A DNA stretch of 64,000 bases from Enterobacter pseudoroggenkampii (GTDB lineage Bacteria; Pseudomonadota; Gammaproteobacteria; Enterobacterales; Enterobacteriaceae). The notes beneath the pieces were generated by a model. The model worked only from the letters and a program-made list of their open reading frames with translations. It ran no database searches and was not told where the DNA came from. The stretch lies in assembly GCF_026420145.1 (NCBI RefSeq), contig NZ_JAPMLV010000002.1, positions 372,001 to 436,000 of the forward strand. Reading direction: 5' to 3'. This document shows positions 1 through 64,000 of this stretch, piece by piece. Position 1 is the stretch's first letter; each line of letters opens with the position of its first letter. The translations under genes were made by a program, and so were the position numbers.

Positions 1-1659
<1,659 letters not shown>

Positions 1660-1674
1660 GTTCTGCGCAGGGTT

Positions 1675-1788
1675 CTCCCCCTCACCCTACCCCTCTCCCT
1701 CAAGGGAGAGGGAACCGATCGAGCACATTGCTAAGCCTGACTCCGGTTTTCTCCCGCTCCCTGTGGGAGAGGGCCGGGGTGAGGGCAT
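1675..1788. repeat. REP-like inverted repeat pair between nrdD and nrdG
   Basis: Two GC-rich hairpin units face each other: one reads ctcaccct...ctctccct-caagggagaggg (about 1679-1712), the other ctccctgtgggagagggccggggtgaggg (about 1757-1788). The same units recur at 22266-22384 and 44306-44340. They are intergenic and non-coding. Such elements can stabilise upstream mRNA or attenuate transcription, which would separate nrdD from nrdG expression; that role is inferred. Confidence 0.8.
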
Positions 1789-1800
1789 CAGGTTAACGCT

Positions 1801-2265
1801 ATGAACTATCACCAGTACTACCCCGTCGACATCGTCAACGGCCCCGGCACCCGCTGCACCCTGTTTGTTTCAGGCTGCGTCCACGAATGCCCTGGCTGCT
1901 ACAACAAAAGCACCTGGCGCTTAAATTCCGGCATGCCGTTTACCGCTGAAATGGAAGACAAGATCGTCAACGACCTGAACGACACGCGCATTCACCGTCA
2001 GGGGATTTCCCTCTCCGGCGGCGATCCGCTGCACCCGCAAAACGTGCCGGATATCCTGAAGCTGGTGAAGCGCATTCGGGCAGAGTGTACGGGAAAAGAT
2101 ATCTGGGTCTGGACAGGCTACAGGCTGGATGAGCTGAACGCGCAGCAAATGGAAGTCGTGGATCTGATTAACGTGCTGGTCGACGGCAAGTTCATGCAGG
2201 ATTTAAAAGACCCGGCGCTTATCTGGCGCGGCAGCAGCAACCAGGTTGTGCATCATTTGCGTTGA
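1801..2265 (+). CDS. nrdG: Anaerobic ribonucleotide reductase activating protein (radical SAM)
   Basis: This 154-residue protein is the activase that uses S-adenosylmethionine and a [4Fe-4S] cluster to place the glycyl radical on NrdD. The radical-SAM cysteine motif CxxxCxxC is visible early in the protein (CVHECPGC), followed by the GGDP motif (SLSGGDPL) typical of SAM binding. The length matches the E. coli protein. It follows nrdD on the same strand, as in other enterobacteria. The Shine-Dalgarno before the ATG is weak (ggttaacgct), so translation may be modest. It converges on the PRD-type regulator gene at 2298. Confidence 0.97.
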   Translation: MNYHQYYPVDIVNGPGTRCTLFVSGCVHECPGCYNKSTWRLNSGMPFTAEMEDKIVNDLNDTRIHRQGISLSGGDPLHPQNVPDILKLVKRIRAECTGKDIWVWTGYRLDELNAQQMEVVDLINVLVDGKFMQDLKDPALIWRGSSNQVVHHLR

Positions 2266-2270
2266 TCAAA

Positions 2271-2291
2271 GGCGGATGTTATCCATCCGCC
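2271..2291. terminator. Hairpin between convergent nrdG and the PRD regulator
   Basis: Inverted repeat ggcggat (2271-2277) and atccgcc (2285-2291) with a seven-base loop, in the 32-bp gap between two convergent genes. The T-runs are short on both strands, so termination strength is uncertain; it may serve both directions. Confidence 0.5.
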
Positions 2292-2297
2292 CTTATC

Positions 2298-4208
2298 TCA
2301 AAAACGACTCAAACTCTCCATCGCCACCGCCTTAAATCCGGCAAAATCCTCGCAGCTACAGAGACGTGACATCGCCCGCTCGCGCAGGAAGGTGACGAAG
2401 ATATCGTAAATCGCCATCGCCTCTTCGTACTCGCTTTTGCTGATGGCGAGCAGGAAGATGACGTGCGCGGTTTCGTCGCCCCACTGAACGCCGTGCGGGG
2501 CGAGCACGGTATAGACCACCGTTTTCTGCGCCAGCAGGCCGAGGGAGTGCGGGAGCGCAATGCCGTCGCCGAGCATGGTGCTGACGATAGCTTCACGCTC
2601 AACAACCGAATCCAGAAACTCCGCGCCAACAAAGCCTTCGGCCTCAAGCTGTTCACACAGCTCGCGGAACAGCGTCAGCTGATCGATCGGCTTGTCGATA
2701 ATGCGGAAATGGGCCGCGTCGAAGTATTTATCCAGCATCCACGGGCGGGTGCGGTCCACCAGCACCAGCTTGCCGATCTGCTCCAGCTGATAGTCGGTCG
2801 GGAACGGGGCGATCGTCACCACCGGTTTTGACTTTTCGCTGACGCGGGCGGTGGCGATCACAAAGTCTTCGCCAATCGTTTCCGCCAGCTCGTACTCGCG
2901 CAGGGTGAGCGTGCGCGTGACCTCAATCTGCGGGTATTTACGCTGCAGCACCGCCTCAATCATGCGCACCATGGCATTACCGGCGTCGCATACCAGCAGC
3001 ACGCGCGGCTGACGCTGGTAGCCAATGTTGTAGTGACGCTCCAGCCCGACGCCAATATGCAGCACCAGGAAACCAATCTCGTTTTCGCTGATCACATACG
3101 GCGTGTATTTGCCCCAGCTCGACACCGCCGCGAGGGTCATGTCCCACGCCATCGGGTAGTGCTGCTTGATGTTATCCAGCAGCGGATTGGGGATCATGAT
3201 TTGATACCGCACGCGGGTAATCATGGTTTTGATATGCGTGAGCAGGTCCGCGTGCAGCTGCGCGTCGCTGAGCAGGTTGTAGTTATAGTGGGTGTTGATA
3301 TAGCGCAGGATGTAGTTGACCAGCGCTTCGTCGTCATCGGCGTTAATTGCGCTCGGGGCAATCTCCTGAATCTGCCGCGCCGCAATGTGCACGCACAGCC
3401 AGCTCTCCTCCGACGGCGAAAGCGTTTTGCCTGCCAGTTGCTGGATGGTCACCGCGATATCTTTCGCCGCCTCGCGCACGTTCTCTTCCACGTCTTCGGC
3501 GTGGAATTCCGGCAGCGGATAGCCCTCGCTGATGCGCCGCACCGACACCGCGCAGTACAGGCGTAGGAACAGCTCGCCTTCATCGGTCAGGCGAATGTGG
3601 TGACGCGTCAGGGCGTCGTGCAGCACCGGCACCATCTGCTCCGCCACGCCCGCATTCAGCGCCACGTCGGTCACCAGCGGGTTCAGGCTGTCCTGCTGCG
3701 CCAGCTCCCAGAGCAGATCGGTCAGGCAGGCGCGGGTGGACATCTCGCTGCCAAACAGCTTCATGCCGTGGCGCGGGCGGGTTTCCAGCGTCAGGTTGTA
3801 ACGATGAAACCACTCGCGCACCTCCGCCATGTCGCTTTGCAGCGTGGCGCGGCTGACGAACCACTCGTCCGCCAGATCCTCCAGCTTAAGCGAAAACGCC
3901 GAGGTGAGAAAACGCACCACCAGATAATGCACGCGCTCCGGCCCGGTCCGCGGGATACGCAGCGCGCGCGGGTGGGATGCCTGAAGCTGCTGATAGCGCC
4001 CGGCATCCTCAATTTTGAGCTGGTAGCCGTTGCCCCGGCTCAGGATAAACTGCGCGCCGTGGCTGGCCAGCAGCGCGTTAAGGGCGGTAATGTCCGCACG
4101 GACGGTTCGCGTGGAGACCGACAGCCGCTGCGCCAGCTCGTCCTGCGGCAGCGTCTCGTTTTGCAACAGTTCGAAAAGTTGCGCTAAACGTTGGTTCGGA
4201 AATCGCAC
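2298..4208 (-). CDS. PTS-regulated transcription factor with HTH, two PRDs, EIIB and EIIA modules
   Basis: A 636-residue regulator of the MtlR/LicR/BglG superfamily. An N-terminal winged helix (about residues 6-60, with a recognition helix around VSTRTVRADI) and a second HTH-like segment (about 90-150) precede two PTS regulation domains (about 185-290, 295-395; candidate phospho-histidines H274, H325, H384). An EIIB-like module (VCDAGNAM, Cys407) and a fructose-type EIIA module (LPHS, His554) follow. In characterised relatives, phosphorylation of these sites by PTS proteins switches a DNA-binding activator; an RNA-binding CAT domain is not evident, so DNA binding is more likely than antitermination. 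It is the last gene of the operon that starts at 10854, 19 bp after the lactonase gene, and is the probable local regulator. Confidence 0.88.
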   Translation of the reverse strand: MRFPNQRLAQLFELLQNETLPQDELAQRLSVSTRTVRADITALNALLASHGAQFILSRGNGYQLKIEDAGRYQQLQASHPRALRIPRTGPERVHYLVVRFLTSAFSLKLEDLADEWFVSRATLQSDMAEVREWFHRYNLTLETRPRHGMKLFGSEMSTRACLTDLLWELAQQDSLNPLVTDVALNAGVAEQMVPVLHDALTRHHIRLTDEGELFLRLYCAVSVRRISEGYPLPEFHAEDVEENVREAAKDIAVTIQQLAGKTLSPSEESWLCVHIAARQIQEIAPSAINADDDEALVNYILRYINTHYNYNLLSDAQLHADLLTHIKTMITRVRYQIMIPNPLLDNIKQHYPMAWDMTLAAVSSWGKYTPYVISENEIGFLVLHIGVGLERHYNIGYQRQPRVLLVCDAGNAMVRMIEAVLQRKYPQIEVTRTLTLREYELAETIGEDFVIATARVSEKSKPVVTIAPFPTDYQLEQIGKLVLVDRTRPWMLDKYFDAAHFRIIDKPIDQLTLFRELCEQLEAEGFVGAEFLDSVVEREAIVSTMLGDGIALPHSLGLLAQKTVVYTVLAPHGVQWGDETAHVIFLLAISKSEYEEAMAIYDIFVTFLRERAMSRLCSCEDFAGFKAVAMESLSRF

Positions 4209-4227
4209 GGGTTTGTCCTCTTACGGC

Positions 4228-5364
4228 TTAAGGTGAAATGACCATCTGGGATGGGCTGCCGACCGGGGTATAGTCTGGCTCAAAGCTTAGCTTGCCGTCC
4301 TGACCGACGCGGAAACGGGTAATGTTGTCGCTCCGCTGGTTCATGACGTACAGCCAGCGCCCCTGTTTATCGAGCGTCAGGGTGCGGGGATAATCACCAC
4401 ACGTCCACACATCGTCCTGATGCGTCAGCGTACCCTCCGCTGTTACGGTAAAGTGCCCGATGCTGTTATGCAAACGGTTAGCCACATACAGCTGTTTGCC
4501 ATCAGCGCTTAATGCCAGCCCGGCAGCAAAGCTGGTGCCTTTGTAGCCTTCCGGCAGGGCTGAAAGCGTTTTGCCCTCTTTTAAGGTGCCGTTGGCGTTC
4601 ACGGTATAATGGGTGAGCGTAGACGCCTCTTCATTAATCAGCCACAGGGCATCGCCTTTTGGCGTAAAGACAAAGTGGCGCGGCCCGGCGCCTTTCGAGG
4701 AGGCGCTGATAAACGGCGGATCGTTCGGCGTCAGCTTCCCGGTTCGATCGTCAAAACGGTACTGGTAGAGGCGATCCAGCCCAAGATCGGTGGAAAACAC
4801 ATATTTTCCGCTCGGATCGGCGGCGATCATATGCGCGTGGGGGCCATTATGATCGCTGATGGCAAAGCTGCCCTCCGCAGCGGCTTCGGGCTTCGCCGCG
4901 CCCGGTTCGCCTTTGTCCTGATGTGTGTCCGTGGCTTCACCCAGGCTGCCGTCTGCCTTGATCGGCAAAACGGCAATCGACCCGCTGACGTAGTTGGCCA
5001 CCAGCAGATGGCGACCGTTCGGGGTCAGCGACAGGTAAACCGGCCCCGCGCCGCCGGAGGCCACCTGATTGAGCTCGCTCAGCTCACCGTTATCGCCGAC
5101 GCGCAGCGCCTGCACCACGCCCTGCTCCACTTCGCTTGCCAGATACAGCGTTTTGCCGTCCTGTGAAAGGGTCAACTGCGCCGCATTCGGCAGTTTGCTC
5201 ACCAGCGTTTTATTCGCCAGCGCGCCGGTTTGCGGGTCAACGGTAAAGCGGTACAGCCCTTCGCCGTTGGGGTTGTAGGTGCCCACCCAGGCGTATTGCG
5301 TCTGGGCGATCGCGGCAGTGGTCAGTAAAGAAAGTGAAGCGACAAGCAGGGTACGGGTGTGCAT
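4228..5364 (-). CDS. Exported beta-propeller lactonase (6-phosphogluconolactonase-like family)
   Basis: A 378-residue protein with a clear Sec signal peptide (MHTRTLLVASLSLLTTAAIA, cleavage near residue 20) and repeated blades of the seven-bladed lactonase family that includes Pgl/YbhE. Repeats such as ADGKQLYVANR and PSGKYVFSTDLG recur through the protein. The family opens sugar lactones, but this copy is predicted to be periplasmic, unlike cytosolic Pgl. An aggag Shine-Dalgarno precedes the ATG. It sits between dgaF and the PRD regulator in the sugar-acid operon. A role in opening an aldonolactone or amino-aldonolactone before uptake would fit; substrate is inferred from context only. Confidence 0.8.
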   Translation of the reverse strand: MHTRTLLVASLSLLTTAAIAQTQYAWVGTYNPNGEGLYRFTVDPQTGALANKTLVSKLPNAAQLTLSQDGKTLYLASEVEQGVVQALRVGDNGELSELNQVASGGAGPVYLSLTPNGRHLLVANYVSGSIAVLPIKADGSLGEATDTHQDKGEPGAAKPEAAAEGSFAISDHNGPHAHMIAADPSGKYVFSTDLGLDRLYQYRFDDRTGKLTPNDPPFISASSKGAGPRHFVFTPKGDALWLINEEASTLTHYTVNANGTLKEGKTLSALPEGYKGTSFAAGLALSADGKQLYVANRLHNSIGHFTVTAEGTLTHQDDVWTCGDYPRTLTLDKQGRWLYVMNQRSDNITRFRVGQDGKLSFEPDYTPVGSPSQMVISP

Positions 5365-5389
5365 GGTGGCTCCTGTATATGTGTGAGTT

Positions 5390-6130
5390 CTACTTCACCA
5401 GCTTCTTCGTCATCGCCAGCAGGGTACGCACATCTTCCGGACGCGTATCGCCGCTGGCTTTGTCGATAATTGAGCTGTAGATATGCGGGATGATTTTGCT
5501 CACGCCCGCGTCGAGGGCGATCTGCAGGATCTCCTCATAGTTTTCCAGATCGATACCTCCGGTTGGCTCCAGCCAGAAGTCGTGACGGGCGCAGGCTTCC
5601 GCCACCGCCTTGTACTCGTCACGGCACTTGAGGCCGCCCATCGGGAAGTACTTGATTGAGCTGCCGCCGAAATCTTTCAGCAGGGCAATCGCGGTTTCAA
5701 CCGGCACGATGCCGTCCGGCGCCGCGCTGCTCAGCGGTCCGGTAGAGATTTTCACCATCCCGACGGTGCCGGTCGGGGAGACCAGACCGTTGACCACGGA
5801 TTCATTCTGCCCCAGCAGCGCGCGGCTGGTAGCCACGCCGGTAAACACCTGGTTAACATGCTGCGGCTGCACCTGGCGGGAGATTTCACTCACCATTGCC
5901 GACTGGTTCGGGTCGCCCGCGCCCAGGCCAACGGAGAGCGCGTTATCAATCAGGGCGGCGTATTCGCGCATATCGGCGACGGCGCTCGCCACGTCCGGGT
6001 AATTTTTGGAGAGCACGCCCACCAGCACGTGACCTTCCGCCGCCTCGTAAATGGCGCTGGCGTTGGCTTTGGAGCCTGCCAGCACGTTCAGACAGACGCG
6101 GTCACGGTAAAAGTTGGGGGTCAGTTTCAT
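5390..6130 (-). CDS. dgaF: DgaF-type 2-keto-3-deoxy-6-phosphogluconate aldolase family protein
   Basis: This 246-residue TIM-barrel protein resembles DgaF, the aldolase of the Salmonella D-glucosaminate pathway, which splits 2-keto-3-deoxygluconate 6-phosphate into pyruvate and glyceraldehyde 3-phosphate. The candidate Schiff-base lysine is K160 in the segment GGSSIKYFPMGGL, followed by a phosphate-binding segment EPTGGID. It is longer than, and distinct from, the Entner-Doudoroff Eda aldolase. Its first four bases overlap the end of the dgaE-like gene (ATGA), indicating translational coupling and consecutive reactions. The pathway assignment follows the dgaE/dgaF pairing; the operon lacks the mannose-type PTS genes of the Salmonella dga operon. 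Confidence 0.85.
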   Translation of the reverse strand: MKLTPNFYRDRVCLNVLAGSKANASAIYEAAEGHVLVGVLSKNYPDVASAVADMREYAALIDNALSVGLGAGDPNQSAMVSEISRQVQPQHVNQVFTGVATSRALLGQNESVVNGLVSPTGTVGMVKISTGPLSSAAPDGIVPVETAIALLKDFGGSSIKYFPMGGLKCRDEYKAVAEACARHDFWLEPTGGIDLENYEEILQIALDAGVSKIIPHIYSSIIDKASGDTRPEDVRTLLAMTKKLVK

Positions 6131-7245
6131 GCATTTTTCTCCTGTCCTAACACTTCGCTAATGCGGCGGTACACGATGTTCAGCTGCTCAGCATTCACGC
6201 TGCGCACGTCCGCCTCGATAATCCCTTCGTTGGCCTTGTAGCCACGGAAGTAAATGGCGTATTCACCCTGTTTCAGCTTCGCCACCAGATCGCCCGTGCC
6301 GACGCCCGTTGCGGCTTCGTCGAACTTAATCTCGGTGCGGGCGATGTCGCGACCGGCGCTGTCCCAGACCACGCGCGCGGTGACGCCGTTCAGGGTGTTG
6401 AGCGCGTCAATAAACGGCGTCATCTTCGCCACCATCTCGGCACCGCTCTCTTTGGTCGCCGTCAGGTAGTGTTCGATGGCGCAGGTCAGGCCAAGAATGC
6501 CCTCTTTACCCACCTTCATGGCGCGGCCAATGCCCGCCGTCTGGCGTTTTACCCACTCTACGTACTGGGTTTTGCCGATCACCAGCCCGCTGGTTGGCCC
6601 TTCGATCGCCTTCGCGCCGCTGTAGATCACCAGGTCCGCGCCGGAGCGGTAGTACACGTGCAGATCTTCTTCCGCCGCGGCATCGACGATCAGCGGGAGA
6701 TCGTGTTTACGTGCGACGACTGCCGCCTGCTCGACGCTGAGCATGCTTTTCTGCACGCAGTGGTGCGATTTGATATAGAGGATCGCCGCCGTGCGCGGGG
6801 TGATCGCCGCCGCCAGCTGATCGGCAGAGCATTCGTTGGCGTAGCCCGCCTCCACCAGCTTGCCGCCGCCCAGCGCCACCATGGTGCCCACCGGCGTGCC
6901 AAAGTTCACGTTGTGGCCTTTCGGCAGGACGATTTCGTTGTTCTCAATCGGGGTCACGTGCAGGTTTTCCAGCAGCCAGTCGCTGTCTTTGACCAGCACT
7001 GCCGCCACGGACTGGGCAATGCCCGCCGACGCGCAGGAGACGACCGTCGCCCCTTCCACGTCCAGCAGCTTCGCGATGTATTCCCCGGTTTTGTTGACCA
7101 GATCCTTCATCTCGAAATAGTGATTCATCCCGTCCATCGCCGCCTGCACCACCTCCGGGCGCGGCGTGGAGACGCCCAGCGCCGTCATGCGGCCAGAGGT
7201 GTTGATTACCTGCTTTAAGCGATACTTCTCATAAATCGAAGACAT
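6127..7245 (-). CDS. dgaE: DgaE-type PLP-dependent ammonia-lyase
   Basis: A 372-residue fold-type I PLP enzyme of the SelA-like branch. It resembles DgaE, which converts D-glucosaminate 6-phosphate to 2-keto-3-deoxygluconate 6-phosphate plus ammonia. The PLP lysine is K212 in IYSGAKAIEGP, and the cofactor-binding aspartate lies in LIVDAAAEED. It overlaps the amidohydrolase gene by 17 bp upstream and dgaF by 4 bp downstream, so the three enzymes are probably made together and act in sequence. The exact substrate here could be a different 2-amino-2-deoxy-aldonate phosphate. Confidence 0.85.
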   Translation of the reverse strand: MSSIYEKYRLKQVINTSGRMTALGVSTPRPEVVQAAMDGMNHYFEMKDLVNKTGEYIAKLLDVEGATVVSCASAGIAQSVAAVLVKDSDWLLENLHVTPIENNEIVLPKGHNVNFGTPVGTMVALGGGKLVEAGYANECSADQLAAAITPRTAAILYIKSHHCVQKSMLSVEQAAVVARKHDLPLIVDAAAEEDLHVYYRSGADLVIYSGAKAIEGPTSGLVIGKTQYVEWVKRQTAGIGRAMKVGKEGILGLTCAIEHYLTATKESGAEMVAKMTPFIDALNTLNGVTARVVWDSAGRDIARTEIKFDEAATGVGTGDLVAKLKQGEYAIYFRGYKANEGIIEADVRSVNAEQLNIVYRRISEVLGQEKNA

Positions 7246-8362
7246 TTTCCGTGCTCCCTTGTTCGGTCATGTAGCCCTTGCCCGCGCGGATCGCGGCAAG
7301 CGGCACCAGAATGTGTTCAGCCTGCAGGCTGTCGTTTTCGGCATCCGTCAGCACCGTCGGCTGACGTTTAATCGTGAACAGCGTCAGGTCGCCGTCGAGA
7401 CCCGGCTGAATGCGGCCCTTATGCGACAGGCGCAGGCCGTCGGCGGCGTTCGCGGTCACGCAGTCAATCACCTGCGGCAGCGACATGCCGATGGCGAGGA
7501 ATTTCGACATCACGCTTGCCAGCGAGCCCACCGGGCCGTTGATGCGGTTGCGGCAGTAGATATCCGAGCTGATGGTGTGCGGCAGGATGCCCATCGCGAT
7601 GGCGCGTTTCGCCACTTCGAAGCTGAAGCTCGCCGTACCGTGGCCGACGTCCAGACGCACGCCGCGCTTCAGGGCGGAGGTGATGGAGGCGCGCAGCTCG
7701 CCGGAGGGCGTCAGAATGCGGTTAGGCTTGCCGTTGTAACAGTGGGTGATGATGTCGCCCGAGCTCAGCAGTTCGGCAATTTCGTCGAGGTTCGGCGGGT
7801 TGTTGCCAATGTGCACCATCAGCGGCAGGTCGCCGTTCTCTTTCTGAATGGCTTTGGCGCGCTCCAGCGGCGTAATGCCGTTTTCACCGACCACGCTGCT
7901 GCTCATGCGCGCCTTCAGGCCGACGATAAAATCAGGGTGGCGCTTCACCGCCTGCTTCACCGCGTCGACATCAACATTGGCCATATTGGCCAGCTCGTTC
8001 TGGGCAATCAGCCCTACGCGGGAGATGTTCAGCAGAGCAAAAACCTCGGTGGAGGCCTTGCGGGTGATCTCATAGAAATCGTCCACGTCGTCGGCGCCGG
8101 TGCTGCCCGCGTCCACTACGGTGGTGACGCCGGTGGCAACGCCGACGCTGTCGGGCTCGTCGTGGTAAATCGGGGAGTTCGGGTAGCAGTGAACGTGGGA
8201 GTCAATCCAGCCTGCGCTGACGAACACATCGCCGTTCAGCTCAACCGTTTTATGCGCGGGGGCGTCAATGTCGCCCAGCGCCGCGATCTTCCCGTCCTGA
8301 ATGGCGATATCGGTCAGGGTATCGTCGGCAAAGCGCGCACGGCGCAGGAGTAAATCAAACAT
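7229..8362 (-). CDS. Dihydroorotase-like amidohydrolase / deacetylase
   Basis: A 377-residue metal-dependent amidohydrolase. The metal ligands of the family are all visible: HxH at H56/H58, a candidate carboxylated lysine K150 (VGLKARM), H184 (MVHIGN), H207 (ITHCYNG) and D267 (ISSDIY). It corresponds to the amidohydrolase found next to DgaE/DgaF-type genes in Enterococcus and Aeromonas gene sets (EF_0837/AHA_3915-type names, from memory). Given that the next enzyme acts on an amino-sugar acid, removal of an N-acyl group from an N-acyl-amino-aldonate (phosphate) is a reasonable role, but dihydroorotase-type ring opening cannot be excluded. Confidence 0.8.
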   Translation of the reverse strand: MFDLLLRRARFADDTLTDIAIQDGKIAALGDIDAPAHKTVELNGDVFVSAGWIDSHVHCYPNSPIYHDEPDSVGVATGVTTVVDAGSTGADDVDDFYEITRKASTEVFALLNISRVGLIAQNELANMANVDVDAVKQAVKRHPDFIVGLKARMSSSVVGENGITPLERAKAIQKENGDLPLMVHIGNNPPNLDEIAELLSSGDIITHCYNGKPNRILTPSGELRASITSALKRGVRLDVGHGTASFSFEVAKRAIAMGILPHTISSDIYCRNRINGPVGSLASVMSKFLAIGMSLPQVIDCVTANAADGLRLSHKGRIQPGLDGDLTLFTIKRQPTVLTDAENDSLQAEHILVPLAAIRAGKGYMTEQGSTENVFDL

Positions 8363-8404
8363 GAGGATCTCCTGATAAGGCGGGCGCCGGAGCGCCCGCG
8401 GGTA

Positions 8405-9046
8405 TTAAAGGGCGACCGGGAACAGCCAGCCCAACAGCATTGCACCCAGAATGGCGCCACCGGTGATCGGCTTCTGCCAGATGTAGAACACCAGCGCTCC
8501 CAGCAGGGAACCGACGCCGATAGGAATGGAGGCGGTCATGGCGCTGAGGATAATCAACGGCCCGAGGAAGCGGCCGGAGGCGTTACCTGCGCCCATCATC
8601 ACGTCTGCGCCGTAGGTGGAGTTGCTCTGGTTGATGGTGAACTTACGCGCCAGGATGATGACGTAGCCAATTGCCAGACCAATCACCAGGCCAGTGATCA
8701 GCGAAGCAATGAAGTTGGTCACCGGGAACATGATCCCCGCGCCCAGCAGCAGCGCCGGAACCCCGAGGCCCACGCCGGTCTGGATCGCACCGCCGATGTC
8801 GAGAATACCGACCAGCGACCCTTCGATAATACGGGCGAACAGGAAGCTCGCGCCGAACGCCGCCACCGCGCCGTAGACGCCGGTATCAATACCCGCCTTC
8901 AGCATCGCCACGAAGGCCACTTCGTTAAACGCGCCGATGCCGTAGAGGTAGTACATGTGCGTCCCGGCGAAGACGCCGGAGGAGAGCAGGCCAACAAAGA
9001 TCGGGAACGACCAGTCGGCATACCAAAAACCTTTATTCTGTTCCAT
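8405..9046 (-). CDS. DUF4310-family integral membrane protein, putative transporter subunit
   Basis: A 213-residue hydrophobic protein with roughly six predicted membrane segments and glycine-rich turns (for example GGAIQTGVGLGVPALLLGAG). It matches the DUF4310 (EF_0833-type) family as I remember it, which always travels with the DUF4311, DUF4312 and SFCGS proteins encoded just upstream. No transport mechanism has been shown to my knowledge. Position within a catabolic operon, and PRD-type regulators that normally sense PTS proteins, suggest a permease subunit. It follows the DUF4311 gene by 13 bp. Confidence 0.75.
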   Translation of the reverse strand: MEQNKGFWYADWSFPIFVGLLSSGVFAGTHMYYLYGIGAFNEVAFVAMLKAGIDTGVYGAVAAFGASFLFARIIEGSLVGILDIGGAIQTGVGLGVPALLLGAGIMFPVTNFIASLITGLVIGLAIGYVIILARKFTINQSNSTYGADVMMGAGNASGRFLGPLIILSAMTASIPIGVGSLLGALVFYIWQKPITGGAILGAMLLGWLFPVAL

Positions 9047-9059
9047 GTAGAGGCTCCTG

Positions 9060-9836
9060 TTATTTACCGCTGAGCGAGTTGTGGATCATGTCAAGCCAGT
9101 TCGGCACGGTCAGATGGAAGGATTCGATCATCTTCATGTCGAAGCCGCGGAAGAAGCCGCTCAGCACGAACAGCAGGACGATAGCCGCCATCATCACTTT
9201 GGTGACGTGGTTCCAGCCGCTCTCCTCTACGCCTTTACCAATCAGGATCCCCAGCACCAGGCCCGGCACGGCGTTGCCCATAATCAGCTGCGCTGCGCCG
9301 CCGAAAATGGTCGCCCAGAAGCCCGATTTTTTACCCGCGTCGATGGCCGCCAGCCAGAAGATCACCGGCATCACGGTGTTGACCAGCAGGTTTGCCGCCG
9401 GCACCAGCACCTTGACGGCGGTGACCTGAAGCGCAGCCGGTACGGAGGAGGCGGTAAGGTTAAGGAAGGTCACGACAATCATGCCGATCAGGCCGCAGGC
9501 AATCGCCATTTTGCGCGGATCGTGCAGCGTTTCGCCGACGTTACGGTTTTTGATCATCAGTGCAGCAGCACCCCAGTTCGGGATGATGCGGTGGTCAACG
9601 TCCTGTGTGAAAGCCCCTGCGGCCACGGAAGAGGCCCAGGCGTTAAAGAAGAAACCTAACCCAAAGGAGAAGTGGGACGCCGGATCCCCTTCACAGGAGT
9701 TCAGTTCCCCCAACGTACGAAACGCGCCCATACCCTGTGTGGTAGGCGCATGAAACATGCGTGCAGCCCCGGCTCCGACACCGACGCCAACCAGGCCGCC
9801 AATGATGAGCGATTTTATTAATATAATTAAGAACAT
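9060..9836 (-). CDS. DUF4311-family integral membrane protein, putative transporter subunit
   Basis: A 258-residue polytopic membrane protein with an N-terminal glycine-rich membrane helix (LIIGGLVGVGVGAGAARMF). A conserved-looking polar stretch with N, C, E, D and H residues (around residues 45-57) comes before further helices. It resembles the EF_0832/AHA_3913-type family (DUF4311). With the DUF4310 protein it probably forms the membrane part of one complex. Function is unknown; transport of the operon's substrate is inferred from neighbours. Confidence 0.75.
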   Translation of the reverse strand: MFLIILIKSLIIGGLVGVGVGAGAARMFHAPTTQGMGAFRTLGELNSCEGDPASHFSFGLGFFFNAWASSVAAGAFTQDVDHRIIPNWGAAALMIKNRNVGETLHDPRKMAIACGLIGMIVVTFLNLTASSVPAALQVTAVKVLVPAANLLVNTVMPVIFWLAAIDAGKKSGFWATIFGGAAQLIMGNAVPGLVLGILIGKGVEESGWNHVTKVMMAAIVLLFVLSGFFRGFDMKMIESFHLTVPNWLDMIHNSLSGK

Positions 9837-9858
9837 CAGTCTGCCCTTTTATGAATAA

Positions 9859-10158
9859 TCAGCGTTGCGTGACGAAATCCACCTGGTCGAGATTGATGGC
9901 TGTCACGTTGACGGTCACATCCAGCTCCACGCTGTAGGTGCGTCTTTCCCGGCGCAGAAAGAAGAACAGAAACGCTTCTTTACGCACCGCTTCTTGCGCC
10001 TGAACGACCTGCACATCCTGTGGCTCAATACGCAGTAAGATATGCGGTGAAGCTTTCATCACCGCGGCCTGAACGTGGTTGAGCGCGTCGGCAAAGGCGC
10101 GCGCTTTGGCGTCGCCTTTCCCCTTCACTCTCACCGTGGTTGTGAACTGTTCTTTCAT
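9859..10158 (-). CDS. DUF4312-family small cytosolic protein, putative transporter component
   Basis: A 99-residue soluble protein beginning MKEQFTTTVRVKGKGD. An upstream in-frame codon at 10185 would add nine residues but would overlap the SFCGS gene; the ATG at 10158, two bases after that gene's stop, is the better start. It resembles the DUF4312 (EF_0831-type) family. A glutamine/valine-rich middle and an aromatic-basic patch (FLFFFLRRERR) are the only notable features, and no catalytic motif is evident. Fixed association with DUF4310/4311 and the SFCGS protein suggests a soluble component of the same system. Confidence 0.72.
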   Translation of the reverse strand: MKEQFTTTVRVKGKGDAKARAFADALNHVQAAVMKASPHILLRIEPQDVQVVQAQEAVRKEAFLFFFLRRERRTYSVELDVTVNVTAINLDQVDFVTQR

Positions 10159-10160
10159 GC

Positions 10161-10523
10161 TTATGCGCCGTATTTCTTCTGCCACGCCTGTACCAGACGC
10201 TCGCCCAGCTCTTCTTTATCCATAAAGCCGAAGCCCAGCACGTTGCAGCCTTCGTTGATGGCGGTCACGCCCTCTTCCACGGAACGCATGCCGTATTTGG
10301 CCTTATAGCCATATTTGGTTTGGGCCGTGATGGCACCCGCGCCGCCGCTGCCGCAGAAGGAGATGCCGAAGGTGGCGTTTTCCGCCTTCATCATGTCACC
10401 CAGCTTCATGTCCGCCGCCATGCCCGGCACAACCACCGCGCGTCCACCCGCTTTTTCCACACCGGCAGCCACTTTCTGACCTTTGCCCAGGCGATCGCCA
10501 ATCACGACTGTAATCTGTTCCAT
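10161..10523 (-). CDS. SFCGS-family glycine-rich protein, possible EIIB-like phosphocarrier
   Basis: A 120-residue protein starting at the ATG at 10523, which has a good aaggagca Shine-Dalgarno; the longer open frame upstream overlaps the PRD gene and is not needed. The signature SFCGSGGAGA holds the only central cysteine (C57), placed after an alternating beta/alpha pattern (TVVIGDRLGKGQ..., RAVVVPG...). This resembles the EF_0830-type family. A single reactive cysteine in a small alpha/beta protein beside PRD regulators recalls PTS EIIB phosphocarriers; that is inference, because no known EIIB motif (CxxGxxxS) is present. Confidence 0.72.
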   Translation of the reverse strand: MEQITVVIGDRLGKGQKVAAGVEKAGGRAVVVPGMAADMKLGDMMKAENATFGISFCGSGGAGAITAQTKYGYKAKYGMRSVEEGVTAINEGCNVLGFGFMDKEELGERLVQAWQKKYGA

Positions 10524-10533
10524 GTGTTGCTCC

Positions 10534-10854
10534 TTAAAGGTTGTCTTTCGCGACTTCAAAGTGAACGGAGAGCAGCCAGGCTTCTTCATCAGGAAGGTTG
10601 CCAAACTGCGCGACCACTTCACGGGCGAGCCGCATTGAATCCGGTGAAATTTCGTCAAACAGCTCTGCTTCAACCTCCGGCAGCGGCTCGCCGGTCACGG
10701 ACCGGTGCGCCATGGCGCGCACGTGGGAGGTGAGCATCTGCTCCTGTACCGCATTGGGGATGATGTTGTTCCGGGCCAGCAGGGCATAAACCTGCTGCAG
10801 CATGGTGTTTGCGAGCTGTTCAGTTTGCTCCGCCTGTTCCCCAACGTCGTTCAT
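10534..10854 (-). CDS. Stand-alone PRD-domain protein, first gene of the operon
   Basis: A 106-residue protein consisting of little more than one PTS regulation domain (helical; conserved histidines in TSHVRAMAHR and LSVHFEVAK). The ATG at 10854 has ggag five bases upstream; a GTG six codons earlier (10872) is possible. It corresponds to the EF_0829/AHA_3910-type PRD family. Unlike normal PRD regulators it has no nucleic-acid-binding domain, so it may act as a phosphorylation-dependent partner of the large regulator at 2298-4208 or of the transporter. The SFCGS gene follows after 10 bp. Confidence 0.75.
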   Translation of the reverse strand: MNDVGEQAEQTEQLANTMLQQVYALLARNNIIPNAVQEQMLTSHVRAMAHRSVTGEPLPEVEAELFDEISPDSMRLAREVVAQFGNLPDEEAWLLSVHFEVAKDNL

Positions 10855-10940
10855 TACCGCTCCGTTAATCACTGGTCTTACCCCGTTAATGGCTCTGGAA
10901 TAAAACTAACGTTGGGGGGGAATTGTTTGTAGCGAGTTGT

Positions 10941-10960
10941 TTTCCACTTCGAAGTGGAAA
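10941..10960. promoter_or_regulatory. Perfect 20-bp palindrome upstream of the PRD operon
   Basis: tttccacttc followed directly by its exact reverse complement, 87 bp upstream of the first start codon of the PRD operon. It is a candidate operator for the operon's MtlR-type activator. No terminator-like T-run follows on the operon strand, so a terminator is less likely. Confidence 0.55.
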
Positions 10961-11024
10961 GGCGAGCCGCGGCAGTGATCTGTGCCACATAAATGCGGTG
11001 AATCTGGATAAACCGCTGCATTTA

Positions 11025-11040
11025 CGTGATGAATATCACG
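11025..11040. promoter_or_regulatory. CRP-like binding site
   Basis: cGTGA-N6-TCACg with fully symmetric arms (cgtgat-gaat-atcacg), matching the CRP core GTGA-N6-TCAC with two outer mismatches. It lies about 170 bp upstream of the PRD operon start. Catabolite control would suit a sugar-acid operon; the site could also serve the hok region to its right. Confidence 0.45.
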
Positions 11041-11146
11041 CTATTGCGCGGCCAAAACGGGGCAAGCAAAGCGGAAAAGATTACGAGCGGGCTCGTAGAA
11101 ATGTGACGTGGATAAGGTTTTCTTATGGGGCTCCGCTAGAGTGGCA

Positions 11147-11245
11147 ACGGGTGCTTGAGACTGACCGTCTCAGGCATGGGACGGAAAGTGGAAAGCCCCG
11201 CCTGATAGAAAATCAGGGCGGGGGCTCGAAACGACACGTCACACC
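11147..11245 (-). ncRNA. Sok-type antisense RNA region opposite the hok/mok leader (approximate)
   Basis: The plus-strand leader at about 11151-11180 (gcttgag...ctcaggcatg) and the gccccgcctgat/atcagggcgggggc hairpin at 11193-11225 match the conserved 5' region of chromosomal hok loci as remembered. In those loci an unstable antisense RNA, Sok, is transcribed from the opposite strand over the mok ribosome-binding region. On the minus strand the hairpin runs into ggggctttcc, which could terminate Sok. Ends are not defined by sequence alone. Confidence 0.35.
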
Positions 11246-11518
11246 GTGGAGTTCGCTACCTCGCCCGCTTTAAAGCAAGGAGGCATCCATGAAACGCCAA
11301 AACCCAGGCATTGGAGTTTTGATGATTATTGCTTTGACAATAATCATCTTAACGCTGGTGACGCGGAAAACACTGTGCGAGATCAGTTTTCGAAACGATT
11401 CTTTTGCAGTGACAGCGAGGATGGATTGTCGCTCCGGAAAGTCAGGAGCAAGGATGCGGGGGCGCGTCATGCGCCTCCGCATACGGGCAAAGGACGTACA
11501 GCTCAGGCACCCAATTAA
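11246..11518 (+). CDS. Mok-like regulatory reading frame overlapping hok
   Basis: A 90-codon frame starting with GTG at 11246, offset by one base from hok. In hok/sok loci the mok frame overlaps hok in this same relative register, and its translation is needed for hok translation. The junction reading GGIHETPK here parallels the EGHETTTK of plasmid R1 Mok. It is a translated regulator of hok rather than a folded protein in known systems. Length is somewhat greater than the about 70 residues of R1 Mok. Confidence rests on frame geometry and the surrounding hok features. Confidence 0.5.
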
Positions 11519-11600
11519 CGATACTTTTGGTGGTACGTGTTGCGCGTGGTCACAAACTGCTCGGCCGCCGCCTGGGCTTCCTTCACTTTGCCTTCGTTAG
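11289..11600 (+). pseudogene. Hok/Gef-family type I toxin with lost stop codon
   Basis: The first 51 codons encode a Hok-type peptide: a short hydrophobic membrane helix ([16 protein letters not shown]) followed by the family motif TRKTLCE and a C-terminal segment ending CRSGK. That is where R1 Hok stops (ESGK-stop). Here the next codon is TCA, one substitution from TAA or TGA, and the frame runs on for 52 more codons into the antisense of cybC. An aaggagg Shine-Dalgarno precedes the ATG. Native Hok depolarises the inner membrane. The extended tail is arginine-rich ([14 protein letters not shown]) and may inactivate or alter the toxin. Either a decayed locus or an elongated variant. Confidence 0.65.
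11454..11482 (+). terminator. GC-rich hairpin at the expected 3' end of hok
   Basis: atgcgggggcgc and gcgcctccgcat form a stem with one mismatch around a five-base loop. hok mRNAs carry a 3' hairpin in this position just after the toxin stop. There is no strong T-run. Confidence 0.45.
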
Positions 11601-11901
11601 CCAGCTTCAGCGCGCCGTCGATCTGGCCGACCAGCACGTCAAAGCCGTGACGGTAGTCTTTCATCTCTGCACTGTCTGCGGCTTTGCTTTCCAGCTTCGG
11701 AGGCGTCGCTTTCTGTGCATCCAGCGCCGCTTCACGCATTTTGGTCAGCGCGTCTTTCATTTCAGCCGCATTGTCCGTTTTCTGCACCACCTTCAGGTTT
11801 TGACCGAGGATGCCCATGTCGTCTTCAAGATCGGCAGCAAACGCAGAAGAGCCAAGAACCAGCGTTGAAGCCGCGACGATCGCTAACAGATGTTTACGCA
11901 T
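11515..11901 (-). CDS. cybC: Cytochrome b562, periplasmic
   Basis: A 128-residue precursor with signal peptide (cleavage after SSAFA) giving a four-helix-bundle haem protein of 106 residues. The b-type haem ligands are present: methionine seven residues into the mature chain (ADLEDDM) and histidine near the end (NTYHQKYR). Some E. coli K-12 annotations give a disrupted cybC; here it is intact, including the signal peptide. It lies 41 bp downstream of tldE on the same strand. Its physiological redox partner is unknown. Confidence 0.96.
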
Positions 11902-11942
11902 TGCTCACTTCCTTTTTTATTATTAAAACGCCTTTACGGATA

Positions 11943-13295
11943 TTACTGGCCGGCGATTTTCATTTCCGGCAGAAGTACAGAACCACACTGTATATTGCTA
12001 CGTGTTTCAATATCGTTACCGACCGTAACGATATTGCGCCACATGTCCTTCAGGTTGCCGGCAATCGTAATCTCGCTTACCGGATACTGAATTTCGCCGT
12101 TTTCCACCCAGAAGCCCGCAGCGCCGCGAGAGTAGTCTCCGGTGATGCCGCTTACGCCCTGGCCCATCAGCTCCGTGACGACCAGGCCGGTACCCATCTC
12201 TTTCAGCATCTGCTCAAAGTTCAGGCCCTGCCCGGCAATGCGCCAGTTGTGGATGCCGCCAGCGTGTCCGGTACTTTTCAGCCCCAGCTTGCGCGCGGAG
12301 TAATTAGTCAGCAGCCACTGGGTCAGCACGCCGTCTTTGACGATGTCACGACGTTCGGTACGCACGCCTTCGCTGTCGAACGGCGTGGAGGCCAGCCCTT
12401 TCAGCAGGTGCGGATGCTCTTCGATGGTCAACCATTCCGGCAGGATTTGCTTGCCCAGCGAATCGAGCAGGAAGGTCGATTTACGGTAAACCGAGCCACC
12501 CGCGATAGCGCCCACCAGATGACCAAACAGACCGGTCGCCACTTCGTTGGCAAAAATAACCGGGGCCTTCATGGTGGAGAGTTTGCGCGGCGACAGGCGA
12601 GACAGCGTGCGTTCGGCACACTCTTTTCCCACCCACTCCGGAGACTGCAAGTCCCCCAGCGCGCGGCCAATGGTGTAGGCGTAGTCACGCTCCATGTCTC
12701 CGTTCTCTTCGGCGATGACGCAGCTGGAGAGAGAATGACGGGTGGAGCAGTAGCCCTGCAGCATGCCGTGGCTGTTGCCGAAGACTTTGATGCCGTAGTG
12801 GCTGTTGAAGCTGCCGCCTTCGGTATTGGTGATGCGCTTATCCGCCTGCAGGGAAGCCTGCTCGGCGCGCGCGGCCAGTTCGATCGCTTCGTCCGGGGTC
12901 ACTTCCGCCGGGTGGAAAAGATCGAGATCCGGCGCATCAAACGCCAGCAGGTCTTTATCCGCCACGCCTGCGTAAGGATCCGGGGAGGTATAACGGGCGA
13001 TATCCAGCGCCGCCTGCACCGTACGGGCAATGGCATCCGGACTGAGATCGGTGGATGACGCGCTGCCTTTGCGATTCTGGTGATACACCGTGATCCCCAG
13101 CGCGCCATCGCTGTTGAATTCGACATTCTCCACTTCGCCATAGCGGGTACTCACGCTGATGCCGGTGGTTTTGCTGACCGCCACTTCGGCGCCATCTGAT
13201 TTTTCTGAAGCAAGCATCAGCGCGGTGGAGACGGCTTCTTCAAGAATCTTACGCTGCGCTTCAACTTGTGAGGTTACTTTCATCGCAAATGCCAT
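11943..13295 (-). CDS. tldE: TldE/PmbA metalloprotease-family protein
   Basis: A 450-residue protein nearly identical in length and sequence to E. coli PmbA/TldE. With TldD it forms a heterodimeric protease that processes microcin B17 and degrades CcdA antitoxin. TldE is the non-catalytic partner, since the metal-binding HExxxH is in TldD. The start chosen (13295, MAFAMKV...) matches the known N-terminus; a longer frame extends 23 codons upstream. It is divergent from yjgA, as in E. coli, and cybC follows 41 bp downstream. Confidence 0.97.
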
Positions 13296-13390
13296 ACTGT
13301 AAGAGAGAGTTATCTGAAGTCTAACAGAGAACCGTTTTTCAGTGCGCGTCTTAACTGGTAACATTAGCCTCTTTTTTTAAGGAGCCTGAC

Positions 13391-13942
13391 ATGACTAAGC
13401 AGCCCGAAGACTGGCTCGACGACGTTCCCGGTGATGACATCGAAGACGAAGATGATGAGATCATCTGGGTCAGTAAAAGTGAAATTAAACGTGACGCCGA
13501 AGAGTTAAAACACCTTGGCGCGGAAATGGTAGAACTGGGTAAAAACGCGCTGGACAAGATCCCGCTCGACCAGGATCTGCGTGATGCCATTGAACTGGCA
13601 CAGAAAATCAAAAAAGAAGGCCGTCGTCGCCAGCTTCAGCTTATCGGGAAAATGCTGCGTCAGCGCGATGTTGATCCGATCCGCCAGGCGCTGGACAAGC
13701 TGAAAAACCGCCACAACCAGCAGGTTGCGCTGTTCCACAAGCTGGAGCAGATCCGCGATCGCCTGATTGAACAGGGTGATGACGCCGTACCGGAAGTGCT
13801 GAACCTGTGGCCGGATGCCGACCGCCAGCAGCTGCGTTCCTTGATCCGCAACGCGAAGAAAGAGAAAGAAGGGAATAAGCCGCCGAAGTCTGCGCGCCTG
13901 ATTTTCCAGTATCTGCGCGAGCTGTCTGAGAACGAAGAGTAA
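13391..13942 (+). CDS. darP: Ribosome-associated 50S biogenesis protein DarP (YjgA)
   Basis: A 183-residue, highly charged, mostly helical protein with an acidic N-terminus (DDIEDEDDE) and basic middle and C-terminal segments ([23 protein letters not shown]). It matches E. coli YjgA, renamed DarP, which binds late 50S precursors and promotes peptidyl-transferase-centre maturation. Length is identical. A ggag Shine-Dalgarno precedes the ATG. It is divergent from tldE and convergent with mpl, with a terminator between. Confidence 0.96.
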
Positions 13943-13972
13943 TCCCCCTCTCCCCAGAGAGGCGAGGGAGAA
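13943..13972. repeat. Degenerate REP-like half element
   Basis: ccccctctccccagagaggcgagggag resembles one arm and loop of the REP-like units at 1675, 22266 and 44306 but lacks the full inverted partner. Confidence 0.45.
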
Positions 13973-13982
13973 AAGAACGTAG

Positions 13983-14017
13983 GCCCGGTAAGCGCAAGCG
14001 CCACCGGGCTTTTTTTT
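13983..14017 (+). terminator. Rho-independent terminator after darP
   Basis: gcccggt (13983-13989) pairs with accgggc (14003-14009), with an inner gcgcaagcgc pairing, followed by eight Ts. The T-run ends inside the mpl stop codon, so the two convergent genes are packed tightly. Confidence 0.9.
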
Positions 14018-15395
14018 ACGCGTCGGCGGCCGCTTCCGCTTTCTTCGTAAGACCGTCCAGCAGCTTCTGATGGATCCCACCAAAACCGCCGTTGCTCATC
14101 ACCAGAATGTGGTCGCCAGGCTGAGCGGCTTTCACCACCATATCCGCGAGCGCATCCACATCCGCGCTCCAGTGCGCAGGCTGAATGCAGGCATCGGCGA
14201 CTTCCGCCACCTGCCACGGAATATGCTGCGGCTGCAGCAGGAAGACTTCATCGGCACGTCCTAACGACGGCGCGAGGTCATCTTTGCAGATGCCCATCTT
14301 CATGGTGTTCGAGCGCGGTTCCAGCACCGCCAGAATGCGCGCGGTACCGCCGACCTTGCCACGCAGGGCAGCAAGCGTGGCCAGAATGGCCGTTGGGTGG
14401 TGCGCGAAATCGTCATACACGGTAACGCCGTGGGCTTCACCGCGCAGCTCCAGACGGCGGCGGGCATTGATAAACGAACCCAGCGCATTGGCTGCATCCG
14501 CAGGCAGCACGCCCACGTGACGCGCAGCTGCAATGGCCATCAGGCCGTTGTGCATGTTGTGCTCGCCCACCAGGCCCCACTTCACCTCACCCACTTTTTC
14601 ACCGTCGAGCAGCACTTCCCACTCGGAGGCATCGGCGTTGAGTTTCTTCGCCTGCCAGTGGCCCTGCTCGCCCACCAGCTCCTGCTCGCTCCAGCATCCC
14701 ATCGCCATCGTCTGTTTCAGGTTGATGTCGTTCTCCGGCAGGATGATGCGGCCCTGGCCCGGAACAATGCGCACCAGGTGGTGGAACTGTTTCTGGATCG
14801 CTTTCAGATCGTCAAAAATATCCGCGTGATCGAACTCAAGGTTGTTGAGGATCAGCGTGCGCGGGCAGTAATGCACGAACTTAGAACGCTTGTCAAAGAA
14901 CGCGCAGTCGTATTCGTCGGCTTCGATCACAAAGAACGGGCTGTCGCCCAGACGCGCAGAAACGTCGAAATTACCCGGAACGCCGCCAATCACGAAGCCC
15001 GGCTTGTAGCCGCAGGCTTCAAGGATCCAGGTCGCCATTCCGGCGGTGGTGGTTTTGCCGTGGGTACCGGCAACGGCAACCACCCAGCGGTCGCGCAGGA
15101 CGAAGTCATGCAGCCACTGCGGGCCGGACATGAACGGAATATTGCGTTCCAGTACCGCCTCGACGCACGGATTGCCGCGGGTCATGGCGTTGCCAATGAT
15201 CACCAGGTCCGGCTCGGGATCAAGCTGGCTGGCATCGTAGCCCTGAATTAAAGCGATGCCCTGTTTCTCCAGAAGTGTGCTCATCGGCGGATACACATTG
15301 GCGTCCGAACCTGTCACTTCATGGCCCAGCGAGCGCGCCAGCATTGCCAGTCCGCCCATGAAAGTGCCACAAATCCCCAATATATGAATGCGCAT
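14016..15395 (-). CDS. mpl: UDP-MurNAc-tripeptide ligase (Mpl)
   Basis: A 459-residue Mur-ligase-family enzyme. Mpl attaches recovered L-Ala-gamma-D-Glu-meso-DAP peptide directly to UDP-MurNAc during murein recycling. The N-terminal Rossmann glycine motif (ILGICGTFMGGLA), the ATP-binding P-loop AGTHGKTTT (about residues 110-118), and the downstream DFAHHPTA motif are all present. Length agrees with E. coli Mpl (457). It is divergent from fbp across a 197-bp region. Confidence 0.97.
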   Translation of the reverse strand: MRIHILGICGTFMGGLAMLARSLGHEVTGSDANVYPPMSTLLEKQGIALIQGYDASQLDPEPDLVIIGNAMTRGNPCVEAVLERNIPFMSGPQWLHDFVLRDRWVVAVAGTHGKTTTAGMATWILEACGYKPGFVIGGVPGNFDVSARLGDSPFFVIEADEYDCAFFDKRSKFVHYCPRTLILNNLEFDHADIFDDLKAIQKQFHHLVRIVPGQGRIILPENDINLKQTMAMGCWSEQELVGEQGHWQAKKLNADASEWEVLLDGEKVGEVKWGLVGEHNMHNGLMAIAAARHVGVLPADAANALGSFINARRRLELRGEAHGVTVYDDFAHHPTAILATLAALRGKVGGTARILAVLEPRSNTMKMGICKDDLAPSLGRADEVFLLQPQHIPWQVAEVADACIQPAHWSADVDALADMVVKAAQPGDHILVMSNGGFGGIHQKLLDGLTKKAEAAADA

Positions 15396-15592
15396 ACGTC
15401 ACTATCCTTCTTCAATGTGGCGCACATTTTACTCACATGTTAGCGGGTGTGAAACGCATTTCAGGTAAATCCGTATGTTGCTGGCGCGATTCACCTCTGC
15501 GCTAATATTTGAATGTTTGTTAAGATTGTTGGGCTTTAGTCGTTTTAGTGAACATACAATCGCTCTACTCACAAAGATGCAGGGAAAGTGTT

Positions 15593-16591
15593 ATGAAAAC
15601 GTTAGGTGAATTTATTGTCGAAAAGCAGCACGAGTTCTCTCATGCTACCGGTGAACTCACTGCTTTGCTGTCGGCAATAAAGCTGGGCGCTAAGATCATC
15701 CACCGTGATATCAACAAGGCCGGTCTGGTCGATATCCTGGGTGCCAGCGGTGCCGAGAACGTTCAGGGCGAGGTTCAACAGAAGCTCGATCTGTTCGCAA
15801 ATGAAAAATTGAAAGCTGCACTGCGCGCGCGCGACATCGTTGCGGGTATCGCCTCTGAAGAAGAAGATGAAATTGTTGTTTTCGAAGGGTGTGAACACGC
15901 TAAATACGTTGTTCTGATGGATCCGCTCGACGGCTCCTCAAACATCGACGTTAACGTTTCTGTCGGTACCATTTTCTCCATCTACCGCCGCGTCACGCCT
16001 GTTGGCACGCCGGTGACCGAAGAAGATTTCCTGCAGCCGGGCATTAATCAGGTTGCTGCCGGTTACGTCGTTTATGGCTCCTCCACCATGCTGGTGTATA
16101 CGACCGGGTGCGGGGTTCACGCCTTCACGTACGATCCATCACTGGGCGTTTTCTGTCTGAGCCAGGAACGCATGCGCTTCCCGCAGAAGGGCAACACCTA
16201 CTCCATCAACGAAGGCAACTACATCCGATTCCCGAACGGCGTGAAGAAGTACATTAAATTCTGCCAGGAAGAAGATAAAGCGACCCAGCGCCCGTACACG
16301 TCCCGCTATATTGGCTCTCTTGTCGCGGATTTCCACCGTAACCTGCTGAAAGGCGGTATCTACCTCTACCCAAGCACCGCCAGCCACCCGGACGGGAAAC
16401 TGCGTCTGCTGTACGAATGCAACCCGATGGCGTTCCTTGCTGAACAGGCGGGCGGCAAGGCGAGCGACGGTAAAGAGCGTATTCTGGACATCGTGCCGGA
16501 AAGCCTTCACCAGCGCCGTTCATTCTTCGTCGGCAACAACCACATGGTTGAAGACGTTGAACGTTTTATCCGTGAGTACCCGGACGCGTAA
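15593..16591 (+). CDS. fbp: Fructose-1,6-bisphosphatase class 1
   Basis: A 332-residue gluconeogenic enzyme that hydrolyses fructose 1,6-bisphosphate. The metal-binding motif MDPLDGSSN and the substrate-binding segment near [16 protein letters not shown] are present, as is the C-terminal [14 protein letters not shown] metal-ligand motif. The start at 15593 gives exactly the E. coli N-terminus (MKTLGEFIV); the open frame 15 codons upstream is not conserved. Regulation in the family is by AMP and citrate. A terminator follows at 16604. Confidence 0.98.
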
Positions 16592-16603
16592 TCCCTCTCT
16601 TCA

Positions 16604-16632
16604 GGGGAGCCTGTCCGGCTCCCCTTGTCATT
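16604..16632 (+). terminator. Terminator after fbp
   Basis: ggggagcc (16604-16611) pairs with ggctcccc (16617-16624) around a five-base loop, followed by ttgtcattt. Confidence 0.75.
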
Positions 16633-16741
16633 TATATATTTTACCGTATAAGTGTTTATAAAAAACATGCTTTAATATTCACCACTGCTCCTGCATTATT
16701 TCCATAACAGTTTGACAGATATTTCGTGGAGCAGAATCGCA

Positions 16742-17098
16742 ATGAAAAATTATTCCCGTGCTAATACCGGCATTGATTTAAATCTTATCCCTGTATTTAT
16801 TGAAATCGTCCGCTGCGGCAGCATGGCAAAGGCCTCTTTGCGTCTGGAGATGTCCCGTCCTGCGGTGAGTCTGGCCTTAAAGCGCTTTAATCAACTCTTT
16901 GATGAGCCGTTATTTTTCCGTAAAGGTTTATACCTTGAACCGACCGAAAAAGCGTTAGCCTTAACCAGCTCGCTGGAAATATTAATGGGCGAAATTCACG
17001 ATAATATCGGGGCGCTTAATTCCGGAAGGAATAAAACCCCGGCACAGAACGTACCGGGGCTGGGTAATATTATGCCGCGTTCTGAGTCGTCACTTTGA
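16742..17098 (+). CDS. HTH-only LysR-type regulator (no effector domain)
   Basis: A 118-residue protein containing a LysR-type winged helix-turn-helix (about residues 10-70: NLIPVFIEIVRCGSMAKAS..., then MSRPAVSLALKRF) but no substrate-binding domain; a normal LysR regulator has about 300 residues. The ATG at 16742 has ggag upstream; an earlier in-frame ATG at 16712 lacks a site. The last 12 codons overlap the mcp terminator and the mcp 3' end, and their composition (NVPGLGNIMPRSESSL) looks incidental, suggesting truncation followed by readthrough to a chance stop. Base composition is more AT-rich than fbp. Either a remnant or a functional miniature DNA-binding protein. Confidence 0.65.
   Translation: MKNYSRANTGIDLNLIPVFIEIVRCGSMAKASLRLEMSRPAVSLALKRFNQLFDEPLFFRKGLYLEPTEKALALTSSLEILMGEIHDNIGALNSGRNKTPAQNVPGLGNIMPRSESSL
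17030..17059 (-). terminator. Terminator of the chemoreceptor gene, inside the LysR-like frame
   Basis: On the minus strand ccccgg (complement of 17054-17059) and ccgggg (complement of 17037-17042) flank an 11-base loop and are followed by ttttatt. It lies 11 bp past the mcp stop codon and within the coding frame of the LysR-like gene. Confidence 0.75.
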
Positions 17099-18641
17099 AT
17101 GATGACATGGCTTCCATCAGCTGACGCGACTGCTCCTCAAGGGAGCGGGTCGCGGCGGAGGATTGCTGCACCAGCGCCGCATTCTGCTGCGCGGTTTCGT
17201 CCATCTGGTTCACCGCAATATTCACCTGCTCAATGCCCCGGCTCTGCTCCTGCGACGCGGTCGCAATCTCTCGCATCAGTTTGGTCATGCGCAGCACTTC
17301 GGTTGCGATCTCGTCCATCGTTTCGCCAGCCTGCTGGGCCAGCTCGCTCCCCTCGTTAACGTGGGTCTGCGAATCACTGATTAGCGTTCGGATCTCTTTC
17401 GCCGCGTCGGCGCTGCGGCTGGCAAGGTTTCGCACCTCGCCTGCGACGACGGCAAACCCGCGCCCCTGCTCGCCCGCGCGCGCCGCTTCCACGGAGGCGT
17501 TAAGCGCCAGGATATTGGTCTGGAAGGCAATGCCGTCGATCACGCTCAGGATGTCGGCGATGCGCGCCGAGCTGCCGGAGATATCGCGCATTTTTTCAAT
17601 CACGTAGCAGACCATCTCGCTGCCGTGATCGGCCGTGTCAGACACCGATTTCGCCAGCTGGTGCGCCTGCTCGGCGTTATCGGCGTTGAGTTTCACCGTG
17701 GCGGTGATCTGTTCCATACTGGCCGCCGTCTGCTCCAGCGACGTGGCGGTGGATTCCGTACGCTCGGCAAGATCGCGGTTTCCCAGCGTCAGCTCGCGGC
17801 TACCGGTGTCAATTTGCGCGCTGGCATCACGTACCCGCAGAACCGAGTTCATCAGCGACTGGCGCATCTCCTCTATCACCGCGTTGAGGCGGTTAAACTC
17901 CTGGCTCGCGGGGGCATTCAGCGTATGGGTTAAATCCCCCGCTGCCACGTTCTCCAGTTGAGCAATGGAGGCCGAGAGCGGCTTGAGCAGCATATGGCGC
18001 AGCACCAGCCAGGCGAGCACGATAATGCCCGCCGTCAGCAGCGCTGCGACGATAATCAGGATCAGGACGCGGGTTTTACTCGACTGCACGGCGCTCACTT
18101 CCGCCTGACCCCGCGCTTCGCTCCATTTCTGAAACGCCTGCATATCGTTATCAAACTGCTTCGCCACCGGAATCAACGTCTTCTCGAGCAGATCGTAATA
18201 CCCGTCCGCGCTCTGGTCATTCAGCGTTTTCAGCATCGGATTGATCCCCTGCTGGCTATACGTCGCCAGGCTGGCCGCCACTTTATCGAGCAGCTGTTGT
18301 CCCTGCTCGTCAGCCACGCCGCCGTCAATTACCCCTTTCAGCGTTTTCTGGGCCAGGGCAACTTCCTGATTGATGTTTTTTACCGCGTTGGCCGCATCGT
18401 CCAGCATGCCGATTTCCATCATGCGGACGGCCTGACCCGCTTCATTGCGCGCGCGCAGGAGCAGCGTATAGCCTGAATTAAGCTGCACCATCTGCTCACC
18501 CTGAAGGTGATTAATACGCTGCAGCGAAGAAGAACTCTGTGTGAGGGCATAAATGCCAATGCCGCTGACAATCAGCAGCAGAAGGGTCATAACGGCCAGT
18601 AAAGAGAGCAAGCCGGTACGAATCGATAGCGTTTTAAGCAT
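17070..18641 (-). CDS. Methyl-accepting chemotaxis protein
   Basis: A 523-residue membrane chemoreceptor with an N-terminal transmembrane helix (about 10-32) and a periplasmic four-helix-type sensing domain (about 35-190). A second helix (VLILIIVAALLTAGIIVLAWLVL, about 190-212), a HAMP domain, and a long cytoplasmic coiled coil with the highly conserved hairpin tip EQGRGFAVVAGEVRNLA follow. It ends SFKVTTQNAA without the NWETF pentapeptide that recruits CheR/CheB, so it probably depends on other receptors for adaptation. Ligand is unknown. A FliA-type promoter lies just upstream, tying it to the flagellar regulon. Confidence 0.93.
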   Translation of the reverse strand: MLKTLSIRTGLLSLLAVMTLLLLIVSGIGIYALTQSSSSLQRINHLQGEQMVQLNSGYTLLLRARNEAGQAVRMMEIGMLDDAANAVKNINQEVALAQKTLKGVIDGGVADEQGQQLLDKVAASLATYSQQGINPMLKTLNDQSADGYYDLLEKTLIPVAKQFDNDMQAFQKWSEARGQAEVSAVQSSKTRVLILIIVAALLTAGIIVLAWLVLRHMLLKPLSASIAQLENVAAGDLTHTLNAPASQEFNRLNAVIEEMRQSLMNSVLRVRDASAQIDTGSRELTLGNRDLAERTESTATSLEQTAASMEQITATVKLNADNAEQAHQLAKSVSDTADHGSEMVCYVIEKMRDISGSSARIADILSVIDGIAFQTNILALNASVEAARAGEQGRGFAVVAGEVRNLASRSADAAKEIRTLISDSQTHVNEGSELAQQAGETMDEIATEVLRMTKLMREIATASQEQSRGIEQVNIAVNQMDETAQQNAALVQQSSAATRSLEEQSRQLMEAMSSFKVTTQNAA

Positions 18642-18651
18642 GATATTATTT

Positions 18652-18702
18652 CCGGTAGCGAGATATTTCTGGGCATAAAAAAAGAGTATCGGCCGCTACC
18701 GG
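18652..18702. repeat. Nine-base inverted repeat flanking the mcp promoter
   Basis: ccggtagcg (18652-18660) and its exact reverse complement cgctaccgg (18694-18702). The distal arm lies inside the sigma-28 promoter spacer and the proximal arm in the mcp leader, so it spans the transcription start. Could be an operator pair. Confidence 0.4.
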
Positions 18703-18712
18703 AAAATGTTTA
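18686..18712 (-). promoter_or_regulatory. FliA (sigma-28) promoter of the chemoreceptor gene
   Basis: Reading the minus strand, TAAA is followed by exactly 15 bases and GCCGATAC, against the consensus TAAA-N15-GCCGATAA (one mismatch). It lies 45 bp upstream of the mcp start codon. Confidence 0.85.
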
Positions 18713-18734
18713 GACTTTAAGCAAATTCAGCGTG

Positions 18735-19736
18735 TTATCGCTCTGTTACTGATGTGTTTACGCGGGTAACAGGCGAGCTTTGACGGTTCTCCCAGAGCAC
18801 CGTCAGCCCCCGCTGCAGGGCAATAAAAATAAACAGCAGAATGCCGATGGCGATCTTCGTCCACCAGGAGCTGAGCGTGCCGTCAAAGTTGATATAGGTT
18901 TGTATCAGCCCCTGGATGGCCACGCCGAACAGCGTCCCCAGCACCGTGCCCACCCCGCCGCTGAGCAGCGTGCCGCCAATGACCACAGAAGCAATCGCAT
19001 CCAGCTCGACGCCCACGCCTGCAAGGGCATAGCCCGCCTGGGTATACACCGAGAAGACGATGCCCGCCAGCGTCGCCAGGCCGGTCGAGAGCATATAGAT
19101 GCGAATAGTCGTGCTGCGGGTTGAAATGCCCATCAGGTTGGCCGACGTGGCGTTACCGCCAATGGCGTAAACCTGATTGCCAAAACGGGTACGGTGAGCG
19201 AGGAAGATGCCAATCACTACCACGCCCAGCATCAGCAGCCCCATCGCGCTCAGGCGGCCGCCGCCGGGAATTTTCCACGCCAGGCTGGAGAGCGTGTCGT
19301 AGATGGGGTGGTTAATTGGAATCGACTCTTCCGACACCAGATAGCTCACACCGCGCAGGAAGAACATTCCCGCGAGGGTAATGATAAACGCCGGGATTTT
19401 CAGCGCGTCGATCAGCAGCCCCATAAAGGCGCCAAACGCGCAGCCCATCGCCAGCACCAGCGGAAACGCCACCAGAGGAGAGATCCCCCAGAAGCCGATC
19501 GCCTTCGCAAGGAACACGCCCGTAAACGCGATCACCGAGCCGACGGAGAGATCGATCCCGCCGGAGAGGATCACGAAGGTCATGCCGACAGCGATGATGC
19601 CTAAAAAGGCGTTATCGGTCAGGATATTGCAAATCACGCGCGTCGAGGCAAACCCCGGGAACTGGGTCAGGCAGTAGAGATACCCCAGCACAAACACGCC
19701 CAGGGTGATCATTAACGGTAAATTACGTTTTATCAT
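18735..19736 (-). CDS. yjfF: Galactofuranose ABC transporter permease YjfF
   Basis: A 333-residue polytopic permease of the RbsC family, nearly identical to E. coli YjfF. It pairs with YtfT to form the membrane channel of the galactofuranose importer. The conserved AraH/RbsC loop segments GGIDLSVGSVIAF and the late VIGGTLLSGGVGTV are present. Start at 19736 (MIKRNLPLM) matches E. coli; the frame extends ten codons upstream. It overlaps ytfT by 14 bp, showing tight coupling. Confidence 0.96.
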   Translation of the reverse strand: MIKRNLPLMITLGVFVLGYLYCLTQFPGFASTRVICNILTDNAFLGIIAVGMTFVILSGGIDLSVGSVIAFTGVFLAKAIGFWGISPLVAFPLVLAMGCAFGAFMGLLIDALKIPAFIITLAGMFFLRGVSYLVSEESIPINHPIYDTLSSLAWKIPGGGRLSAMGLLMLGVVVIGIFLAHRTRFGNQVYAIGGNATSANLMGISTRSTTIRIYMLSTGLATLAGIVFSVYTQAGYALAGVGVELDAIASVVIGGTLLSGGVGTVLGTLFGVAIQGLIQTYINFDGTLSSWWTKIAIGILLFIFIALQRGLTVLWENRQSSPVTRVNTSVTER

Positions 19737-20748
19737 GGCCACGGATCCCCTTAATGATGCTGACAAAGCGCGGTGACTGGACGATCAGCACGCAGAGCAC
19801 GACCACGGCTTTCACCACCTGGTTGAGTTCCGGCTGGAATCCCGACAGCAGGATCCCGGTGTTCATGCCCTGAATGATCAGGGCGCCGATCACCGAGAGC
19901 AGCAGGTTAAAGCGCCCGCCCATCAGCGACCCGCCGCCGATCACCACCGCGAGGATCGCGTCCAGCTCCAGCCAGAGTCCCGCGTTGTTGGCATCGGCCC
20001 CGCGAATATCCGCCGCGACGATGACCCCGGCGATGGCGGCGCAGACGCCGCTCAGCACGTAGGTCAGCATTACCATCAGTCGGGTGTTGACGCCGGCGTT
20101 GCGCGCGGCGCGGATGTTGATCCCGACGGCCTCAATGAACATGCCCAGCGCCGTTTTGCGGGTGAAGAGCCAGAAGACAACGAGCGTGACCAGGGCAATA
20201 ATCACCGGCGTCGGGAAGAACAGAAGGTTGCCGCTACCGAGCCACGCCAGGCTCGGGGAGTTGAAGGTCACAATCTGGCCGGAGGTTATCAGCTGCGCGA
20301 CGCCGCGCCCGGCCACCATTAAAATCAGCGTGGCGACGAAGGGCTGGATTTTCAGCACCGCAACCAGAATACCGTTCCATAATCCTGCCAGCACGCCGGT
20401 GCCCAAGGCTGCCAGCAGGATCACCGGCAGGCTATGTCCGGCCACGGTCATGGAGGCGGCCGTAGCCCCGGCGATAGCCATCACCGCGCCGACGGAGAGG
20501 TCAATCCCGCCGGTGGCAATCACCAGCGTCATTCCGATGGCCAGCAGCGCCACCGGCGCGGCGCGGTTTAAAATGTCTATCGGGCTGCCAAACAGGCGGC
20601 CATCCTGCACGATGATCTGGAAGAAATGCGGCGCGACCAGGCTATCCACCAGCAGAACCACCAGCAGCGCCGCGATTTGCGGCGTGCCGGTTGGCCAGCT
20701 GAAGCGGCGCTTTGACTCACCGGTTTGCGAAAGCGAACGGGGCATCAC
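19723..20748 (-). CDS. ytfT: Galactofuranose ABC transporter permease YtfT
   Basis: A 341-residue permease of the same family as YjfF, with the GGIDLSVGAVMAIAG loop and VIGGGSLMGGRF motif. The start is GTG at 20748 followed immediately by ATG at 20745; aaggag lies six bases before the GTG, and a 341-residue protein beginning MMP matches E. coli. It sits 10 bp after ytfR. With YtfQ and YtfR it imports galactofuranose. Confidence 0.95.
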   Translation of the reverse strand: MMPRSLSQTGESKRRFSWPTGTPQIAALLVVLLVDSLVAPHFFQIIVQDGRLFGSPIDILNRAAPVALLAIGMTLVIATGGIDLSVGAVMAIAGATAASMTVAGHSLPVILLAALGTGVLAGLWNGILVAVLKIQPFVATLILMVAGRGVAQLITSGQIVTFNSPSLAWLGSGNLLFFPTPVIIALVTLVVFWLFTRKTALGMFIEAVGINIRAARNAGVNTRLMVMLTYVLSGVCAAIAGVIVAADIRGADANNAGLWLELDAILAVVIGGGSLMGGRFNLLLSVIGALIIQGMNTGILLSGFQPELNQVVKAVVVLCVLIVQSPRFVSIIKGIRGHDKT

Positions 20749-20758
20749 GATTCACTCC

Positions 20759-22261
20759 TTATGCCGCGATGGCATTCATGATCGCCGGAACGGACAGCTT
20801 ATCCAGCGGGATCTCTGCCACCTGTTTGCGATCGCGCATGATGATGACGCGATCGGCATAGCCCACCAGCTCTTCCAGCTCGGAGGAAATGACCAACAGC
20901 GCCAGACCGTCCGCGCACAGGGTTTCGATAAGCCGGATAATTTCGGCGTGCGCCCCCACGTCAATGCCGCGGGTCGGTTCGTCGAGGATCAGGAACTGGG
21001 GTTTGGTCAGCAGCCAGCGCGACAGCAGCACTTTCTGCTGGTTACCGCCGGAGAGGAATTCAATGGGCTGTTCCGCGCTCGGGGTGCGGATGCCGAGCTG
21101 GCGGATAAAGCGCTCGGCAATGGCGTTTTGCTCGCGCTTAGGGATCGGCCGTAGCCAGCCGCGCTGCGCCTGTAGCGCCAGAATGATATTTTCCCGCACC
21201 GAGGCGGCGGCAATAATGCCGTCCGTTTTCCGGTCCTCCGGGCAGAAGCCGACGCCCAGACAGGAGGCCTGATGCGGCGATCGCAGGGTCTGCGGTTTGC
21301 CCTTGATCAGCGCGCTGCCGCTGTCGGCAGGCTTGATCCCGAAGATCACCTCGGCGGTCTCGGTCCGGCCGGAGCCCAGCAGGCCCGCCAGGCCGACAAT
21401 TTCGCCTGGCCGCACCTCAAGGTTAAACGGCGAGATCACCCCTTTTTTGCCGTAATCGCTGAACGCGGCGACCGGCTTCTCGCTCAGCAGCGTGCGCCCT
21501 GCACGCTGGAGGGCGTTGGTCTCGAGCTCGCGGCCAAGCATCATTTTTACCAGCTCGATTTGCGGCAGCTCGCGGGTTTCGCGGCAGCCGACAAAGCTGC
21601 CGTTGCGCAGCACCGTAATGCGATCGCTCACCTCATACACCTGATCGAGGAAGTGGGTGACGAAGATCAGGCTGACGCCCTGATCGCGCAGCTGGCGCAT
21701 CAGGGTAAAGAGCATCTCCACTTCCTGGGTATCGAGGCTGGCGGTGGGTTCGTCAAGGATCAGCACCTTTGCGGAGAGATCGATCGCGCGACAAATGGCG
21801 ACGATCTGCTGCATCGCCACGGAAAAGCGGTTCAGCGGCTCGCGGACGTCGAGGGAGAAGCCGTACGATTCCATCAGCGTTGTCGCCCGCGCTTCCATCT
21901 CTTTGCGGCGCAGCAGGCCAAAACGGCGTGGTTCGCGGCCAATAAACAGGTTATCCGCCACCGACATATTCGGCAGCAGGTTCACTTCCTGGTACACCGT
22001 CCCGATCCCCAGTTGCTGGGCATGGGCGGTGTTTTTGGGCGAAATGGCGTTACCTTCCAGCCAGATGGTGCCGCGGTCAGCGTGATAAACACCGGTCAGG
22101 GATTTAATCAGCGTCGATTTTCCCGCACCGTTCTCGCCCAGCAGCGCCATGATCTCCCCGCGCCGCAGGCTGAAATCAACGCTATCCAGCGCTTTTACGC
22201 CGGGGAAGAATTTACTCAAGCCCTCTGTGCGGAGGATTTCCTGGTGTTGTTCAGTGGTCAT
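20759..22261 (-). CDS. ytfR: Galactofuranose ABC transporter, double ATPase YtfR
   Basis: A 500-residue protein with two ABC ATPase domains in tandem, like RbsA/MglA. The first half has Walker A GENGAGKST and Walker B ILDEPTASLD. The second has a degenerate Walker A (GLAGLLGSGRTE), signature LSGGNQQK and Walker B ILDEPTRGID. The ATG at 22261 gives the E. coli length; the longer open frame upstream merely translates a REP-like repeat. It powers import of galactofuranose bound by YtfQ. Confidence 0.96.
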   Translation of the reverse strand: MTTEQHQEILRTEGLSKFFPGVKALDSVDFSLRRGEIMALLGENGAGKSTLIKSLTGVYHADRGTIWLEGNAISPKNTAHAQQLGIGTVYQEVNLLPNMSVADNLFIGREPRRFGLLRRKEMEARATTLMESYGFSLDVREPLNRFSVAMQQIVAICRAIDLSAKVLILDEPTASLDTQEVEMLFTLMRQLRDQGVSLIFVTHFLDQVYEVSDRITVLRNGSFVGCRETRELPQIELVKMMLGRELETNALQRAGRTLLSEKPVAAFSDYGKKGVISPFNLEVRPGEIVGLAGLLGSGRTETAEVIFGIKPADSGSALIKGKPQTLRSPHQASCLGVGFCPEDRKTDGIIAAASVRENIILALQAQRGWLRPIPKREQNAIAERFIRQLGIRTPSAEQPIEFLSGGNQQKVLLSRWLLTKPQFLILDEPTRGIDVGAHAEIIRLIETLCADGLALLVISSELEELVGYADRVIIMRDRKQVAEIPLDKLSVPAIMNAIAA

Positions 22262-22265
22262 GGTT

Positions 22266-22384
22266 TCCCCCTCACCCTGACCCTCTCCCCGGAGGGGAGA
22301 GGGGATTGATCGTGCCAATTGTTAATATCCAGCTCCGCCCTGCCTTTCTCCCTCTCCCCTCCGGGGAGAGGGCTGGGGTGAGGG
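22266..22384. repeat. REP-like inverted repeat pair between ytfQ and ytfR
   Basis: Two palindromic units: ctcaccctgaccctctccccggaggggag... (about 22271-22304) and, inverted, ctctcccctccggggagagggctggggtgaggg (about 22351-22383). They fill most of the 132-bp gap inside the operon. In transporter operons such elements commonly protect the upstream binding-protein message, giving more binding protein than ATPase; that function is inferred here. Confidence 0.8.
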
Positions 22385-22393
22385 ACGCGGGTC

Positions 22394-23350
22394 TTAATAG
22401 CCCATATTTTTCTTCTTCTCTAACTCTTCTTTCGCCGTATCAGGCAGGTAGAGGGTGGACTTGGTGACCGTCACTTTCTCCGGCATCGTGCCGTCTTTCT
22501 TGAATTTCTCCAGCGCGTCGAATGCCGGACCCGCCATGTTTGGCGTCAGCTCCACGCTGGCGTTGGCTTCGCCGTCGATCATCGCTTTGTAGATGTCCGG
22601 CACGCCGTCGATAGAGCCGGTGAGGATATCTTTGCCCGGCTTCAGGCCCGCTTCTTTAATTGCCTGAATCGCACCGATCACCATGTCATCGTTGTGGGCG
22701 TAAACCATGCAGATGTTCTTGCCGTTGTTTTCAGCCTTAATGAAGCTCTCCATAACCTCTTTACCTTTACTACGGGTAAAGTCGCCGGACTGAGAGCGGA
22801 TAATCTTAATGTTTGGCGCTTTCGCGATGGCTTCAGCAAAGCCTTTTTTACGGTCGATGGCCACGCTCGCCCCGACGGTACCCTGCAGCTCAACGACGTT
22901 ACACGGCTTGCCGTCGACCTGCTTCACCAGCCAGTCGCCAATCAATTGCCCTTCAAGCACGTTGTTGGCGGTGACGGTGGTCATATAGAGGGATTTGTCT
23001 TTGACGTCGATGGAACGGTCGAGCAGGAAGACCGGGATCTCAGCGTCTTTCGCTTCCTTCAGGACGGGTTCCCAGCCGGTCGCCACGACGGGTGCAATAA
23101 AGATGGCATCCACGCCCTGGGCGATAAAGGAGCGCACGGCTTTGATCTGATTCTCTTGTTTTTGCTGACCATCGGCGATTTTCAGGGTAATGCCGCGTTT
23201 CTGAGCCTCGCTTTTCGCCACGTTGGTTTCTGCCGCTCGCCAGCCAGATTCAGAGCCGACTTGCGAAAAACCTACGGTTAAGGGAGCGGCCATCGCCATA
23301 GACGACATGGCTGCCGAAACTGCTGTGACCAGGAGTAAGCGCTTCCACAT
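22394..23350 (-). CDS. ytfQ: Galactofuranose-binding periplasmic protein YtfQ
   Basis: A 318-residue sugar-binding protein of the RbsB/peripla_BP_4 family with a signal peptide (cleavage after SMAMA). The start at 23350 (MWKRLLLV) matches E. coli; an upstream extension of 42 codons is not coding. It captures galactofuranose for YtfR/YtfT/YjfF. It is divergent from ppa across 309 bp that hold candidate operators. Length is identical to the E. coli protein. Confidence 0.96.
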   Translation of the reverse strand: MWKRLLLVTAVSAAMSSMAMAAPLTVGFSQVGSESGWRAAETNVAKSEAQKRGITLKIADGQQKQENQIKAVRSFIAQGVDAIFIAPVVATGWEPVLKEAKDAEIPVFLLDRSIDVKDKSLYMTTVTANNVLEGQLIGDWLVKQVDGKPCNVVELQGTVGASVAIDRKKGFAEAIAKAPNIKIIRSQSGDFTRSKGKEVMESFIKAENNGKNICMVYAHNDDMVIGAIQAIKEAGLKPGKDILTGSIDGVPDIYKAMIDGEANASVELTPNMAGPAFDALEKFKKDGTMPEKVTVTKSTLYLPDTAKEELEKKKNMGY

Positions 23351-23421
23351 ATGAACGTCCTCGTAGGGTGAGTTATTGTTGGTTAAAAGATGTTCTGCGG
23401 AATGACTATAGCCCATGAAAT

Positions 23422-23442
23422 ATGTAACGAATTGCGTTACAT
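23422..23442. promoter_or_regulatory. 21-bp perfect palindrome in the ytfQ-ppa divergent region
   Basis: atgtaacg-aattg-cgttacat: eight-base arms around a five-base centre, about 72 bp upstream of the ytfQ start codon. Symmetry and placement suggest a repressor or activator site for ytfQ. The factor is not identifiable by sight. Confidence 0.5.
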
Positions 23443-23480
23443 CACACTTCAGAAAAGTGAATAAAACGTTAATCACAAGT

Positions 23481-23496
23481 TTGTAATCGCTTTCAT
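23481..23496. promoter_or_regulatory. GalR/LacI-family-like operator upstream of ytfQ
   Basis: On the minus strand atgaaagcgattacaa, which fits most positions of the GalR/GalS consensus GTGKAANCGNTTNCAC. Located about 130 bp upstream of ytfQ. The remainder of the 309-bp region between ytfQ and ppa (23351-23659) holds the two promoters and nothing else I can name. Confidence 0.5.
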
Positions 23497-23613
23497 TTCG
23501 CCATGAAAAATGCGGCTGAGTTTATGGATTTTCCTGTCATGGAATCGGTCTGAAAAGTGGAGAAAGCGGGGAGATAAAGCGAAAACAGGCGGAGACATTC
23601 AGCGCGAGTTGGC

Positions 23614-23619
23614 TATAAT
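23614..23619 (+). promoter_or_regulatory. Probable -10 element of the ppa promoter
   Basis: tataat preceded by tggc, 41 bp upstream of the ppa start. The matching -35 is weak (near 23591-23596). Confidence 0.5.
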
Positions 23620-23659
23620 ACCTGCCACTTGTTTACCATCCATTTTAAAGGACACCGAC

Positions 23660-24190
23660 ATGAGCTTACTCAACGTCCCAGCGGGTAAAGAACTGCCAGA
23701 AGACATCTACGTAGTTATCGAAATCCCGGCTAACGCAGATCCGATCAAATACGAAGTGGACAAAGAGAGCGGCGCCCTGTTCGTAGACCGTTTCATGTCT
23801 ACCGCGATGTTCTATCCGTGCAACTACGGTTACATCAACCACACCCTGTCTCTGGACGGTGACCCGGTTGACGTGCTGGTCCCAACGCCATACCCACTGG
23901 AGCCAGGCTCCGTCATTCGCTGCCGTCCAGTTGGCGTGCTGAAAATGACCGACGAATCCGGTGAAGATGCGAAGCTGGTTGCGGTACCGCACACCAAGCT
24001 GAGCAAAGAATACGATCACATCAAAGATGTGAACGACCTGCCAGAGCTGCTGAAAGCGCAGATCACTCACTTCTTCGAGCACTACAAAGACCTCGAAAAA
24101 GGCAAGTGGGTTAAAGTTGACGGCTGGGACAACGCAGAAGCAGCGAAAGCGGAAATCATCGCCTCTTTCGAACGCGCTGCTAAGAAGTAA
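23660..24190 (+). CDS. ppa: Inorganic pyrophosphatase
   Basis: A 176-residue cytosolic enzyme that hydrolyses pyrophosphate and pulls biosynthetic reactions forward. The metal-binding signature DGDPVDVLV (residues about 66-74) and other active-site residues (YPCNYGYI, the KEYDHIKDV segment) are present. The start at 23660 follows aaaggac and yields the E. coli length and N-terminus; the open frame 50 codons upstream is non-coding. Codon use is strongly biased to preferred codons, typical of a highly expressed gene. A strong terminator follows. Confidence 0.98.
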
Positions 24191-24209
24191 TTCTTACTGC
24201 TGATTGATG

Positions 24210-24235
24210 AAAGCCCCGCATGTCGGGGCTTTTTG
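24210..24235 (+). terminator. Terminator after ppa
   Basis: aagccccg (24211-24218) and cggggctt with a short loop, followed by a run of Ts. Confidence 0.9.
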
Positions 24236-24288
24236 TTGCCTTTGAAAAAGACATACACTCCTGACCATCAAGATCGTGAGCGTTATAC

Positions 24289-24612
24289 ATGCTAAGTTTC
24301 TTTCTTCAAAGCATCAAGATGGGCTACATAAAGGCGTTTGACTGTTACGGCAAAGACAGCAAATGGCAGTATCTCTGCATCATGACATTCCAGCTTGCCT
24401 GGTTTTTGTTTTACTTATGGATCCCTTATCGAAGCGATTATGCGATTCTGCTGTTTTTACTGTTTTTCCTGCCCGTCATTTCAAGCAATACGCGGTGCAT
24501 AAACTACTATGGCCGTTCACGCGCCCTGTGTTTGTTATGGCTTATAGCCCCCTACATCATGCTGTTCGTTCCTCTGTTTTTAACCCGGCGCCGGGATACA
24601 GAAGAGAGTTGA
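24289..24612 (+). CDS. Small polytopic membrane protein, DUF805-like
   Basis: A 107-residue hydrophobic protein with three likely membrane helices (about residues 28-46, 52-63 and 80-99) and charged ends. The pattern LPVISSNTRCINYYGRSRALCLLW resembles the R-x-x-GRS region of DUF805/YhaH-type inner-membrane proteins, though not closely enough to be sure. It replaces the chpSB toxin-antitoxin region that lies near ppa in E. coli K-12. It is AT-rich relative to ppa, begins 98 bp after it, and has its own terminator, so it is an independent or weakly co-transcribed gene. Function unknown. Confidence 0.6.
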   Translation: MLSFFLQSIKMGYIKAFDCYGKDSKWQYLCIMTFQLAWFLFYLWIPYRSDYAILLFLLFFLPVISSNTRCINYYGRSRALCLLWLIAPYIMLFVPLFLTRRRDTEES

Positions 24613-24620
24613 AGGAGCAA

Positions 24621-24658
24621 AAAAACAACGCCACCTCACGGTGGCGTTGTTTTTTTTC
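24621..24658. terminator. Bidirectional terminator between the small membrane protein and ytfP
   Basis: aacaacgccac...gtggcgttgtt hairpin with a T-run on the plus strand and an A-run before it, which serves the minus strand. It ends within the ytfP stop codon. Confidence 0.9.
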
Positions 24659-25001
24659 AGTACTGGTCTCTGTCTAACCAGTTACCGCTTACAATCCGCG
24701 TTAACCCTTCGACCGGACGCTGGTAGACATACATCCACGCACTTCCGTACGGCGTCTGGATCAACTGGCGCGCGTATTCACCGCCCCTGGTGCGCAAGGC
24801 ATCAAGTTCGGCAAGCGTCGCGTTATCAATACGATAGACTTCACCCTGTACTGTTCCTTCGCCCGGAACCGCGCCTGGATAGTGGCCCAGGCTGTACAAC
24901 TGGTAGTTCTCGATATTGTAATTCCCCAGCAGCAGGGCATTGGTCATCCAGTGACTGTTGCCTTGCCTGGTTCTTAAACTGCCGTAGACAAATATTCGCA
25001 T
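24657..25001 (-). CDS. ytfP: Gamma-glutamylcyclotransferase-family protein YtfP
   Basis: A 114-residue protein with the family's N-terminal motif IFVYGSLRTRQGN (phosphate/glutamyl-binding loop YGSLR) and a conserved acidic residue in EVYRIDNATLAELD. Members act on gamma-glutamyl amines or peptides, but YtfP's own substrate is not established. It begins two bases after the tamB stop codon and is probably the last gene of the tamA-tamB-ytfP operon, as in E. coli. Confidence 0.93.
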   Translation of the reverse strand: MRIFVYGSLRTRQGNSHWMTNALLLGNYNIENYQLYSLGHYPGAVPGEGTVQGEVYRIDNATLAELDALRTRGGEYARQLIQTPYGSAWMYVYQRPVEGLTRIVSGNWLDRDQY

Positions 25002-25003
25002 TG

Positions 25004-28000
25004 CTAAAACTCAAACTGATAGAGCAGATCAAGTGCCTGGTCTACGCCGGACACTGCTTCCAGATATAGCTTAGGCATCAGGCGATAGCGTAGCGTGAGT
25101 GTTGCCAGTGAGTCAAAGATCCCCACACCATATTTTACCTGCAGACCCGGCAGTACATAGCCGCTGACCACCACCTGCGAGGAGTCACCCACGCCCTGGG
25201 TGTCCAGCGCCAGATTGCTTACGCCGAACGTCTCGCCGATTTTACCCACAACCTGCCCACTTTGTGCAACCCCCAGACCCACTAACATCGAGGTCATCGC
25301 CGCACTGTCGCTTTGTCCACTGTCCAGACCTTGTCCACGCAGCAGATAAGAGAGGGCTTCCTGCTGGGACATCGCCGGGTCAGAGAAGATCTCCGCCTTC
25401 GGTTCGTCGGCGGAACCGGTGACGCGAACGCCAGCAATAACGTCGTTTTCCGTCGCTTCCGGGTTACGAATCGCTTCAATGTTCAACAGGGGCTGATCCG
25501 GTGGGCCGGAGAACAGCAGCTCACCTTTGCGAACAATCAGATCCTGACCATAGGCATGGAAACGCCCTTCAGGAATGTTGATCTGCCCGTTCAGGCCAAG
25601 CCCTTGTTTATCCTGCGCCACTTTCAGGTCACCCGTGAGCCTCGCCTTCAGCCCAAACGCATTCAACCGCACGTTATTCCCCACGTGCACGGTAAGGTTA
25701 CTATTAATCGGTATGCCAGCGCTCTTCTGTTCGACAGGTTTCAGATTTTCATTGAGCATAACTTCATCACTTGAGACGCCGACCGCACTTTCCGGCACGT
25801 CGTGGACCACGATGCGCGCCCACGGCACGTCGACGCGACCGTCAAGCGTGAAGAGGCTTGGCGTGGCTTCAAAGACCACATCAGGCGAGACGTCCAGGCG
25901 CACCATCGGCGGTACGGTGATGCGCACCTTACTGCCCTTCGCGGCAATACGGGCGCGCCAGTTGTCGAGCTGGCTCCAGTCCGCGTCACCGCTCAGGTTG
26001 ATTTGCCCTTGCTGCGTTAATACCGAGCCGCTCAGCGTCGAGCTCATGCCGTTGAAGTTCATCGCGATCTGGCTGGGCTGCATGTCAAACGGCATGAAGT
26101 TGCCGTCAATATCCAGGCCGCTGAGCCGCAGCTGACCGAACAGCTGCGGGCTTTGCGCGTTGCCGGCCAGGCGCAGGTTAGCGTTCAGCATGCCTTCGGC
26201 TTTTTCCCCACGCGCGAAAATCGGGTTCACCATCGCCAGGTTGAAGTTTCGGATGTTAACGTTGCCGCCCAGATTACGCCGTCCCTGCGGGTCGGTAATC
26301 TGGACTTGACCATCCAACTGACCGTTATTGGTCAGGCGGATTGTCCACCCCAGCTGTGCGCGATTGTTATGCAGATCGGCACTCAGGTTCAGGGTGTCGA
26401 ACGCCACCGGCAGCGGCGCGTCGTTGACCTCCTGCGTTACCTTCACGTTACGCCCGGAGAGCGTCACGCTGCCCTGCGGCAGCCCCTCTTTGGTGGTGTC
26501 CCAGGCGACATCGGCTTTCCCGCTGAAGACGCCGCTCGCCTGCGTGGTATCCGGCATAAACGGTTTTAGCATCGCCAGATCGAAGCGGTTGAGGTTGATC
26601 TGCGCGCGCCCTTCCGCGCCCGCATCGATGGTCTGCGGCACGCACAGTTCCGCATTCGGGTTGGTCCAGCAGTGCGGCCCAATGCTGATCTTCTGCTCGG
26701 CGTTGCGGTAGTCCAGAGCAATGGCGCGCGACAGCGCCAGCGGCCCGACCGGCGTATTGAAACGGGTGTTATCCAGCGTCCCTTTCCAGCGCTCCTCTTT
26801 GCGGTCGAAGCTGCCGGTCAGGTGAAGCTGGCCGGAGACCGGCTCGCCCTGCACCCGCAGCTGGAGGTCGTGCTGCTTCTCGTTGCCTTTAGCGTCCAGG
26901 GTGACCAGGCTAATGTTCACGTCCGGCTGGGAAATACGTTCCACGCGCAGGTTCAGGTTACCGCCGATCTGGTCGGTGGATTTCACATCCCCCTCCACGC
27001 GAACCCGGGCAACGCTCAACTCCTGCCAGCGCAGGCTATTGGCGGTGATATCCGCCAGCAGCTGCGGCGCGTCTACCGTGCCGCGCACCTTCACGAGCCC
27101 CTTCGCCGTACCGCCAAGCCCCGGCAGGGCGTTATCCAGATTCGGCGCGTCGATGGTGGCATCCAGATTGAGATCTTTCACCCCCAGCTCGCCTTTGATA
27201 TCCGCCGTGTTGCGCCCCAGCGCCACGTGCAGGCCCGGGATAACCCACTGCAGATAGCTGTTGCCTTTCACCGAGCCTTCAACGTTTACCTTGTTCTGCT
27301 TCACGTTCCCGGTGAGCTTGATCTCCGGCACGTCCATCTGCCACGTGCCGCCGTACAGGCTGCCGCGCGTTTTAATCAGGCCATCCAGCTTCGACGGCCA
27401 GTCCGGCACCTCTTTGGCGGTGTTAATACCCGTCAGCTTCAGCTCGCCGCGCCAGCTGATCGCCTGCTGCCAGTCGAGCAGCGCGGTCAGCTCGGTTTTA
27501 CCTTCCAGCGCCGCGACGGTCAGCTTGTCAAGGTTGACCTGCTGTTCGTTGCCCTTCGCATCCAGGGTGATGTTCGCGGGCGGCACGCCCTGCCCCTTCA
27601 CCGCGGTGCGGAACGAGAGCGTGTAGTCGGTCATCTTGCCGCTCAGCTTCAGCTTCAGGTCATCGGCCTGGAACTGCTTTTCGCCGGTGAACGGCCAGGA
27701 AAGCTGCTTGCTGACAACCTCAAGATTGAGCGGCAGCCCGGCTTCCGCCAGCTGGGTTTGCGCACGCAGGGCCATATCCACCGGGCCGGAGAGATTCACG
27801 CCAACATCGAGCTTATCGCGCAGCGCCCCGCCCACCTTGACCTTCACTTTCTCGCCTTTCAGCGGGTCGATGTTCAGGGTGCTATTCAGCGTGATATCCA
27901 CCGGCCAGCTGTCGCGCAGCAGCGCATTACCCGACGCATTCACCGAGCCCTGGTTGGTGTCGATATCCAGCGCGTCGAGCTTCATGTTGCCGTCAATGCT

Positions 28001-28780
28001 GCTGACCTTCAGCAGCATGTTATAGACCGTCAGGTCGGTATCGCCGGTCAGGCGCAGCTGTTCGCCTTTGAATTCCTCAATGTTAAGGTTCAGCGGCAGA
28101 TGTACGTCGGTCATTTCCGGCAGCACTGGCTTCGAGAAGAGGTCTTTCAGCGTTTCGCCCAGCGGCTTCTCTTCTGGCTGCGGGTTCTGGATCTTCGGCT
28201 CGACGATCTCTTCCTGCGCCACGTCGGCCACTTTCGGCAGCGCGATCAGCAAGCCCTGCAGGGACGTTGGCGTCAGGGTGAGGTTTTTCTCCTGCCAGCG
28301 CAGGCCGGAGGTGAAATCCATCACGGACACGGTGGTGTCGTCGATTTTGATATTGACGTTATCGAGCGCCACCCGATAAAGCGCGATCGGGTACGGCGTG
28401 GAGAGATTCAGCGGGCCGCTGTCTTCTTCTTCAACCGGCGCAGACTTCGGCATTTTCTTTGAATCTATCGCCACGTTGACATCTTTTAGCGACAGATCGT
28501 TGACGCAGAGCTTGCTGTCACGCAGACAGCCCAGCTTTACCGCGAGATGGAACTCCCCGGCGTTGACCGCCACGCCCGGCTGCTCATAGCGGATGTTCTT
28601 CAGGCGCAGGTCGCGCCAGCCGCCCGTCACCTGACCAATCTCCAGCCCCGGCACCCAGCGGTTCGCGGCGTTAAACAGCAGATGCAGCCCGGTCGTCGTT
28701 CCTACCAGAAACGCCACCGTCCCGAGCAGCAGCACGATAAAGATCAGCACTCCGAGGCTTATTTTCTTCCATAAACTCAT
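25004..28780 (-). CDS. tamB: TamB, inner-membrane-anchored bridge of the translocation and assembly module
   Basis: A 1258-residue AsmA/TamB-type protein. The N-terminal helix (about 7-29: [20 protein letters not shown]) anchors it in the inner membrane. The rest forms a long beta-taco spanning the periplasm, ending in the conserved DUF490 domain that contacts TamA (around [16 protein letters not shown] and the C-terminal LYQFEF). It works with TamA in outer-membrane protein insertion and, with YhdP and YdbH, in phospholipid transport. Its start overlaps the tamA stop by 4 bp. Length agrees with E. coli (1259). Confidence 0.97.
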
Positions 28781-30510
28781 AATTCAGGCCCCAGACCGAT
28801 GTAAAACTGTAATCCGTGTTTATCTTTGTCGCCGACAGGCACGGCAAAATCGAGCTTGATGGGCCCGACGGGTGACTGCCAGCGCACGCCGACGCCCGCG
28901 CCGGTTTTAAAGTCGCTGCGGCGGATATCGTTTACCGCTTCACCGCCGTCAACAAACATCGCGCCCCACCACTTTCCGCTGACGTTGTACTGGTACTCCA
29001 GCGAGCCCGTCGCCAGTTTTGACGCACCGGTCAGCTGGCCCTTTTCGTTCTCAGGTGAGATCGATTTGTACTTATACCCGCGAATGCTGCGGTCGCCCCC
29101 GGCGAAGAAGCGCAGGTCCGGCGGAACGCGCTCGAAGTCTCCCGTTTCAATCCAGCCGAGATTGCCGCGCATCACAAAGCGATGTTTGTCGTACAACGTA
29201 CGGATCCAGACGTTTTGCGCCTGCATGACGGAGAAGTCCACGTCGGAGCCCCAGGCGGAGTTGGAATAATCGATGGAGTAGCGCTGCGAGTCGCCCCAGG
29301 TCGGCATCAGGCCCCCACGCGAGCGGGTACGGCTGATCATCACGCCCGGATAAAGCAGCATGGTGGTATTGGTGACGTTGGCCTGGGTAAAGTGGTCCAG
29401 GCTCCAGCGCAGGTTAATGGCGCGCTGCCAGCCGCTGGAGAGATCCCAGAAGCGGGAGACCGCAAGCGTCGTAGAGTCCTGCTTTGTGTCGTTTAAATCG
29501 GTGCGCTTAAAACCGCCCTGCAGAAGGTAATATTGCTCAAGCGGATTTTTCAGCAGCGGCATTTTGTAGCTGAAGTCCAGCTGCTGCTCGGGCGCAGAGA
29601 GGCTCAGGCTGGTGGTCAGGCTGTGACCGTACGAGTTCATCCACGGTTTTTTCCACGAGGTTTTCACGCGTGGTCCCACATCCGTCGAGTAACCAACACC
29701 GGTCTCAATGGTGTTCTCGGTGCGCGGCGAAACAACGCCATGCAGCGGCAACACCTTGGTTTTGCGAGACTTATCAAATTCCGGCGCGACAACCACGGAG
29801 TTAAACCAGCCGGTAGCTGAGAGGCGTCGGTTCAGCTCTCCGAGGTCGCTCGACTGATAGTAATCCCCTTTTTTGAACGGCACGAGGTTTTGCAGGTACT
29901 CTTCACGAATTTGCGAACCTTCAAACGTCACGTCGCCAAAGCGGTAGCGTTCCCCGCTGTCGTAGTCGATATCCCAGAAGGCCTGACGTCGCGCCAGCGC
30001 AATGCCCAGCTGGCTTTTGTTGAACTGGCTGTCAAAGTAGCCCTTACGCAGGGAAACGCTCGTCAGCTCTTTTTTGAAATGGTCGTAGTCACCGTGGTTG
30101 AGCACGGTGCCGACTTTTGGCCGCGTGCTGAGCAGGTCCAGGTAGTCCCGATCGGTACGGGCCCCGCCGCGCAGGATGACGTTCGTGCCGCCAATCAGTA
30201 CCGGCTCACCCGGCGAAACGCGGGCAATGAGGACCTGGCGCCCCTTCTTTGGCGGCGGGCGAAGATCAAAATCAATGGTGGGTTCGTAATACCCCAGCGC
30301 TTTCAGCCCCTCGCGGATCGCATCATCGACGCGCGCGCGAAAACGCCGGTCCGGCGTCACCTCATCACTCTGGATGGTCGATAGCTGCGCACGCACGTTT
30401 TTTTCCAGCGCCCCGGATAACCCCTCAACCTGCAAACGGACATTCGCCGCGCTGGCAATCCCGCTTGTCAGCAACACACTGACTAAACATAACTGGCGGA
30501 TTTTTGTCAC
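28777..30510 (-). CDS. tamA: TamA, outer-membrane Omp85-family assembly protein
   Basis: A 577-residue outer-membrane protein with signal peptide (cleavage after SGIASA), three POTRA domains (about 25-265) and a 16-strand beta-barrel (about 266-577) ending GLGPEL. The start is GTG at 30510, eight bases after aggag, giving exactly the E. coli length; an ATG 13 codons upstream is not needed. Omp85 motif GGDRSIRGY is present in the barrel. Coupled to tamB by a 4-bp overlap. Confidence 0.96.
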
Positions 30511-30734
30511 GTTTTCTCCTGAATATCCCTGTTTCCACCCTGGAAGCAAATGAAGTGCCGCTCCGCGGCAAAATACGGCCTGTTGGCCAAAAACCCGAAT
30601 CGCGGGTTGAAAATGGGTATAACACCCAAATATTTCTTATGATTAAATCTAGACTCATTCAGCGCATTTATTGTGTTCAATTAAACGCTTCGTGACAACC
30701 TTAACTGAAACATCGCACCCCGGGAGGCCCCATC

Positions 30735-31376
30735 GTGAGTTTATTCGACAAAAAGCATCTGGTTTCACAAACCGATGCATTACCGGGACGCAACACCCCT
30801 ATGCCTGTGGCGACCTTACACGCCGTCAATGGCCATTCCATGACCAACGTGCCGGAGGGAATGGAAATCGCCCTGTTCGCCATGGGCTGCTTCTGGGGCG
30901 TTGAGCGCCTCTTCTGGCAGTTGCCCGGCGTTTACAGCACGGCGGCTGGCTACACGGGCGGCTACACGCCAAATCCTACCTATCGCGAAGTCTGTTCCGG
31001 CGAAACCGGGCATGCGGAAGCGGTACGCGTGGTCTATGACCCAGCGGTAATTAGCTACGAGCAGCTTCTGCAGGTCTTCTGGGAAAACCATGACCCGGCG
31101 CAAGGCATGCGTCAGGGCAACGACCACGGCACCCAGTACCGTTCGGCTATCTATCCGCTCACGCCTGAGCAGGATGCCGCCGCGCGCGCCAGCCTGGAGC
31201 GTTTCCAGCAGGCCATGCGTGAAGCGGGCGATACGCGCGAGGTGACCACGGAAATCGCGACGGCGAAACCGTTCTACTACGCCGAGGACGATCACCAGCA
31301 GTACCTGCATAAAAACCCGTACGGCTACTGCGGCATCGGGGGCATCGGCGTCTGCCTGCCGCCACAGCTAGCCTGA
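30735..31376 (+). CDS. msrA: Peptide methionine (S)-S-oxide reductase
   Basis: A 213-residue repair enzyme that reduces methionine-S-sulfoxide. The catalytic motif GCFWG is present (Cys near residue 52) along with the C-terminal resolving cysteines in [13 protein letters not shown]. The start is GTG at 30735 with gggagg upstream, matching the E. coli N-terminus (MSLFDKKHL). It is divergent from tamA, as in E. coli, and its stop codon abuts the stop codon of the LacI-type gene with no spacer. Confidence 0.97.
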
Positions 31377-32435
31377 TTACTCATCCAGCGCCACGCGAGC
31401 CGCGTGGCGCGTGGCGTTGCTGACTGAACCGTAATCCATCACTTTGCCCTGTAACAGCAGGTTAAAGACCGCTGCCTGCGGTCGGTTGAGCCGCGTTTGC
31501 AGCAGGTGAACGGCCTCAATCCCCAGCTCGCGGCAGGGCACCGTGACGCCGGTGACCGGTTTTTCCAGACGGTGCGCTAAATTCCATGCAAAATCGGTCG
31601 TAATCAGCGAAATGTCTTCCGGAATGCGCAGCCCGTGGCGCGTTAACACCCTCACCACCCCTTCCACCATGCGGGTACTGTTCGGGAAAATCACCTCCGG
31701 CCACTGGGATCGGTCATGACTCACTAACCACGCATCCAGCGCCTGCTCGGCCTCTTCCGCGGTAAACCACTCCGTTACGAGCAAATCGCGCTGCGGGTCA
31801 AAGGCGACGTGAAAATGGCGATACGCCTCTTTGATACCGTCCAGACGCGCGTACAGCGTATCCCGACGCAGGCAGGTAAGCGTGAGCACGCGGCGATGAC
31901 CCTGCTCGAAAAGGTACTGCATGGCGGTGAAGCCAATCGCCCGGTGATCGGGCGACACGGCATCCAGCACCCGATCCCGATCGACGGAATTAATCAACAC
32001 GCAGGGCTTATTCAGCGTGCTGGCCAGTTTAAATATGGTTGAATCATCAGTGCCAATAATAATTATCGCGTTGATATTCTTATGACTGGCCTTTTCCATA
32101 AAGACTTTCACATCGGCGTGCTGTTCTTCTAAACCACAGCACGTGACCCACACATTATGCCGCGCGCAGGCTTCCGCAATTCCTTTCGTCACTTCCAGAT
32201 AAAAAATATCCCCGCGTCCCTGAAAGGTTCTTTCCGGCGCAAAAACAGCGATTCCGTTAATTAGTAGTCTTCCGCTCGCCATGGACTCCAGCACGCCTAA
32301 TTCTCGCGCGGTGCGAACGATCGCCTCCCTGGCTTTATCACTGGTGTAAGACTTGCCGCTTAATACCCGCGAAACCGTGCTGACGGAATATCCCGTCAGG
32401 GCCGCAATTTCCTCCATTTTTAACTTGCCCGGCAT
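31377..32435 (-). CDS. LacI-family transcriptional regulator
   Basis: A 352-residue repressor-type protein with an N-terminal LacI HTH (MEEIAALTGYSVSTVSRVLSG, residues about 7-27) and hinge. A periplasmic-binding-protein-like effector domain follows, likely for a sugar or glycoside. It is divergent from the four dehydrogenase genes and is the evident local regulator. A 24-bp near-palindrome and a CRP-like site lie in the shared 192-bp intergenic region. Ligand unknown. Its stop codon is directly adjacent to that of msrA. Confidence 0.9.
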   Translation of the reverse strand: MPGKLKMEEIAALTGYSVSTVSRVLSGKSYTSDKAREAIVRTARELGVLESMASGRLLINGIAVFAPERTFQGRGDIFYLEVTKGIAEACARHNVWVTCCGLEEQHADVKVFMEKASHKNINAIIIIGTDDSTIFKLASTLNKPCVLINSVDRDRVLDAVSPDHRAIGFTAMQYLFEQGHRRVLTLTCLRRDTLYARLDGIKEAYRHFHVAFDPQRDLLVTEWFTAEEAEQALDAWLVSHDRSQWPEVIFPNSTRMVEGVVRVLTRHGLRIPEDISLITTDFAWNLAHRLEKPVTGVTVPCRELGIEAVHLLQTRLNRPQAAVFNLLLQGKVMDYGSVSNATRHAARVALDE

Positions 32436-32437
32436 AG

Positions 32438-32453
32438 TGTGACCTCGCTCTCA
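32438..32453. promoter_or_regulatory. CRP-like site in the LacI/dehydrogenase divergent region
   Basis: TGTGA-CCTCGC-TCTCA, one mismatch from TGTGA-N6-TCACA. It begins three bases before the start codon of the lacI-type gene, so it could repress that gene while activating the divergent operon. Confidence 0.45.
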
Positions 32454-32457
32454 TTCA

Positions 32458-32481
32458 GTTTTTGCAAATATTTGCAGAAAC
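32458..32481. promoter_or_regulatory. Candidate LacI-type operator, 24-bp near-perfect palindrome
   Basis: gtttttgcaaat and atttgcagaaac are reverse complements with one mismatch in twelve; the inner gcaaatatttgc is perfect. It lies 23 bp upstream of the regulator start and about 147 bp upstream of the first dehydrogenase. A second, shorter inverted repeat (atttca-ac-tgaaat) is at 32603-32616, near the dehydrogenase ribosome-binding site. Confidence 0.7.
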
Positions 32482-32627
32482 AGTCCGTTGATTTTAAAAC
32501 TAAATTTCAGAAAGCCTGGAGATTACTTAATCACCTTGCGAGTATTCTCACAAAAACACATTGTCGCTGCGGCTCCCCTTTCCTATTTTCCGGTCATCAC
32601 TCATTTCAACTGAAATTAAGGTGTGAC

Positions 32628-33779
32628 ATGGAGAAGGTACGTTTTGGCATTATTGGAATAGGGAATATCGGTACGGTCCACGCGCGTTATTTACTGGCGG
32701 GTACGGTCAGCGACGCCTGCCTGGCGGCGGTTTGTGATAATGCACCGGAAAAGCATCCGGCTATTCGCCAGCTGGTCGGCACTCTCCCCTTATTCAGCGA
32801 CGCGCAGGAGATGCTCCAGAGCGGGCTTATCGACGCGGTGATTGTCGCCACGCCGCACTACGAGCATCCGCGCCTGTCGATGCTGGCGATGCGCAACGGC
32901 ATCCACACCCTGTGTGAAAAGCCGGCGGGCGTGTATACCGCCCAGGTGCAGGAGATGAACGCCTGCGCCCAGGCGTGCGATGTGGTGTTCGGCATCATGT
33001 ACAACCAGCGCCCGAACCCGCTCTACCAGAAGGTGAAAGATCTGATCGACAGCGGCGAGCTGGGTGAGATCCGCCGCTCCAACTGGATAATCACCAACTG
33101 GTATCGCTCGCAGAGCTATTACAACTCCGGCGGCTGGCGCGCCACCTGGAAAGGGGAAGGCGGCGGCGTGCTGCTTAACCAGGACCCGCACCAGCTCGAT
33201 CTCTGGCAGTGGCTGGTCGGCATGCCGGTCCGCCTGCGCGCGTTCTGCCAGTTCGGTAAGCATCGTGAAATCGAAGTGGAAGACGAGGTCACCGCCTACG
33301 CCGAGTATGCAAACGGCGCAACGGGCGTGTTTATCACCACCGTGGCGGAAACGCCGGGCACCAACCGGCTGGAAATCGTCGGCGATCGCGGCAAGGTGGT
33401 CGTCGAAGAGGGCAAGCTGCGCTTCTGGCGGCTGCGGGAATCTGAAACCGCCTTCAACGCCCGCTGGCAAAACGGTTTTGGAGAGCCTGAATGCTGGGAG
33501 GTCACGCTTCCCGTCGCCCCGGAATGCAGCGAACATCACGTTATTACCGCCAACTTCTGTGCCGCCATTCTGCGCGGCGAGCCGCTCATTGCGCCGGGTC
33601 TGGAAGGGATCCGCGGGTTGACGCTCTCCAATGCCATGCACCTCTCTACCTGGACCGACGACTGGGTCGAACTCCCGCTCAACGAAAAACAGTATTTGCG
33701 CCTGCTTCAGCAGCGCATCAGCACCTCAGTGGCTAAAGAGACAGCCAGCGTCACGCTGGATGCCTCCGGCACCTGGTAA
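32628..33779 (+). CDS. Gfo/Idh/MocA-family oxidoreductase 1
   Basis: A 383-residue NAD(P)-dependent dehydrogenase. The Rossmann motif GIGNIG is at residues 10-15, the EKP motif with catalytic K98 (LCEKPAG), and the D-x-H motif at D186/H188 (LLNQDPHQLDLW). The segment GGWRATWKGEGGGVLLNQ is typical of members acting on sugars and glycosides. The ATG at 32628 follows aaggtgtgac; a 63-codon upstream extension crosses the regulatory region and is rejected. First gene of a five-gene operon; the next begins 16 bp later. Substrate unknown; oxidation of a pyranose hydroxyl to a keto-sugar is the usual reaction. Confidence 0.88.
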   Translation: MEKVRFGIIGIGNIGTVHARYLLAGTVSDACLAAVCDNAPEKHPAIRQLVGTLPLFSDAQEMLQSGLIDAVIVATPHYEHPRLSMLAMRNGIHTLCEKPAGVYTAQVQEMNACAQACDVVFGIMYNQRPNPLYQKVKDLIDSGELGEIRRSNWIITNWYRSQSYYNSGGWRATWKGEGGGVLLNQDPHQLDLWQWLVGMPVRLRAFCQFGKHREIEVEDEVTAYAEYANGATGVFITTVAETPGTNRLEIVGDRGKVVVEEGKLRFWRLRESETAFNARWQNGFGEPECWEVTLPVAPECSEHHVITANFCAAILRGEPLIAPGLEGIRGLTLSNAMHLSTWTDDWVELPLNEKQYLRLLQQRISTSVAKETASVTLDASGTW

Positions 33780-33795
33780 CTCCGGAGAAGAAACG

Positions 33796-34965
33796 ATGTT
33801 AAATGTCGCTATCGTGGGAACAGGGAATATCTCGCACAACCATATTCAGGGCTATTTGCAGTTTGGTCAGCGCTGCCGGATCGTCGCGCTGGTGGATATC
33901 TACCCGGAAAAAGCCCACGAGAAAAAAACGCGCTACGGCCTGACGGACGCCCGGGTGTATGACAGCCACCAGCAGATGCTGGCGTCAGAGCCGGATATCG
34001 ATATCGTCGACGTCTGCACGCCGCCCTACGTCCACGCAGAGATCGGCATTGATGCCCTGAACGCGGGCTGCCACGTGCTGTGCGAAAAACCGATGGCCGC
34101 CTCGCTGGAGGAGTGCGACGCGATGATCGCCGCACAAAAGGCCAGTGGCAAAACGCTCTCCATCATTGCCCAAAACCGCTTTACCGATGCCTTCTGGCGC
34201 TTAAAAGCAGCGCTGGATTCGGAGCTTGCGGGCAAGGTTTGCCACGCGCAGGTGGACTCCTTCTGGTGGCGCGGACACTGCTACTACGACCTGTGGTGGC
34301 GCGGCACCTGGGAAAAAGAGGGCGGCGGCTGCACCCTTAACCACGCGGTTCACCACATCGACGCCATTCAGTGGATGCTCGGCTTCCCGTCCGAGGTGGT
34401 GGCGATGATGACCAACGTGGCGCACGACAACGCTGAAGTCGAAGACCTCAGCGCCGCGATCTTCAAATACCCCAGCGGCGCGCTCACCCAGCTTACCGCC
34501 TCGGTCGTGCACCACGGGGAAGACCAGAAAATCATTATTCAGGGTGACAAGGCACGTATCTCTGCGCCGTGGCAGGCCTTTGCCAACGTCAGCGCCGATA
34601 ACGGCTTCCCGCAGGAGACTAACGATCTGACGCGAGAAGCGCAGCTCAACGCCGTTTTTCAGGAGACGCCGAAGCTCGAGTGGACGCTGCACACCGGGCA
34701 GATTAATGACCTGCTTTCCGCCATCGAGCACGGCACGGCGCCGTTAGTGGATGGCCTGCAGGGCAAACGCTCGCTGGAGCTGATTACCGCGATCTACAAA
34801 TCTGCCATTACCCGCACCGTGGTCTCGCTGCCGATTCAGCGCGACGACCCGTTTTACCGTACCGGCGGGACGAGCACCCTCGCTCCCCGTTTTTATGAAA
34901 AATCCGCAAGCGTCGCCAACTTCAGCGAAGTGGGTGCGATTCCTCTTGGCAAAGATCTGGATTAA
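33796..34965 (+). CDS. Gfo/Idh/MocA-family oxidoreductase 2
   Basis: A 389-residue protein of the same superfamily, clearly a different paralogue from its neighbours. Rossmann motif VGTGNIS (residues 7-13), EKP motif (LCEKPMA, K98), and the active-site segment RGTWEKEGGGCTLNHAVHHID. The start at 33796 has ggag upstream and follows gene 1 by 16 bp. It carries a longer C-terminal tail than family average (YRTGGTSTLAPRFYEK...). Probably acts in sequence with the other three dehydrogenases. Confidence 0.87.
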   Translation: MLNVAIVGTGNISHNHIQGYLQFGQRCRIVALVDIYPEKAHEKKTRYGLTDARVYDSHQQMLASEPDIDIVDVCTPPYVHAEIGIDALNAGCHVLCEKPMAASLEECDAMIAAQKASGKTLSIIAQNRFTDAFWRLKAALDSELAGKVCHAQVDSFWWRGHCYYDLWWRGTWEKEGGGCTLNHAVHHIDAIQWMLGFPSEVVAMMTNVAHDNAEVEDLSAAIFKYPSGALTQLTASVVHHGEDQKIIIQGDKARISAPWQAFANVSADNGFPQETNDLTREAQLNAVFQETPKLEWTLHTGQINDLLSAIEHGTAPLVDGLQGKRSLELITAIYKSAITRTVVSLPIQRDDPFYRTGGTSTLAPRFYEKSASVANFSEVGAIPLGKDLD

Positions 34966-34976
34966 GGAGTGACACC

Positions 34977-36044
34977 ATGAACAAAAATGACGGAATGAAC
35001 TATGCCCCGGTGGGTAAACCCCAGCCGGTTGTCCGCGAAGGGGAATTTGTTTTTGCCGCTGCCGCGCTCGACCACGGCCATATCTACGGCATGAGTAACG
35101 GCCTGATAGAAGCCGGAGCCACGCTGAAGTGGGTATACGATCCCGATCCGGCCAAAGTGGATAAATTCATCCAGCAATACCCGCAGGCAAAAGTGGCGGA
35201 GTCGCTGGAGGTGATACTCAACGACGACGAGGTGCGCCTGGTGGCCGGTGCGGCCATCCCCTCCGAGCGCTGTGCGCTGGGGCTGAAAACCATGGCCGCA
35301 GGCAAGGACTACTTCACGGATAAAGCGCCGCTCACCACTCTTGAACAGCTGGCGGATGCTAAAGCGATGGTTGAGAAAACCGGGCGGAAATACGCCGTGT
35401 ACTACAGCGAACGTCTCCACGTGGAGAGTGCGGTGTTTGCCGGACAGCTGGTGCAGCAGGGGGCCATTGGCCGCGTCGTCCAAACCCTGGGAACCGGCCC
35501 GCACCGGGAAGGGACCGGCCGTCCGGACTGGTTCTACGATCGTCGCTATTTTGGCGGCATTCTGTGCGACATCGGCAGCCACCAGATTGAGCAATTTCTG
35601 TTTTACACGGGCAACAGTGAGGCATGCGTGGTCGCCAGCCAGGCACGCAATTTCAACCATCCGCAGCATCCGGCATTTGAAGATTTCGGTGACGCGACGA
35701 TCAGAGGCGAAAACGGTGCCAGCGGCTATTTCCGCTGCGACTGGTTCACCCCGGACGGGCTCTCAACCTGGGGCGACGGCCGTCTGACGCTGCTCGGCAC
35801 CGACGGGTATATCGAGATCCGCAAATATGTCGATCTCACCCGCGGCGAGCAGGACGTGGTTTATCTCGTCAATAAAGAGGGGGAATTCCGCTATCCGGTC
35901 GCCGGACAGGTCGGGTTCCCGTTCTTTGGCGAACTGATCCTCGACTGTCTGCATCGTACCGAAAACGCCATGACGCAGGCGCACGCCTTCAAAGCGGCGG
36001 AGCTCTGCGTGAAGGCCCAGATGCTGGCCAACGCGACGGAATAA
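34977..36044 (+). CDS. Gfo/Idh/MocA-family oxidoreductase 3, divergent active site
   Basis: A 355-residue member that departs from the standard motifs. The N-terminal nucleotide-binding glycine motif is atypical (AAALDHGHIYGM), and the usual EKP reads DKA (FTDKAPLTT). The later GGILCDIGSHQIEQF keeps the D-x-x-S-H pattern. This resembles the subgroup of 3-keto-sugar processing or lyase-like members rather than ordinary dehydrogenases, but that is a guess from motif loss. It lies 11 bp after gene 2 with an aaggag site, and 12 bp before gene 4. Confidence 0.83.
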   Translation: MNKNDGMNYAPVGKPQPVVREGEFVFAAAALDHGHIYGMSNGLIEAGATLKWVYDPDPAKVDKFIQQYPQAKVAESLEVILNDDEVRLVAGAAIPSERCALGLKTMAAGKDYFTDKAPLTTLEQLADAKAMVEKTGRKYAVYYSERLHVESAVFAGQLVQQGAIGRVVQTLGTGPHREGTGRPDWFYDRRYFGGILCDIGSHQIEQFLFYTGNSEACVVASQARNFNHPQHPAFEDFGDATIRGENGASGYFRCDWFTPDGLSTWGDGRLTLLGTDGYIEIRKYVDLTRGEQDVVYLVNKEGEFRYPVAGQVGFPFFGELILDCLHRTENAMTQAHAFKAAELCVKAQMLANATE

Positions 36045-36056
36045 CGGGAGGCGACA

Positions 36057-37079
36057 ATGACGATCCTGAACACGGCGGTTATCGGTGCCGGAGCGATTCA
36101 CGGCTGCCATGTGAATGCGTTGCGCCTGCTCCCCAACGTCGCGCTACGCGCGCTGGTGGACATCGACAGCGTCAAAGGGCTGGAGCTGGCAATGCGCTAT
36201 CAGTGCCGCTTCTATCAGGATTACAGGGAAATGCTGCTGGATGATGCCATCGACGTGGTCCACATCTGCACGCCGCATTTCGAGCATAAGAACATGATCC
36301 TGGCGGCGCTCGCCGCCGGGAAGCATGTTTTCTGCGAAAAACCGGTGGGCATGAACAGCAGCGAACTCGTGGATATCACCCGCGCCGCCGAACAGGCGTC
36401 GGGTCTGCTCGGCGTGTGCTACCAGAACCGCCTCAACCCCACCAGCCTGCGCATTCGCCAGATGCTGGAGGACGGCGGGCTGGGAAAAATGCTCAGCATT
36501 AAGGCCGTGCTGACGTGGTCACGCTCGGGCGCGTACTACACCGAAAGCCCGTGGCGCGGGCGGCTGGCAACGGAAGGGGGCAGCCTGCTGATCAACCAGG
36601 CCATTCATACCCTCGACCTGATGCAGTGGTTCGCAGGCGGCGTAACACGCGTGAAAGGCGTGGTGGACAGCGGCGAGCTGGCGGACGTGACCGAAGGGGA
36701 AGACAGCGCGATGGCCACGCTGCACTTTGCCAACGGCGCCCGCGGCCTGTTTTACGCCAGCAACTGCAATACCACCGATTCCCCGCTTCTGATGGAGATC
36801 CACTGCGAACAGGGCTCGCTGCTGCTCAGTGACAACGTGCTCTGGCGTATTACCCCTGGCGAGCGCCTCAGGCTGGCCAGCGATAACTCCCCTGACGGCC
36901 AGATCAAAAGCTACTGGGGACTGGGGCACGAGCAGGCGATCCGCCGTTTTTATCATGCTATTTCTCATCCCGGAAACACGGATTACACCGACATCCATGA
37001 AGCCGGACACTCACTCAAGCTTGTGGAGGCTATTTACCGCTCATCTCAGTTAAGACAATGGATAGATATCAATAACTAG
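36057..37079 (+). CDS. Gfo/Idh/MocA-family oxidoreductase 4
   Basis: A 340-residue member with Rossmann motif GAGAIHG (residues 10-16), EKP motif (FCEKPVG) and the segment RGRLATEGGSLLINQAIHTLDL. It has a gggagg ribosome-binding site. It ends 79 bp before the symporter gene. Four tandem members of one superfamily in a single operon imply several oxidation or reduction steps, or interconversion of epimers through keto intermediates. Confidence 0.87.
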   Translation: MTILNTAVIGAGAIHGCHVNALRLLPNVALRALVDIDSVKGLELAMRYQCRFYQDYREMLLDDAIDVVHICTPHFEHKNMILAALAAGKHVFCEKPVGMNSSELVDITRAAEQASGLLGVCYQNRLNPTSLRIRQMLEDGGLGKMLSIKAVLTWSRSGAYYTESPWRGRLATEGGSLLINQAIHTLDLMQWFAGGVTRVKGVVDSGELADVTEGEDSAMATLHFANGARGLFYASNCNTTDSPLLMEIHCEQGSLLLSDNVLWRITPGERLRLASDNSPDGQIKSYWGLGHEQAIRRFYHAISHPGNTDYTDIHEAGHSLKLVEAIYRSSQLRQWIDINN

Positions 37080-37158
37080 AACGTAATTTGTATTCCAGCA
37101 CTTAATAAAAAACGACCCGAGAAAACGGGTTAATCATTACCCTACACTGGATATTATT

Positions 37159-38706
37159 ATGGTCAAACCAACTGAACGTAGAGTGGGTTATGGCGTGGCG
37201 CTCGGCTACGGCGTAACCGATCTTTTTGGCGGGGGTGCGTTTACCATTATCGGCACCTGGCTGTTATTTTTTTACACCACCTATTGCGGACTCTCAGTCA
37301 TTGAAGCGGGATCTATATTCGCTATTGCCCGCGTGATTGATGCGCTATTAAGCCCGATTATGGGCTATATCACCGATAACTTCGGGGATACCTGGCTCGG
37401 GCGTAAATTTGGCCGTCGCCGCTTCTTTTTATTACTCAGTTCACCGCTCATGTTTTTGTATGCCCTGCTGTGGATGACGGACATGGGTTACTGGTATTAC
37501 CTGGGCACTTACCTCTCTATTGAACTGCTGTCGGCGATGGTGCTGGTACCCTGGGAGACCCTGGCGGCTGAGATGACGAACCGGTATGAAGAGCGTAGCC
37601 GCCTCTCAGGCGTGCGGATGATCTGCTCCCAACTGGGCGGTTTTCTTGCGGTTTCCGTTCCCGGCGTGATTATGCAGTTTACGGGTAAAGATAATCCGTT
37701 TACCTATACCCTCACCGGGCTGATATTTTCCTGCGTGTTCTGCCTTGCGGTGTTTATTACCTGGTACACCACCTGGGAAGCAAAGGATGTGCATCAAGAG
37801 TCAGATTTTAAAGTGGACAACCAGCGCAGCAGCGGGATACTCAATCACCTGAAATATCTGGTGCTGGATCTCTTTTCTTCATTCCGTATCCGCGCGTTTC
37901 GCCTGCATATCATTATTTACATCTTTTCATTCACGGCGATGGACGTATTCGGCTCGGTCTTTACCTATTACGTCGTGTATTGCCTGAGCCAGGATGCCTC
38001 GGCGGTTTCCGGCTGGCTGAGCATTGCGGCCTTCGCCTCGGTACCCGGCACCTATGGATTTATGCTGTTGCTGAACCGGCTGAACGTCACGCCGTCTGCC
38101 GCCCTGCGGCTCTCCTACGGCTGTATCTTCCTGGTGCTGGCCTTCCTGTTTACGGTTTACCTCACCAAAACGCAGGTCCCGACGCTGCTGTTCTCCGCGG
38201 TCTTTATTCTGCTCGGTGCCGCCCGCGCGGGCCTCTATTATATTCCGTGGAACATTTACAGCTTCATTCCGGATATCGATGAGATGGTGACCCAGCAGCG
38301 CCGCGAAGGGATTTTTGCCGGGGTAATGGTCCTGACCCGCAAGAGCACCGTGGCGATTGCCATCATGATTATTGGCCTGGTGCTGCAGGAATCCGGCTTT
38401 GTGAAGGGCAGCGGCGCGCAGCCTGAAAGCGCGCTGGGGGCAATTATCGGCCTGATGATCTTCGCAACGGCAGCCCTGCTGGCGGTCAGCTTCTTCACCA
38501 CCTACAGGTTCAAGCTCACCCGTGAGACGCACAAGCTGCTTCTGAAGGAGATTGCGCGCCGTAAGCTGGGTGGGGATTACCGCGACTGCGACGCCGGGAC
38601 CCGCGTGGTGATCAAACAGCTCACAGGCTATGAGTATGACCAGGTGTGGGGAGGCGATGCCACCCGTCGGGCGGTGGGCGATGTCCGCCTGTCTACCGTG
38701 AAATAA
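37159..38706 (+). CDS. GPH-family (MelB-like) sugar or glycoside symporter
   Basis: A 515-residue, 12-helix major-facilitator protein of the glycoside-pentoside-hexuronide:cation symporter family. The first-half signature around RVIDALLSPIMGYITDNF holds the conserved acidic residues used for cation coupling in MelB. The RSRLSGVRM loop and the FVPDIDEM-like segment (SFIPDIDEMVTQQRREG) are also family hallmarks. The C-terminus is long and soluble (about 45 residues). It is the last gene of the operon and presumably imports the dehydrogenases' substrate. A terminator follows. Confidence 0.9.
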   Translation: MVKPTERRVGYGVALGYGVTDLFGGGAFTIIGTWLLFFYTTYCGLSVIEAGSIFAIARVIDALLSPIMGYITDNFGDTWLGRKFGRRRFFLLLSSPLMFLYALLWMTDMGYWYYLGTYLSIELLSAMVLVPWETLAAEMTNRYEERSRLSGVRMICSQLGGFLAVSVPGVIMQFTGKDNPFTYTLTGLIFSCVFCLAVFITWYTTWEAKDVHQESDFKVDNQRSSGILNHLKYLVLDLFSSFRIRAFRLHIIIYIFSFTAMDVFGSVFTYYVVYCLSQDASAVSGWLSIAAFASVPGTYGFMLLLNRLNVTPSAALRLSYGCIFLVLAFLFTVYLTKTQVPTLLFSAVFILLGAARAGLYYIPWNIYSFIPDIDEMVTQQRREGIFAGVMVLTRKSTVAIAIMIIGLVLQESGFVKGSGAQPESALGAIIGLMIFATAALLAVSFFTTYRFKLTRETHKLLLKEIARRKLGGDYRDCDAGTRVVIKQLTGYEYDQVWGGDATRRAVGDVRLSTVK

Positions 38707-38714
38707 CGCGATGT

Positions 38715-38746
38715 ACCGGACAGCGCCCGCTGTCCGGTCTGTTTTA
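38715..38746 (+). terminator. Terminator after the symporter gene
   Basis: accggacagc (38715-38724) and gctgtccggt (38729-38738), a perfect ten-base stem, followed by ctgtttta. Confidence 0.85.
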
Positions 38747-38900
38747 TGCCAAAAATGTGACCTCTGGCAGATTTACATCTCTTTACGCTATACTACCCGC
38801 TGAAATAATCGGCTCAACGCTACGAGCTGACGTTCAATGTGTTTTCACACAAATGGTATCAACTTCCCTTCCGAGGATCTGGCGAGAAGCCGGATAAACT

Positions 38901-40238
38901 ATGTTAAACAGTATTTTAGTAATACTTTGTCTGATTGCCGTCAGTGCATTTTTCTCGATATCTGAGATCTCGCTGGCCGCGTCCCGTAAAATCAAACTGA
39001 AGCTGCTTGCCGATGAAGGCAACATCAATGCCACCCGCATTCTGAAAATGCAGGAAAACCCCGGTATGTTCTTCACCGTGGTGCAGATCGGCCTCAACGC
39101 GGTCGCCATTCTCGGCGGTATCGTGGGTGATGCGGCGTTTTCCCCGGCGTTTTATAGCCTCTTTGTTAAGTACATGTCCGTTGAGCTGGCCGAACAGCTG
39201 AGCTTTATCCTCTCCTTCTCGCTGGTCACCGGCCTGTTTATCCTCTTTGCCGACCTGACCCCGAAACGCATCGGTATGATTGCGCCAGAAGCTGTGGCTT
39301 TGCGTATCATCAACCCGATGCGCTTCTGTCTGTACGTGTTTCGTCCGCTGGTGTGGTTCTTCAACGGCCTGGCGAACGTGATTTTCCGCATCTTTAAGCT
39401 GCCGATGGTGCGTAAAGACGACATCACCTCTGACGACATCTATGCGGTCGTAGAAGCCGGTGCGCTGGCCGGGGTACTGCGCAAGCAGGAGCACGAGCTG
39501 ATTGAGAACGTATTTGAACTGGAATCCCGTACCGTGCCGTCTTCCATGACGGGCCGTGAAAGCATTATCTGGTTCGATTTACATGAAGATGAGCAGAGCC
39601 TGAAGAACAAAGTGGCGCAGCATCCGCACTCCAAGTTTCTGGTCTGTAATGAAGATATCGACCACATTATCGGCTACGTCGACTCCAAAGACCTGCTGAA
39701 CCGCGTGCTGGCGAACCAGAGCCTGGCGCTGAACAGCGGCGTGCAGATCCGCAATACCCTGATTGTGCCGGACACCCTGACGCTCTCCGAAGCGCTGGAA
39801 AGTTTCAAAACCGCCGGGGAAGACTTCGCGGTTATCATGAACGAATACGCGCTGGTGGTGGGTATTATCACCCTGAACGACGTGATGACCACGCTGATGG
39901 GCGACCTGGTTGGCCAGGGGCTGGAAGAGCAGATTGTTCAGCGTGACGATAATTCATGGCTGATTGATGGCGGCACGCCGATTGAAGACGTGATGCGCGT
40001 GCTGGATATCGACGAGTTCCCGCAGTCCGGCAACTACGAGACCATCGGCGGCTTTATGATGTTTATGCTGCGTAAGATCCCGAAACGTACCGACTCGGTG
40101 AAGTTCTCCGGCTACAAGTTTGAGGTGGTGGATATTGATAACTACCGCATCGACCAGCTGCTGGTGACGCGCATCGACAACAAACCGACCGTACTGGTGC
40201 CGAAGCTGCCGGACGCGGAAGAGAAGGTGTCGGCGTAA
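38901..40238 (+). CDS. paeA: Polyamine exporter PaeA (YtfL), CNNM/HlyC-CorC family
   Basis: A 445-residue inner-membrane protein: an N-terminal DUF21 membrane domain (about residues 1-200, four helices), a CBS-domain pair (about 215-340, including IIWFDLHED and ALVVGIITLNDV), and a C-terminal CorC/HlyC domain (about 355-430). E. coli YtfL was renamed PaeA for export of cadaverine and putrescine. The upstream 194 bp contain the symporter terminator and a possible -10 (tatact, 38789-38794), so paeA is transcribed on its own. Confidence 0.94.
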   Translation: MLNSILVILCLIAVSAFFSISEISLAASRKIKLKLLADEGNINATRILKMQENPGMFFTVVQIGLNAVAILGGIVGDAAFSPAFYSLFVKYMSVELAEQLSFILSFSLVTGLFILFADLTPKRIGMIAPEAVALRIINPMRFCLYVFRPLVWFFNGLANVIFRIFKLPMVRKDDITSDDIYAVVEAGALAGVLRKQEHELIENVFELESRTVPSSMTGRESIIWFDLHEDEQSLKNKVAQHPHSKFLVCNEDIDHIIGYVDSKDLLNRVLANQSLALNSGVQIRNTLIVPDTLTLSEALESFKTAGEDFAVIMNEYALVVGIITLNDVMTTLMGDLVGQGLEEQIVQRDDNSWLIDGGTPIEDVMRVLDIDEFPQSGNYETIGGFMMFMLRKIPKRTDSVKFSGYKFEVVDIDNYRIDQLLVTRIDNKPTVLVPKLPDAEEKVSA

Positions 40239-40260
40239 CGTTCCAGCCCCCAGAAACATC

Positions 40261-40288
40261 AACGGCTCCCATCGGGAGCCGTCTTTTT
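40261..40288 (+). terminator. Terminator after paeA
   Basis: aacggctccc-atc-gggagccgtctttttaa: nine-base stem and T-run, between the convergent paeA and ytfK. Confidence 0.9.
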
Positions 40289-40309
40289 AACTACTGCATA
40301 GCACGTTGG

Positions 40310-40516
40310 TTAAGCCATCTCAGTCTGCAGACGCATAACCTGACGGTTGACTTCGGACATCACAGACAGGTGCTGTTTGTCCTTCACTTTTGGGACAAGG
40401 ATCTTGCCCTTATCAAACTCAAAAGCGCCAACATCCTTGATATACAACCGTCCACGGAACAGGATCTTCACGTACTTCGCCACTTGAAGCGGGTTGTAGC
40501 GTTGGAAAATTTTCAT
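40310..40516 (-). CDS. ytfK: YtfK, stringent-response modulator
   Basis: A 68-residue protein nearly identical to E. coli YtfK, a DUF1107 protein reported to bind SpoT and shift it toward (p)ppGpp synthesis during phosphate or fatty-acid starvation. The strong caggag Shine-Dalgarno lies nine bases before the ATG. Monocistronic and convergent with paeA. Confidence 0.95.
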
Positions 40517-40840
40517 TCTTGTATCTCCTGCGAATCATACGCTCTTGCGGTGCCACAATCGGCCCGACTGTCCTGAGCGCAAATTTTAATGCCCAATGAC
40601 TATAGACCAGAACTACGGTGTTACCCAGTGTGCATAAGTTTATTTACCGTTTGATTACAATTATTCAGAATAATCTTTGCAAAGCGTGACTGAGAGCAGT
40701 ATAAGCCGTCGTTTTTTCATGGATATGTGCGTTCACCCGCAAACTGGCATCGGGATTGCGGGAAAACCACATTGATCGCACTTATCATTAAAAGCGCAAG
40801 ACCAAGTGGTCGGATCACCTGCAAACAATAAGGAAACGCC
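40517..40840. other. 324-bp divergent regulatory region between ytfK and ytfJ
   Basis: No convincing gene. It contains the ytfK and ytfJ promoters and a perfect 15-bp palindrome attattc-a-gaataat at 40660-40674. A good aagga site lies before ytfJ. AT-rich between about 40600 and 40740. Confidence 0.6.
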
Positions 40841-41398
40841 ATGACCCTACGTAATATCCTTGCAGCAGCCTGCCTGCTGCTGCCCCTGTGGGCTTCCGCT
40901 CACAGCATTGAAAAAGGACAACGTGTACCGCCAGTCGGCATTGCTGACCGGGGAGAATTGATTCTCGACAATGATAAGTTTAGCTACAAAGCCTGGAATA
41001 GCGCGCAGCTCGCGGGCAAAGTGAGAGTTGTACAACATATTGCCGGTCGTACATCTGCAAAAGAGAAAAATGCCAACCTGGTGGAAGCGATCAAGGCCGC
41101 AAAATTCCCTCACGACCGCTACCAGACCACCACGATCGTGAATACCGATGACGCCATTCCGGGCTCCGGGATGTTTGTGCGCTCAAGCCTTGAGAGCAAT
41201 AAAAAGCTCTACCCGTGGTCGCAGTTTATCGTCGACAGCAACGGCGTCACCCGTAAGGCCTGGCAACTGGAAGAAGAGAGCTCCGCCATTATCGTGCTGG
41301 ATAAAGAAGGTCGCGTTCAGTGGGTGAAAGACGGTGCGTTAACCCAGGAAGAGGTGCAGCAGGTTGTTGACCTGCTGCATAAGCTGCTGGCTCAATAA
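40841..41398 (+). CDS. ytfJ: YtfJ periplasmic protein, thioredoxin-like fold family
   Basis: A 185-residue exported protein with signal peptide (cleavage after LPLWASA). It belongs to the YtfJ_HI0045 family, which has a thioredoxin-like fold but no CxxC pair in this sequence, so redox activity is unlikely by the usual mechanism. Function is unknown. Its last seven bases overlap the end of cysQ on the other strand. Confidence 0.92.
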
Positions 41399-42132
41399 AT
41401 CGAGACGCGGAAGCCGGGGTTGAGGAAGGATTCGCGCGGGGTATAGTCCAGTGGCTTGCCCTGCCAGTCATGAACGTGCGCCCCGGCTGCCGCGGCAACG
41501 GCATGCCCGGCTGCGGTATCCCAGACGTTGGTTGGCCCGAAGCGGGGGTAGAGCTGCGCATGACCTTCCGCCACCAGGCAGAATTTCAGCGATGAGCCAA
41601 TCGAGGTGGTCTGGTGTTCACCCAGCTGTTGCAGATACTCCTGCAGCTCGCTGTCGCTGTGCGAGCGGCTAATCACCACCAGCGGTGGACGCGCATCGCG
41701 CACCTGGATCTGCTTGCGCACGCCGCACTCTTCCTTCCACGCCTTCCCTTCTGCGGCGCTGTACATCACTTTCATGACCGGCGCATAGACCACGCCCAGC
41801 ACCGCTTTTCCCTTTTCAATCAGGGCGATATTAACGGTGAATTCACCGTTGCGTTTGATGAACTCTTTTGTCCCGTCCAGCGGATCGACCAGCCAGTAGC
41901 GCTGCCAGTGCTGACGCTCCTCCCAGCTTTGCGGCGCTTCTTCTGACAGGACAGGGATGTCCGGCGTCAAGGCCTGTAACCCTTTCAGGATAACCTTATG
42001 TGCCGCAATATCCGCCGCCGTGACCGGAGAGTCGTCCGCTTTGCTGACCACCTCCATAGGTTTACTACCGTCATACACCTGCATGATGGCATCTCCCGCA
42101 TCCCGCGCGAGCTGACAAATTTTATCTAGCAT
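41392..42132 (-). CDS. cysQ: 3'(2'),5'-bisphosphate nucleotidase CysQ
   Basis: A 246-residue lithium-sensitive phosphatase of the inositol-monophosphatase family. It converts 3'-phosphoadenosine 5'-phosphate to AMP during sulfate assimilation. The metal-binding motifs are visible: LSEEAP (glutamate), [12 protein letters not shown], and the late [11 protein letters not shown]. Length matches E. coli CysQ (246). It is divergent from cpdB, as in E. coli. Confidence 0.97.
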
Positions 42133-42322
42133 TTTCCACCTCTTTGTTAACGCAGTGAGGTTAACTCTTTGTTTTAGTTATATCGTAATGTGAACAATTC
42201 CGCTATCTGTGAAGCAATTCCGGTTTCAGGTTACATTTTTCTGTCAGGATTCACATTTCTGTAAGCAACAAGCTATAGATACATACTCTTTTGTGGTCTG
42301 CATCGAAAAAAGGACTCCTCTG

Positions 42323-44266
42323 ATGATTAAGTTTAGTGCAACGCTTCTGGCGACGCTGATTGCAGCGAGCGTTCAGGCGGCGACGGTAGATCTGCGTATT
42401 CTGGAAACGACCGATCTGCACAGCAACATGATGGACTTCGATTACTACAAAGATACCCCGACGGAAAAATTCGGACTGGTACGTACGGCAAGTTTGATCA
42501 ATGCCGCACGTGGCGAAGTGAAAAACAGCGTGCTGGTCGACAATGGCGATCTCATTCAGGGCAGTCCGCTCGGAGATTACATGGCGACCAAAGGGCTGAA
42601 AAAAGGCGAGATCCATCCTGTTTATAAAGCGATGAACACCCTGGATTATACCGTCGGAAACCTTGGCAACCATGAATTCAACTACGGTCTGAAATACCTC
42701 CATGACGCCCTGGCCGGTGCGAAATTCCCGTACGTTAATGCCAATATCATCGACGTTAAGACCCAAAAGCCGCTCTTTACCCCTTACCTGATTAAAGAGA
42801 CAAGCGTCGTCGACAAGGACGGTAAAAAACAGACGCTAAAAATCGGCTATATCGGTTTTGTCCCGCCGCAGATCATGACGTGGGATAAGGCCAACCTCGA
42901 CGGTAAAGTGACCGTGAACGACATCACCGAAACCGCGCGCAAATACGTGCCGGAAATGCGTAAAAAAGGCGCCGATCTGGTGGTCGCTGTCGCCCATTCG
43001 GGTCTCTCCGCCGATCCGTACCAGGCCATGGCAGAAAACTCCGTTTACTACCTCAGTGAGGTCCCGGGTGTCGACGCGATCCTGTTCGGCCATGCCCACG
43101 CCGTCTTCCCTGGCAAAGATTTCGCCAGCATCAAAGGGGCGGACATTGAGAAAGGCACGCTCAACGGCGTGCCGTCGGTGATGCCGGGCATGTGGGGCGA
43201 CCATCTGGGCGTGGTGGACCTGGTGCTGAATAACGACAGCGGCAGCTGGAAGGTGACGCAGTCAAAAGCTGAAGCGCGCCCGATTTACGACGCTGCGGCT
43301 AAAAAATCACTGGCGGCGGAAGATAAAAAACTGGTCGACGTGCTGAAGCACGATCACGACGCCACGCGCGAATTCGTCAGCAAGCCGATCGGCAAATCCG
43401 CCGACAACATGTACAGCTTCCTGGCGCTGGTGCAGGATGACCCGACCGTTCAGGTCGTCAATATGGCGCAGAAAGCCTATGCCGAACACTTTGTGCAGGG
43501 CGATCCGGATCTGGCAAAACTGCCGGTCCTGTCCGCCGCAGCGCCATTCAAAGTGGGCGGACGTAAGAATGACCCGGCAAGCTATGTGGAGGTCGAAAAG
43601 GGCCAGTTGACCTTCCGTAACGCCGCCGATCTCTACCTCTATCCGAATACTTTGGTGGTGGTTAAAGCCACCGGGAAAGAGGTGAAAGAGTGGCTGGAGT
43701 GCGCTGCCGGACAGTTTAACCAGATTGACCCGCACAGCAGCAAGCCGCAGTCGCTGATTAACTGGGACGGCTTCCGTACCTATAACTTCGACGTGATCGA
43801 CGGCGTGAACTACCAGATTGACGTCACCCAGCCGGCGAAATATGACGGCGAGTGTCAGGCGATCAACCCGCAGGCGGAGCGCATCAAAAACCTGACCTTC
43901 AACGGCAAGGCGATCGACCCGAATGCCACTTTCCTGGTGGTGACCAATAACTACCGTGCCTACGGCGGTAAGTTTGCCGGTACGGGCGATAGCCACATCG
44001 CCTTTGCTTCTCCAGATGAGAACCGCTCGGTGCTGGCGGCGTGGATCAGCGCGGAGTCGAAAAAAGCGGGCGAAATACATCCGGCGGTGGATAACAACTG
44101 GCGTCTCGCGCCGATCCACAGCGATACGCCGCTGGATATCCGTTTTGAAACGTCACCGTCCGATAAGGCAGCCGCGTTTATTGAGCAGAAGGCGCAGTAT
44201 CCGATGAAACAGGTCGCGACGGATGATATCGGGTTCGCGATTTATCAGGTGGATTTGAGCAAGTAA
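42323..44266 (+). CDS. cpdB: Periplasmic 2',3'-cyclic-nucleotide 2'-phosphodiesterase / 3'-nucleotidase
   Basis: A 647-residue exported enzyme of the 5'-nucleotidase family with signal peptide (cleavage after ASVQA). The calcineurin-type metallophosphatase motifs are present: [27 protein letters not shown] and the later [12 protein letters not shown]-terminal nucleotide-recognition domain (about 360-640) follows. The ATG at 42323 follows aggactcctctg and gives the E. coli length; the 38-codon upstream frame is rejected because it lies before the signal peptide. It scavenges cyclic nucleotides in the periplasm. Confidence 0.97.
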
Positions 44267-44271
44267 AAGCA

Positions 44272-44297
44272 AAACGGCAACGCACGTTGCCGTTTTT
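44272..44297 (+). terminator. Terminator after cpdB
   Basis: aacggcaacg and cgttgccgtt form a perfect ten-base stem, followed by Ts. Confidence 0.9.
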
Positions 44298-44305
44298 GGT
44301 GTTTG

Positions 44306-44340
44306 TTCCCTCTCCCTGTGGGAGAGGGCCAGGGTGAGGG
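44306..44340. repeat. Single REP-like unit between cpdB and ytfH
   Basis: ccctctccctgtgggagagggccagggtgaggg, the same unit as the right half of the pairs at 1751-1788 and 22350-22384. Confidence 0.75.
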
Positions 44341-44363
44341 CATCAGGCCGCACATTCCCGGTT

Positions 44364-44750
44364 TTACGCCGCGCGATCGTCCCGATTCGCCATCACCTTC
44401 GGCGTATTTACCTCAATCCAGTCCGCCAGCGCGGCGACCTTCTCGCTCACCTCAACGCCCAGCGGCGTCAGGCTATACTCTACGTGCGGCGGCACCACCG
44501 GATACGACACGCGATCGACAAACCCGTCCTGCTCCAGCGCCTGGAGCGACTGGGACAGCATCTTTTCGCTCACCCCGCCCATTTTACGGCGCAGATCGCT
44601 AAAGCGATGCGTTCCCTGGCGCAGGGCCAGCAGGATCAGGACACCCCAGCGGCTGGTCACGTGTTTGAGCACCTCGCGTGAAGGGCACTGCTCCGCGAAA
44701 AGATTGCCATCGCGCATTTGTTCGCTGAGCGTCGGTATCGTTGTTTTCAT
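44364..44750 (-). CDS. ytfH: HxlR-family regulator YtfH (QorR-like)
   Basis: A 128-residue winged-helix regulator. The HxlR pattern is clear: CPSREVLKHVTSRWGVLILLAL, RFSDLRRKMGGVSEKMLSQSLQALEQDGFVDR and EYSLTPLGVEV. An N-terminal cysteine (C19) corresponds to the redox-sensing cysteine of some family members. It is divergent from qorB and probably controls it; the 84-bp gap contains the perfect palindrome gtacgtac at 44763-44770 within tttgtacgtactta. Confidence 0.92.
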   Translation of the reverse strand: MKTTIPTLSEQMRDGNLFAEQCPSREVLKHVTSRWGVLILLALRQGTHRFSDLRRKMGGVSEKMLSQSLQALEQDGFVDRVSYPVVPPHVEYSLTPLGVEVSEKVAALADWIEVNTPKVMANRDDRAA

Positions 44751-44762
44751 ACTTACCTTTTT

Positions 44763-44770
44763 GTACGTAC
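44763..44770. promoter_or_regulatory. Palindrome between ytfH and qorB, candidate HxlR operator
   Basis: gtacgtac, overlapped by the repeated gtacttac-type half site. HxlR proteins often bind such short symmetric GTAC-containing sites between divergent genes; the match is by pattern only. Confidence 0.45.
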
Positions 44771-44834
44771 TTACTAAAAGTTAGCTATGGTGCTAGTGTG
44801 CCACAACATCAGACAAACACGAAGGAGATTCACC

Positions 44835-45683
44835 ATGATCGCGATTACCGGCGCTACAGGCCAGCTTGGCCATCTCGTTATCGAACAGCTGTTGAAAACC
44901 GTACCGGCCAGCCAGATTGTGGCCATCGTACGTAACCCGGCGAAAGCGCAAGCCTTAAGCCAGCAGGGGATAGTGGTGCGTCAGGCAGACTACACGGATG
45001 AAGCCGCCTTCGCCGCCGCGCTGAGCGGCGTGGATAAACTGCTGCTGATCTCTTCCAGTGAAGTCGGCCAGCGCGCAACCCAGCACCAGAACGTGATTAA
45101 CGCCGCCAAAACGGCAGGAGTGAAATTTATCGCCTACACCAGCCTGCTGCACGCGGACAACTCACCGCTCGGTCTGCACGTTGAACACGTTGCCACTGAA
45201 AACGCGCTGGCGGCGTCCGGCATTCCTTATGCCCTGCTGCGCAACGGCTGGTATACCGAAAACTATCTGGCGAGCGCGCCGCCTGCGCTGGAACACGGCG
45301 TGTTTATTGGTGCGGCAGGCGAAGGCAAAATTGCCTCTGCCACCCGCGCAGACTATGCCGCGGCGGCAGCCAAAGTGATTGCTGAAGAGGGCCACGCGGG
45401 CAAGGTGTATGAACTGGCGGGCGACCACGGCTGGACGCTGAGCGAACTGGCGGCTGAACTCAGCAAACAGAGCGGGAAGCCGGTCACCTATCAGAATCTC
45501 AGTGAAGCGGATTTTGCCGCCGCGCTGAAAAGCGTCGGCCTGCCTGCCGGGCTGGCAGATATGCTGGCGGACTCCGATGTCGGTGCCTCCAAAGGGGGAC
45601 TTTTTGACGATAGCCATACGCTGAGCAAACTGATCGGGCGCGCAACGACGCCGCTGGCGCAGAGCATCAAAGCCATTCTGTAA
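44835..45683 (+). CDS. qorB: NAD(P)H:quinone oxidoreductase QorB (YtfG)
   Basis: A 282-residue NmrA-like short-chain dehydrogenase fold protein. The NADPH-binding motif GATGQLG is at residues 6-12 and the family sequence LLRNGWYTENY is present. E. coli QorB reduces quinones with NADPH. The ATG at 44835 follows gaaggag. It is divergent from its probable regulator ytfH. The accessory biosynthetic region begins about 100 bp downstream. Confidence 0.95.
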   Translation: MIAITGATGQLGHLVIEQLLKTVPASQIVAIVRNPAKAQALSQQGIVVRQADYTDEAAFAAALSGVDKLLLISSSEVGQRATQHQNVINAAKTAGVKFIAYTSLLHADNSPLGLHVEHVATENALAASGIPYALLRNGWYTENYLASAPPALEHGVFIGAAGEGKIASATRADYAAAAAKVIAEEGHAGKVYELAGDHGWTLSELAAELSKQSGKPVTYQNLSEADFAAALKSVGLPAGLADMLADSDVGASKGGLFDDSHTLSKLIGRATTPLAQSIKAIL

Positions 45684-45779
45684 CGGCCTGACCGTTTTCT
45701 CCCGCGGCCGGGTGATTCCCCTTACCCGGCACGCACTTATATGGCATTCTGTCCTCCCGACAGATACCGAAACCCTGCT

Positions 45780-46493
45780 ATGTTTACTGCGATAAACACG
45801 GATTCCGCGCCCCCTTTTATTCACTCCGTTGAGATGGGCAACGTCGCCCCTTTCCCCGCACTGCGCTACTGCCTGGTCTCATTCACCGTGCACGAGTACC
45901 ATGACGGGCTCTTTGATAAATGGGGCATCCCTTTTCCCGTTCCGCTCAACGGCGCCGTGGTAAAACGCCGGGCGGAGTATCTTGCGGCGCGTTACGCCGC
46001 GCAGCGGGTGCTGAGATCCTTCGGCTGTGACGCTACGCCGGGCAACGCGCCGGATCGTTCTCCGGTGTGGCCTTCCGGCTGGCGGGGAAGCCTGTCACAT
46101 TCTCATGAGTGGGCGCTGGCGGTCATCGCGCCAGAGGCGTCTGGCCTGACGCCGGGCGTCGACATTGAGTTTTTTGCCCCCGGGATGATGCAGCGGACAG
46201 CGCACCTGTTTACCACACCGCAGGAGCGGAAATGTCTTGCCGCCAGCCAGATCGACGAGGCCAGCGCGCTACTCATCACCTTTTCCGCGAAAGAGAGTCT
46301 CTATAAGGCGCTCTATCCTGAGGTTGGCCGCGCCCTCGATTTTGACGCGGCCCGCGTGTGCCACATCGCGCCTGAACAGCAGAGGATCACCCTGGAGCTG
46401 ACCCAGACGCTGTCACCTCAACGCGTAAAGGGCAGCCGGATCCAGGGCTATTATCAGCTCTCAGGCGACAGGGTTATCACGCTCATTGCCTGA
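45780..46493 (+). CDS. Sfp/EntD-type 4'-phosphopantetheinyl transferase
   Basis: A 237-residue enzyme that would attach the phosphopantetheine arm of CoA to the carrier domains of the neighbouring synthase. The family motifs are intact: GVDIEFF (Mg ligands D128 and E130) and FSAKESLYKA (K171, E172, K176), with SLSHSHEWA upstream. It is not entD, which sits elsewhere in enterobacteria with the fep genes. It lies 96 bp after qorB; a gccgggt/acccggc hairpin without T-run (45707-45730) lies between. Its last 33 bp overlap the end of the alpha/beta hydrolase gene on the opposite strand. Confidence 0.9.
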   Translation: MFTAINTDSAPPFIHSVEMGNVAPFPALRYCLVSFTVHEYHDGLFDKWGIPFPVPLNGAVVKRRAEYLAARYAAQRVLRSFGCDATPGNAPDRSPVWPSGWRGSLSHSHEWALAVIAPEASGLTPGVDIEFFAPGMMQRTAHLFTTPQERKCLAASQIDEASALLITFSAKESLYKALYPEVGRALDFDAARVCHIAPEQQRITLELTQTLSPQRVKGSRIQGYYQLSGDRVITLIA

Positions 46494-47408
46494 CGCCAGC
46501 AAGGGAGCCAGATACGCCATCACCATGTCGATGCCCTCCCCCGGACGGCGCAGCGGATTATGTCCCTGACCGTGGGTCTCTGCCAGCCTCGCGCCAGGCC
46601 AGGCGTTGACCAGGCATTCCGCTTCGACCCGCAATACGATGTCATCGCTGCTGTCGTGAATAACCAGAGCCGGCTGATCGACCTGCTGCAGCCCCTCATA
46701 GGCGTTAAAGCGCTGCCAGACCGCCTCGCCAATACCAAAGTACCCTTCAATATACCGTCGTAGCCTTTGCTGCTGACGACCCGGGAGATTCAGGATCGCG
46801 GCATATTTGGTGACCAGCCCGCTAAAGTGCGTCGGCGCCCCCACGATAACCAGCGCGCGGGTCCGCAATCCCGCTTTTACCGCATTAATAACGGATAACC
46901 CGCCAAACGAGTGCGCCACAATCGCGTCAAAACCCCCTTCCTGCTGCGCCAGCTGTTCAATGATTTCAATGAACTCGACGATGCTGCTCTGACGTCCAGC
47001 CGCGTTGCCATGTGCGGGGGCGTCAAACCCGATGACCTGAAAGCCCTTTTCGACCAGCGTCTTGATCAGCCTGCCAAAGTGGGAAGCCCTCGACTCCCAG
47101 CCGTGGGCTAACAGCACGGTAGGTCCCTCGCTGCCCCAGCGGTACACCACCGCATGTTTACCATTACTCAAAGGGAGAGACTCAATGCGGCTCGCCAGCG
47201 CCGTCATCTCTTTATCGCCTGCACGCGTCGGCACCCGGCGCGGCGTAAAAAACCGATTGCCCAGCCAGTCGGCGGTCGCCCCCGGCACAACCCGATCCAT
47301 CAGGCGGATACCGGCCTTCACGCATGACACCATCGGCGAGCGCAGGTAGGCGGGGCCACGATACTGCTGGTAGGCTTGCTCAATTAGTCGATCAAATTGC
47401 TCACTCAT
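46461..47408 (-). CDS. Alpha/beta hydrolase
   Basis: A 315-residue hydrolase with an oxyanion loop LLAHGWESRASHF, nucleophile elbow VAHSFGGLS (Ser167), a late aspartate (VIHDSSDDIV) and a catalytic histidine (HGQGHNPLRR). No signal peptide. It is the last gene of the eight-gene biosynthetic operon and overlaps the AlkB-type gene by 8 bp. It may act as an external thioesterase or deacylase for the megasynthase, which has no thioesterase domain; that role is inferred from context. Confidence 0.85.
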   Translation of the reverse strand: MSEQFDRLIEQAYQQYRGPAYLRSPMVSCVKAGIRLMDRVVPGATADWLGNRFFTPRRVPTRAGDKEMTALASRIESLPLSNGKHAVVYRWGSEGPTVLLAHGWESRASHFGRLIKTLVEKGFQVIGFDAPAHGNAAGRQSSIVEFIEIIEQLAQQEGGFDAIVAHSFGGLSVINAVKAGLRTRALVIVGAPTHFSGLVTKYAAILNLPGRQQQRLRRYIEGYFGIGEAVWQRFNAYEGLQQVDQPALVIHDSSDDIVLRVEAECLVNAWPGARLAETHGQGHNPLRRPGEGIDMVMAYLAPLLASGNERDNPVA

Positions 47409-48570
47409 GGGACTCTCCGGAAACACAGGGAACAGTGGACTTAACCGCGGATGATTCAGACTGACGGATCAGGGCACGCTCTGCGTCACTGGCAACGTGT
47501 TCGTCCCAGTACGCGAGTTTTGCTTCCATTCGCTTAAACCACAGCGGCGGGATCAGCGCGTAAAAAATATGGGCGACATACCCTTTTTCGATTCCCACCG
47601 CGTAGCTGTGCGCCTGCAAATTCCAGTATTCACGACGCGGATGGGTGTGATGATCGGAGTGGCGCGTCAGGTTCAGCAGACCGGCCGACGAGGCCCGGTT
47701 ATTGCAATCCCAGCTGTGTCGCGGCTCCACGCGCGTGCCGGGCAGACGAACCAGACCGTAGTGCTGGATATAATTCACCGTTTCAAACAGGAACTTAGAG
47801 ACCAGCATGGTCACCAGGCACGCCAGCGCGCCCCGGACGCCCGCCGCCGTAAAGCAGACTGCCACGATCAGCAGGCTCATCAGCACCCCGCTCACCACCC
47901 GGTTCACCAGCATGGCGCCGCCTCGGTTCTGAAGCGACAGCCGCTGCGCTTCCACCTGCCAGGATTCAACATACTGCGACAGAGAAGAACGGATAAAGAA
48001 GCGATACACACTCTCCCCACGACGCGCCGTCGCGCCGTCCGCCGGGGTCGCCACGTTAGGATGATGCGAATAGACGTGTGAAATCGAAAACTGCGCATCG
48101 CCGACCAGCGCCAGAAGCCAGCGCCCGACCATCATCGCCGCCAGGCTGTGGGTTTTGTGGATAAGCTCATGGGCCACCACGGTATTGGTGCTCATGGTAT
48201 AGCCGGTGGAGACCGCCGCAAGCAGCAGCTCAGGCTGGGTAAGGTGATGCAGCGCCATGATGTTGTGACCGGTCAGGGCGGAAAGCCATGCGCCAAACCC
48301 GAGCAGATCGCCCGGCGCGGCCTGCCAGATAAGGGCGAACAACGCCAGCAGCGCGGCTGGGAGCTGTAAATACGGGATGATTTCCAGCAGCGCCGGCAGG
48401 CGGTAGTGGCGATCGGCGGTGTCGTGCGTGGTTGCGTTATCGAAAAGGAGATAGCTCAGCGTCACGCAGAGGATAGAGACGACGATCCACACGCCGCCGA
48501 GCACGGTCGTTAGCGCGGTTAGGGGTAAAAAAACGCAGGGGACAAGGGCAAATCTCAGGTAACTCAACAT
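47401..48570 (-). CDS. AlkB/XylM-type membrane diiron hydroxylase
   Basis: A 389-residue integral membrane protein with the histidine clusters of alkane 1-monooxygenases: HELIHK (H134, H138), HVYSHH (H165, H169, H170), NYIQHYGL (H270), and RHSDHHTHP (H304, H307, H308, H310). Hydrophobic helices separate them. Such enzymes use O2 and electrons from a ferredoxin or rubredoxin to hydroxylate terminal alkyl carbons. The upstream overlapping gene encodes exactly such an electron donor. The likely target is the alkyl chain of the megasynthase product or precursor. Confidence 0.88.
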   Translation of the reverse strand: MLSYLRFALVPCVFLPLTALTTVLGGVWIVVSILCVTLSYLLFDNATTHDTADRHYRLPALLEIIPYLQLPAALLALFALIWQAAPGDLLGFGAWLSALTGHNIMALHHLTQPELLLAAVSTGYTMSTNTVVAHELIHKTHSLAAMMVGRWLLALVGDAQFSISHVYSHHPNVATPADGATARRGESVYRFFIRSSLSQYVESWQVEAQRLSLQNRGGAMLVNRVVSGVLMSLLIVAVCFTAAGVRGALACLVTMLVSKFLFETVNYIQHYGLVRLPGTRVEPRHSWDCNNRASSAGLLNLTRHSDHHTHPRREYWNLQAHSYAVGIEKGYVAHIFYALIPPLWFKRMEAKLAYWDEHVASDAERALIRQSESSAVKSTVPCVSGESHE

Positions 48571-49619
48571 ACGGGCTCCTTATTGTTATGACTGTTTTTT
48601 GCACCGACCGGCGGGGAGAAGCAGTCCATTTCAAGCAGGTGGCTCATCACCCCTCCGGCGAGCAGCCTCTGCCGACACGCCTGCGCCAGCGCGGGATTGC
48701 CGCAAATCACGACGCGCCATTCGGCTACCGCCGTCCGGCGGGGATAGAGGGCGCGCCAGTCGTCCAGCCAGCAGGTAATGCGTCCTGCCAGCTCCATCGC
48801 CTGAACCTCACGCTCCCGGGATAACGCGTGCAGATAGTGAAAACCGGGATAGTGCTGACGCAGACGCTGCAGTTCCTGCAGGTCGAATGTGTCATGCCGC
48901 CTGCGAACCGCGTGGATCAGCATGACCTCGCGGTGGGGATGACGCGCCAGCGCGGCGCGGACCAGACCCAGCGTCGTTCCGAGTCCCGATCCACTGGCGA
49001 TAGCCAGCAGAGGACCGCTACCGTCATCCCGCTGGCCGAACTGCCCCCGGCAGTCTGAGAGCCATACCTTCAGTCCAGTCGCCTGTTCATCACACAGCAG
49101 TGGGGATAGCCGCCCCTCTTCACGGCGCGTGATATCCAGAACAATCTCTCGCCCCTGGCTCGGCCAGCTCACGGAGAAGCTCCGGATATCCTTATCCTTT
49201 TCGAGACCGACCTGAACGTATTGTCCTGGCTGAAAGGGCAACGCCTGCTCCGCCAGCAGCGTCACGCGCCATACCGTGGATGAGAGCGCAACAGCCCGCT
49301 TAACTCGCGCAGGCGTCCAGGACGCGGATGCCGCGGCCAGCGTTAAATCCGATTCTGGCAGGCACTGGCATGCCAGCACGTGGCCAGCGGCAATCTCTTC
49401 CTGGCTGAGCAAATAGCTCAGGTCGACAAGCGAACGCACCTTGCCGCTCGTTACCCGGCAAAGACAGGATTTACACGAGCCGACCTGGCAGTTATACGGC
49501 AGGGAAACGCCGGCGTTGAGCGCGCTTTCGAGAAGCGTATGGCCGGACGGCAGGGGGAATTCATGTCCCTCAAGCGTCCCCTGAAAATGACCGCGGCGGG
49601 AAAACCATCTCTTCAGCAT
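48564..49619 (-). CDS. 2Fe-2S ferredoxin fused to FAD/NAD(P)H reductase (XylA/FNR type)
   Basis: A 351-residue electron-transfer protein. An N-terminal plant-type ferredoxin domain (about 1-95) has the cluster ligands C44, C49, C52 and C84 (CxxxxCxxC...C). It is followed by an FAD-binding domain (DIRSFSVSW, the RxYS-like motif) and an NAD(P)-binding domain (IASGSGLGTTLG, late VICGNPALAQ). It resembles the reductase of xylene and toluene side-chain monooxygenases. The ATG at 49619 gives a clean ferredoxin start; an upstream extension of 12 codons is unlikely. It overlaps the hydroxylase gene by 7 bp and should be its reductase. Confidence 0.88.
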   Translation of the reverse strand: MLKRWFSRRGHFQGTLEGHEFPLPSGHTLLESALNAGVSLPYNCQVGSCKSCLCRVTSGKVRSLVDLSYLLSQEEIAAGHVLACQCLPESDLTLAAASASWTPARVKRAVALSSTVWRVTLLAEQALPFQPGQYVQVGLEKDKDIRSFSVSWPSQGREIVLDITRREEGRLSPLLCDEQATGLKVWLSDCRGQFGQRDDGSGPLLAIASGSGLGTTLGLVRAALARHPHREVMLIHAVRRRHDTFDLQELQRLRQHYPGFHYLHALSREREVQAMELAGRITCWLDDWRALYPRRTAVAEWRVVICGNPALAQACRQRLLAGGVMSHLLEMDCFSPPVGAKNSHNNKEPVC

Positions 49620-49620
49620 C

Positions 49621-50637
49621 TTATTGCTCCCCGCACAGCAGCAGCCCGTCGTCAAAGACGCTGCCCATCATCACTTTTCCGCCCATGGGCGCGGCAACGC
49701 TGACTCCCGCCAGCGACGCACCGTGGCTTTGATAGAAAATAGTGGCCTGACTGATTTCACCCTGTGCACCGGTTGTCAGCCGCCACACCATGGACGGTGA
49801 ACGCGCCTGGGCATCTTTCTGATAGGCGGCCAGCTTCAGAAGCTGCGGGTGCGCCGCCACCAGCATTCCCTGCCCGTCCGGCAGGATATTGTCGACGCCA
49901 TGCAGACCGCTGAAGCGCCCCAGCAGGACGGGCGCAGCCTCATTCGGCTGCCACGCCCAGCTGCTCACCGCGCCGCGGGTGGTTTCCGCCACGTACAGAC
50001 GCCCCAATTGTCGGTTGTAGTAAATGCCGTTCGCAAAATGCAGGTCATCGATCAGGGTATGCAGCCCCGCCTCGTCTGCCAGCAGGACGCTGGAGAGCGG
50101 CAGTCGCAGATAGTCCTCCACGCGTCCCGCGAAGCCCGTCCACCGGTGGTCCCGCGTCAGCAGCCAGCGGGTTTTATCAATCACGCTGATATCATTGATG
50201 TTGTTTCCGACCGCGCGCGACAGGGCGGGCTGATACTCAAGACGCATCTGCGCGCGATTAAAGCGAAACACATCAATGCTGTCCTCCTGGGGACGGTGGT
50301 TCACCACGTAGATCCACGTCTCGCCCTCCTGCTGCCAGACATCGATACCGTGCGGGAAAAAGGCATCCGGATAGTCACCGGCTAATCGCTGCGGCCTGTC
50401 GCTGCCGTTGAGATAATAGAGCGCCCCGGGCGCGCTGCCGTGTCGGTTGAGGCTGCTGGCTATTGCCCCGCCATCCGATAAGGGCGCGATATCCTCCGCG
50501 CCCTCAATGCCGGTGATTTTTTGGCACTGTTCACCGCCGCGCTCCTGCACCTGATAAAACAGTCCGGCATCGATCAGCAGATTAACCACGAACGCCAGCA
50601 CGGCGCCTGCGAGGACGATAATCGTCAGCTTTTTCAT
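49621..50637 (-). CDS. Paraoxonase/arylesterase-like beta-propeller protein, membrane anchored
   Basis: A 338-residue protein with an N-terminal membrane anchor or uncleaved signal (IIVLAGAVLAFVVNLLIDAG) and propeller blades resembling the PON/SMP-30 superfamily. Segments such as FFPHGIDVW, NINDISVIDK and FANGIYYNRQ carry the calcium-binding asparagine/aspartate pattern of paraoxonases. These enzymes hydrolyse lactones and esters, often of lipids. It begins with a 4-bp overlap (ATGA) with the megasynthase stop. Possible roles are lactone hydrolysis, product release or self-protection in the periplasm; none is shown. Confidence 0.75.
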   Translation of the reverse strand: MKKLTIIVLAGAVLAFVVNLLIDAGLFYQVQERGGEQCQKITGIEGAEDIAPLSDGGAIASSLNRHGSAPGALYYLNGSDRPQRLAGDYPDAFFPHGIDVWQQEGETWIYVVNHRPQEDSIDVFRFNRAQMRLEYQPALSRAVGNNINDISVIDKTRWLLTRDHRWTGFAGRVEDYLRLPLSSVLLADEAGLHTLIDDLHFANGIYYNRQLGRLYVAETTRGAVSSWAWQPNEAAPVLLGRFSGLHGVDNILPDGQGMLVAAHPQLLKLAAYQKDAQARSPSMVWRLTTGAQGEISQATIFYQSHGASLAGVSVAAPMGGKVMMGSVFDDGLLLCGEQ

Positions 50638-53600
50638 GATGCGGCCAGTACCTCTGACGACGAGAATAATGCTTCGGCAGCCTCTTCGCCCTGCTCGGCC
50701 AGCACGGTTATCGCCTTCAGGAAGTGCTCCAGCAACGCACGGGCGCTCGCCTCGGTGAAATAGCGTATCTGGTAGTCCAGCTCGACGGACAGCCCCTCTT
50801 TCGTCTCGAGAATGTTAACCATCAGCGGGAATTCGACGGCGCCGATCGGGAGGAGCGACAGGCTGGCCTCCCACTGCCGCAGCTCTGCCAGCGGAGCATG
50901 CGGCTCGACGTTAAAGGTCGCCAGCAGCGGAAGCGGCGCATCCTGACCGTGGAAGCAGCGTGACGGCAGGGCGGGCTCGTCGCGCTGCGCGAGGATACCG
51001 TCATGGATTGCCCTGGCGACATCAGATAACGACGCACAGGCGGCGCTGTCGATACACAGCGGCAACAGCCGGACGCACTGGCCGACAAGCGCATCGCCCT
51101 GCCCGAAATCCCGCCCGGCATCCGGCACGCCGACCGGCACCGGGGAATGACCGACCGCCTTCTCAAGCGTCAGGGTAAAGAGCGCATTCAGCATCGCGAA
51201 GCGGGTCACCCGCAGCCCAGCGGAGGCTTTGCGCAGCTGCGCGGTCAGGCCCGGATACGACAAGCGCTGTACCAGCCGCTGCCCCTGATACGTCCGGGAA
51301 GGTGCCAGCACGGTAAGGACGTCTGGCGTTGCCCGGCGGGCAGGAAGCGCCGCAAGACGCGCAGGTAGCGCTGCCTCGCTGACGATGTTCTGCGCACGGA
51401 TAGCCTGCAGATAGCTTGCCGCAGCCGCCAGGTCAGGGCGTTTACCCGACGCCAGGGCATCGTAAAGATGCAGCAGCTCGCGCAGCATCACCATGAACGA
51501 CCAGCCGTCCGCCACCGAATGATGTGCCGCGATGGCGAGCGTGGTTTTCCCCTCATGGCGGACCAGAAGCAGTCGGGCCAGCGGCGCGGCGGTCAGGTCA
51601 AAGGGACGCGCGGCAAACTCAGCGAGACAGGCGGCAGGCGCCGCGTATTCCTCGCTGATATCGACGGTGGGCGCCAGGGCCACCTGAAGTTCGCCTGCGT
51701 CAGTGAACTGCATACGCAGCGCGTCATGGCGCTCGCACAGCAGTTGCCAGGCGGCAAGCATGATCTCGCTGTCTACGTTGCGCGGCGTTTCAATGACGCC
51801 GCCGATCGTCCCGGCCAACCGCCCGCTTTCATCCCGCGCGGCCAGCTGCAGAAAACGCTGCTGGCTGTCTGCAACGGCATAGCGCGTGTCGGGGCGCAAT
51901 CCGGCCTGCCCAAAGAAGCCGTCCACGCGCATGGCGTTAACGCTCTCTTTTACCGCCGCAATAAAGCGGTCGATATCCTCGTCCGCGTGTGCGACCGAAA
52001 CAAAGCAGTTACGCCCTTCCCAGATGAAAATGCCGCGCAGCATCAGGTGGTGGAAGAGGATGTCGTAGTTGCCGTTGAATTTGAAACGGAACAGGCTGCC
52101 GGCAGAGACGATCTCAATCGGCGTACCGGTTGCAGAGAACCAGGTATTTAGCGACATCGTCAGACGCGCGGTTTTTTGGTTGATGTCGTCATACAGCGCC
52201 GGATGGGCTTTGATGTACTCCAGCACGGCTTTGCTTGCCGCCATGGTCAGCGGATGCTTGGAGAAGGTACCGGCAAAGAAGATCAGTTCAGCCTGCGGCC
52301 AGGAGTCATCGCCATACTGCCAGAATCCGCCGTCGATACTGTCCATAAAGCGGCTGGAGCCTGCAATCACGCCGATCGGCATACCGCCGCCGACGATCTT
52401 ACCGTAGGAGGCGATATCCGCCTGAACGCCGTAATACGCCTGCGCGCCGCCGGCCGCCAGACGGAAACCGGTGATCACCTCGTCAAACATCAGCGCAATA
52501 TTGTGGGTCGTCGTCAGCTCGCGCAGGGTATGCAGGTATTCGCGCGGCTGATGGTCGGGATAACGGCTCTGCACCGGTTCGACGATCACCACCGCCAGCT
52601 CGGCGGCATAGCGGGCGATAAGCGCCAGGCTCTCTTCGCTGCCGTAATCGAGCACCAGCAGGTCGTCCACCAGCGATGGCGGCGTACCGGCGGCAATCGG
52701 CGTGGCGCGCTCGGGGGTTTCTCCGCCCTGCTGCCGCCCCAGAATGCCGTCAAACACGCCGTGATATGAGCCGCTAAACAGCGCGACTTTATTTTTCCCC
52801 GTCACGGCGCGCGCCAGGCGCACGGCGCTCATTACCGCTTCAGAGCCGGAGTTACAAAATGCCACCCGCTGCTGGCCGGTCAGCTCGCTGATAAGCGTTG
52901 CCACCTCGCCCGCCAGCGCGCTTTGCGGCCCAATCTGCATGCCCTGCGCCAGCTGGTCGGCAACGGCCTGCTGCACGCAGTCCGGTGCATGCCCCAGCAG
53001 GTTGGCGCCAAACCCCATCGTAAAATCAATATACTCGTTGCCATCGACGTCCCAGATGCGCGATCCCTGAGAGCGTTCCCCCACTAAGGGGTAAAGCATC
53101 TCTTTGGTGGATAAACGAAAGCCCGCAGAGGCCCGGTTATCCGCCAGCACGGCGCGGTACTGCTGGGCATTGCGTTTCGACCCGCCTGTTTTATCGACAA
53201 ACCGCTGGGTGAGCTGCGCCAGATGCTGGTCGCGCTCGGCGCCCAGGGAGAGCTTTTTCGTCTCTTTTTTAAACCAGCTGCTGTGCGCGCTGGCCTTCAC
53301 CGGTGCGGCCGGGGTGGCGACAGGCGCTGGCGCGATGACATCCGGCATCGTTGGCGCGACGGGCATCGGGAGAGTCTGCGCCGTGCCGTTGAGCAGCGTG
53401 AGCTGCTTGGACATAAGCTCCAGCTGGCGGGCAATCAGATCCTGAACCGCGCCAGGCACCGGCTTGCTGGTTTCCTGCATGGCCACGGCAGGCTGTGCCG
53501 CCTGCCCGGCGGTTGCCGGGGTGCTGAGCGGAGCCGCCGCCGCCGCTGGCTGCGCGTGCTCCACCACATAACCGATCACCGCGTCCAGCGTATTGAGCTC

Positions 53601-56600
53601 TTCAAACAGCGCCCGTACCGGGATAGCCACGCCGTAGCGGTCTTTAATGGTATTGATGGCATCCAGCAGCACCAGCGAGTCCGCCCCCATTTCCAGGAAG
53701 GGCAGTTCGTCGTCAAGCGTGGCGGGATCCGCCTCAAGAAAACCGGCAATAATCGCTTTTATTTCAGCGGCTAAATGGTGTTGATTTGACATAGCGTCCT
53801 CTTTTGCAGATGGGGTCTGCGCTGGCGTCTCATCCGCCAGCCAGTAACGTTTGCGGCAGAACTGGATGGCAGGCAGGTTTAACGCCTCCCGCGTGGTCGC
53901 GTGGTACAGCCCGCTCCAGTTGATGTCGTGCCCTTGCTGCCACAGCGTTCCCAGCAGCGTCAGCAGTGATTTGTACTCATGTCGCCGATCGCCTGCGGCC
54001 AGCACCCGGTGACGGCGGTCGGTGGCGGTCACAAATTTGCCCAGCGAACTGTCCGCGCTCAGATCGATAAAGGTGAACTCACCCTGCGCAAGCACGTTTT
54101 GCACGCCCTGAAGGAAACGAACGGGCTGGCGAATTTGCCGGGTCCAGTAGTCGGCGTCGGTTTGGTCGCACGCCTCGCCGTTCAGGTTGCTGTAAAACGG
54201 GATCGTCCCGCGGGTGAAGGTGACGTTGTTGACCAGCCACTCGCGCCAGGCACCGAGGATCGGATCCATCATCGAGGAGTGAAATGCGCTGGCGGTTTTA
54301 ATTTTTCTGGCGTGGCCGCCCTGAGCAGAAATGGCCTGGAGACAGGCGTCAATCGCCGTCTGGCTACCTGCGATGGTGGTCAGCGTCGGGGTGTTGAATG
54401 CGGCAATATCAATGTCACCCGCCCAGGGTGAAATTAGCTGGCGCACCTCGGCTTCACCGCTGAAGACAACCGCCATCGCCCCTTCCTGCGTCAGGGCTGA
54501 CATCAACAGCGCGCGCTGATGAACCATAGCCAGCCCGTCGTCGAGCGAGAGATAGCCTGCGATGACCGCCGCGCAGTACTCTCCCAGGCTGTGCCCCATC
54601 ACGGCAGCCGGACGGGGTCCAAACTGCATCACGCTCTGAGCAAGCGCGTAGCTACAGGCAAATAAGGAGAGCTGGCAGGTTCTGGCGCAGCGCTGCCAGC
54701 TATCGTCACGGGCAAACAGCGCCTGCGTGATATCAATCTGATAACGCTGCCGGATGGTCGTCGCCAGCGCGTCAAACTGGGCGCGATAGTGCGGCAGATG
54801 GTGATACAGCTCGGCCCCCATGCCGATTTGCTGGGTGCCCTGCCCCGGGAAGAGCCAGACCTGAGGCTGGGCTTTACCTGCTTTGCAGGCCGTGAGCTGC
54901 GCAAGGCTGTCCGCCAGCTGGGCGCGGTCCGCGCCATACGCCACGCCGCGATAGCGGGCCGCATCGTAGCGGGTGTTCACCAGCCGACACCAGGTGGCGA
55001 TATCGCTCTCCTGACATGTCGATAACCCTTTTTTGACCGCCTCCCGCTGAAGGGGAAACGCCCCTTCATCATGTGAACCGATCAGAAGCAGGCCGTGGGG
55101 CGCAGCGGGCTCCTGGCGTTTTTCCACCGCTGGCGCGCTGCGCAAAATCACGTGACCGTTGGTGCCGCCGAAGCCAAAGCTGCTTACGCCCGCGTAGCGT
55201 ACGTCACCATCGGCATGCCATGAGGCAGGCTGCGCACCGCTTACCTCAACATGACGGCTAATCGCCGCAATATGCGGGTTTTTATGCTGGAAGTTGAGGT
55301 GCGGCACGTATTGTCGGTAGTGCAACATCAGAGACGTTTTCACCACGCCCAGCACGCCCGCCGCCGCCTCCAGGTGGCCAATGTTGGTTTTAATCGACCC
55401 CACCTGGACAGGTGCGGTTTTTTTCCGGTCCGCAAATACCGCTTCCAGCGCCTGATATTCAATCAGATCGCCCAGCGCCGTTCCCGTCCCGTGCGCTTCG
55501 ATATAGTCAATGCTGTCGCTGTCCACCCCGGCATCCGCCATTGCCTGCCGGATGACCGCCTGCTGCGATGGGCCATTTGGCGCGGTAATGCCGTTGCTGC
55601 GGCCGTCCTGGTTCACGGCGCTCGCCACCAGCGTGGCATAAACCCGATCGCCATCCGCCAGCGCCTGCGAAAGCGGCTTAAGCACCACAACGCCACACCC
55701 TTCGCCACGAACGTAACCATCGGCGCGGGCGTCAAAGGTTTTACACCGGCCGTCGGGGGCCAGCATCTGGGCATCGGTGAAGACTTTTTGCAAATGCGGC
55801 GTCAGCGCCAGATTAACGCCTCCGGCAATGGCCAGAGAACTCCGTCCGGCCCGCAGGCTTTGCATTGCCCCCTCTATCGCCACCAGCGAGGAAGAGCACG
55901 CCGTGTCGACAGCGACGCTTGGCCCTTTTAAATCATAAAGATAAGAAATTCGGTTGGCCGCGATGCTGTGCGCGTTGCCTAAGCCGCTGTAGGCCGAGAC
56001 GTTATCGCCGCAGGCCAGGGCATAGTCGCTGGCGCTGATCCCGACATAAACCGCCGTATCGCTACCGCGCAGGGAGGATGCCTTAAGGCCGGCATCGGTG
56101 AGCGCCTGTTGAACGGTTTCTAACAGCAGACGATGCTGCGGATCGATATAGACGGCTTCGCGGGGAGAGATGCCGAAGTAGCCTGCGTCGAAGGCGTCAA
56201 CCTCGTCAAAGAAGCTGCCTTTACGGTTAAAGCCGTCAAGGGACGAGGTACGCCAGCGCTGCGCCGGGATCTCGCCGGTCGTGCTGTGGCCCTGCTGCAG
56301 CAGCGACCACAGCGCCTCCACGCCGCTATGCCCCGGCAGCTCCACGCCGATACCAATCACCGCAATGGCGCTTTCCGCGACGGCGGCGCTGACCGGCCGG
56401 ACCGCAGCCGGTTCTCGCAGCGCGACCGCCAGCTGATTGATGGTGGGATAGTCGTAAATCAGCGCGGGAGAGAGCTCGCGGCCCAGCCGCTGTTCAAGTT
56501 CGCCAATGACGCCCACCGCCTGCAAAGAGCTCAAGCCAAAGCCGGTAAACGCGTCATCCCACCGGGATTCGCCGATCGTCGTGTTCAGCGTGTTGCCGAT

Positions 56601-58373
56601 TATCCCGGCAATCAGCGCCGCCAGCGCGGGAGGGGTTTCCCCCGCGTGTTCAAGCGGTTTTGACGCGTCCTGGCGGCTACGCCAGGCCACGTCCAGGCTC
56701 CCCTGCTGATACATCATCTTCGCGCGGGTGCGCTGTAATTTCCCGCTGGTGGTTCGGGGGATTGCCCTTCGTTCGACAAGGAGCAGTTCATCCAGCGTAA
56801 TGCCGTGACGCTCCGCCACCGCCGCGGTCACGGACGGTGCCAGCGTCGCCATATCGAGATCATTTTTATGGCGCTTCATCAGCTCAAGCAGCGCTACCGG
56901 GCGCTCGTCTTCACTGGCAAACACGCAGACCGTCGCTTCCGCCAGCGCGGGAGCGGACTGGCGGATCGTCTCTTCAATATCCGTCGGGTAGTGGTTCTGG
57001 CCGTTGATAATCAGCAGCTCTTTGAGCCGTCCGGTGACGTACAAATGGCCGAACTGGAGAAAACCCATATCGCCGCTGCGCAGCCACGGGTACGGATCGC
57101 CTGCCAGAGACGCCCGGAAGGTTTCGCGCGTGGCGGCATCATTGGCCCAGTATCCGGCGGCAACGCTCGGACCACGCAGCCATATTTCTCCGCTCTCACC
57201 GTCAGCAAGCGGCTGATGGTGGTCAGGATCGACAATACGCACCTCGGTATCAGTCAGAGCCTGCCCGCAGCTCACCGCACCGGCCTCGTCAGACACGCGG
57301 AGCCCTTGCCCTTTGTCCATTCCGGTGACGATGAGCGTGGTTTCCGCCATGCCGTAGCAGGGCAGGAACGCGCCGGGCCGAAACCCTGCGGGCGCAAAGT
57401 GTTCGCTAAACTGCTTGAGCGTGGCGGGCCGAATCGGCTCTGCGCCACAGAAAGCCACGTCCCAGCGCGAAAGATCCAGTGCCTCAACCTGCTCTCGGCC
57501 AATCTTACGCACGCACAGATCGTAGGCGAAATTAGGGCCGCCGGAGGTTGTGGCCTGATAGTCAGAGACCTGTTTGAGCCAGTTAAGGGGATTTTTCATT
57601 AACATCATGGGCGACATCACCCGACAGGGGAAGGCGCCGAACACGGGCTGCAGTAGCCCGCCAATAAGCCCCATATCATGAAAATGCGGCAGCCAGATCG
57701 TGCCCCGGCTTTCGCTGTGGTGGCCGAAAAAGCGGTGAATAGCATGTGAGTTAGCCCACAGGTTGCCATGGGTTACCATCACGCCTTTCGGGGAGCCCGT
57801 CGAACCCGAGGTGTACTGTAAAAAAGCCAGATCGTTGTCTGCCACCGGAACGGGGTGAAATGCCCCGGAAAAGGTGCGTTCAAGATGATGCAGACGATAA
57901 CCCGCAGGAAGCGCGGACGTGTCGGGTTTGTCGAAGGTAAAAATAAGCGGGGATAACGGAAGTGATAGCTGGCCTAGCGTTTCTGCCCCCCTGGCTGTCG
58001 TAACAATACAGTCCGTTTGCGCATTACGTAATACGCCAGCAAAACGCTCCCACGCGCTTCCTGATGATTTTGCGGGCATCGGAACCGGAACCGCCACCCT
58101 GCCGGCGTAAAGACAGCCAAAAAAAGCGCCAATAAAATCTTCACCATCCGGATAAAGCAATATGACCCTGTCGCCCCGCTGCCCGTACTGCATTAAAGCC
58201 TCTGCAAGCGACGCGGCGCGCTGGTGTAGCTGGTCATAGCTTTGGCTGTGAATTTCACTGGCGCTGCGGACGAATTCAAATGCCGTCTGAGTAGTCTGTT
58301 GAACAGCAAGTTCGGGCAAAAGCTGGTTGAAGGAATGATATCCCCTGTTAAACAACTGATGAGACGGCATCAT
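50634..58373 (-). CDS. Hybrid PKS/NRPS megasynthase: FAAL-ACP-KS-AT-ACP-aminotransferase-C
   Basis: A 2579-residue multidomain enzyme. Domains, by residue: fatty-acyl-AMP ligase 1-555 (QYTSGSTGSPKG at 186-197, K545 in TSGKLQR); ACP1 about 580-655 (candidate Ser616, in LSSL rather than DSL); ketosynthase 668-1080 (C826, H961, H1000); acyltransferase 1170-1460 (S1262 in GHSLGE, AFHS at 1363-1366, malonyl type); ACP2 1530-1605 (S1566 in GADSL); Ala/Pro linker 1606-1700; GSAM-type aminotransferase 1710-2150 (K1992 in GKIVGGG); condensation domain 2160-2560 (HHSVADG, H2285). This order matches the start of the mycosubtilin/iturin synthases, but no adenylation, further PCP or thioesterase domain follows. 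Predicted role: activate a fatty acid, extend it by one malonyl unit, transaminate the beta-keto group and release or condense the beta-amino acyl product. Confidence 0.93.
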   Translation of the reverse strand: MMPSHQLFNRGYHSFNQLLPELAVQQTTQTAFEFVRSASEIHSQSYDQLHQRAASLAEALMQYGQRGDRVILLYPDGEDFIGAFFGCLYAGRVAVPVPMPAKSSGSAWERFAGVLRNAQTDCIVTTARGAETLGQLSLPLSPLIFTFDKPDTSALPAGYRLHHLERTFSGAFHPVPVADNDLAFLQYTSGSTGSPKGVMVTHGNLWANSHAIHRFFGHHSESRGTIWLPHFHDMGLIGGLLQPVFGAFPCRVMSPMMLMKNPLNWLKQVSDYQATTSGGPNFAYDLCVRKIGREQVEALDLSRWDVAFCGAEPIRPATLKQFSEHFAPAGFRPGAFLPCYGMAETTLIVTGMDKGQGLRVSDEAGAVSCGQALTDTEVRIVDPDHHQPLADGESGEIWLRGPSVAAGYWANDAATRETFRASLAGDPYPWLRSGDMGFLQFGHLYVTGRLKELLIINGQNHYPTDIEETIRQSAPALAEATVCVFASEDERPVALLELMKRHKNDLDMATLAPSVTAAVAERHGITLDELLLVERRAIPRTTSGKLQRTRAKMMYQQGSLDVAWRSRQDASKPLEHAGETPPALAALIAGIIGNTLNTTIGESRWDDAFTGFGLSSLQAVGVIGELEQRLGRELSPALIYDYPTINQLAVALREPAAVRPVSAAVAESAIAVIGIGVELPGHSGVEALWSLLQQGHSTTGEIPAQRWRTSSLDGFNRKGSFFDEVDAFDAGYFGISPREAVYIDPQHRLLLETVQQALTDAGLKASSLRGSDTAVYVGISASDYALACGDNVSAYSGLGNAHSIAANRISYLYDLKGPSVAVDTACSSSLVAIEGAMQSLRAGRSSLAIAGGVNLALTPHLQKVFTDAQMLAPDGRCKTFDARADGYVRGEGCGVVVLKPLSQALADGDRVYATLVASAVNQDGRSNGITAPNGPSQQAVIRQAMADAGVDSDSIDYIEAHGTGTALGDLIEYQALEAVFADRKKTAPVQVGSIKTNIGHLEAAAGVLGVVKTSLMLHYRQYVPHLNFQHKNPHIAAISRHVEVSGAQPASWHADGDVRYAGVSSFGFGGTNGHVILRSAPAVEKRQEPAAPHGLLLIGSHDEGAFPLQREAVKKGLSTCQESDIATWCRLVNTRYDAARYRGVAYGADRAQLADSLAQLTACKAGKAQPQVWLFPGQGTQQIGMGAELYHHLPHYRAQFDALATTIRQRYQIDITQALFARDDSWQRCARTCQLSLFACSYALAQSVMQFGPRPAAVMGHSLGEYCAAVIAGYLSLDDGLAMVHQRALLMSALTQEGAMAVVFSGEAEVRQLISPWAGDIDIAAFNTPTLTTIAGSQTAIDACLQAISAQGGHARKIKTASAFHSSMMDPILGAWREWLVNNVTFTRGTIPFYSNLNGEACDQTDADYWTRQIRQPVRFLQGVQNVLAQGEFTFIDLSADSSLGKFVTATDRRHRVLAAGDRRHEYKSLLTLLGTLWQQGHDINWSGLYHATTREALNLPAIQFCRKRYWLADETPAQTPSAKEDAMSNQHHLAAEIKAIIAGFLEADPATLDDELPFLEMGADSLVLLDAINTIKDRYGVAIPVRALFEELNTLDAVIGYVVEHAQPAAAAAPLSTPATAGQAAQPAVAMQETSKPVPGAVQDLIARQLELMSKQLTLLNGTAQTLPMPVAPTMPDVIAPAPVATPAAPVKASAHSSWFKKETKKLSLGAERDQHLAQLTQRFVDKTGGSKRNAQQYRAVLADNRASAGFRLSTKEMLYPLVGERSQGSRIWDVDGNEYIDFTMGFGANLLGHAPDCVQQAVADQLAQGMQIGPQSALAGEVATLISELTGQQRVAFCNSGSEAVMSAVRLARAVTGKNKVALFSGSYHGVFDGILGRQQGGETPERATPIAAGTPPSLVDDLLVLDYGSEESLALIARYAAELAVVIVEPVQSRYPDHQPREYLHTLRELTTTHNIALMFDEVITGFRLAAGGAQAYYGVQADIASYGKIVGGGMPIGVIAGSSRFMDSIDGGFWQYGDDSWPQAELIFFAGTFSKHPLTMAASKAVLEYIKAHPALYDDINQKTARLTMSLNTWFSATGTPIEIVSAGSLFRFKFNGNYDILFHHLMLRGIFIWEGRNCFVSVAHADEDIDRFIAAVKESVNAMRVDGFFGQAGLRPDTRYAVADSQQRFLQLAARDESGRLAGTIGGVIETPRNVDSEIMLAAWQLLCERHDALRMQFTDAGELQVALAPTVDISEEYAAPAACLAEFAARPFDLTAAPLARLLLVRHEGKTTLAIAAHHSVADGWSFMVMLRELLHLYDALASGKRPDLAAAASYLQAIRAQNIVSEAALPARLAALPARRATPDVLTVLAPSRTYQGQRLVQRLSYPGLTAQLRKASAGLRVTRFAMLNALFTLTLEKAVGHSPVPVGVPDAGRDFGQGDALVGQCVRLLPLCIDSAACASLSDVARAIHDGILAQRDEPALPSRCFHGQDAPLPLLATFNVEPHAPLAELRQWEASLSLLPIGAVEFPLMVNILETKEGLSVELDYQIRYFTEASARALLEHFLKAITVLAEQGEEAAEALFSSSEVLAAS

Positions 58374-58413
58374 AATTCGCTCTATATTTTCAAATGTAAT
58401 GAGGGTGGGAAGA

Positions 58414-59241
58414 TTATTTTCCGGCGCGGCCAGCCAGCAGATCGTTACAGAAGTCGTTCCAGACCTTCAGCCACAGATCGACACGCTGTTCCATCTCGGC
58501 GTAGCGGTCTTCCGTCAGCGCCTGGCAGAACAGGATCCATGCATCTTCGGAGTGACCATCTTCAATGGACTCTCCCGTTTCGCTTTCTACATGGATGCTG
58601 TGATAGCCCTTCGTGACGTCTATATCCGTTGCTTTATCAACACCTTTTGCCCACGGCGTGGCAAAGTCATGGAAGACGGTCTCGGCCACGGCCAGCAAAC
58701 CCACCAGCTGGGTATAGTCGCCATAGGCATTCTCGAAGGTTGCGCGGCAGGCCAGAGAGCTGGACATCGGCAGCCAGGATTTCACCTCGTGCTCCGTCAT
58801 CCCCAGCTGCTGGATGGTCGTAAAGAACTGCACGTAGTGCGCCAGCGCGGGCTGGCCGTTGTAATTGCCCTCGGCGTCTTCGCCAGGGTGGAAGCCCAGC
58901 TCATCCAGCAGGTTGATTTGCAGCAGAAAACGGGCCGCCATTTTCGCCTGCGCGCCCAGCGGCGCTTCCAGCTGTTTCGCCGCGCTTAACGCTTCAATAA
59001 CGGCATCGGTAAAGACTTGCGCAAACGCGTGATAAAATTCCAGATGGAATACGCGCATCTGTTGAATATCAACTTCGCCGCTGTTCATTTTTGCCAAAAT
59101 AGGGCTGCGCATCAGCGGATGGGATTCAATCCGGTCAATAAGCCTGTTGGCAAAGGCGCGGTTTTCGGTATAAACGTGCTTATCTACGGTCGCGACAATA
59201 GCGTCCCGACCCAGCTGGCGGGTATTCAGTAACGTTTTCAT
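58414..59241 (-). CDS. Haem-oxygenase-like putative diiron oxidase/oxygenase
   Basis: A 275-residue all-helical protein of the iron-containing redox family that shares the haem-oxygenase/TenA fold (UndA, BesC and SznF relatives). Candidate metal ligands occur in the order expected: E114 (LLDELG), H135 (LAHYVQ), E187 (AVAETV), then H217 and the D228/H230 pair (HVESETGESIEDGHS). Relatives use O2 for oxidative decarboxylation, desaturation or N-oxygenation of amino or fatty acids. It lies 40 bp upstream of the megasynthase gene. Acting on a beta-amino fatty acid or its precursor is an attractive inference; no direct evidence. Confidence 0.75.
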   Translation of the reverse strand: MKTLLNTRQLGRDAIVATVDKHVYTENRAFANRLIDRIESHPLMRSPILAKMNSGEVDIQQMRVFHLEFYHAFAQVFTDAVIEALSAAKQLEAPLGAQAKMAARFLLQINLLDELGFHPGEDAEGNYNGQPALAHYVQFFTTIQQLGMTEHEVKSWLPMSSSLACRATFENAYGDYTQLVGLLAVAETVFHDFATPWAKGVDKATDIDVTKGYHSIHVESETGESIEDGHSEDAWILFCQALTEDRYAEMEQRVDLWLKVWNDFCNDLLAGRAGK

Positions 59242-59266
59242 TTTTATTTCTCAGGTAGGTGATAGT

Positions 59267-59677
59267 TTACAGGGCAGAAACCCTGCCAATTGCCATTACA
59301 ACTAACGCATACATTCCACAGCTAAACGGTATAACCTGCACATATTTAAATGGCAGATAAAAACACGATGCAATCAGCAGAACCGGAATACCCACCGAAA
59401 GTATCATCATGCAAATAACGGCATAATATTTATAGGTATAAGACACGGCGAGGTCATCAATACACATGCCATAAAGCATGGATATTAACGGCAGCATAAT
59501 AAAGGCAATATGTGCCAGCCTTAACATTCTGCGATTTAAATCGGTATAGTTTTCATGTCCTTTGGGTGCGCGAAACGGTCCCTTAAAAGCGTACATCCCC
59601 ATTAACCCACCCATCATTATGCCGACGACAATACCGCTCCAGCCAAAGGCAATCAGTATTGCACTGAGATTAGCCAC
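59267..59677 (-). CDS. Small integral membrane protein of the biosynthetic operon
   Basis: A 136-residue protein with four predicted membrane helices (about residues 6-28, 53-71, 81-103 and 110-132). The GTG at 59677 has aggag eight bases upstream and is preferred to the ATG 19 codons earlier, which would place a cysteine- and proline-containing stretch before the first helix. It is AT-rich compared with the megasynthase gene. It has a glycine-rich first helix (GWSGIVVGIMMGGLMGMYAF). No family recognised. Export, immunity or membrane tethering are possible from context. Confidence 0.65.
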   Translation of the reverse strand: MANLSAILIAFGWSGIVVGIMMGGLMGMYAFKGPFRAPKGHENYTDLNRRMLRLAHIAFIMLPLISMLYGMCIDDLAVSYTYKYYAVICMMILSVGIPVLLIASCFYLPFKYVQVIPFSCGMYALVVMAIGRVSAL

Positions 59678-59768
59678 TTTCTTTCTCCTGTTTAGTGGTG
59701 CACAAAGGTAAGGCGCCTGAGAAAATACAAGCACCTTTATTTATTAAAAATAAAATCAAATATAACGA

Positions 59769-61667
59769 TTAAAAATCCGGGTATTCTTTATCCGTCGCGT
59801 ATGTAATCGGTTTTTCAAATCCAGGAATGGTGATGCCATTCATATCAATCTTAATATCTTCCTCATTTATCCCCTGCTGGCCAAACAGATAAATGACATT
59901 GAGTTCACCCTGCGAAGCCGCCTCATCATACGCGTTAGCCTGACGTCGCACCTGGCGGTTACGCTGCTGATACTCCGCAAACACCGCTTCCCCATAGCGT
60001 TTGCGCAACCATTGATGGGTAAGCTTTGGCGAGTAAACCACCCCCGTGGCATTATTACCGCCAAAGCCTTTTGAATTTATAAAGGCAATCTGCCCCTGGC
60101 CTTCCTCTAATTTGCAGTCCTGAACAGGTATGGTTAAGCGTGCGTTATTCACCTGTGGCGCAATGTGCGACACGCTTTTAATTCCTGGCAAAATACCATA
60201 GCGGAAGACGCCGAGGCAGCTGATGAGCTGGTCGCCGCTGGCGGGCCCCAGGGAGTGACCAAGATACGATTTCACTGCCGTCACCGGCCAGTCGCGAATC
60301 GAAAAGGCTTGCGCAACGCGGTCAAAAATATCCGCCTCGGAGACGCAATTCTTCGGCGTGCTTGAACCGTGCGCCTGAATAAACGATCCCTTCTGCACCG
60401 TCTCTATCCCCGCCATCGATACCGCAGAGGCTACCGCTTTCGCCATGGTGATGTAGTTCCCCGGCCCCGGTGACGCGATAGAACGCTTAAAGCCGTCAGC
60501 GTTGATGAAGACATTTCCCACCGAACCGTGGATCTCTGCCCCAAGCTGCAGCGCCAGCTCGTCGTCCATTAACACGACGTACTGGCTGGATTCTGCGATC
60601 ACAAAACCGCAGCTGTTGCCAAACGGGCGGCTGCTGTTGCGCCAGTCGGCCGTATCCGTTTCATCAATATGCTTAAGCTTGCTCTCCGTTGCCAGGGCGC
60701 CCATGGCATCGAATCCTTCAATCACCTCTGAGGTGACCGGCGCTTCGGCGCTGCCCACAACGGCAACGCGAATGCGCCCCGCTTTAATATCTTCAACTGC
60801 CGCATTCAGGTTATACAGAAACGTGGCGCATGCCCCCAGCGTGGCGCTGGTATGACCGACGCTACCCAGCACATACGCATTGAGGAAATCGGCGCACATG
60901 CTGTTCAGGCCCAGCGGACACTGTTTGGCGCTGACGCGATGGCCTTTCAGGCGCGACTGGAGCATACCGCCAAAGCCATAATCGTCGAGCTGTCCCATGA
61001 TATTGCCCGAATAGACTCCGAGCTGATCCGGCGTGATGTTGGCCTGTATCTCTCGCCACGGGATCCCCAGGGCGTTGATGGCGTCTGACGCTCCGACAAT
61101 CGCCATTTGTAGCGCCCGCGGATGGAACTGCGAACTGTAATGGTCACCCGGGCGGAATCCCTGCGGCAGCAAACCTGCAGCCTGAACCTCCGTGCGCAAC
61201 AATGCCTCAATTTTACAATCCATCTCTCCCTTAACGGTAATACGCACACGCTGATCCGCTAATTCTTCAACGTGCCATCCCGCCGGTAAGGGTTGAGGTA
61301 ATTGTCTGGAAGATATATTAAAACTGAATCCCTCTTCGCCTGAAACCATATTCAATTTTGCATGGCTGACGATAGCATCGACATCAAAATAGTCGCGCGT
61401 AATTTTTCGGATAAGGGTTCCCTCAAGCGCCTCGTCTTTTATCTTCGCGGCAGCCTGAGCAGGTGTAAATCTTTTACCGGAAATGTCGCAATATCCGCCC
61501 TCATCATATTTAAGCACGCCCATCAGAATGGCTAACGATAATAACGTCGCTTGCCTTTCCTCTTCCGATAATGACTCAATAATCATTCGACGAAATGCAT
61601 GATGTGAAGAACTACGACCAGCTGGACCATAGCCGCCAAAAGCCGTTATTACGGGTAATTTCGCCAT
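59769..61667 (-). CDS. FabY-like beta-ketoacyl-ACP synthase
   Basis: A 632-residue ketosynthase closely resembling Pseudomonas aeruginosa FabY (PA5174) in length and along its whole sequence as remembered: VITAFGGYGPAGRSS at the N-terminus, FGGMLQSRLKGHRVSAKQ, and FINSKGFGGNNATGVV. The catalytic triad is present: C280 (TLGACATF), H433 (IQAHGSS) and H471 (YLGHSLG). FabY starts fatty-acid synthesis by condensing acetyl-CoA with malonyl-ACP. Enterobacteria normally rely on FabH, so this is not a housekeeping gene here. As first gene of the operon it probably supplies or shapes the fatty acyl starter for the megasynthase. Confidence 0.85.
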   Translation of the reverse strand: MAKLPVITAFGGYGPAGRSSSHHAFRRMIIESLSEEERQATLLSLAILMGVLKYDEGGYCDISGKRFTPAQAAAKIKDEALEGTLIRKITRDYFDVDAIVSHAKLNMVSGEEGFSFNISSRQLPQPLPAGWHVEELADQRVRITVKGEMDCKIEALLRTEVQAAGLLPQGFRPGDHYSSQFHPRALQMAIVGASDAINALGIPWREIQANITPDQLGVYSGNIMGQLDDYGFGGMLQSRLKGHRVSAKQCPLGLNSMCADFLNAYVLGSVGHTSATLGACATFLYNLNAAVEDIKAGRIRVAVVGSAEAPVTSEVIEGFDAMGALATESKLKHIDETDTADWRNSSRPFGNSCGFVIAESSQYVVLMDDELALQLGAEIHGSVGNVFINADGFKRSIASPGPGNYITMAKAVASAVSMAGIETVQKGSFIQAHGSSTPKNCVSEADIFDRVAQAFSIRDWPVTAVKSYLGHSLGPASGDQLISCLGVFRYGILPGIKSVSHIAPQVNNARLTIPVQDCKLEEGQGQIAFINSKGFGGNNATGVVYSPKLTHQWLRKRYGEAVFAEYQQRNRQVRRQANAYDEAASQGELNVIYLFGQQGINEEDIKIDMNGITIPGFEKPITYATDKEYPDF

Positions 61668-61767
61668 AATTCATCCTGTAGTGGTCGTGGATTTATTTTG
61701 TTAAGTAAGTGCGATAATTTCAGATATTAGTTTACAAATTACCAACAAAAGCTAATATGAAAATCCA

Positions 61768-61790
61768 GCCAAAATGCTGACTTTTTTGGC
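61768..61790. promoter_or_regulatory. Inverted repeat between the biosynthetic operon and its divergent regulator
   Basis: gccaaaa-N9-ttttggc, extendable to ccagccaaaa/ttttggccagg with one base out of register. It lies 100 bp upstream of the FabY-like gene and 53 bp before the regulator start, in an AT-rich 176-bp divergent region. A candidate operator for the GlxA-type regulator. Confidence 0.5.
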
Positions 61791-61843
61791 CAGGACAACG
61801 ATGAGCTACCAAAAATAATAGTCAAAACAGGTATTAATCAAAA

Positions 61844-62887
61844 ATGACAAATACACAAATAGGATTTGTGTTATGTGAACGCATGCTAAGTTCCGGTCTC
61901 AGTCTTCCGATTGAAATGTGGAAAGCCGCAGCCAGTAGCTATTTAGCCGAGCAAAAAACAACATCCCACGCAGACACGCACAAACCGGAGACGTCTTCAT
62001 TCAGGCTCTGTCGTCCGGAGAATATACTGAAAGTTCATACTATTGGCATAAATAACGAGCCCATCCTGACGCACAGTGGCTTCAGCATTACCGCCGATAC
62101 TACCCTTGCCGCAGACAGGCACTATGACGTTATCTATCTTCCCGCCCTGTGGCGCAATCCTCGCGCGGTGGTCAGACAACAGCCTGAACTCCTGGCATGG
62201 CTTAGCGAACAGGCGGCTCGAGGGACCCGCATCGCGGCCGTCGGAACGGGCTGCTGTTTCCTGGCGGAGTCGGGATTGCTCAACGGGAAACCCGCCACCA
62301 CTCACTGGCACTACTTCAAACAGTTCTCGCGCGACTACCCCAACGTAAAATTACAAACCAAACATTTTCTCACGCAGGCCGATAATATTTACTGTGCCGC
62401 CAGCGTCAAAGCCCTCTCAGATCTGACCATCCATTTCATCGAAACGATATACGGGAAACGTGTAGCCACCCATACCCAGCGGACCTTTTTCCATGAAATT
62501 CGAAGTCAGTTCGATCGCCAGTGTTACAGTGAAGAAAACAAACCGCATCCGGATGAAGATATTGTTCAAATTCAAATCTGGATAAAAGCCAACTGCGCCT
62601 CAGATATATCCATGCAAAATCTTGCCGATATGGCTGGCATGAGTTTGCGCAACTTCAACCGTCGCTTTAAAAATGCCACCGACATGTCCCCCCTGCAGTA
62701 TTTATTAACCGCCAGAATTGAATCCGCCATGACGATGCTGCAATCCACCAATTTGAGCATTCAGGAGATCGCCAATGCGGTTGGATATCAGGATATTGCG
62801 CACTTTAACCGCCAGTTTAAGCATAAAACCACGGTGTCACCGGGGGATTATCGTAAGACGGTCCGGGCAAAGATGTTTAGTGCATAA
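61844..62887 (+). CDS. GlxA-family AraC-type regulator with DJ-1/PfpI domain
   Basis: A 347-residue regulator. The N-terminal half (about 5-200) is a DJ-1/PfpI-type domain with the nucleophile-elbow segment VGTGCCFLAESG (C137/C138) expected of this fold. The C-terminal half (about 240-340) is an AraC double HTH (MQNLADMAGMSLRNFNRRFK and IQEIANAVGYQDIAHFNRQFK). The start lacks a clear Shine-Dalgarno and is preceded by an AT-rich region. It is divergent from the eight-gene operon and is its most likely regulator, sensing an unknown small molecule through the DJ-1 domain. Confidence 0.88.
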   Translation: MTNTQIGFVLCERMLSSGLSLPIEMWKAAASSYLAEQKTTSHADTHKPETSSFRLCRPENILKVHTIGINNEPILTHSGFSITADTTLAADRHYDVIYLPALWRNPRAVVRQQPELLAWLSEQAARGTRIAAVGTGCCFLAESGLLNGKPATTHWHYFKQFSRDYPNVKLQTKHFLTQADNIYCAASVKALSDLTIHFIETIYGKRVATHTQRTFFHEIRSQFDRQCYSEENKPHPDEDIVQIQIWIKANCASDISMQNLADMAGMSLRNFNRRFKNATDMSPLQYLLTARIESAMTMLQSTNLSIQEIANAVGYQDIAHFNRQFKHKTTVSPGDYRKTVRAKMFSA

Positions 62888-62936
62888 ACTCCGGTCATCT
62901 CTGATAATAAAATAGATGACCGCGAGGAGGCTCACC

Positions 62937-63761
62937 GTGCAAGGCGTACCGGAACAGTTTAATGATGAAAGAGACAGCGCGCGCTTTCGCCATCTGGCGC
63001 AGCTGCCGGGCCTGGAGCTTTATCATGCCCATATTTCTGACTACGCCTTTGAGCCTCACACCCATGAAGCCTTCGGGATCGGTACGATTGAAACCGGTGC
63101 CGAGCGCTTTCGCTATCGCGGGACACAGCATCTCGCGGCGGAAAAATCCGTCGTTACCATGAACCCGGACGAGATCCACACCGGCGAATCCGCCACCGAG
63201 GGCGGCTGGCGCTACCGGATGGTCTATATCGAACCCGACCTGCTGGAAGAGGTGACCGGCCTCCGGCACTGGTGGTTTAGCGACGTAACGCGTCATGACC
63301 CGCTGCGCTCGCAGCAAATCGGCAGGCTCATTTACGGCCTGTGGCACACGGACGATCCGCTTGCGCAAAAAGGATTACTGCTGGATCTGATTGAGACCTT
63401 CCAGCCGTTTGCTCATCACGCGCCGCGGGTTCAGGAAGGTGCGCACCGCTTTGAACGGGTACGCGAGTATCTGCATGACAACTATATGCGCGCTCTGACG
63501 CTGGACGAGCTCGCCAGCGTCGTTTCACTCAGCCCGTATCATTTCCAGCGCCAGTTCAAAGCCCATTTTCACGTGACGCCACATCAGATGCTGATGGCCA
63601 TTCGCCTCTGGCGCGCCAAAGCGTTCCTCACGCACGGCATGCCCGCGGCAGAGGTCGCCGCCGCAACCGGGCTGACCGATCAGTCGCATCTCACCCGCGC
63701 GTTTACCCACCGCTACGGCATTACCCCCGTGCGCTACCAGAAGCAGGTCACCCGGCGCTAA
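62937..63761 (+). CDS. AraC-family transcriptional regulator with cupin sensing domain
   Basis: A 274-residue protein: an N-terminal cupin (about 15-95, HAHISDYAFEPHTHEAFGIG with metal/ligand-type histidines) and a C-terminal AraC double HTH (LDELASVVSLSPYHFQRQFK and AEVAAATGLTDQSHLTRAF). The GTG at 62937 has a full aggagg six bases upstream; the ATG seven codons earlier has no such site. It lies just upstream of ytfF on the same strand. In other bacteria such regulators often sit next to and control DMT or LysE exporters, so it may regulate ytfF rather than the biosynthetic operon. Confidence 0.88.
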   Translation: MQGVPEQFNDERDSARFRHLAQLPGLELYHAHISDYAFEPHTHEAFGIGTIETGAERFRYRGTQHLAAEKSVVTMNPDEIHTGESATEGGWRYRMVYIEPDLLEEVTGLRHWWFSDVTRHDPLRSQQIGRLIYGLWHTDDPLAQKGLLLDLIETFQPFAHHAPRVQEGAHRFERVREYLHDNYMRALTLDELASVVSLSPYHFQRQFKAHFHVTPHQMLMAIRLWRAKAFLTHGMPAAEVAAATGLTDQSHLTRAFTHRYGITPVRYQKQVTRR

Positions 63762-63836
63762 TGCGCAACCTCATACAATACGCGCGCATTTGCCCCACCT
63801 ACACTGAGAACAGCGTAAATACCTGTGGATGGAAAA

Positions 63837-64000
63837 ATGATTAGTGGAGTGTTGTATGCCCTGCTGGCCGGGATGATGTGGGGGCTGATTTTTGTCGGCC
63901 CGCTGATCGTACCCGAGTATCCGGCAATACTGCAGTCGACCGGCCGTTATCTGGCGCTGGGGCTGATTGCCCTGCCCCTGGCGTGGCTGGGACGGGCGCG
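63837..64000 (+). CDS. ytfF: Inner-membrane DMT-superfamily protein YtfF, 3'-truncated by window edge
   Basis: Only the first 54 codons are in the window. They read MISGVLYALLAGMMWG... then FVGPLIVPEYPA, practically the same as E. coli YtfF (about 321 residues), an EamA-type transporter of unknown substrate. The first transmembrane helix is complete. ggaaaa precedes the ATG. In E. coli it is adjacent to ytfG, so the whole interval 45780-63761 is inserted relative to that order. Confidence 0.93.
   Translation, partial: MISGVLYALLAGMMWGLIFVGPLIVPEYPAILQSTGRYLALGLIALPLAWLGRA

What the first reader, a model, noticed from the sequence alone, without database searches (positions are those of the whole stretch)
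45780..62887. Undescribed lipid-type biosynthetic cluster inserted between qorB and ytfF
Seen: eight minus-strand genes with overlaps of 4-8 bp or short gaps (FabY-like KS, small membrane protein, putative diiron enzyme, FAAL-ACP-KS-AT-ACP-AMT-C megasynthase, paraoxonase-like protein, ferredoxin reductase, AlkB-type hydroxylase, alpha/beta hydrolase), a divergent GlxA-type regulator and a convergent phosphopantetheinyl transferase. Known: FAAL-KS-AT-AMT modules make beta-amino fatty acids in iturin-type pathways, and AlkB enzymes hydroxylate alkyl chains. Inferred: the product is a beta-amino fatty acid derivative, perhaps chain-hydroxylated. I recognise no characterised cluster with this gene set.
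Basis: partly seen in the sequence, partly recalled or inferred. Interest (0 to 1): 0.95.

Follow-up and report, generated by a model that had tools for sequence, protein, structure and literature searches.

The report
Aminolipid cluster with outliving immunity gene
Some Enterobacter and Serratia genomes carry a gene cluster predicted to make an unknown amino-bearing lipid, and its fatty-acid starter enzyme is also found intact in relatives that lack the rest of the cluster, so it likely protects cells against that lipid rather than helping to build it.

Summary
In detail: eight minus-strand genes, a divergent GlxA-type regulator and a convergent PPTase, with intact synthase motifs, lying between qorB and an AraC gene beside ytfF; 19 of 30 same-genus loci have that site empty. 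The core (TMP, diiron enzyme, synthase, paraoxonase) recurs in Serratia, Photorhabdus and Enterobacillus. Eight of 120 listed synthase homologues share a contig length with a diiron-enzyme homologue; all eight end at the condensation domain, against 0 of 93 that continue. The beta-amino-lipid product is inferred. New here: the FabY-like ketosynthase dissociates both ways. It is intact where the synthase is gone from the locus in 5 Enterobacter genomes and one Serratia with operon scars, and missing from 3 of 10 synthase genomes. Those three also lack AlkB, which the other seven have. FabH is intact in 16 of 16. I read the ketosynthase as a likely FabH-bypass self-resistance enzyme, kept as orphan immunity. 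No product, activity or resistance has been shown; the listings of 10 literature searches showed no description of this cluster.

The parts
44787..45683 (+). qorB-like gene, left flank of the insertion
   Evidence: directly beside AraC in 19 of 30 same-genus loci (empty site)
45741..46493 (+). Sfp/EntD-type phosphopantetheinyl transferase, likely activates the carrier proteins
   Evidence: among the clusters read, adjacent homologues only in Enterobacter and Enterobacillus
46461..47426 (-). alpha/beta hydrolase, accessory tailoring gene
   Evidence: among the clusters read, only in those that also have AlkB
47401..48570 (-). AlkB-type membrane alkane hydroxylase, accessory
   Evidence: HELIHK, HVYSHH, NYIQHYG, RHSDHH histidine motifs; genome-wide in 7 of 16 genomes, exactly the full-cluster ones
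48564..49655 (-). 2Fe-2S ferredoxin/NAD reductase, likely electron donor to AlkB (and perhaps the diiron enzyme)
   Evidence: 58-aa remnant in Photorhabdus
49621..50637 (-). paraoxonase-like membrane-anchored beta-propeller, core gene
   Evidence: PHGID, NINDI, FANG(I/L), VDNI motifs conserved in 9 of 9
50634..58373 (-). megasynthase FAAL-ACP-KS-AT-ACP-AMT-C, core gene
58414..59241 (-). heme-oxygenase-like diiron oxidase (HDO), core gene
59267..59677 (-). 136-aa four-helix membrane protein (TMP), core gene
59769..61667 (-). FabY-like ketosynthase (KSY), proposed FabH-bypass self-resistance enzyme
   Evidence: identity, triad; dissociation, selection
61768..61792 (.). inverted repeat TGGCCAAAA-N9-TTTTGGC between GlxA and KSY, candidate operator
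   Evidence: once in the window; in 37 of 37 loci that hold it, it lies 52-54 bp before GlxA; the two GlxA loci without it are both genome G778
61844..62887 (+). GlxA/FtrA-type AraC regulator (DJ-1/PfpI + HTH)
   Evidence: kept in all 5 solo-KSY Enterobacter genomes and in Serratia G813
62916..63761 (+). AraC-type regulator, right flank (not part of the cluster)
   Evidence: orthologue in 60 of 60 same-genus genomes

Best explanation
The cluster is predicted to make a membrane-associated beta-amino lipid, and the FabY-like ketosynthase at its head is likely not a building step but a spare fatty-acid starter enzyme that would let the cell bypass FabH when its own AlkB-tailored product inhibits it. 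Predicted steps of synthesis: FAAL adenylates a free fatty acid and loads ACP1; KS-AT-ACP2 adds one malonyl unit; as there is no KR, the beta-ketone stays and AMT turns it into a beta-amine; the terminal C domain, with no A-PCP or TE after it, releases the chain onto a small free amine or alcohol. Four core genes (TMP, HDO, synthase, PON) would make the base product: HDO oxidises chain or amine, and the anchored paraoxonase acts on the released lipid outside the cytoplasm. FNR, AlkB and the hydrolase are an optional tailoring set. Among the ten synthase genomes examined KSY occurs with that set and not without it, and it survives, beside its GlxA regulator, at loci where the synthase is gone: orphan immunity. 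Shown: gene content, motifs, predicted fold of HDO, presence and loss patterns, low dN/dS. Inferred: every reaction, the product, the FabH target and the resistance role.
For: Synthase complete and conserved. KSY is a full-length FabY with the Cys-His-His triad. KSY without synthase at the locus: 5 of 61 Enterobacter-genus genomes, with HDO and AlkB absent genome-wide, and Serratia G813, where TMP and HDO scars show that the direction was loss; within Enterobacter the tree forces at least two changes of the label. Solo KSY intact 6 of 6; pairwise dN/dS 0.06-0.14. Synthase without KSY: G741, G743 (KSY remnant with a stop), G744; the same three lack AlkB genome-wide, the other seven synthase genomes have both. 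FabH intact in 16 of 16, so FabY adds to it and does not replace it. FabY is described as a FabH-type condensing enzyme (passage, PMC8666670); PtmP3 in the platensimycin cluster is a precedent for target-replacement self-resistance by a condensing enzyme (passage, PMC6332302).
Against: No product, target or resistance phenotype was observed. Three synthase genomes have no FabY, so the base product does not require it. The six pairs of the four solo genomes with one junction have about twice the mean dN/dS of six full-cluster pairs (0.119 against 0.066), which fits some relaxation. The KSY-AlkB association rests on 10 genomes with as few as two separate changes. Four solo Enterobacter genomes share one junction, so they may be one event, time since loss is unknown, and outside G813 the direction (loss of the synthase, not its later insertion) is inferred. 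The synthase itself was not searched genome-wide in the solo genomes, only HDO and AlkB. FabY could instead supply special fatty acids or be kept for an unrelated metabolic benefit. The link to HDO outside Enterobacterales rests on equal contig lengths, not on contigs read: 6 of 15 such HDO hits on contigs of 12 kb or more matched one of the 120 listed synthases, and that list is the top of 2,833 hits (my count from the listings).
Confidence: 0.45

Rival explanations
1. KSY is biosynthetic: it starts a dedicated fatty acid (or feeds malonyl-derived short chains) that FAAL loads; genomes lacking it use FabH products, and solo copies are relics.
For: KSY is the first gene of the presumed operon, 34 bp before TMP's longest ORF, and co-occurs with the AlkB set in all 7 full-cluster genomes examined, so it might set the chain length that AlkB needs.
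Against: Intact in 6 genomes without synthase at the locus; dN/dS 0.06-0.14 among solo copies; absent where the synthase is 71-72% identical and its full-length ORF is intact.
Confidence: 0.25
2. GlxA-KSY is an independent metabolic module (inducible second start of fatty-acid synthesis under stress) that merely neighbours the lipid cluster, with no role in synthesis or immunity.
For: The GlxA-KSY pair and its inverted repeat stay together with or without the synthase.
Against: In a sample of 394 Enterobacterales genomes only 3 had a close copy, all same-genus full-cluster genomes; the other 38 hits were 44-50% identical. An independent module might be expected without cluster history in other genera; the sample holds few genomes per genus, so this is weak.
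Confidence: 0.2
3. The product is a lipopeptide: the terminal C domain hands the beta-amino acyl chain to an NRPS encoded elsewhere.
For: In iturin-type lines the C domain after AMT belongs to the next amino-acid module (recalled); some synthases that end after C have lipopeptide-like C domains (7 of the 27 terminal-C rows sit inside the 63-row clade).
Against: No A or PCP domain in the other nine cluster proteins; HDO-matched synthases end 0-35 residues after C, leaving little room for a docking domain; their C domains are separated from the 63-row clade by a 100/99 branch.
Confidence: 0.15

Closest known systems
Iturin/mycosubtilin and puwainaphycin beta-amino fatty acid modules
   Same: FAAL-ACP-KS-AT-ACP-AMT-C order (recalled for these lines) that makes a beta-amino fatty acyl chain; a record with bacillomycin BamA matches at 31.5% over 87% of the query
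   Different: Ends at C: no amino-acid modules, no TE; accompanied by HDO, paraoxonase, AlkB and FabY
FabY of Pseudomonas aeruginosa (PA5174, 4cw4)
   Same: Full-length homology with conserved triad
   Different: There it starts fatty-acid synthesis (title of Yuan 2012 seen in a reference list); here an extra copy linked to a biosynthetic cluster in hosts that keep an intact fabH
PtmP3/PtnP3 self-resistance in platensimycin/platencin clusters
   Same: A condensing enzyme of fatty-acid synthesis inside a biosynthetic cluster (passage of PMC6332302)
   Different: Enzyme differs (FabY-type here, a single enzyme replacing FabF and FabH there); resistance not shown here; solo copies persist where the synthase is gone
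Heme-oxygenase-like diiron oxidases (BesC, UndA, PolF, HrmI, CADD)
   Different: 12-20% identity; substrate unknown; a separate family that appears tied to AMT-C synthases
Nocuolin A (noc) cluster
   Same: FAAL, aminotransferase and oxygenase genes in a cyanobacterial lipid pathway (passages of PMC5333925)
   Different: 19-22 genes, two FAALs with ACPs, an A-KR-TE protein, dioxygenase-like genes; no FAAL-PKS-AMT-C fusion in the passages seen

Membership tests
Iturin-type beta-amino fatty acid lipopeptide synthetase | FAAL-ACP-KS-AT-ACP-AMT-C order with intact catalytic residues | tested here: met
Iturin-type beta-amino fatty acid lipopeptide synthetase | Downstream C-A-PCP modules and a TE that builds a peptide | tested here: not met
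   protein ends with C; no A/PCP domain in the other cluster proteins. So it is not filed as a lipopeptide synthetase
FabY ketosynthase family | Full-length homology to FabY including the N-terminal extension, and Cys-His-His triad | tested here: met
FabY ketosynthase family | Condenses acetyl-CoA with malonyl-ACP | not testable with these tools
   needs enzyme assay
Target-replacement self-resistance gene (PtmP3-like) | Extra copy of a housekeeping function, encoded in the cluster, with the normal copy elsewhere | tested here: met
   FabH intact in 16 of 16 relatives (the window's own genome is not held); KSY in the cluster
Target-replacement self-resistance gene (PtmP3-like) | Present in every producer | tested here: inconclusive
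   7 of 7 genomes with the AlkB set, 0 of 3 with the core only; which of them produce a toxic product is unknown
Target-replacement self-resistance gene (PtmP3-like) | Protects cells from the product | not testable with these tools
   product unknown
Heme-oxygenase-like diiron oxidase | HDO fold and conserved carboxylate/His ligand set | tested here: met
   (E114, H135, D228 in 34 of 34; E187 in 32 and Asp in 2; H217 and H230 in 32 of 34); assignment of these residues as ligands is inferred
AlkB alkane hydroxylase | Histidine boxes incl. NYxxHYG and HxxHH, homology to solved AlkB | tested here: met
   (box patterns recalled)
Serum paraoxonase family | PON1 calcium/catalytic residue motifs | tested here: met
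   PHGI, NDI, FANG(I/L), VDNI shared with 1v04; their roles in PON1 are recalled
Styrene oxide isomerase (for TMP) | Four-helix fold with heme-ligating His | tested here: inconclusive

The most novel reading that the evidence does not exclude
A new class of terminal-condensation-released beta-amino lipids, of which the AlkB-tailored form made by Enterobacter and Serratia blocks the FabH start of fatty-acid synthesis, with FabY as the first cluster-borne bypass and GlxA-FabY islets as orphan immunity in non-producers.
Probability: 0.35. Interest if true: 0.85.

Novelty: new variant of a known kind. Interest (0 to 1): 0.62.

Why it matters
If true, the gene pattern points both to an unknown natural product and to its likely target, the start of fatty-acid synthesis. 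It would add FabY to the short list of condensing enzymes used as self-resistance, give a genomic marker (solo GlxA-FabY) for strains exposed to the compound, and define a family of pathways (diiron oxidase plus FAAL-PKS-AMT synthase released by a terminal C domain) that appears to reach from Enterobacterales to cyanobacteria.

Tried and rejected
Nocuolin: read by passages, gene set differs. FAAL review PMC11837247: a term search found no mention of Serratia, Enterobacter or Photorhabdus. Defence system: PADLOC gave no match for the five proteins scanned. Plasmid-borne origin: no plasmid record resembles the synthase at 60% or more; the cluster region has no near match in the E. coli genomes. 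Lipopeptide synthetase membership: rejected for lack of A-PCP-TE. HDO by sequence: no PDB match by single sequence; its profile gives BesC at E 1e-3 only. Whether HDO has the extra carboxylate of N-oxygenating HDOs was not resolved (needs coordinates that were not available). TMP as a CorA transporter: 14 of 14 members match Pfam CorA, best E 3e-7, and 9 of 18 homologues carry a precomputed CorA label, but the window member lies below the curated cutoff (23.8 against 27 bits) and the match covers only about the last fifth of the profile, so it was not adopted, nor is it excluded; the TMP profile found nothing in PDB sequences. In the C-domain tree four rows (P0126, P0142, P0155, P0156) are likely not C domains but luciferase-like monooxygenase segments (Pfam lists); they form their own group and were left in the counts.

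Rows dropped: 33 of 120 C domains, all of the continuing kind, were left out of the tree for speed. 33 of 66 HDO hits (near-duplicates, fragments and others, chosen by hand) were not put in A1, and A2 drops one further row. 5 of 18 TMP hits were not put in A4. The synthase list is the best 120 of 2,833 hits, from a capped set of 7,988 candidates. S. fonticola, E. cloacae and Photorhabdus SF281, which have a synthase protein, were not examined for KSY or AlkB.
Full report

WHERE IT SITS. The window's own genome is not held; the nearest is G001, which shares a 96,962-base contig with Enterobacter asburiae TN152, so I call its genus Enterobacter. The AraC gene on the right flank has an orthologue in 60 of 60 same-genus genomes. 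Of the 30 loci returned, 19 have qorB directly beside it (empty site), 9 have GlxA and KSY there, one has GlxA only and one has neither. In the GlxA-only genome an IS1-like insertion has removed KSY together with one end of qorB and of GlxA (the IS name is recalled).

WHO ELSE HAS IT. Related clusters: E. asburiae TN152 (95% synthase identity), Serratia inhibens, S. plymuthica, Serratia PL17, S. microhaemolytica, Photorhabdus bodei, Enterobacillus tribolii (71-74%). The diiron enzyme is rare: 3 of 394 genomes of the order and 2 of 398 of the phylum in even samples; 4 of 61 in the Enterobacter genus, 3 of 30 intact plus one remnant in the Serratia genus, 1 of 12 in the Photorhabdus genus. In the ten clusters read besides the window, only TMP, HDO, synthase and paraoxonase are always present; KSY, FNR, AlkB, hydrolase, GlxA and PPTase come and go.

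A WIDER CLASS. HDO homologues at 43-60% identity occur in cyanobacteria and in metagenomes. Eight synthase homologues among the 120 listed have the same longest-contig length as an HDO homologue, six of them outside Enterobacterales. I read equal lengths as the same contig; the contigs were not read. All eight end within 35 residues of the C domain; of the 93 listed synthases that continue past C, none is so matched (Fisher p 2.6e-6, relatedness ignored). In a tree of 87 of the 120 C domains all eight fall in two starred clades (14 and 6 rows, every row terminal), apart from a 63-row clade (100/99) of 56 continuing and 7 terminal rows. In the 20 terminal-C synthases checked, every domain that is present carries its catalytic motif or a close variant. 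I infer a family of pathways in which a beta-aminoacyl chain is made and then released by the C domain itself.

THE FABY GENE BEHAVES UNLIKE THE REST. (i) Present without synthesis: of 9 Enterobacter-genus genomes with KSY among 61, four have the full cluster and five (G783, G757, G792, G756, G761) have GlxA-KSY between AraC and qorB with TMP to PPTase absent from the locus; HDO and AlkB are absent genome-wide in those five. Serratia G813 has intact GlxA (94%) and KSY (95%) followed by a 27-codon TMP scrap and HDO residues 1-121, with the rest deleted. This shows loss of synthesis with KSY kept. In Enterobacter the sister pair G754 (full) and G761 (solo), 100/99, makes the tree need at least two changes. 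(ii) All six solo KSY genes are intact, and pairwise dN/dS involving them is 0.06-0.14. Against this, the mean over the six pairs of the four solo genomes with one junction is 0.119, against 0.066 for the six pairs of four full-cluster copies (G754 and G761 excluded), so selection may be somewhat relaxed. (iii) Absent with synthesis: Photorhabdus G741, Enterobacillus G743 (a 63-residue KSY remnant with a stop) and S. microhaemolytica G744. These three also lack AlkB anywhere in the genome, whereas the other seven synthase genomes have both (Fisher p 0.008, relatedness ignored). The synthase tree needs at least two separate changes for this label. (iv) FabH is intact in all 16 genomes examined, so KSY is an addition.

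INTERPRETATION. A gene that is dispensable for a core pathway, tied to its AlkB-tailored version, and kept after the pathway is gone looks more like immunity than like a building step. FabY is described as a FabH-type condensing enzyme (passage in PMC8666670), and a condensing enzyme in the platensimycin cluster gives self-resistance by target replacement (passage in PMC6332302). The simplest model is that the AlkB-tailored beta-amino lipid inhibits FabH, that FabY bypasses it, and that GlxA, whose candidate operator is the conserved repeat TGGCCAAAA-N9-TTTTGGC 52-54 bp before it in 37 of 37 loci that hold the repeat, controls both. Two GlxA loci, both from the IS-damaged genome G778, lack it. 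Target, resistance and product are untested. Rivals are a biosynthetic KSY and an unrelated metabolic module.

NOVELTY. The listings of ten searches of open-access full texts showed no description of this cluster; four papers were looked into by passages. MIBiG and subscription papers were not searched. I rate it a new variant of a known kind: beta-amino acyl PKS chemistry and condensing-enzyme self-resistance are known; this combination, the terminal-C release and FabY as the candidate bypass are new to me.

Noticed in passing
L027:960-1823 and L028:5941-6798 (Acinetobacter plasmids): A 34-36% identical relative of the diiron enzyme lies near a TetR-type regulator gene, with no synthase among the annotated neighbours.
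   Followed up: no
L004:18851-19024 (Photorhabdus bodei): A 58-residue remnant of the ferredoxin reductase follows the paraoxonase gene, and the next 2 kb hold no ORF of 80 aa or more: the AlkB set was likely lost there.
   Followed up: partly
L067 (genome G778): An IS1-like insertion between qorB and GlxA removed KSY and the ends of both neighbours; the only one of 30 same-genus loci seen with GlxA but no KSY.
   Followed up: partly
Genomes G740, G742, G813 (Serratia): A second FabH-like gene with an open frame of 340-363 aa scores below the fabH cutoff; it may bear on FAS-start redundancy in these hosts.
   Followed up: no
window 59267-59677: The small membrane protein has its best fold match to styrene oxide isomerase, with an invariant His (H56), and a sub-cutoff CorA match; with the diiron enzyme it could form an epoxide-type or heme-dependent step.
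   Followed up: partly
L033 (Planktothrix agardhii plasmid): DISARM defence genes sit within 1 kb of a FAAL-started NRPS/PKS cluster.
   Followed up: no
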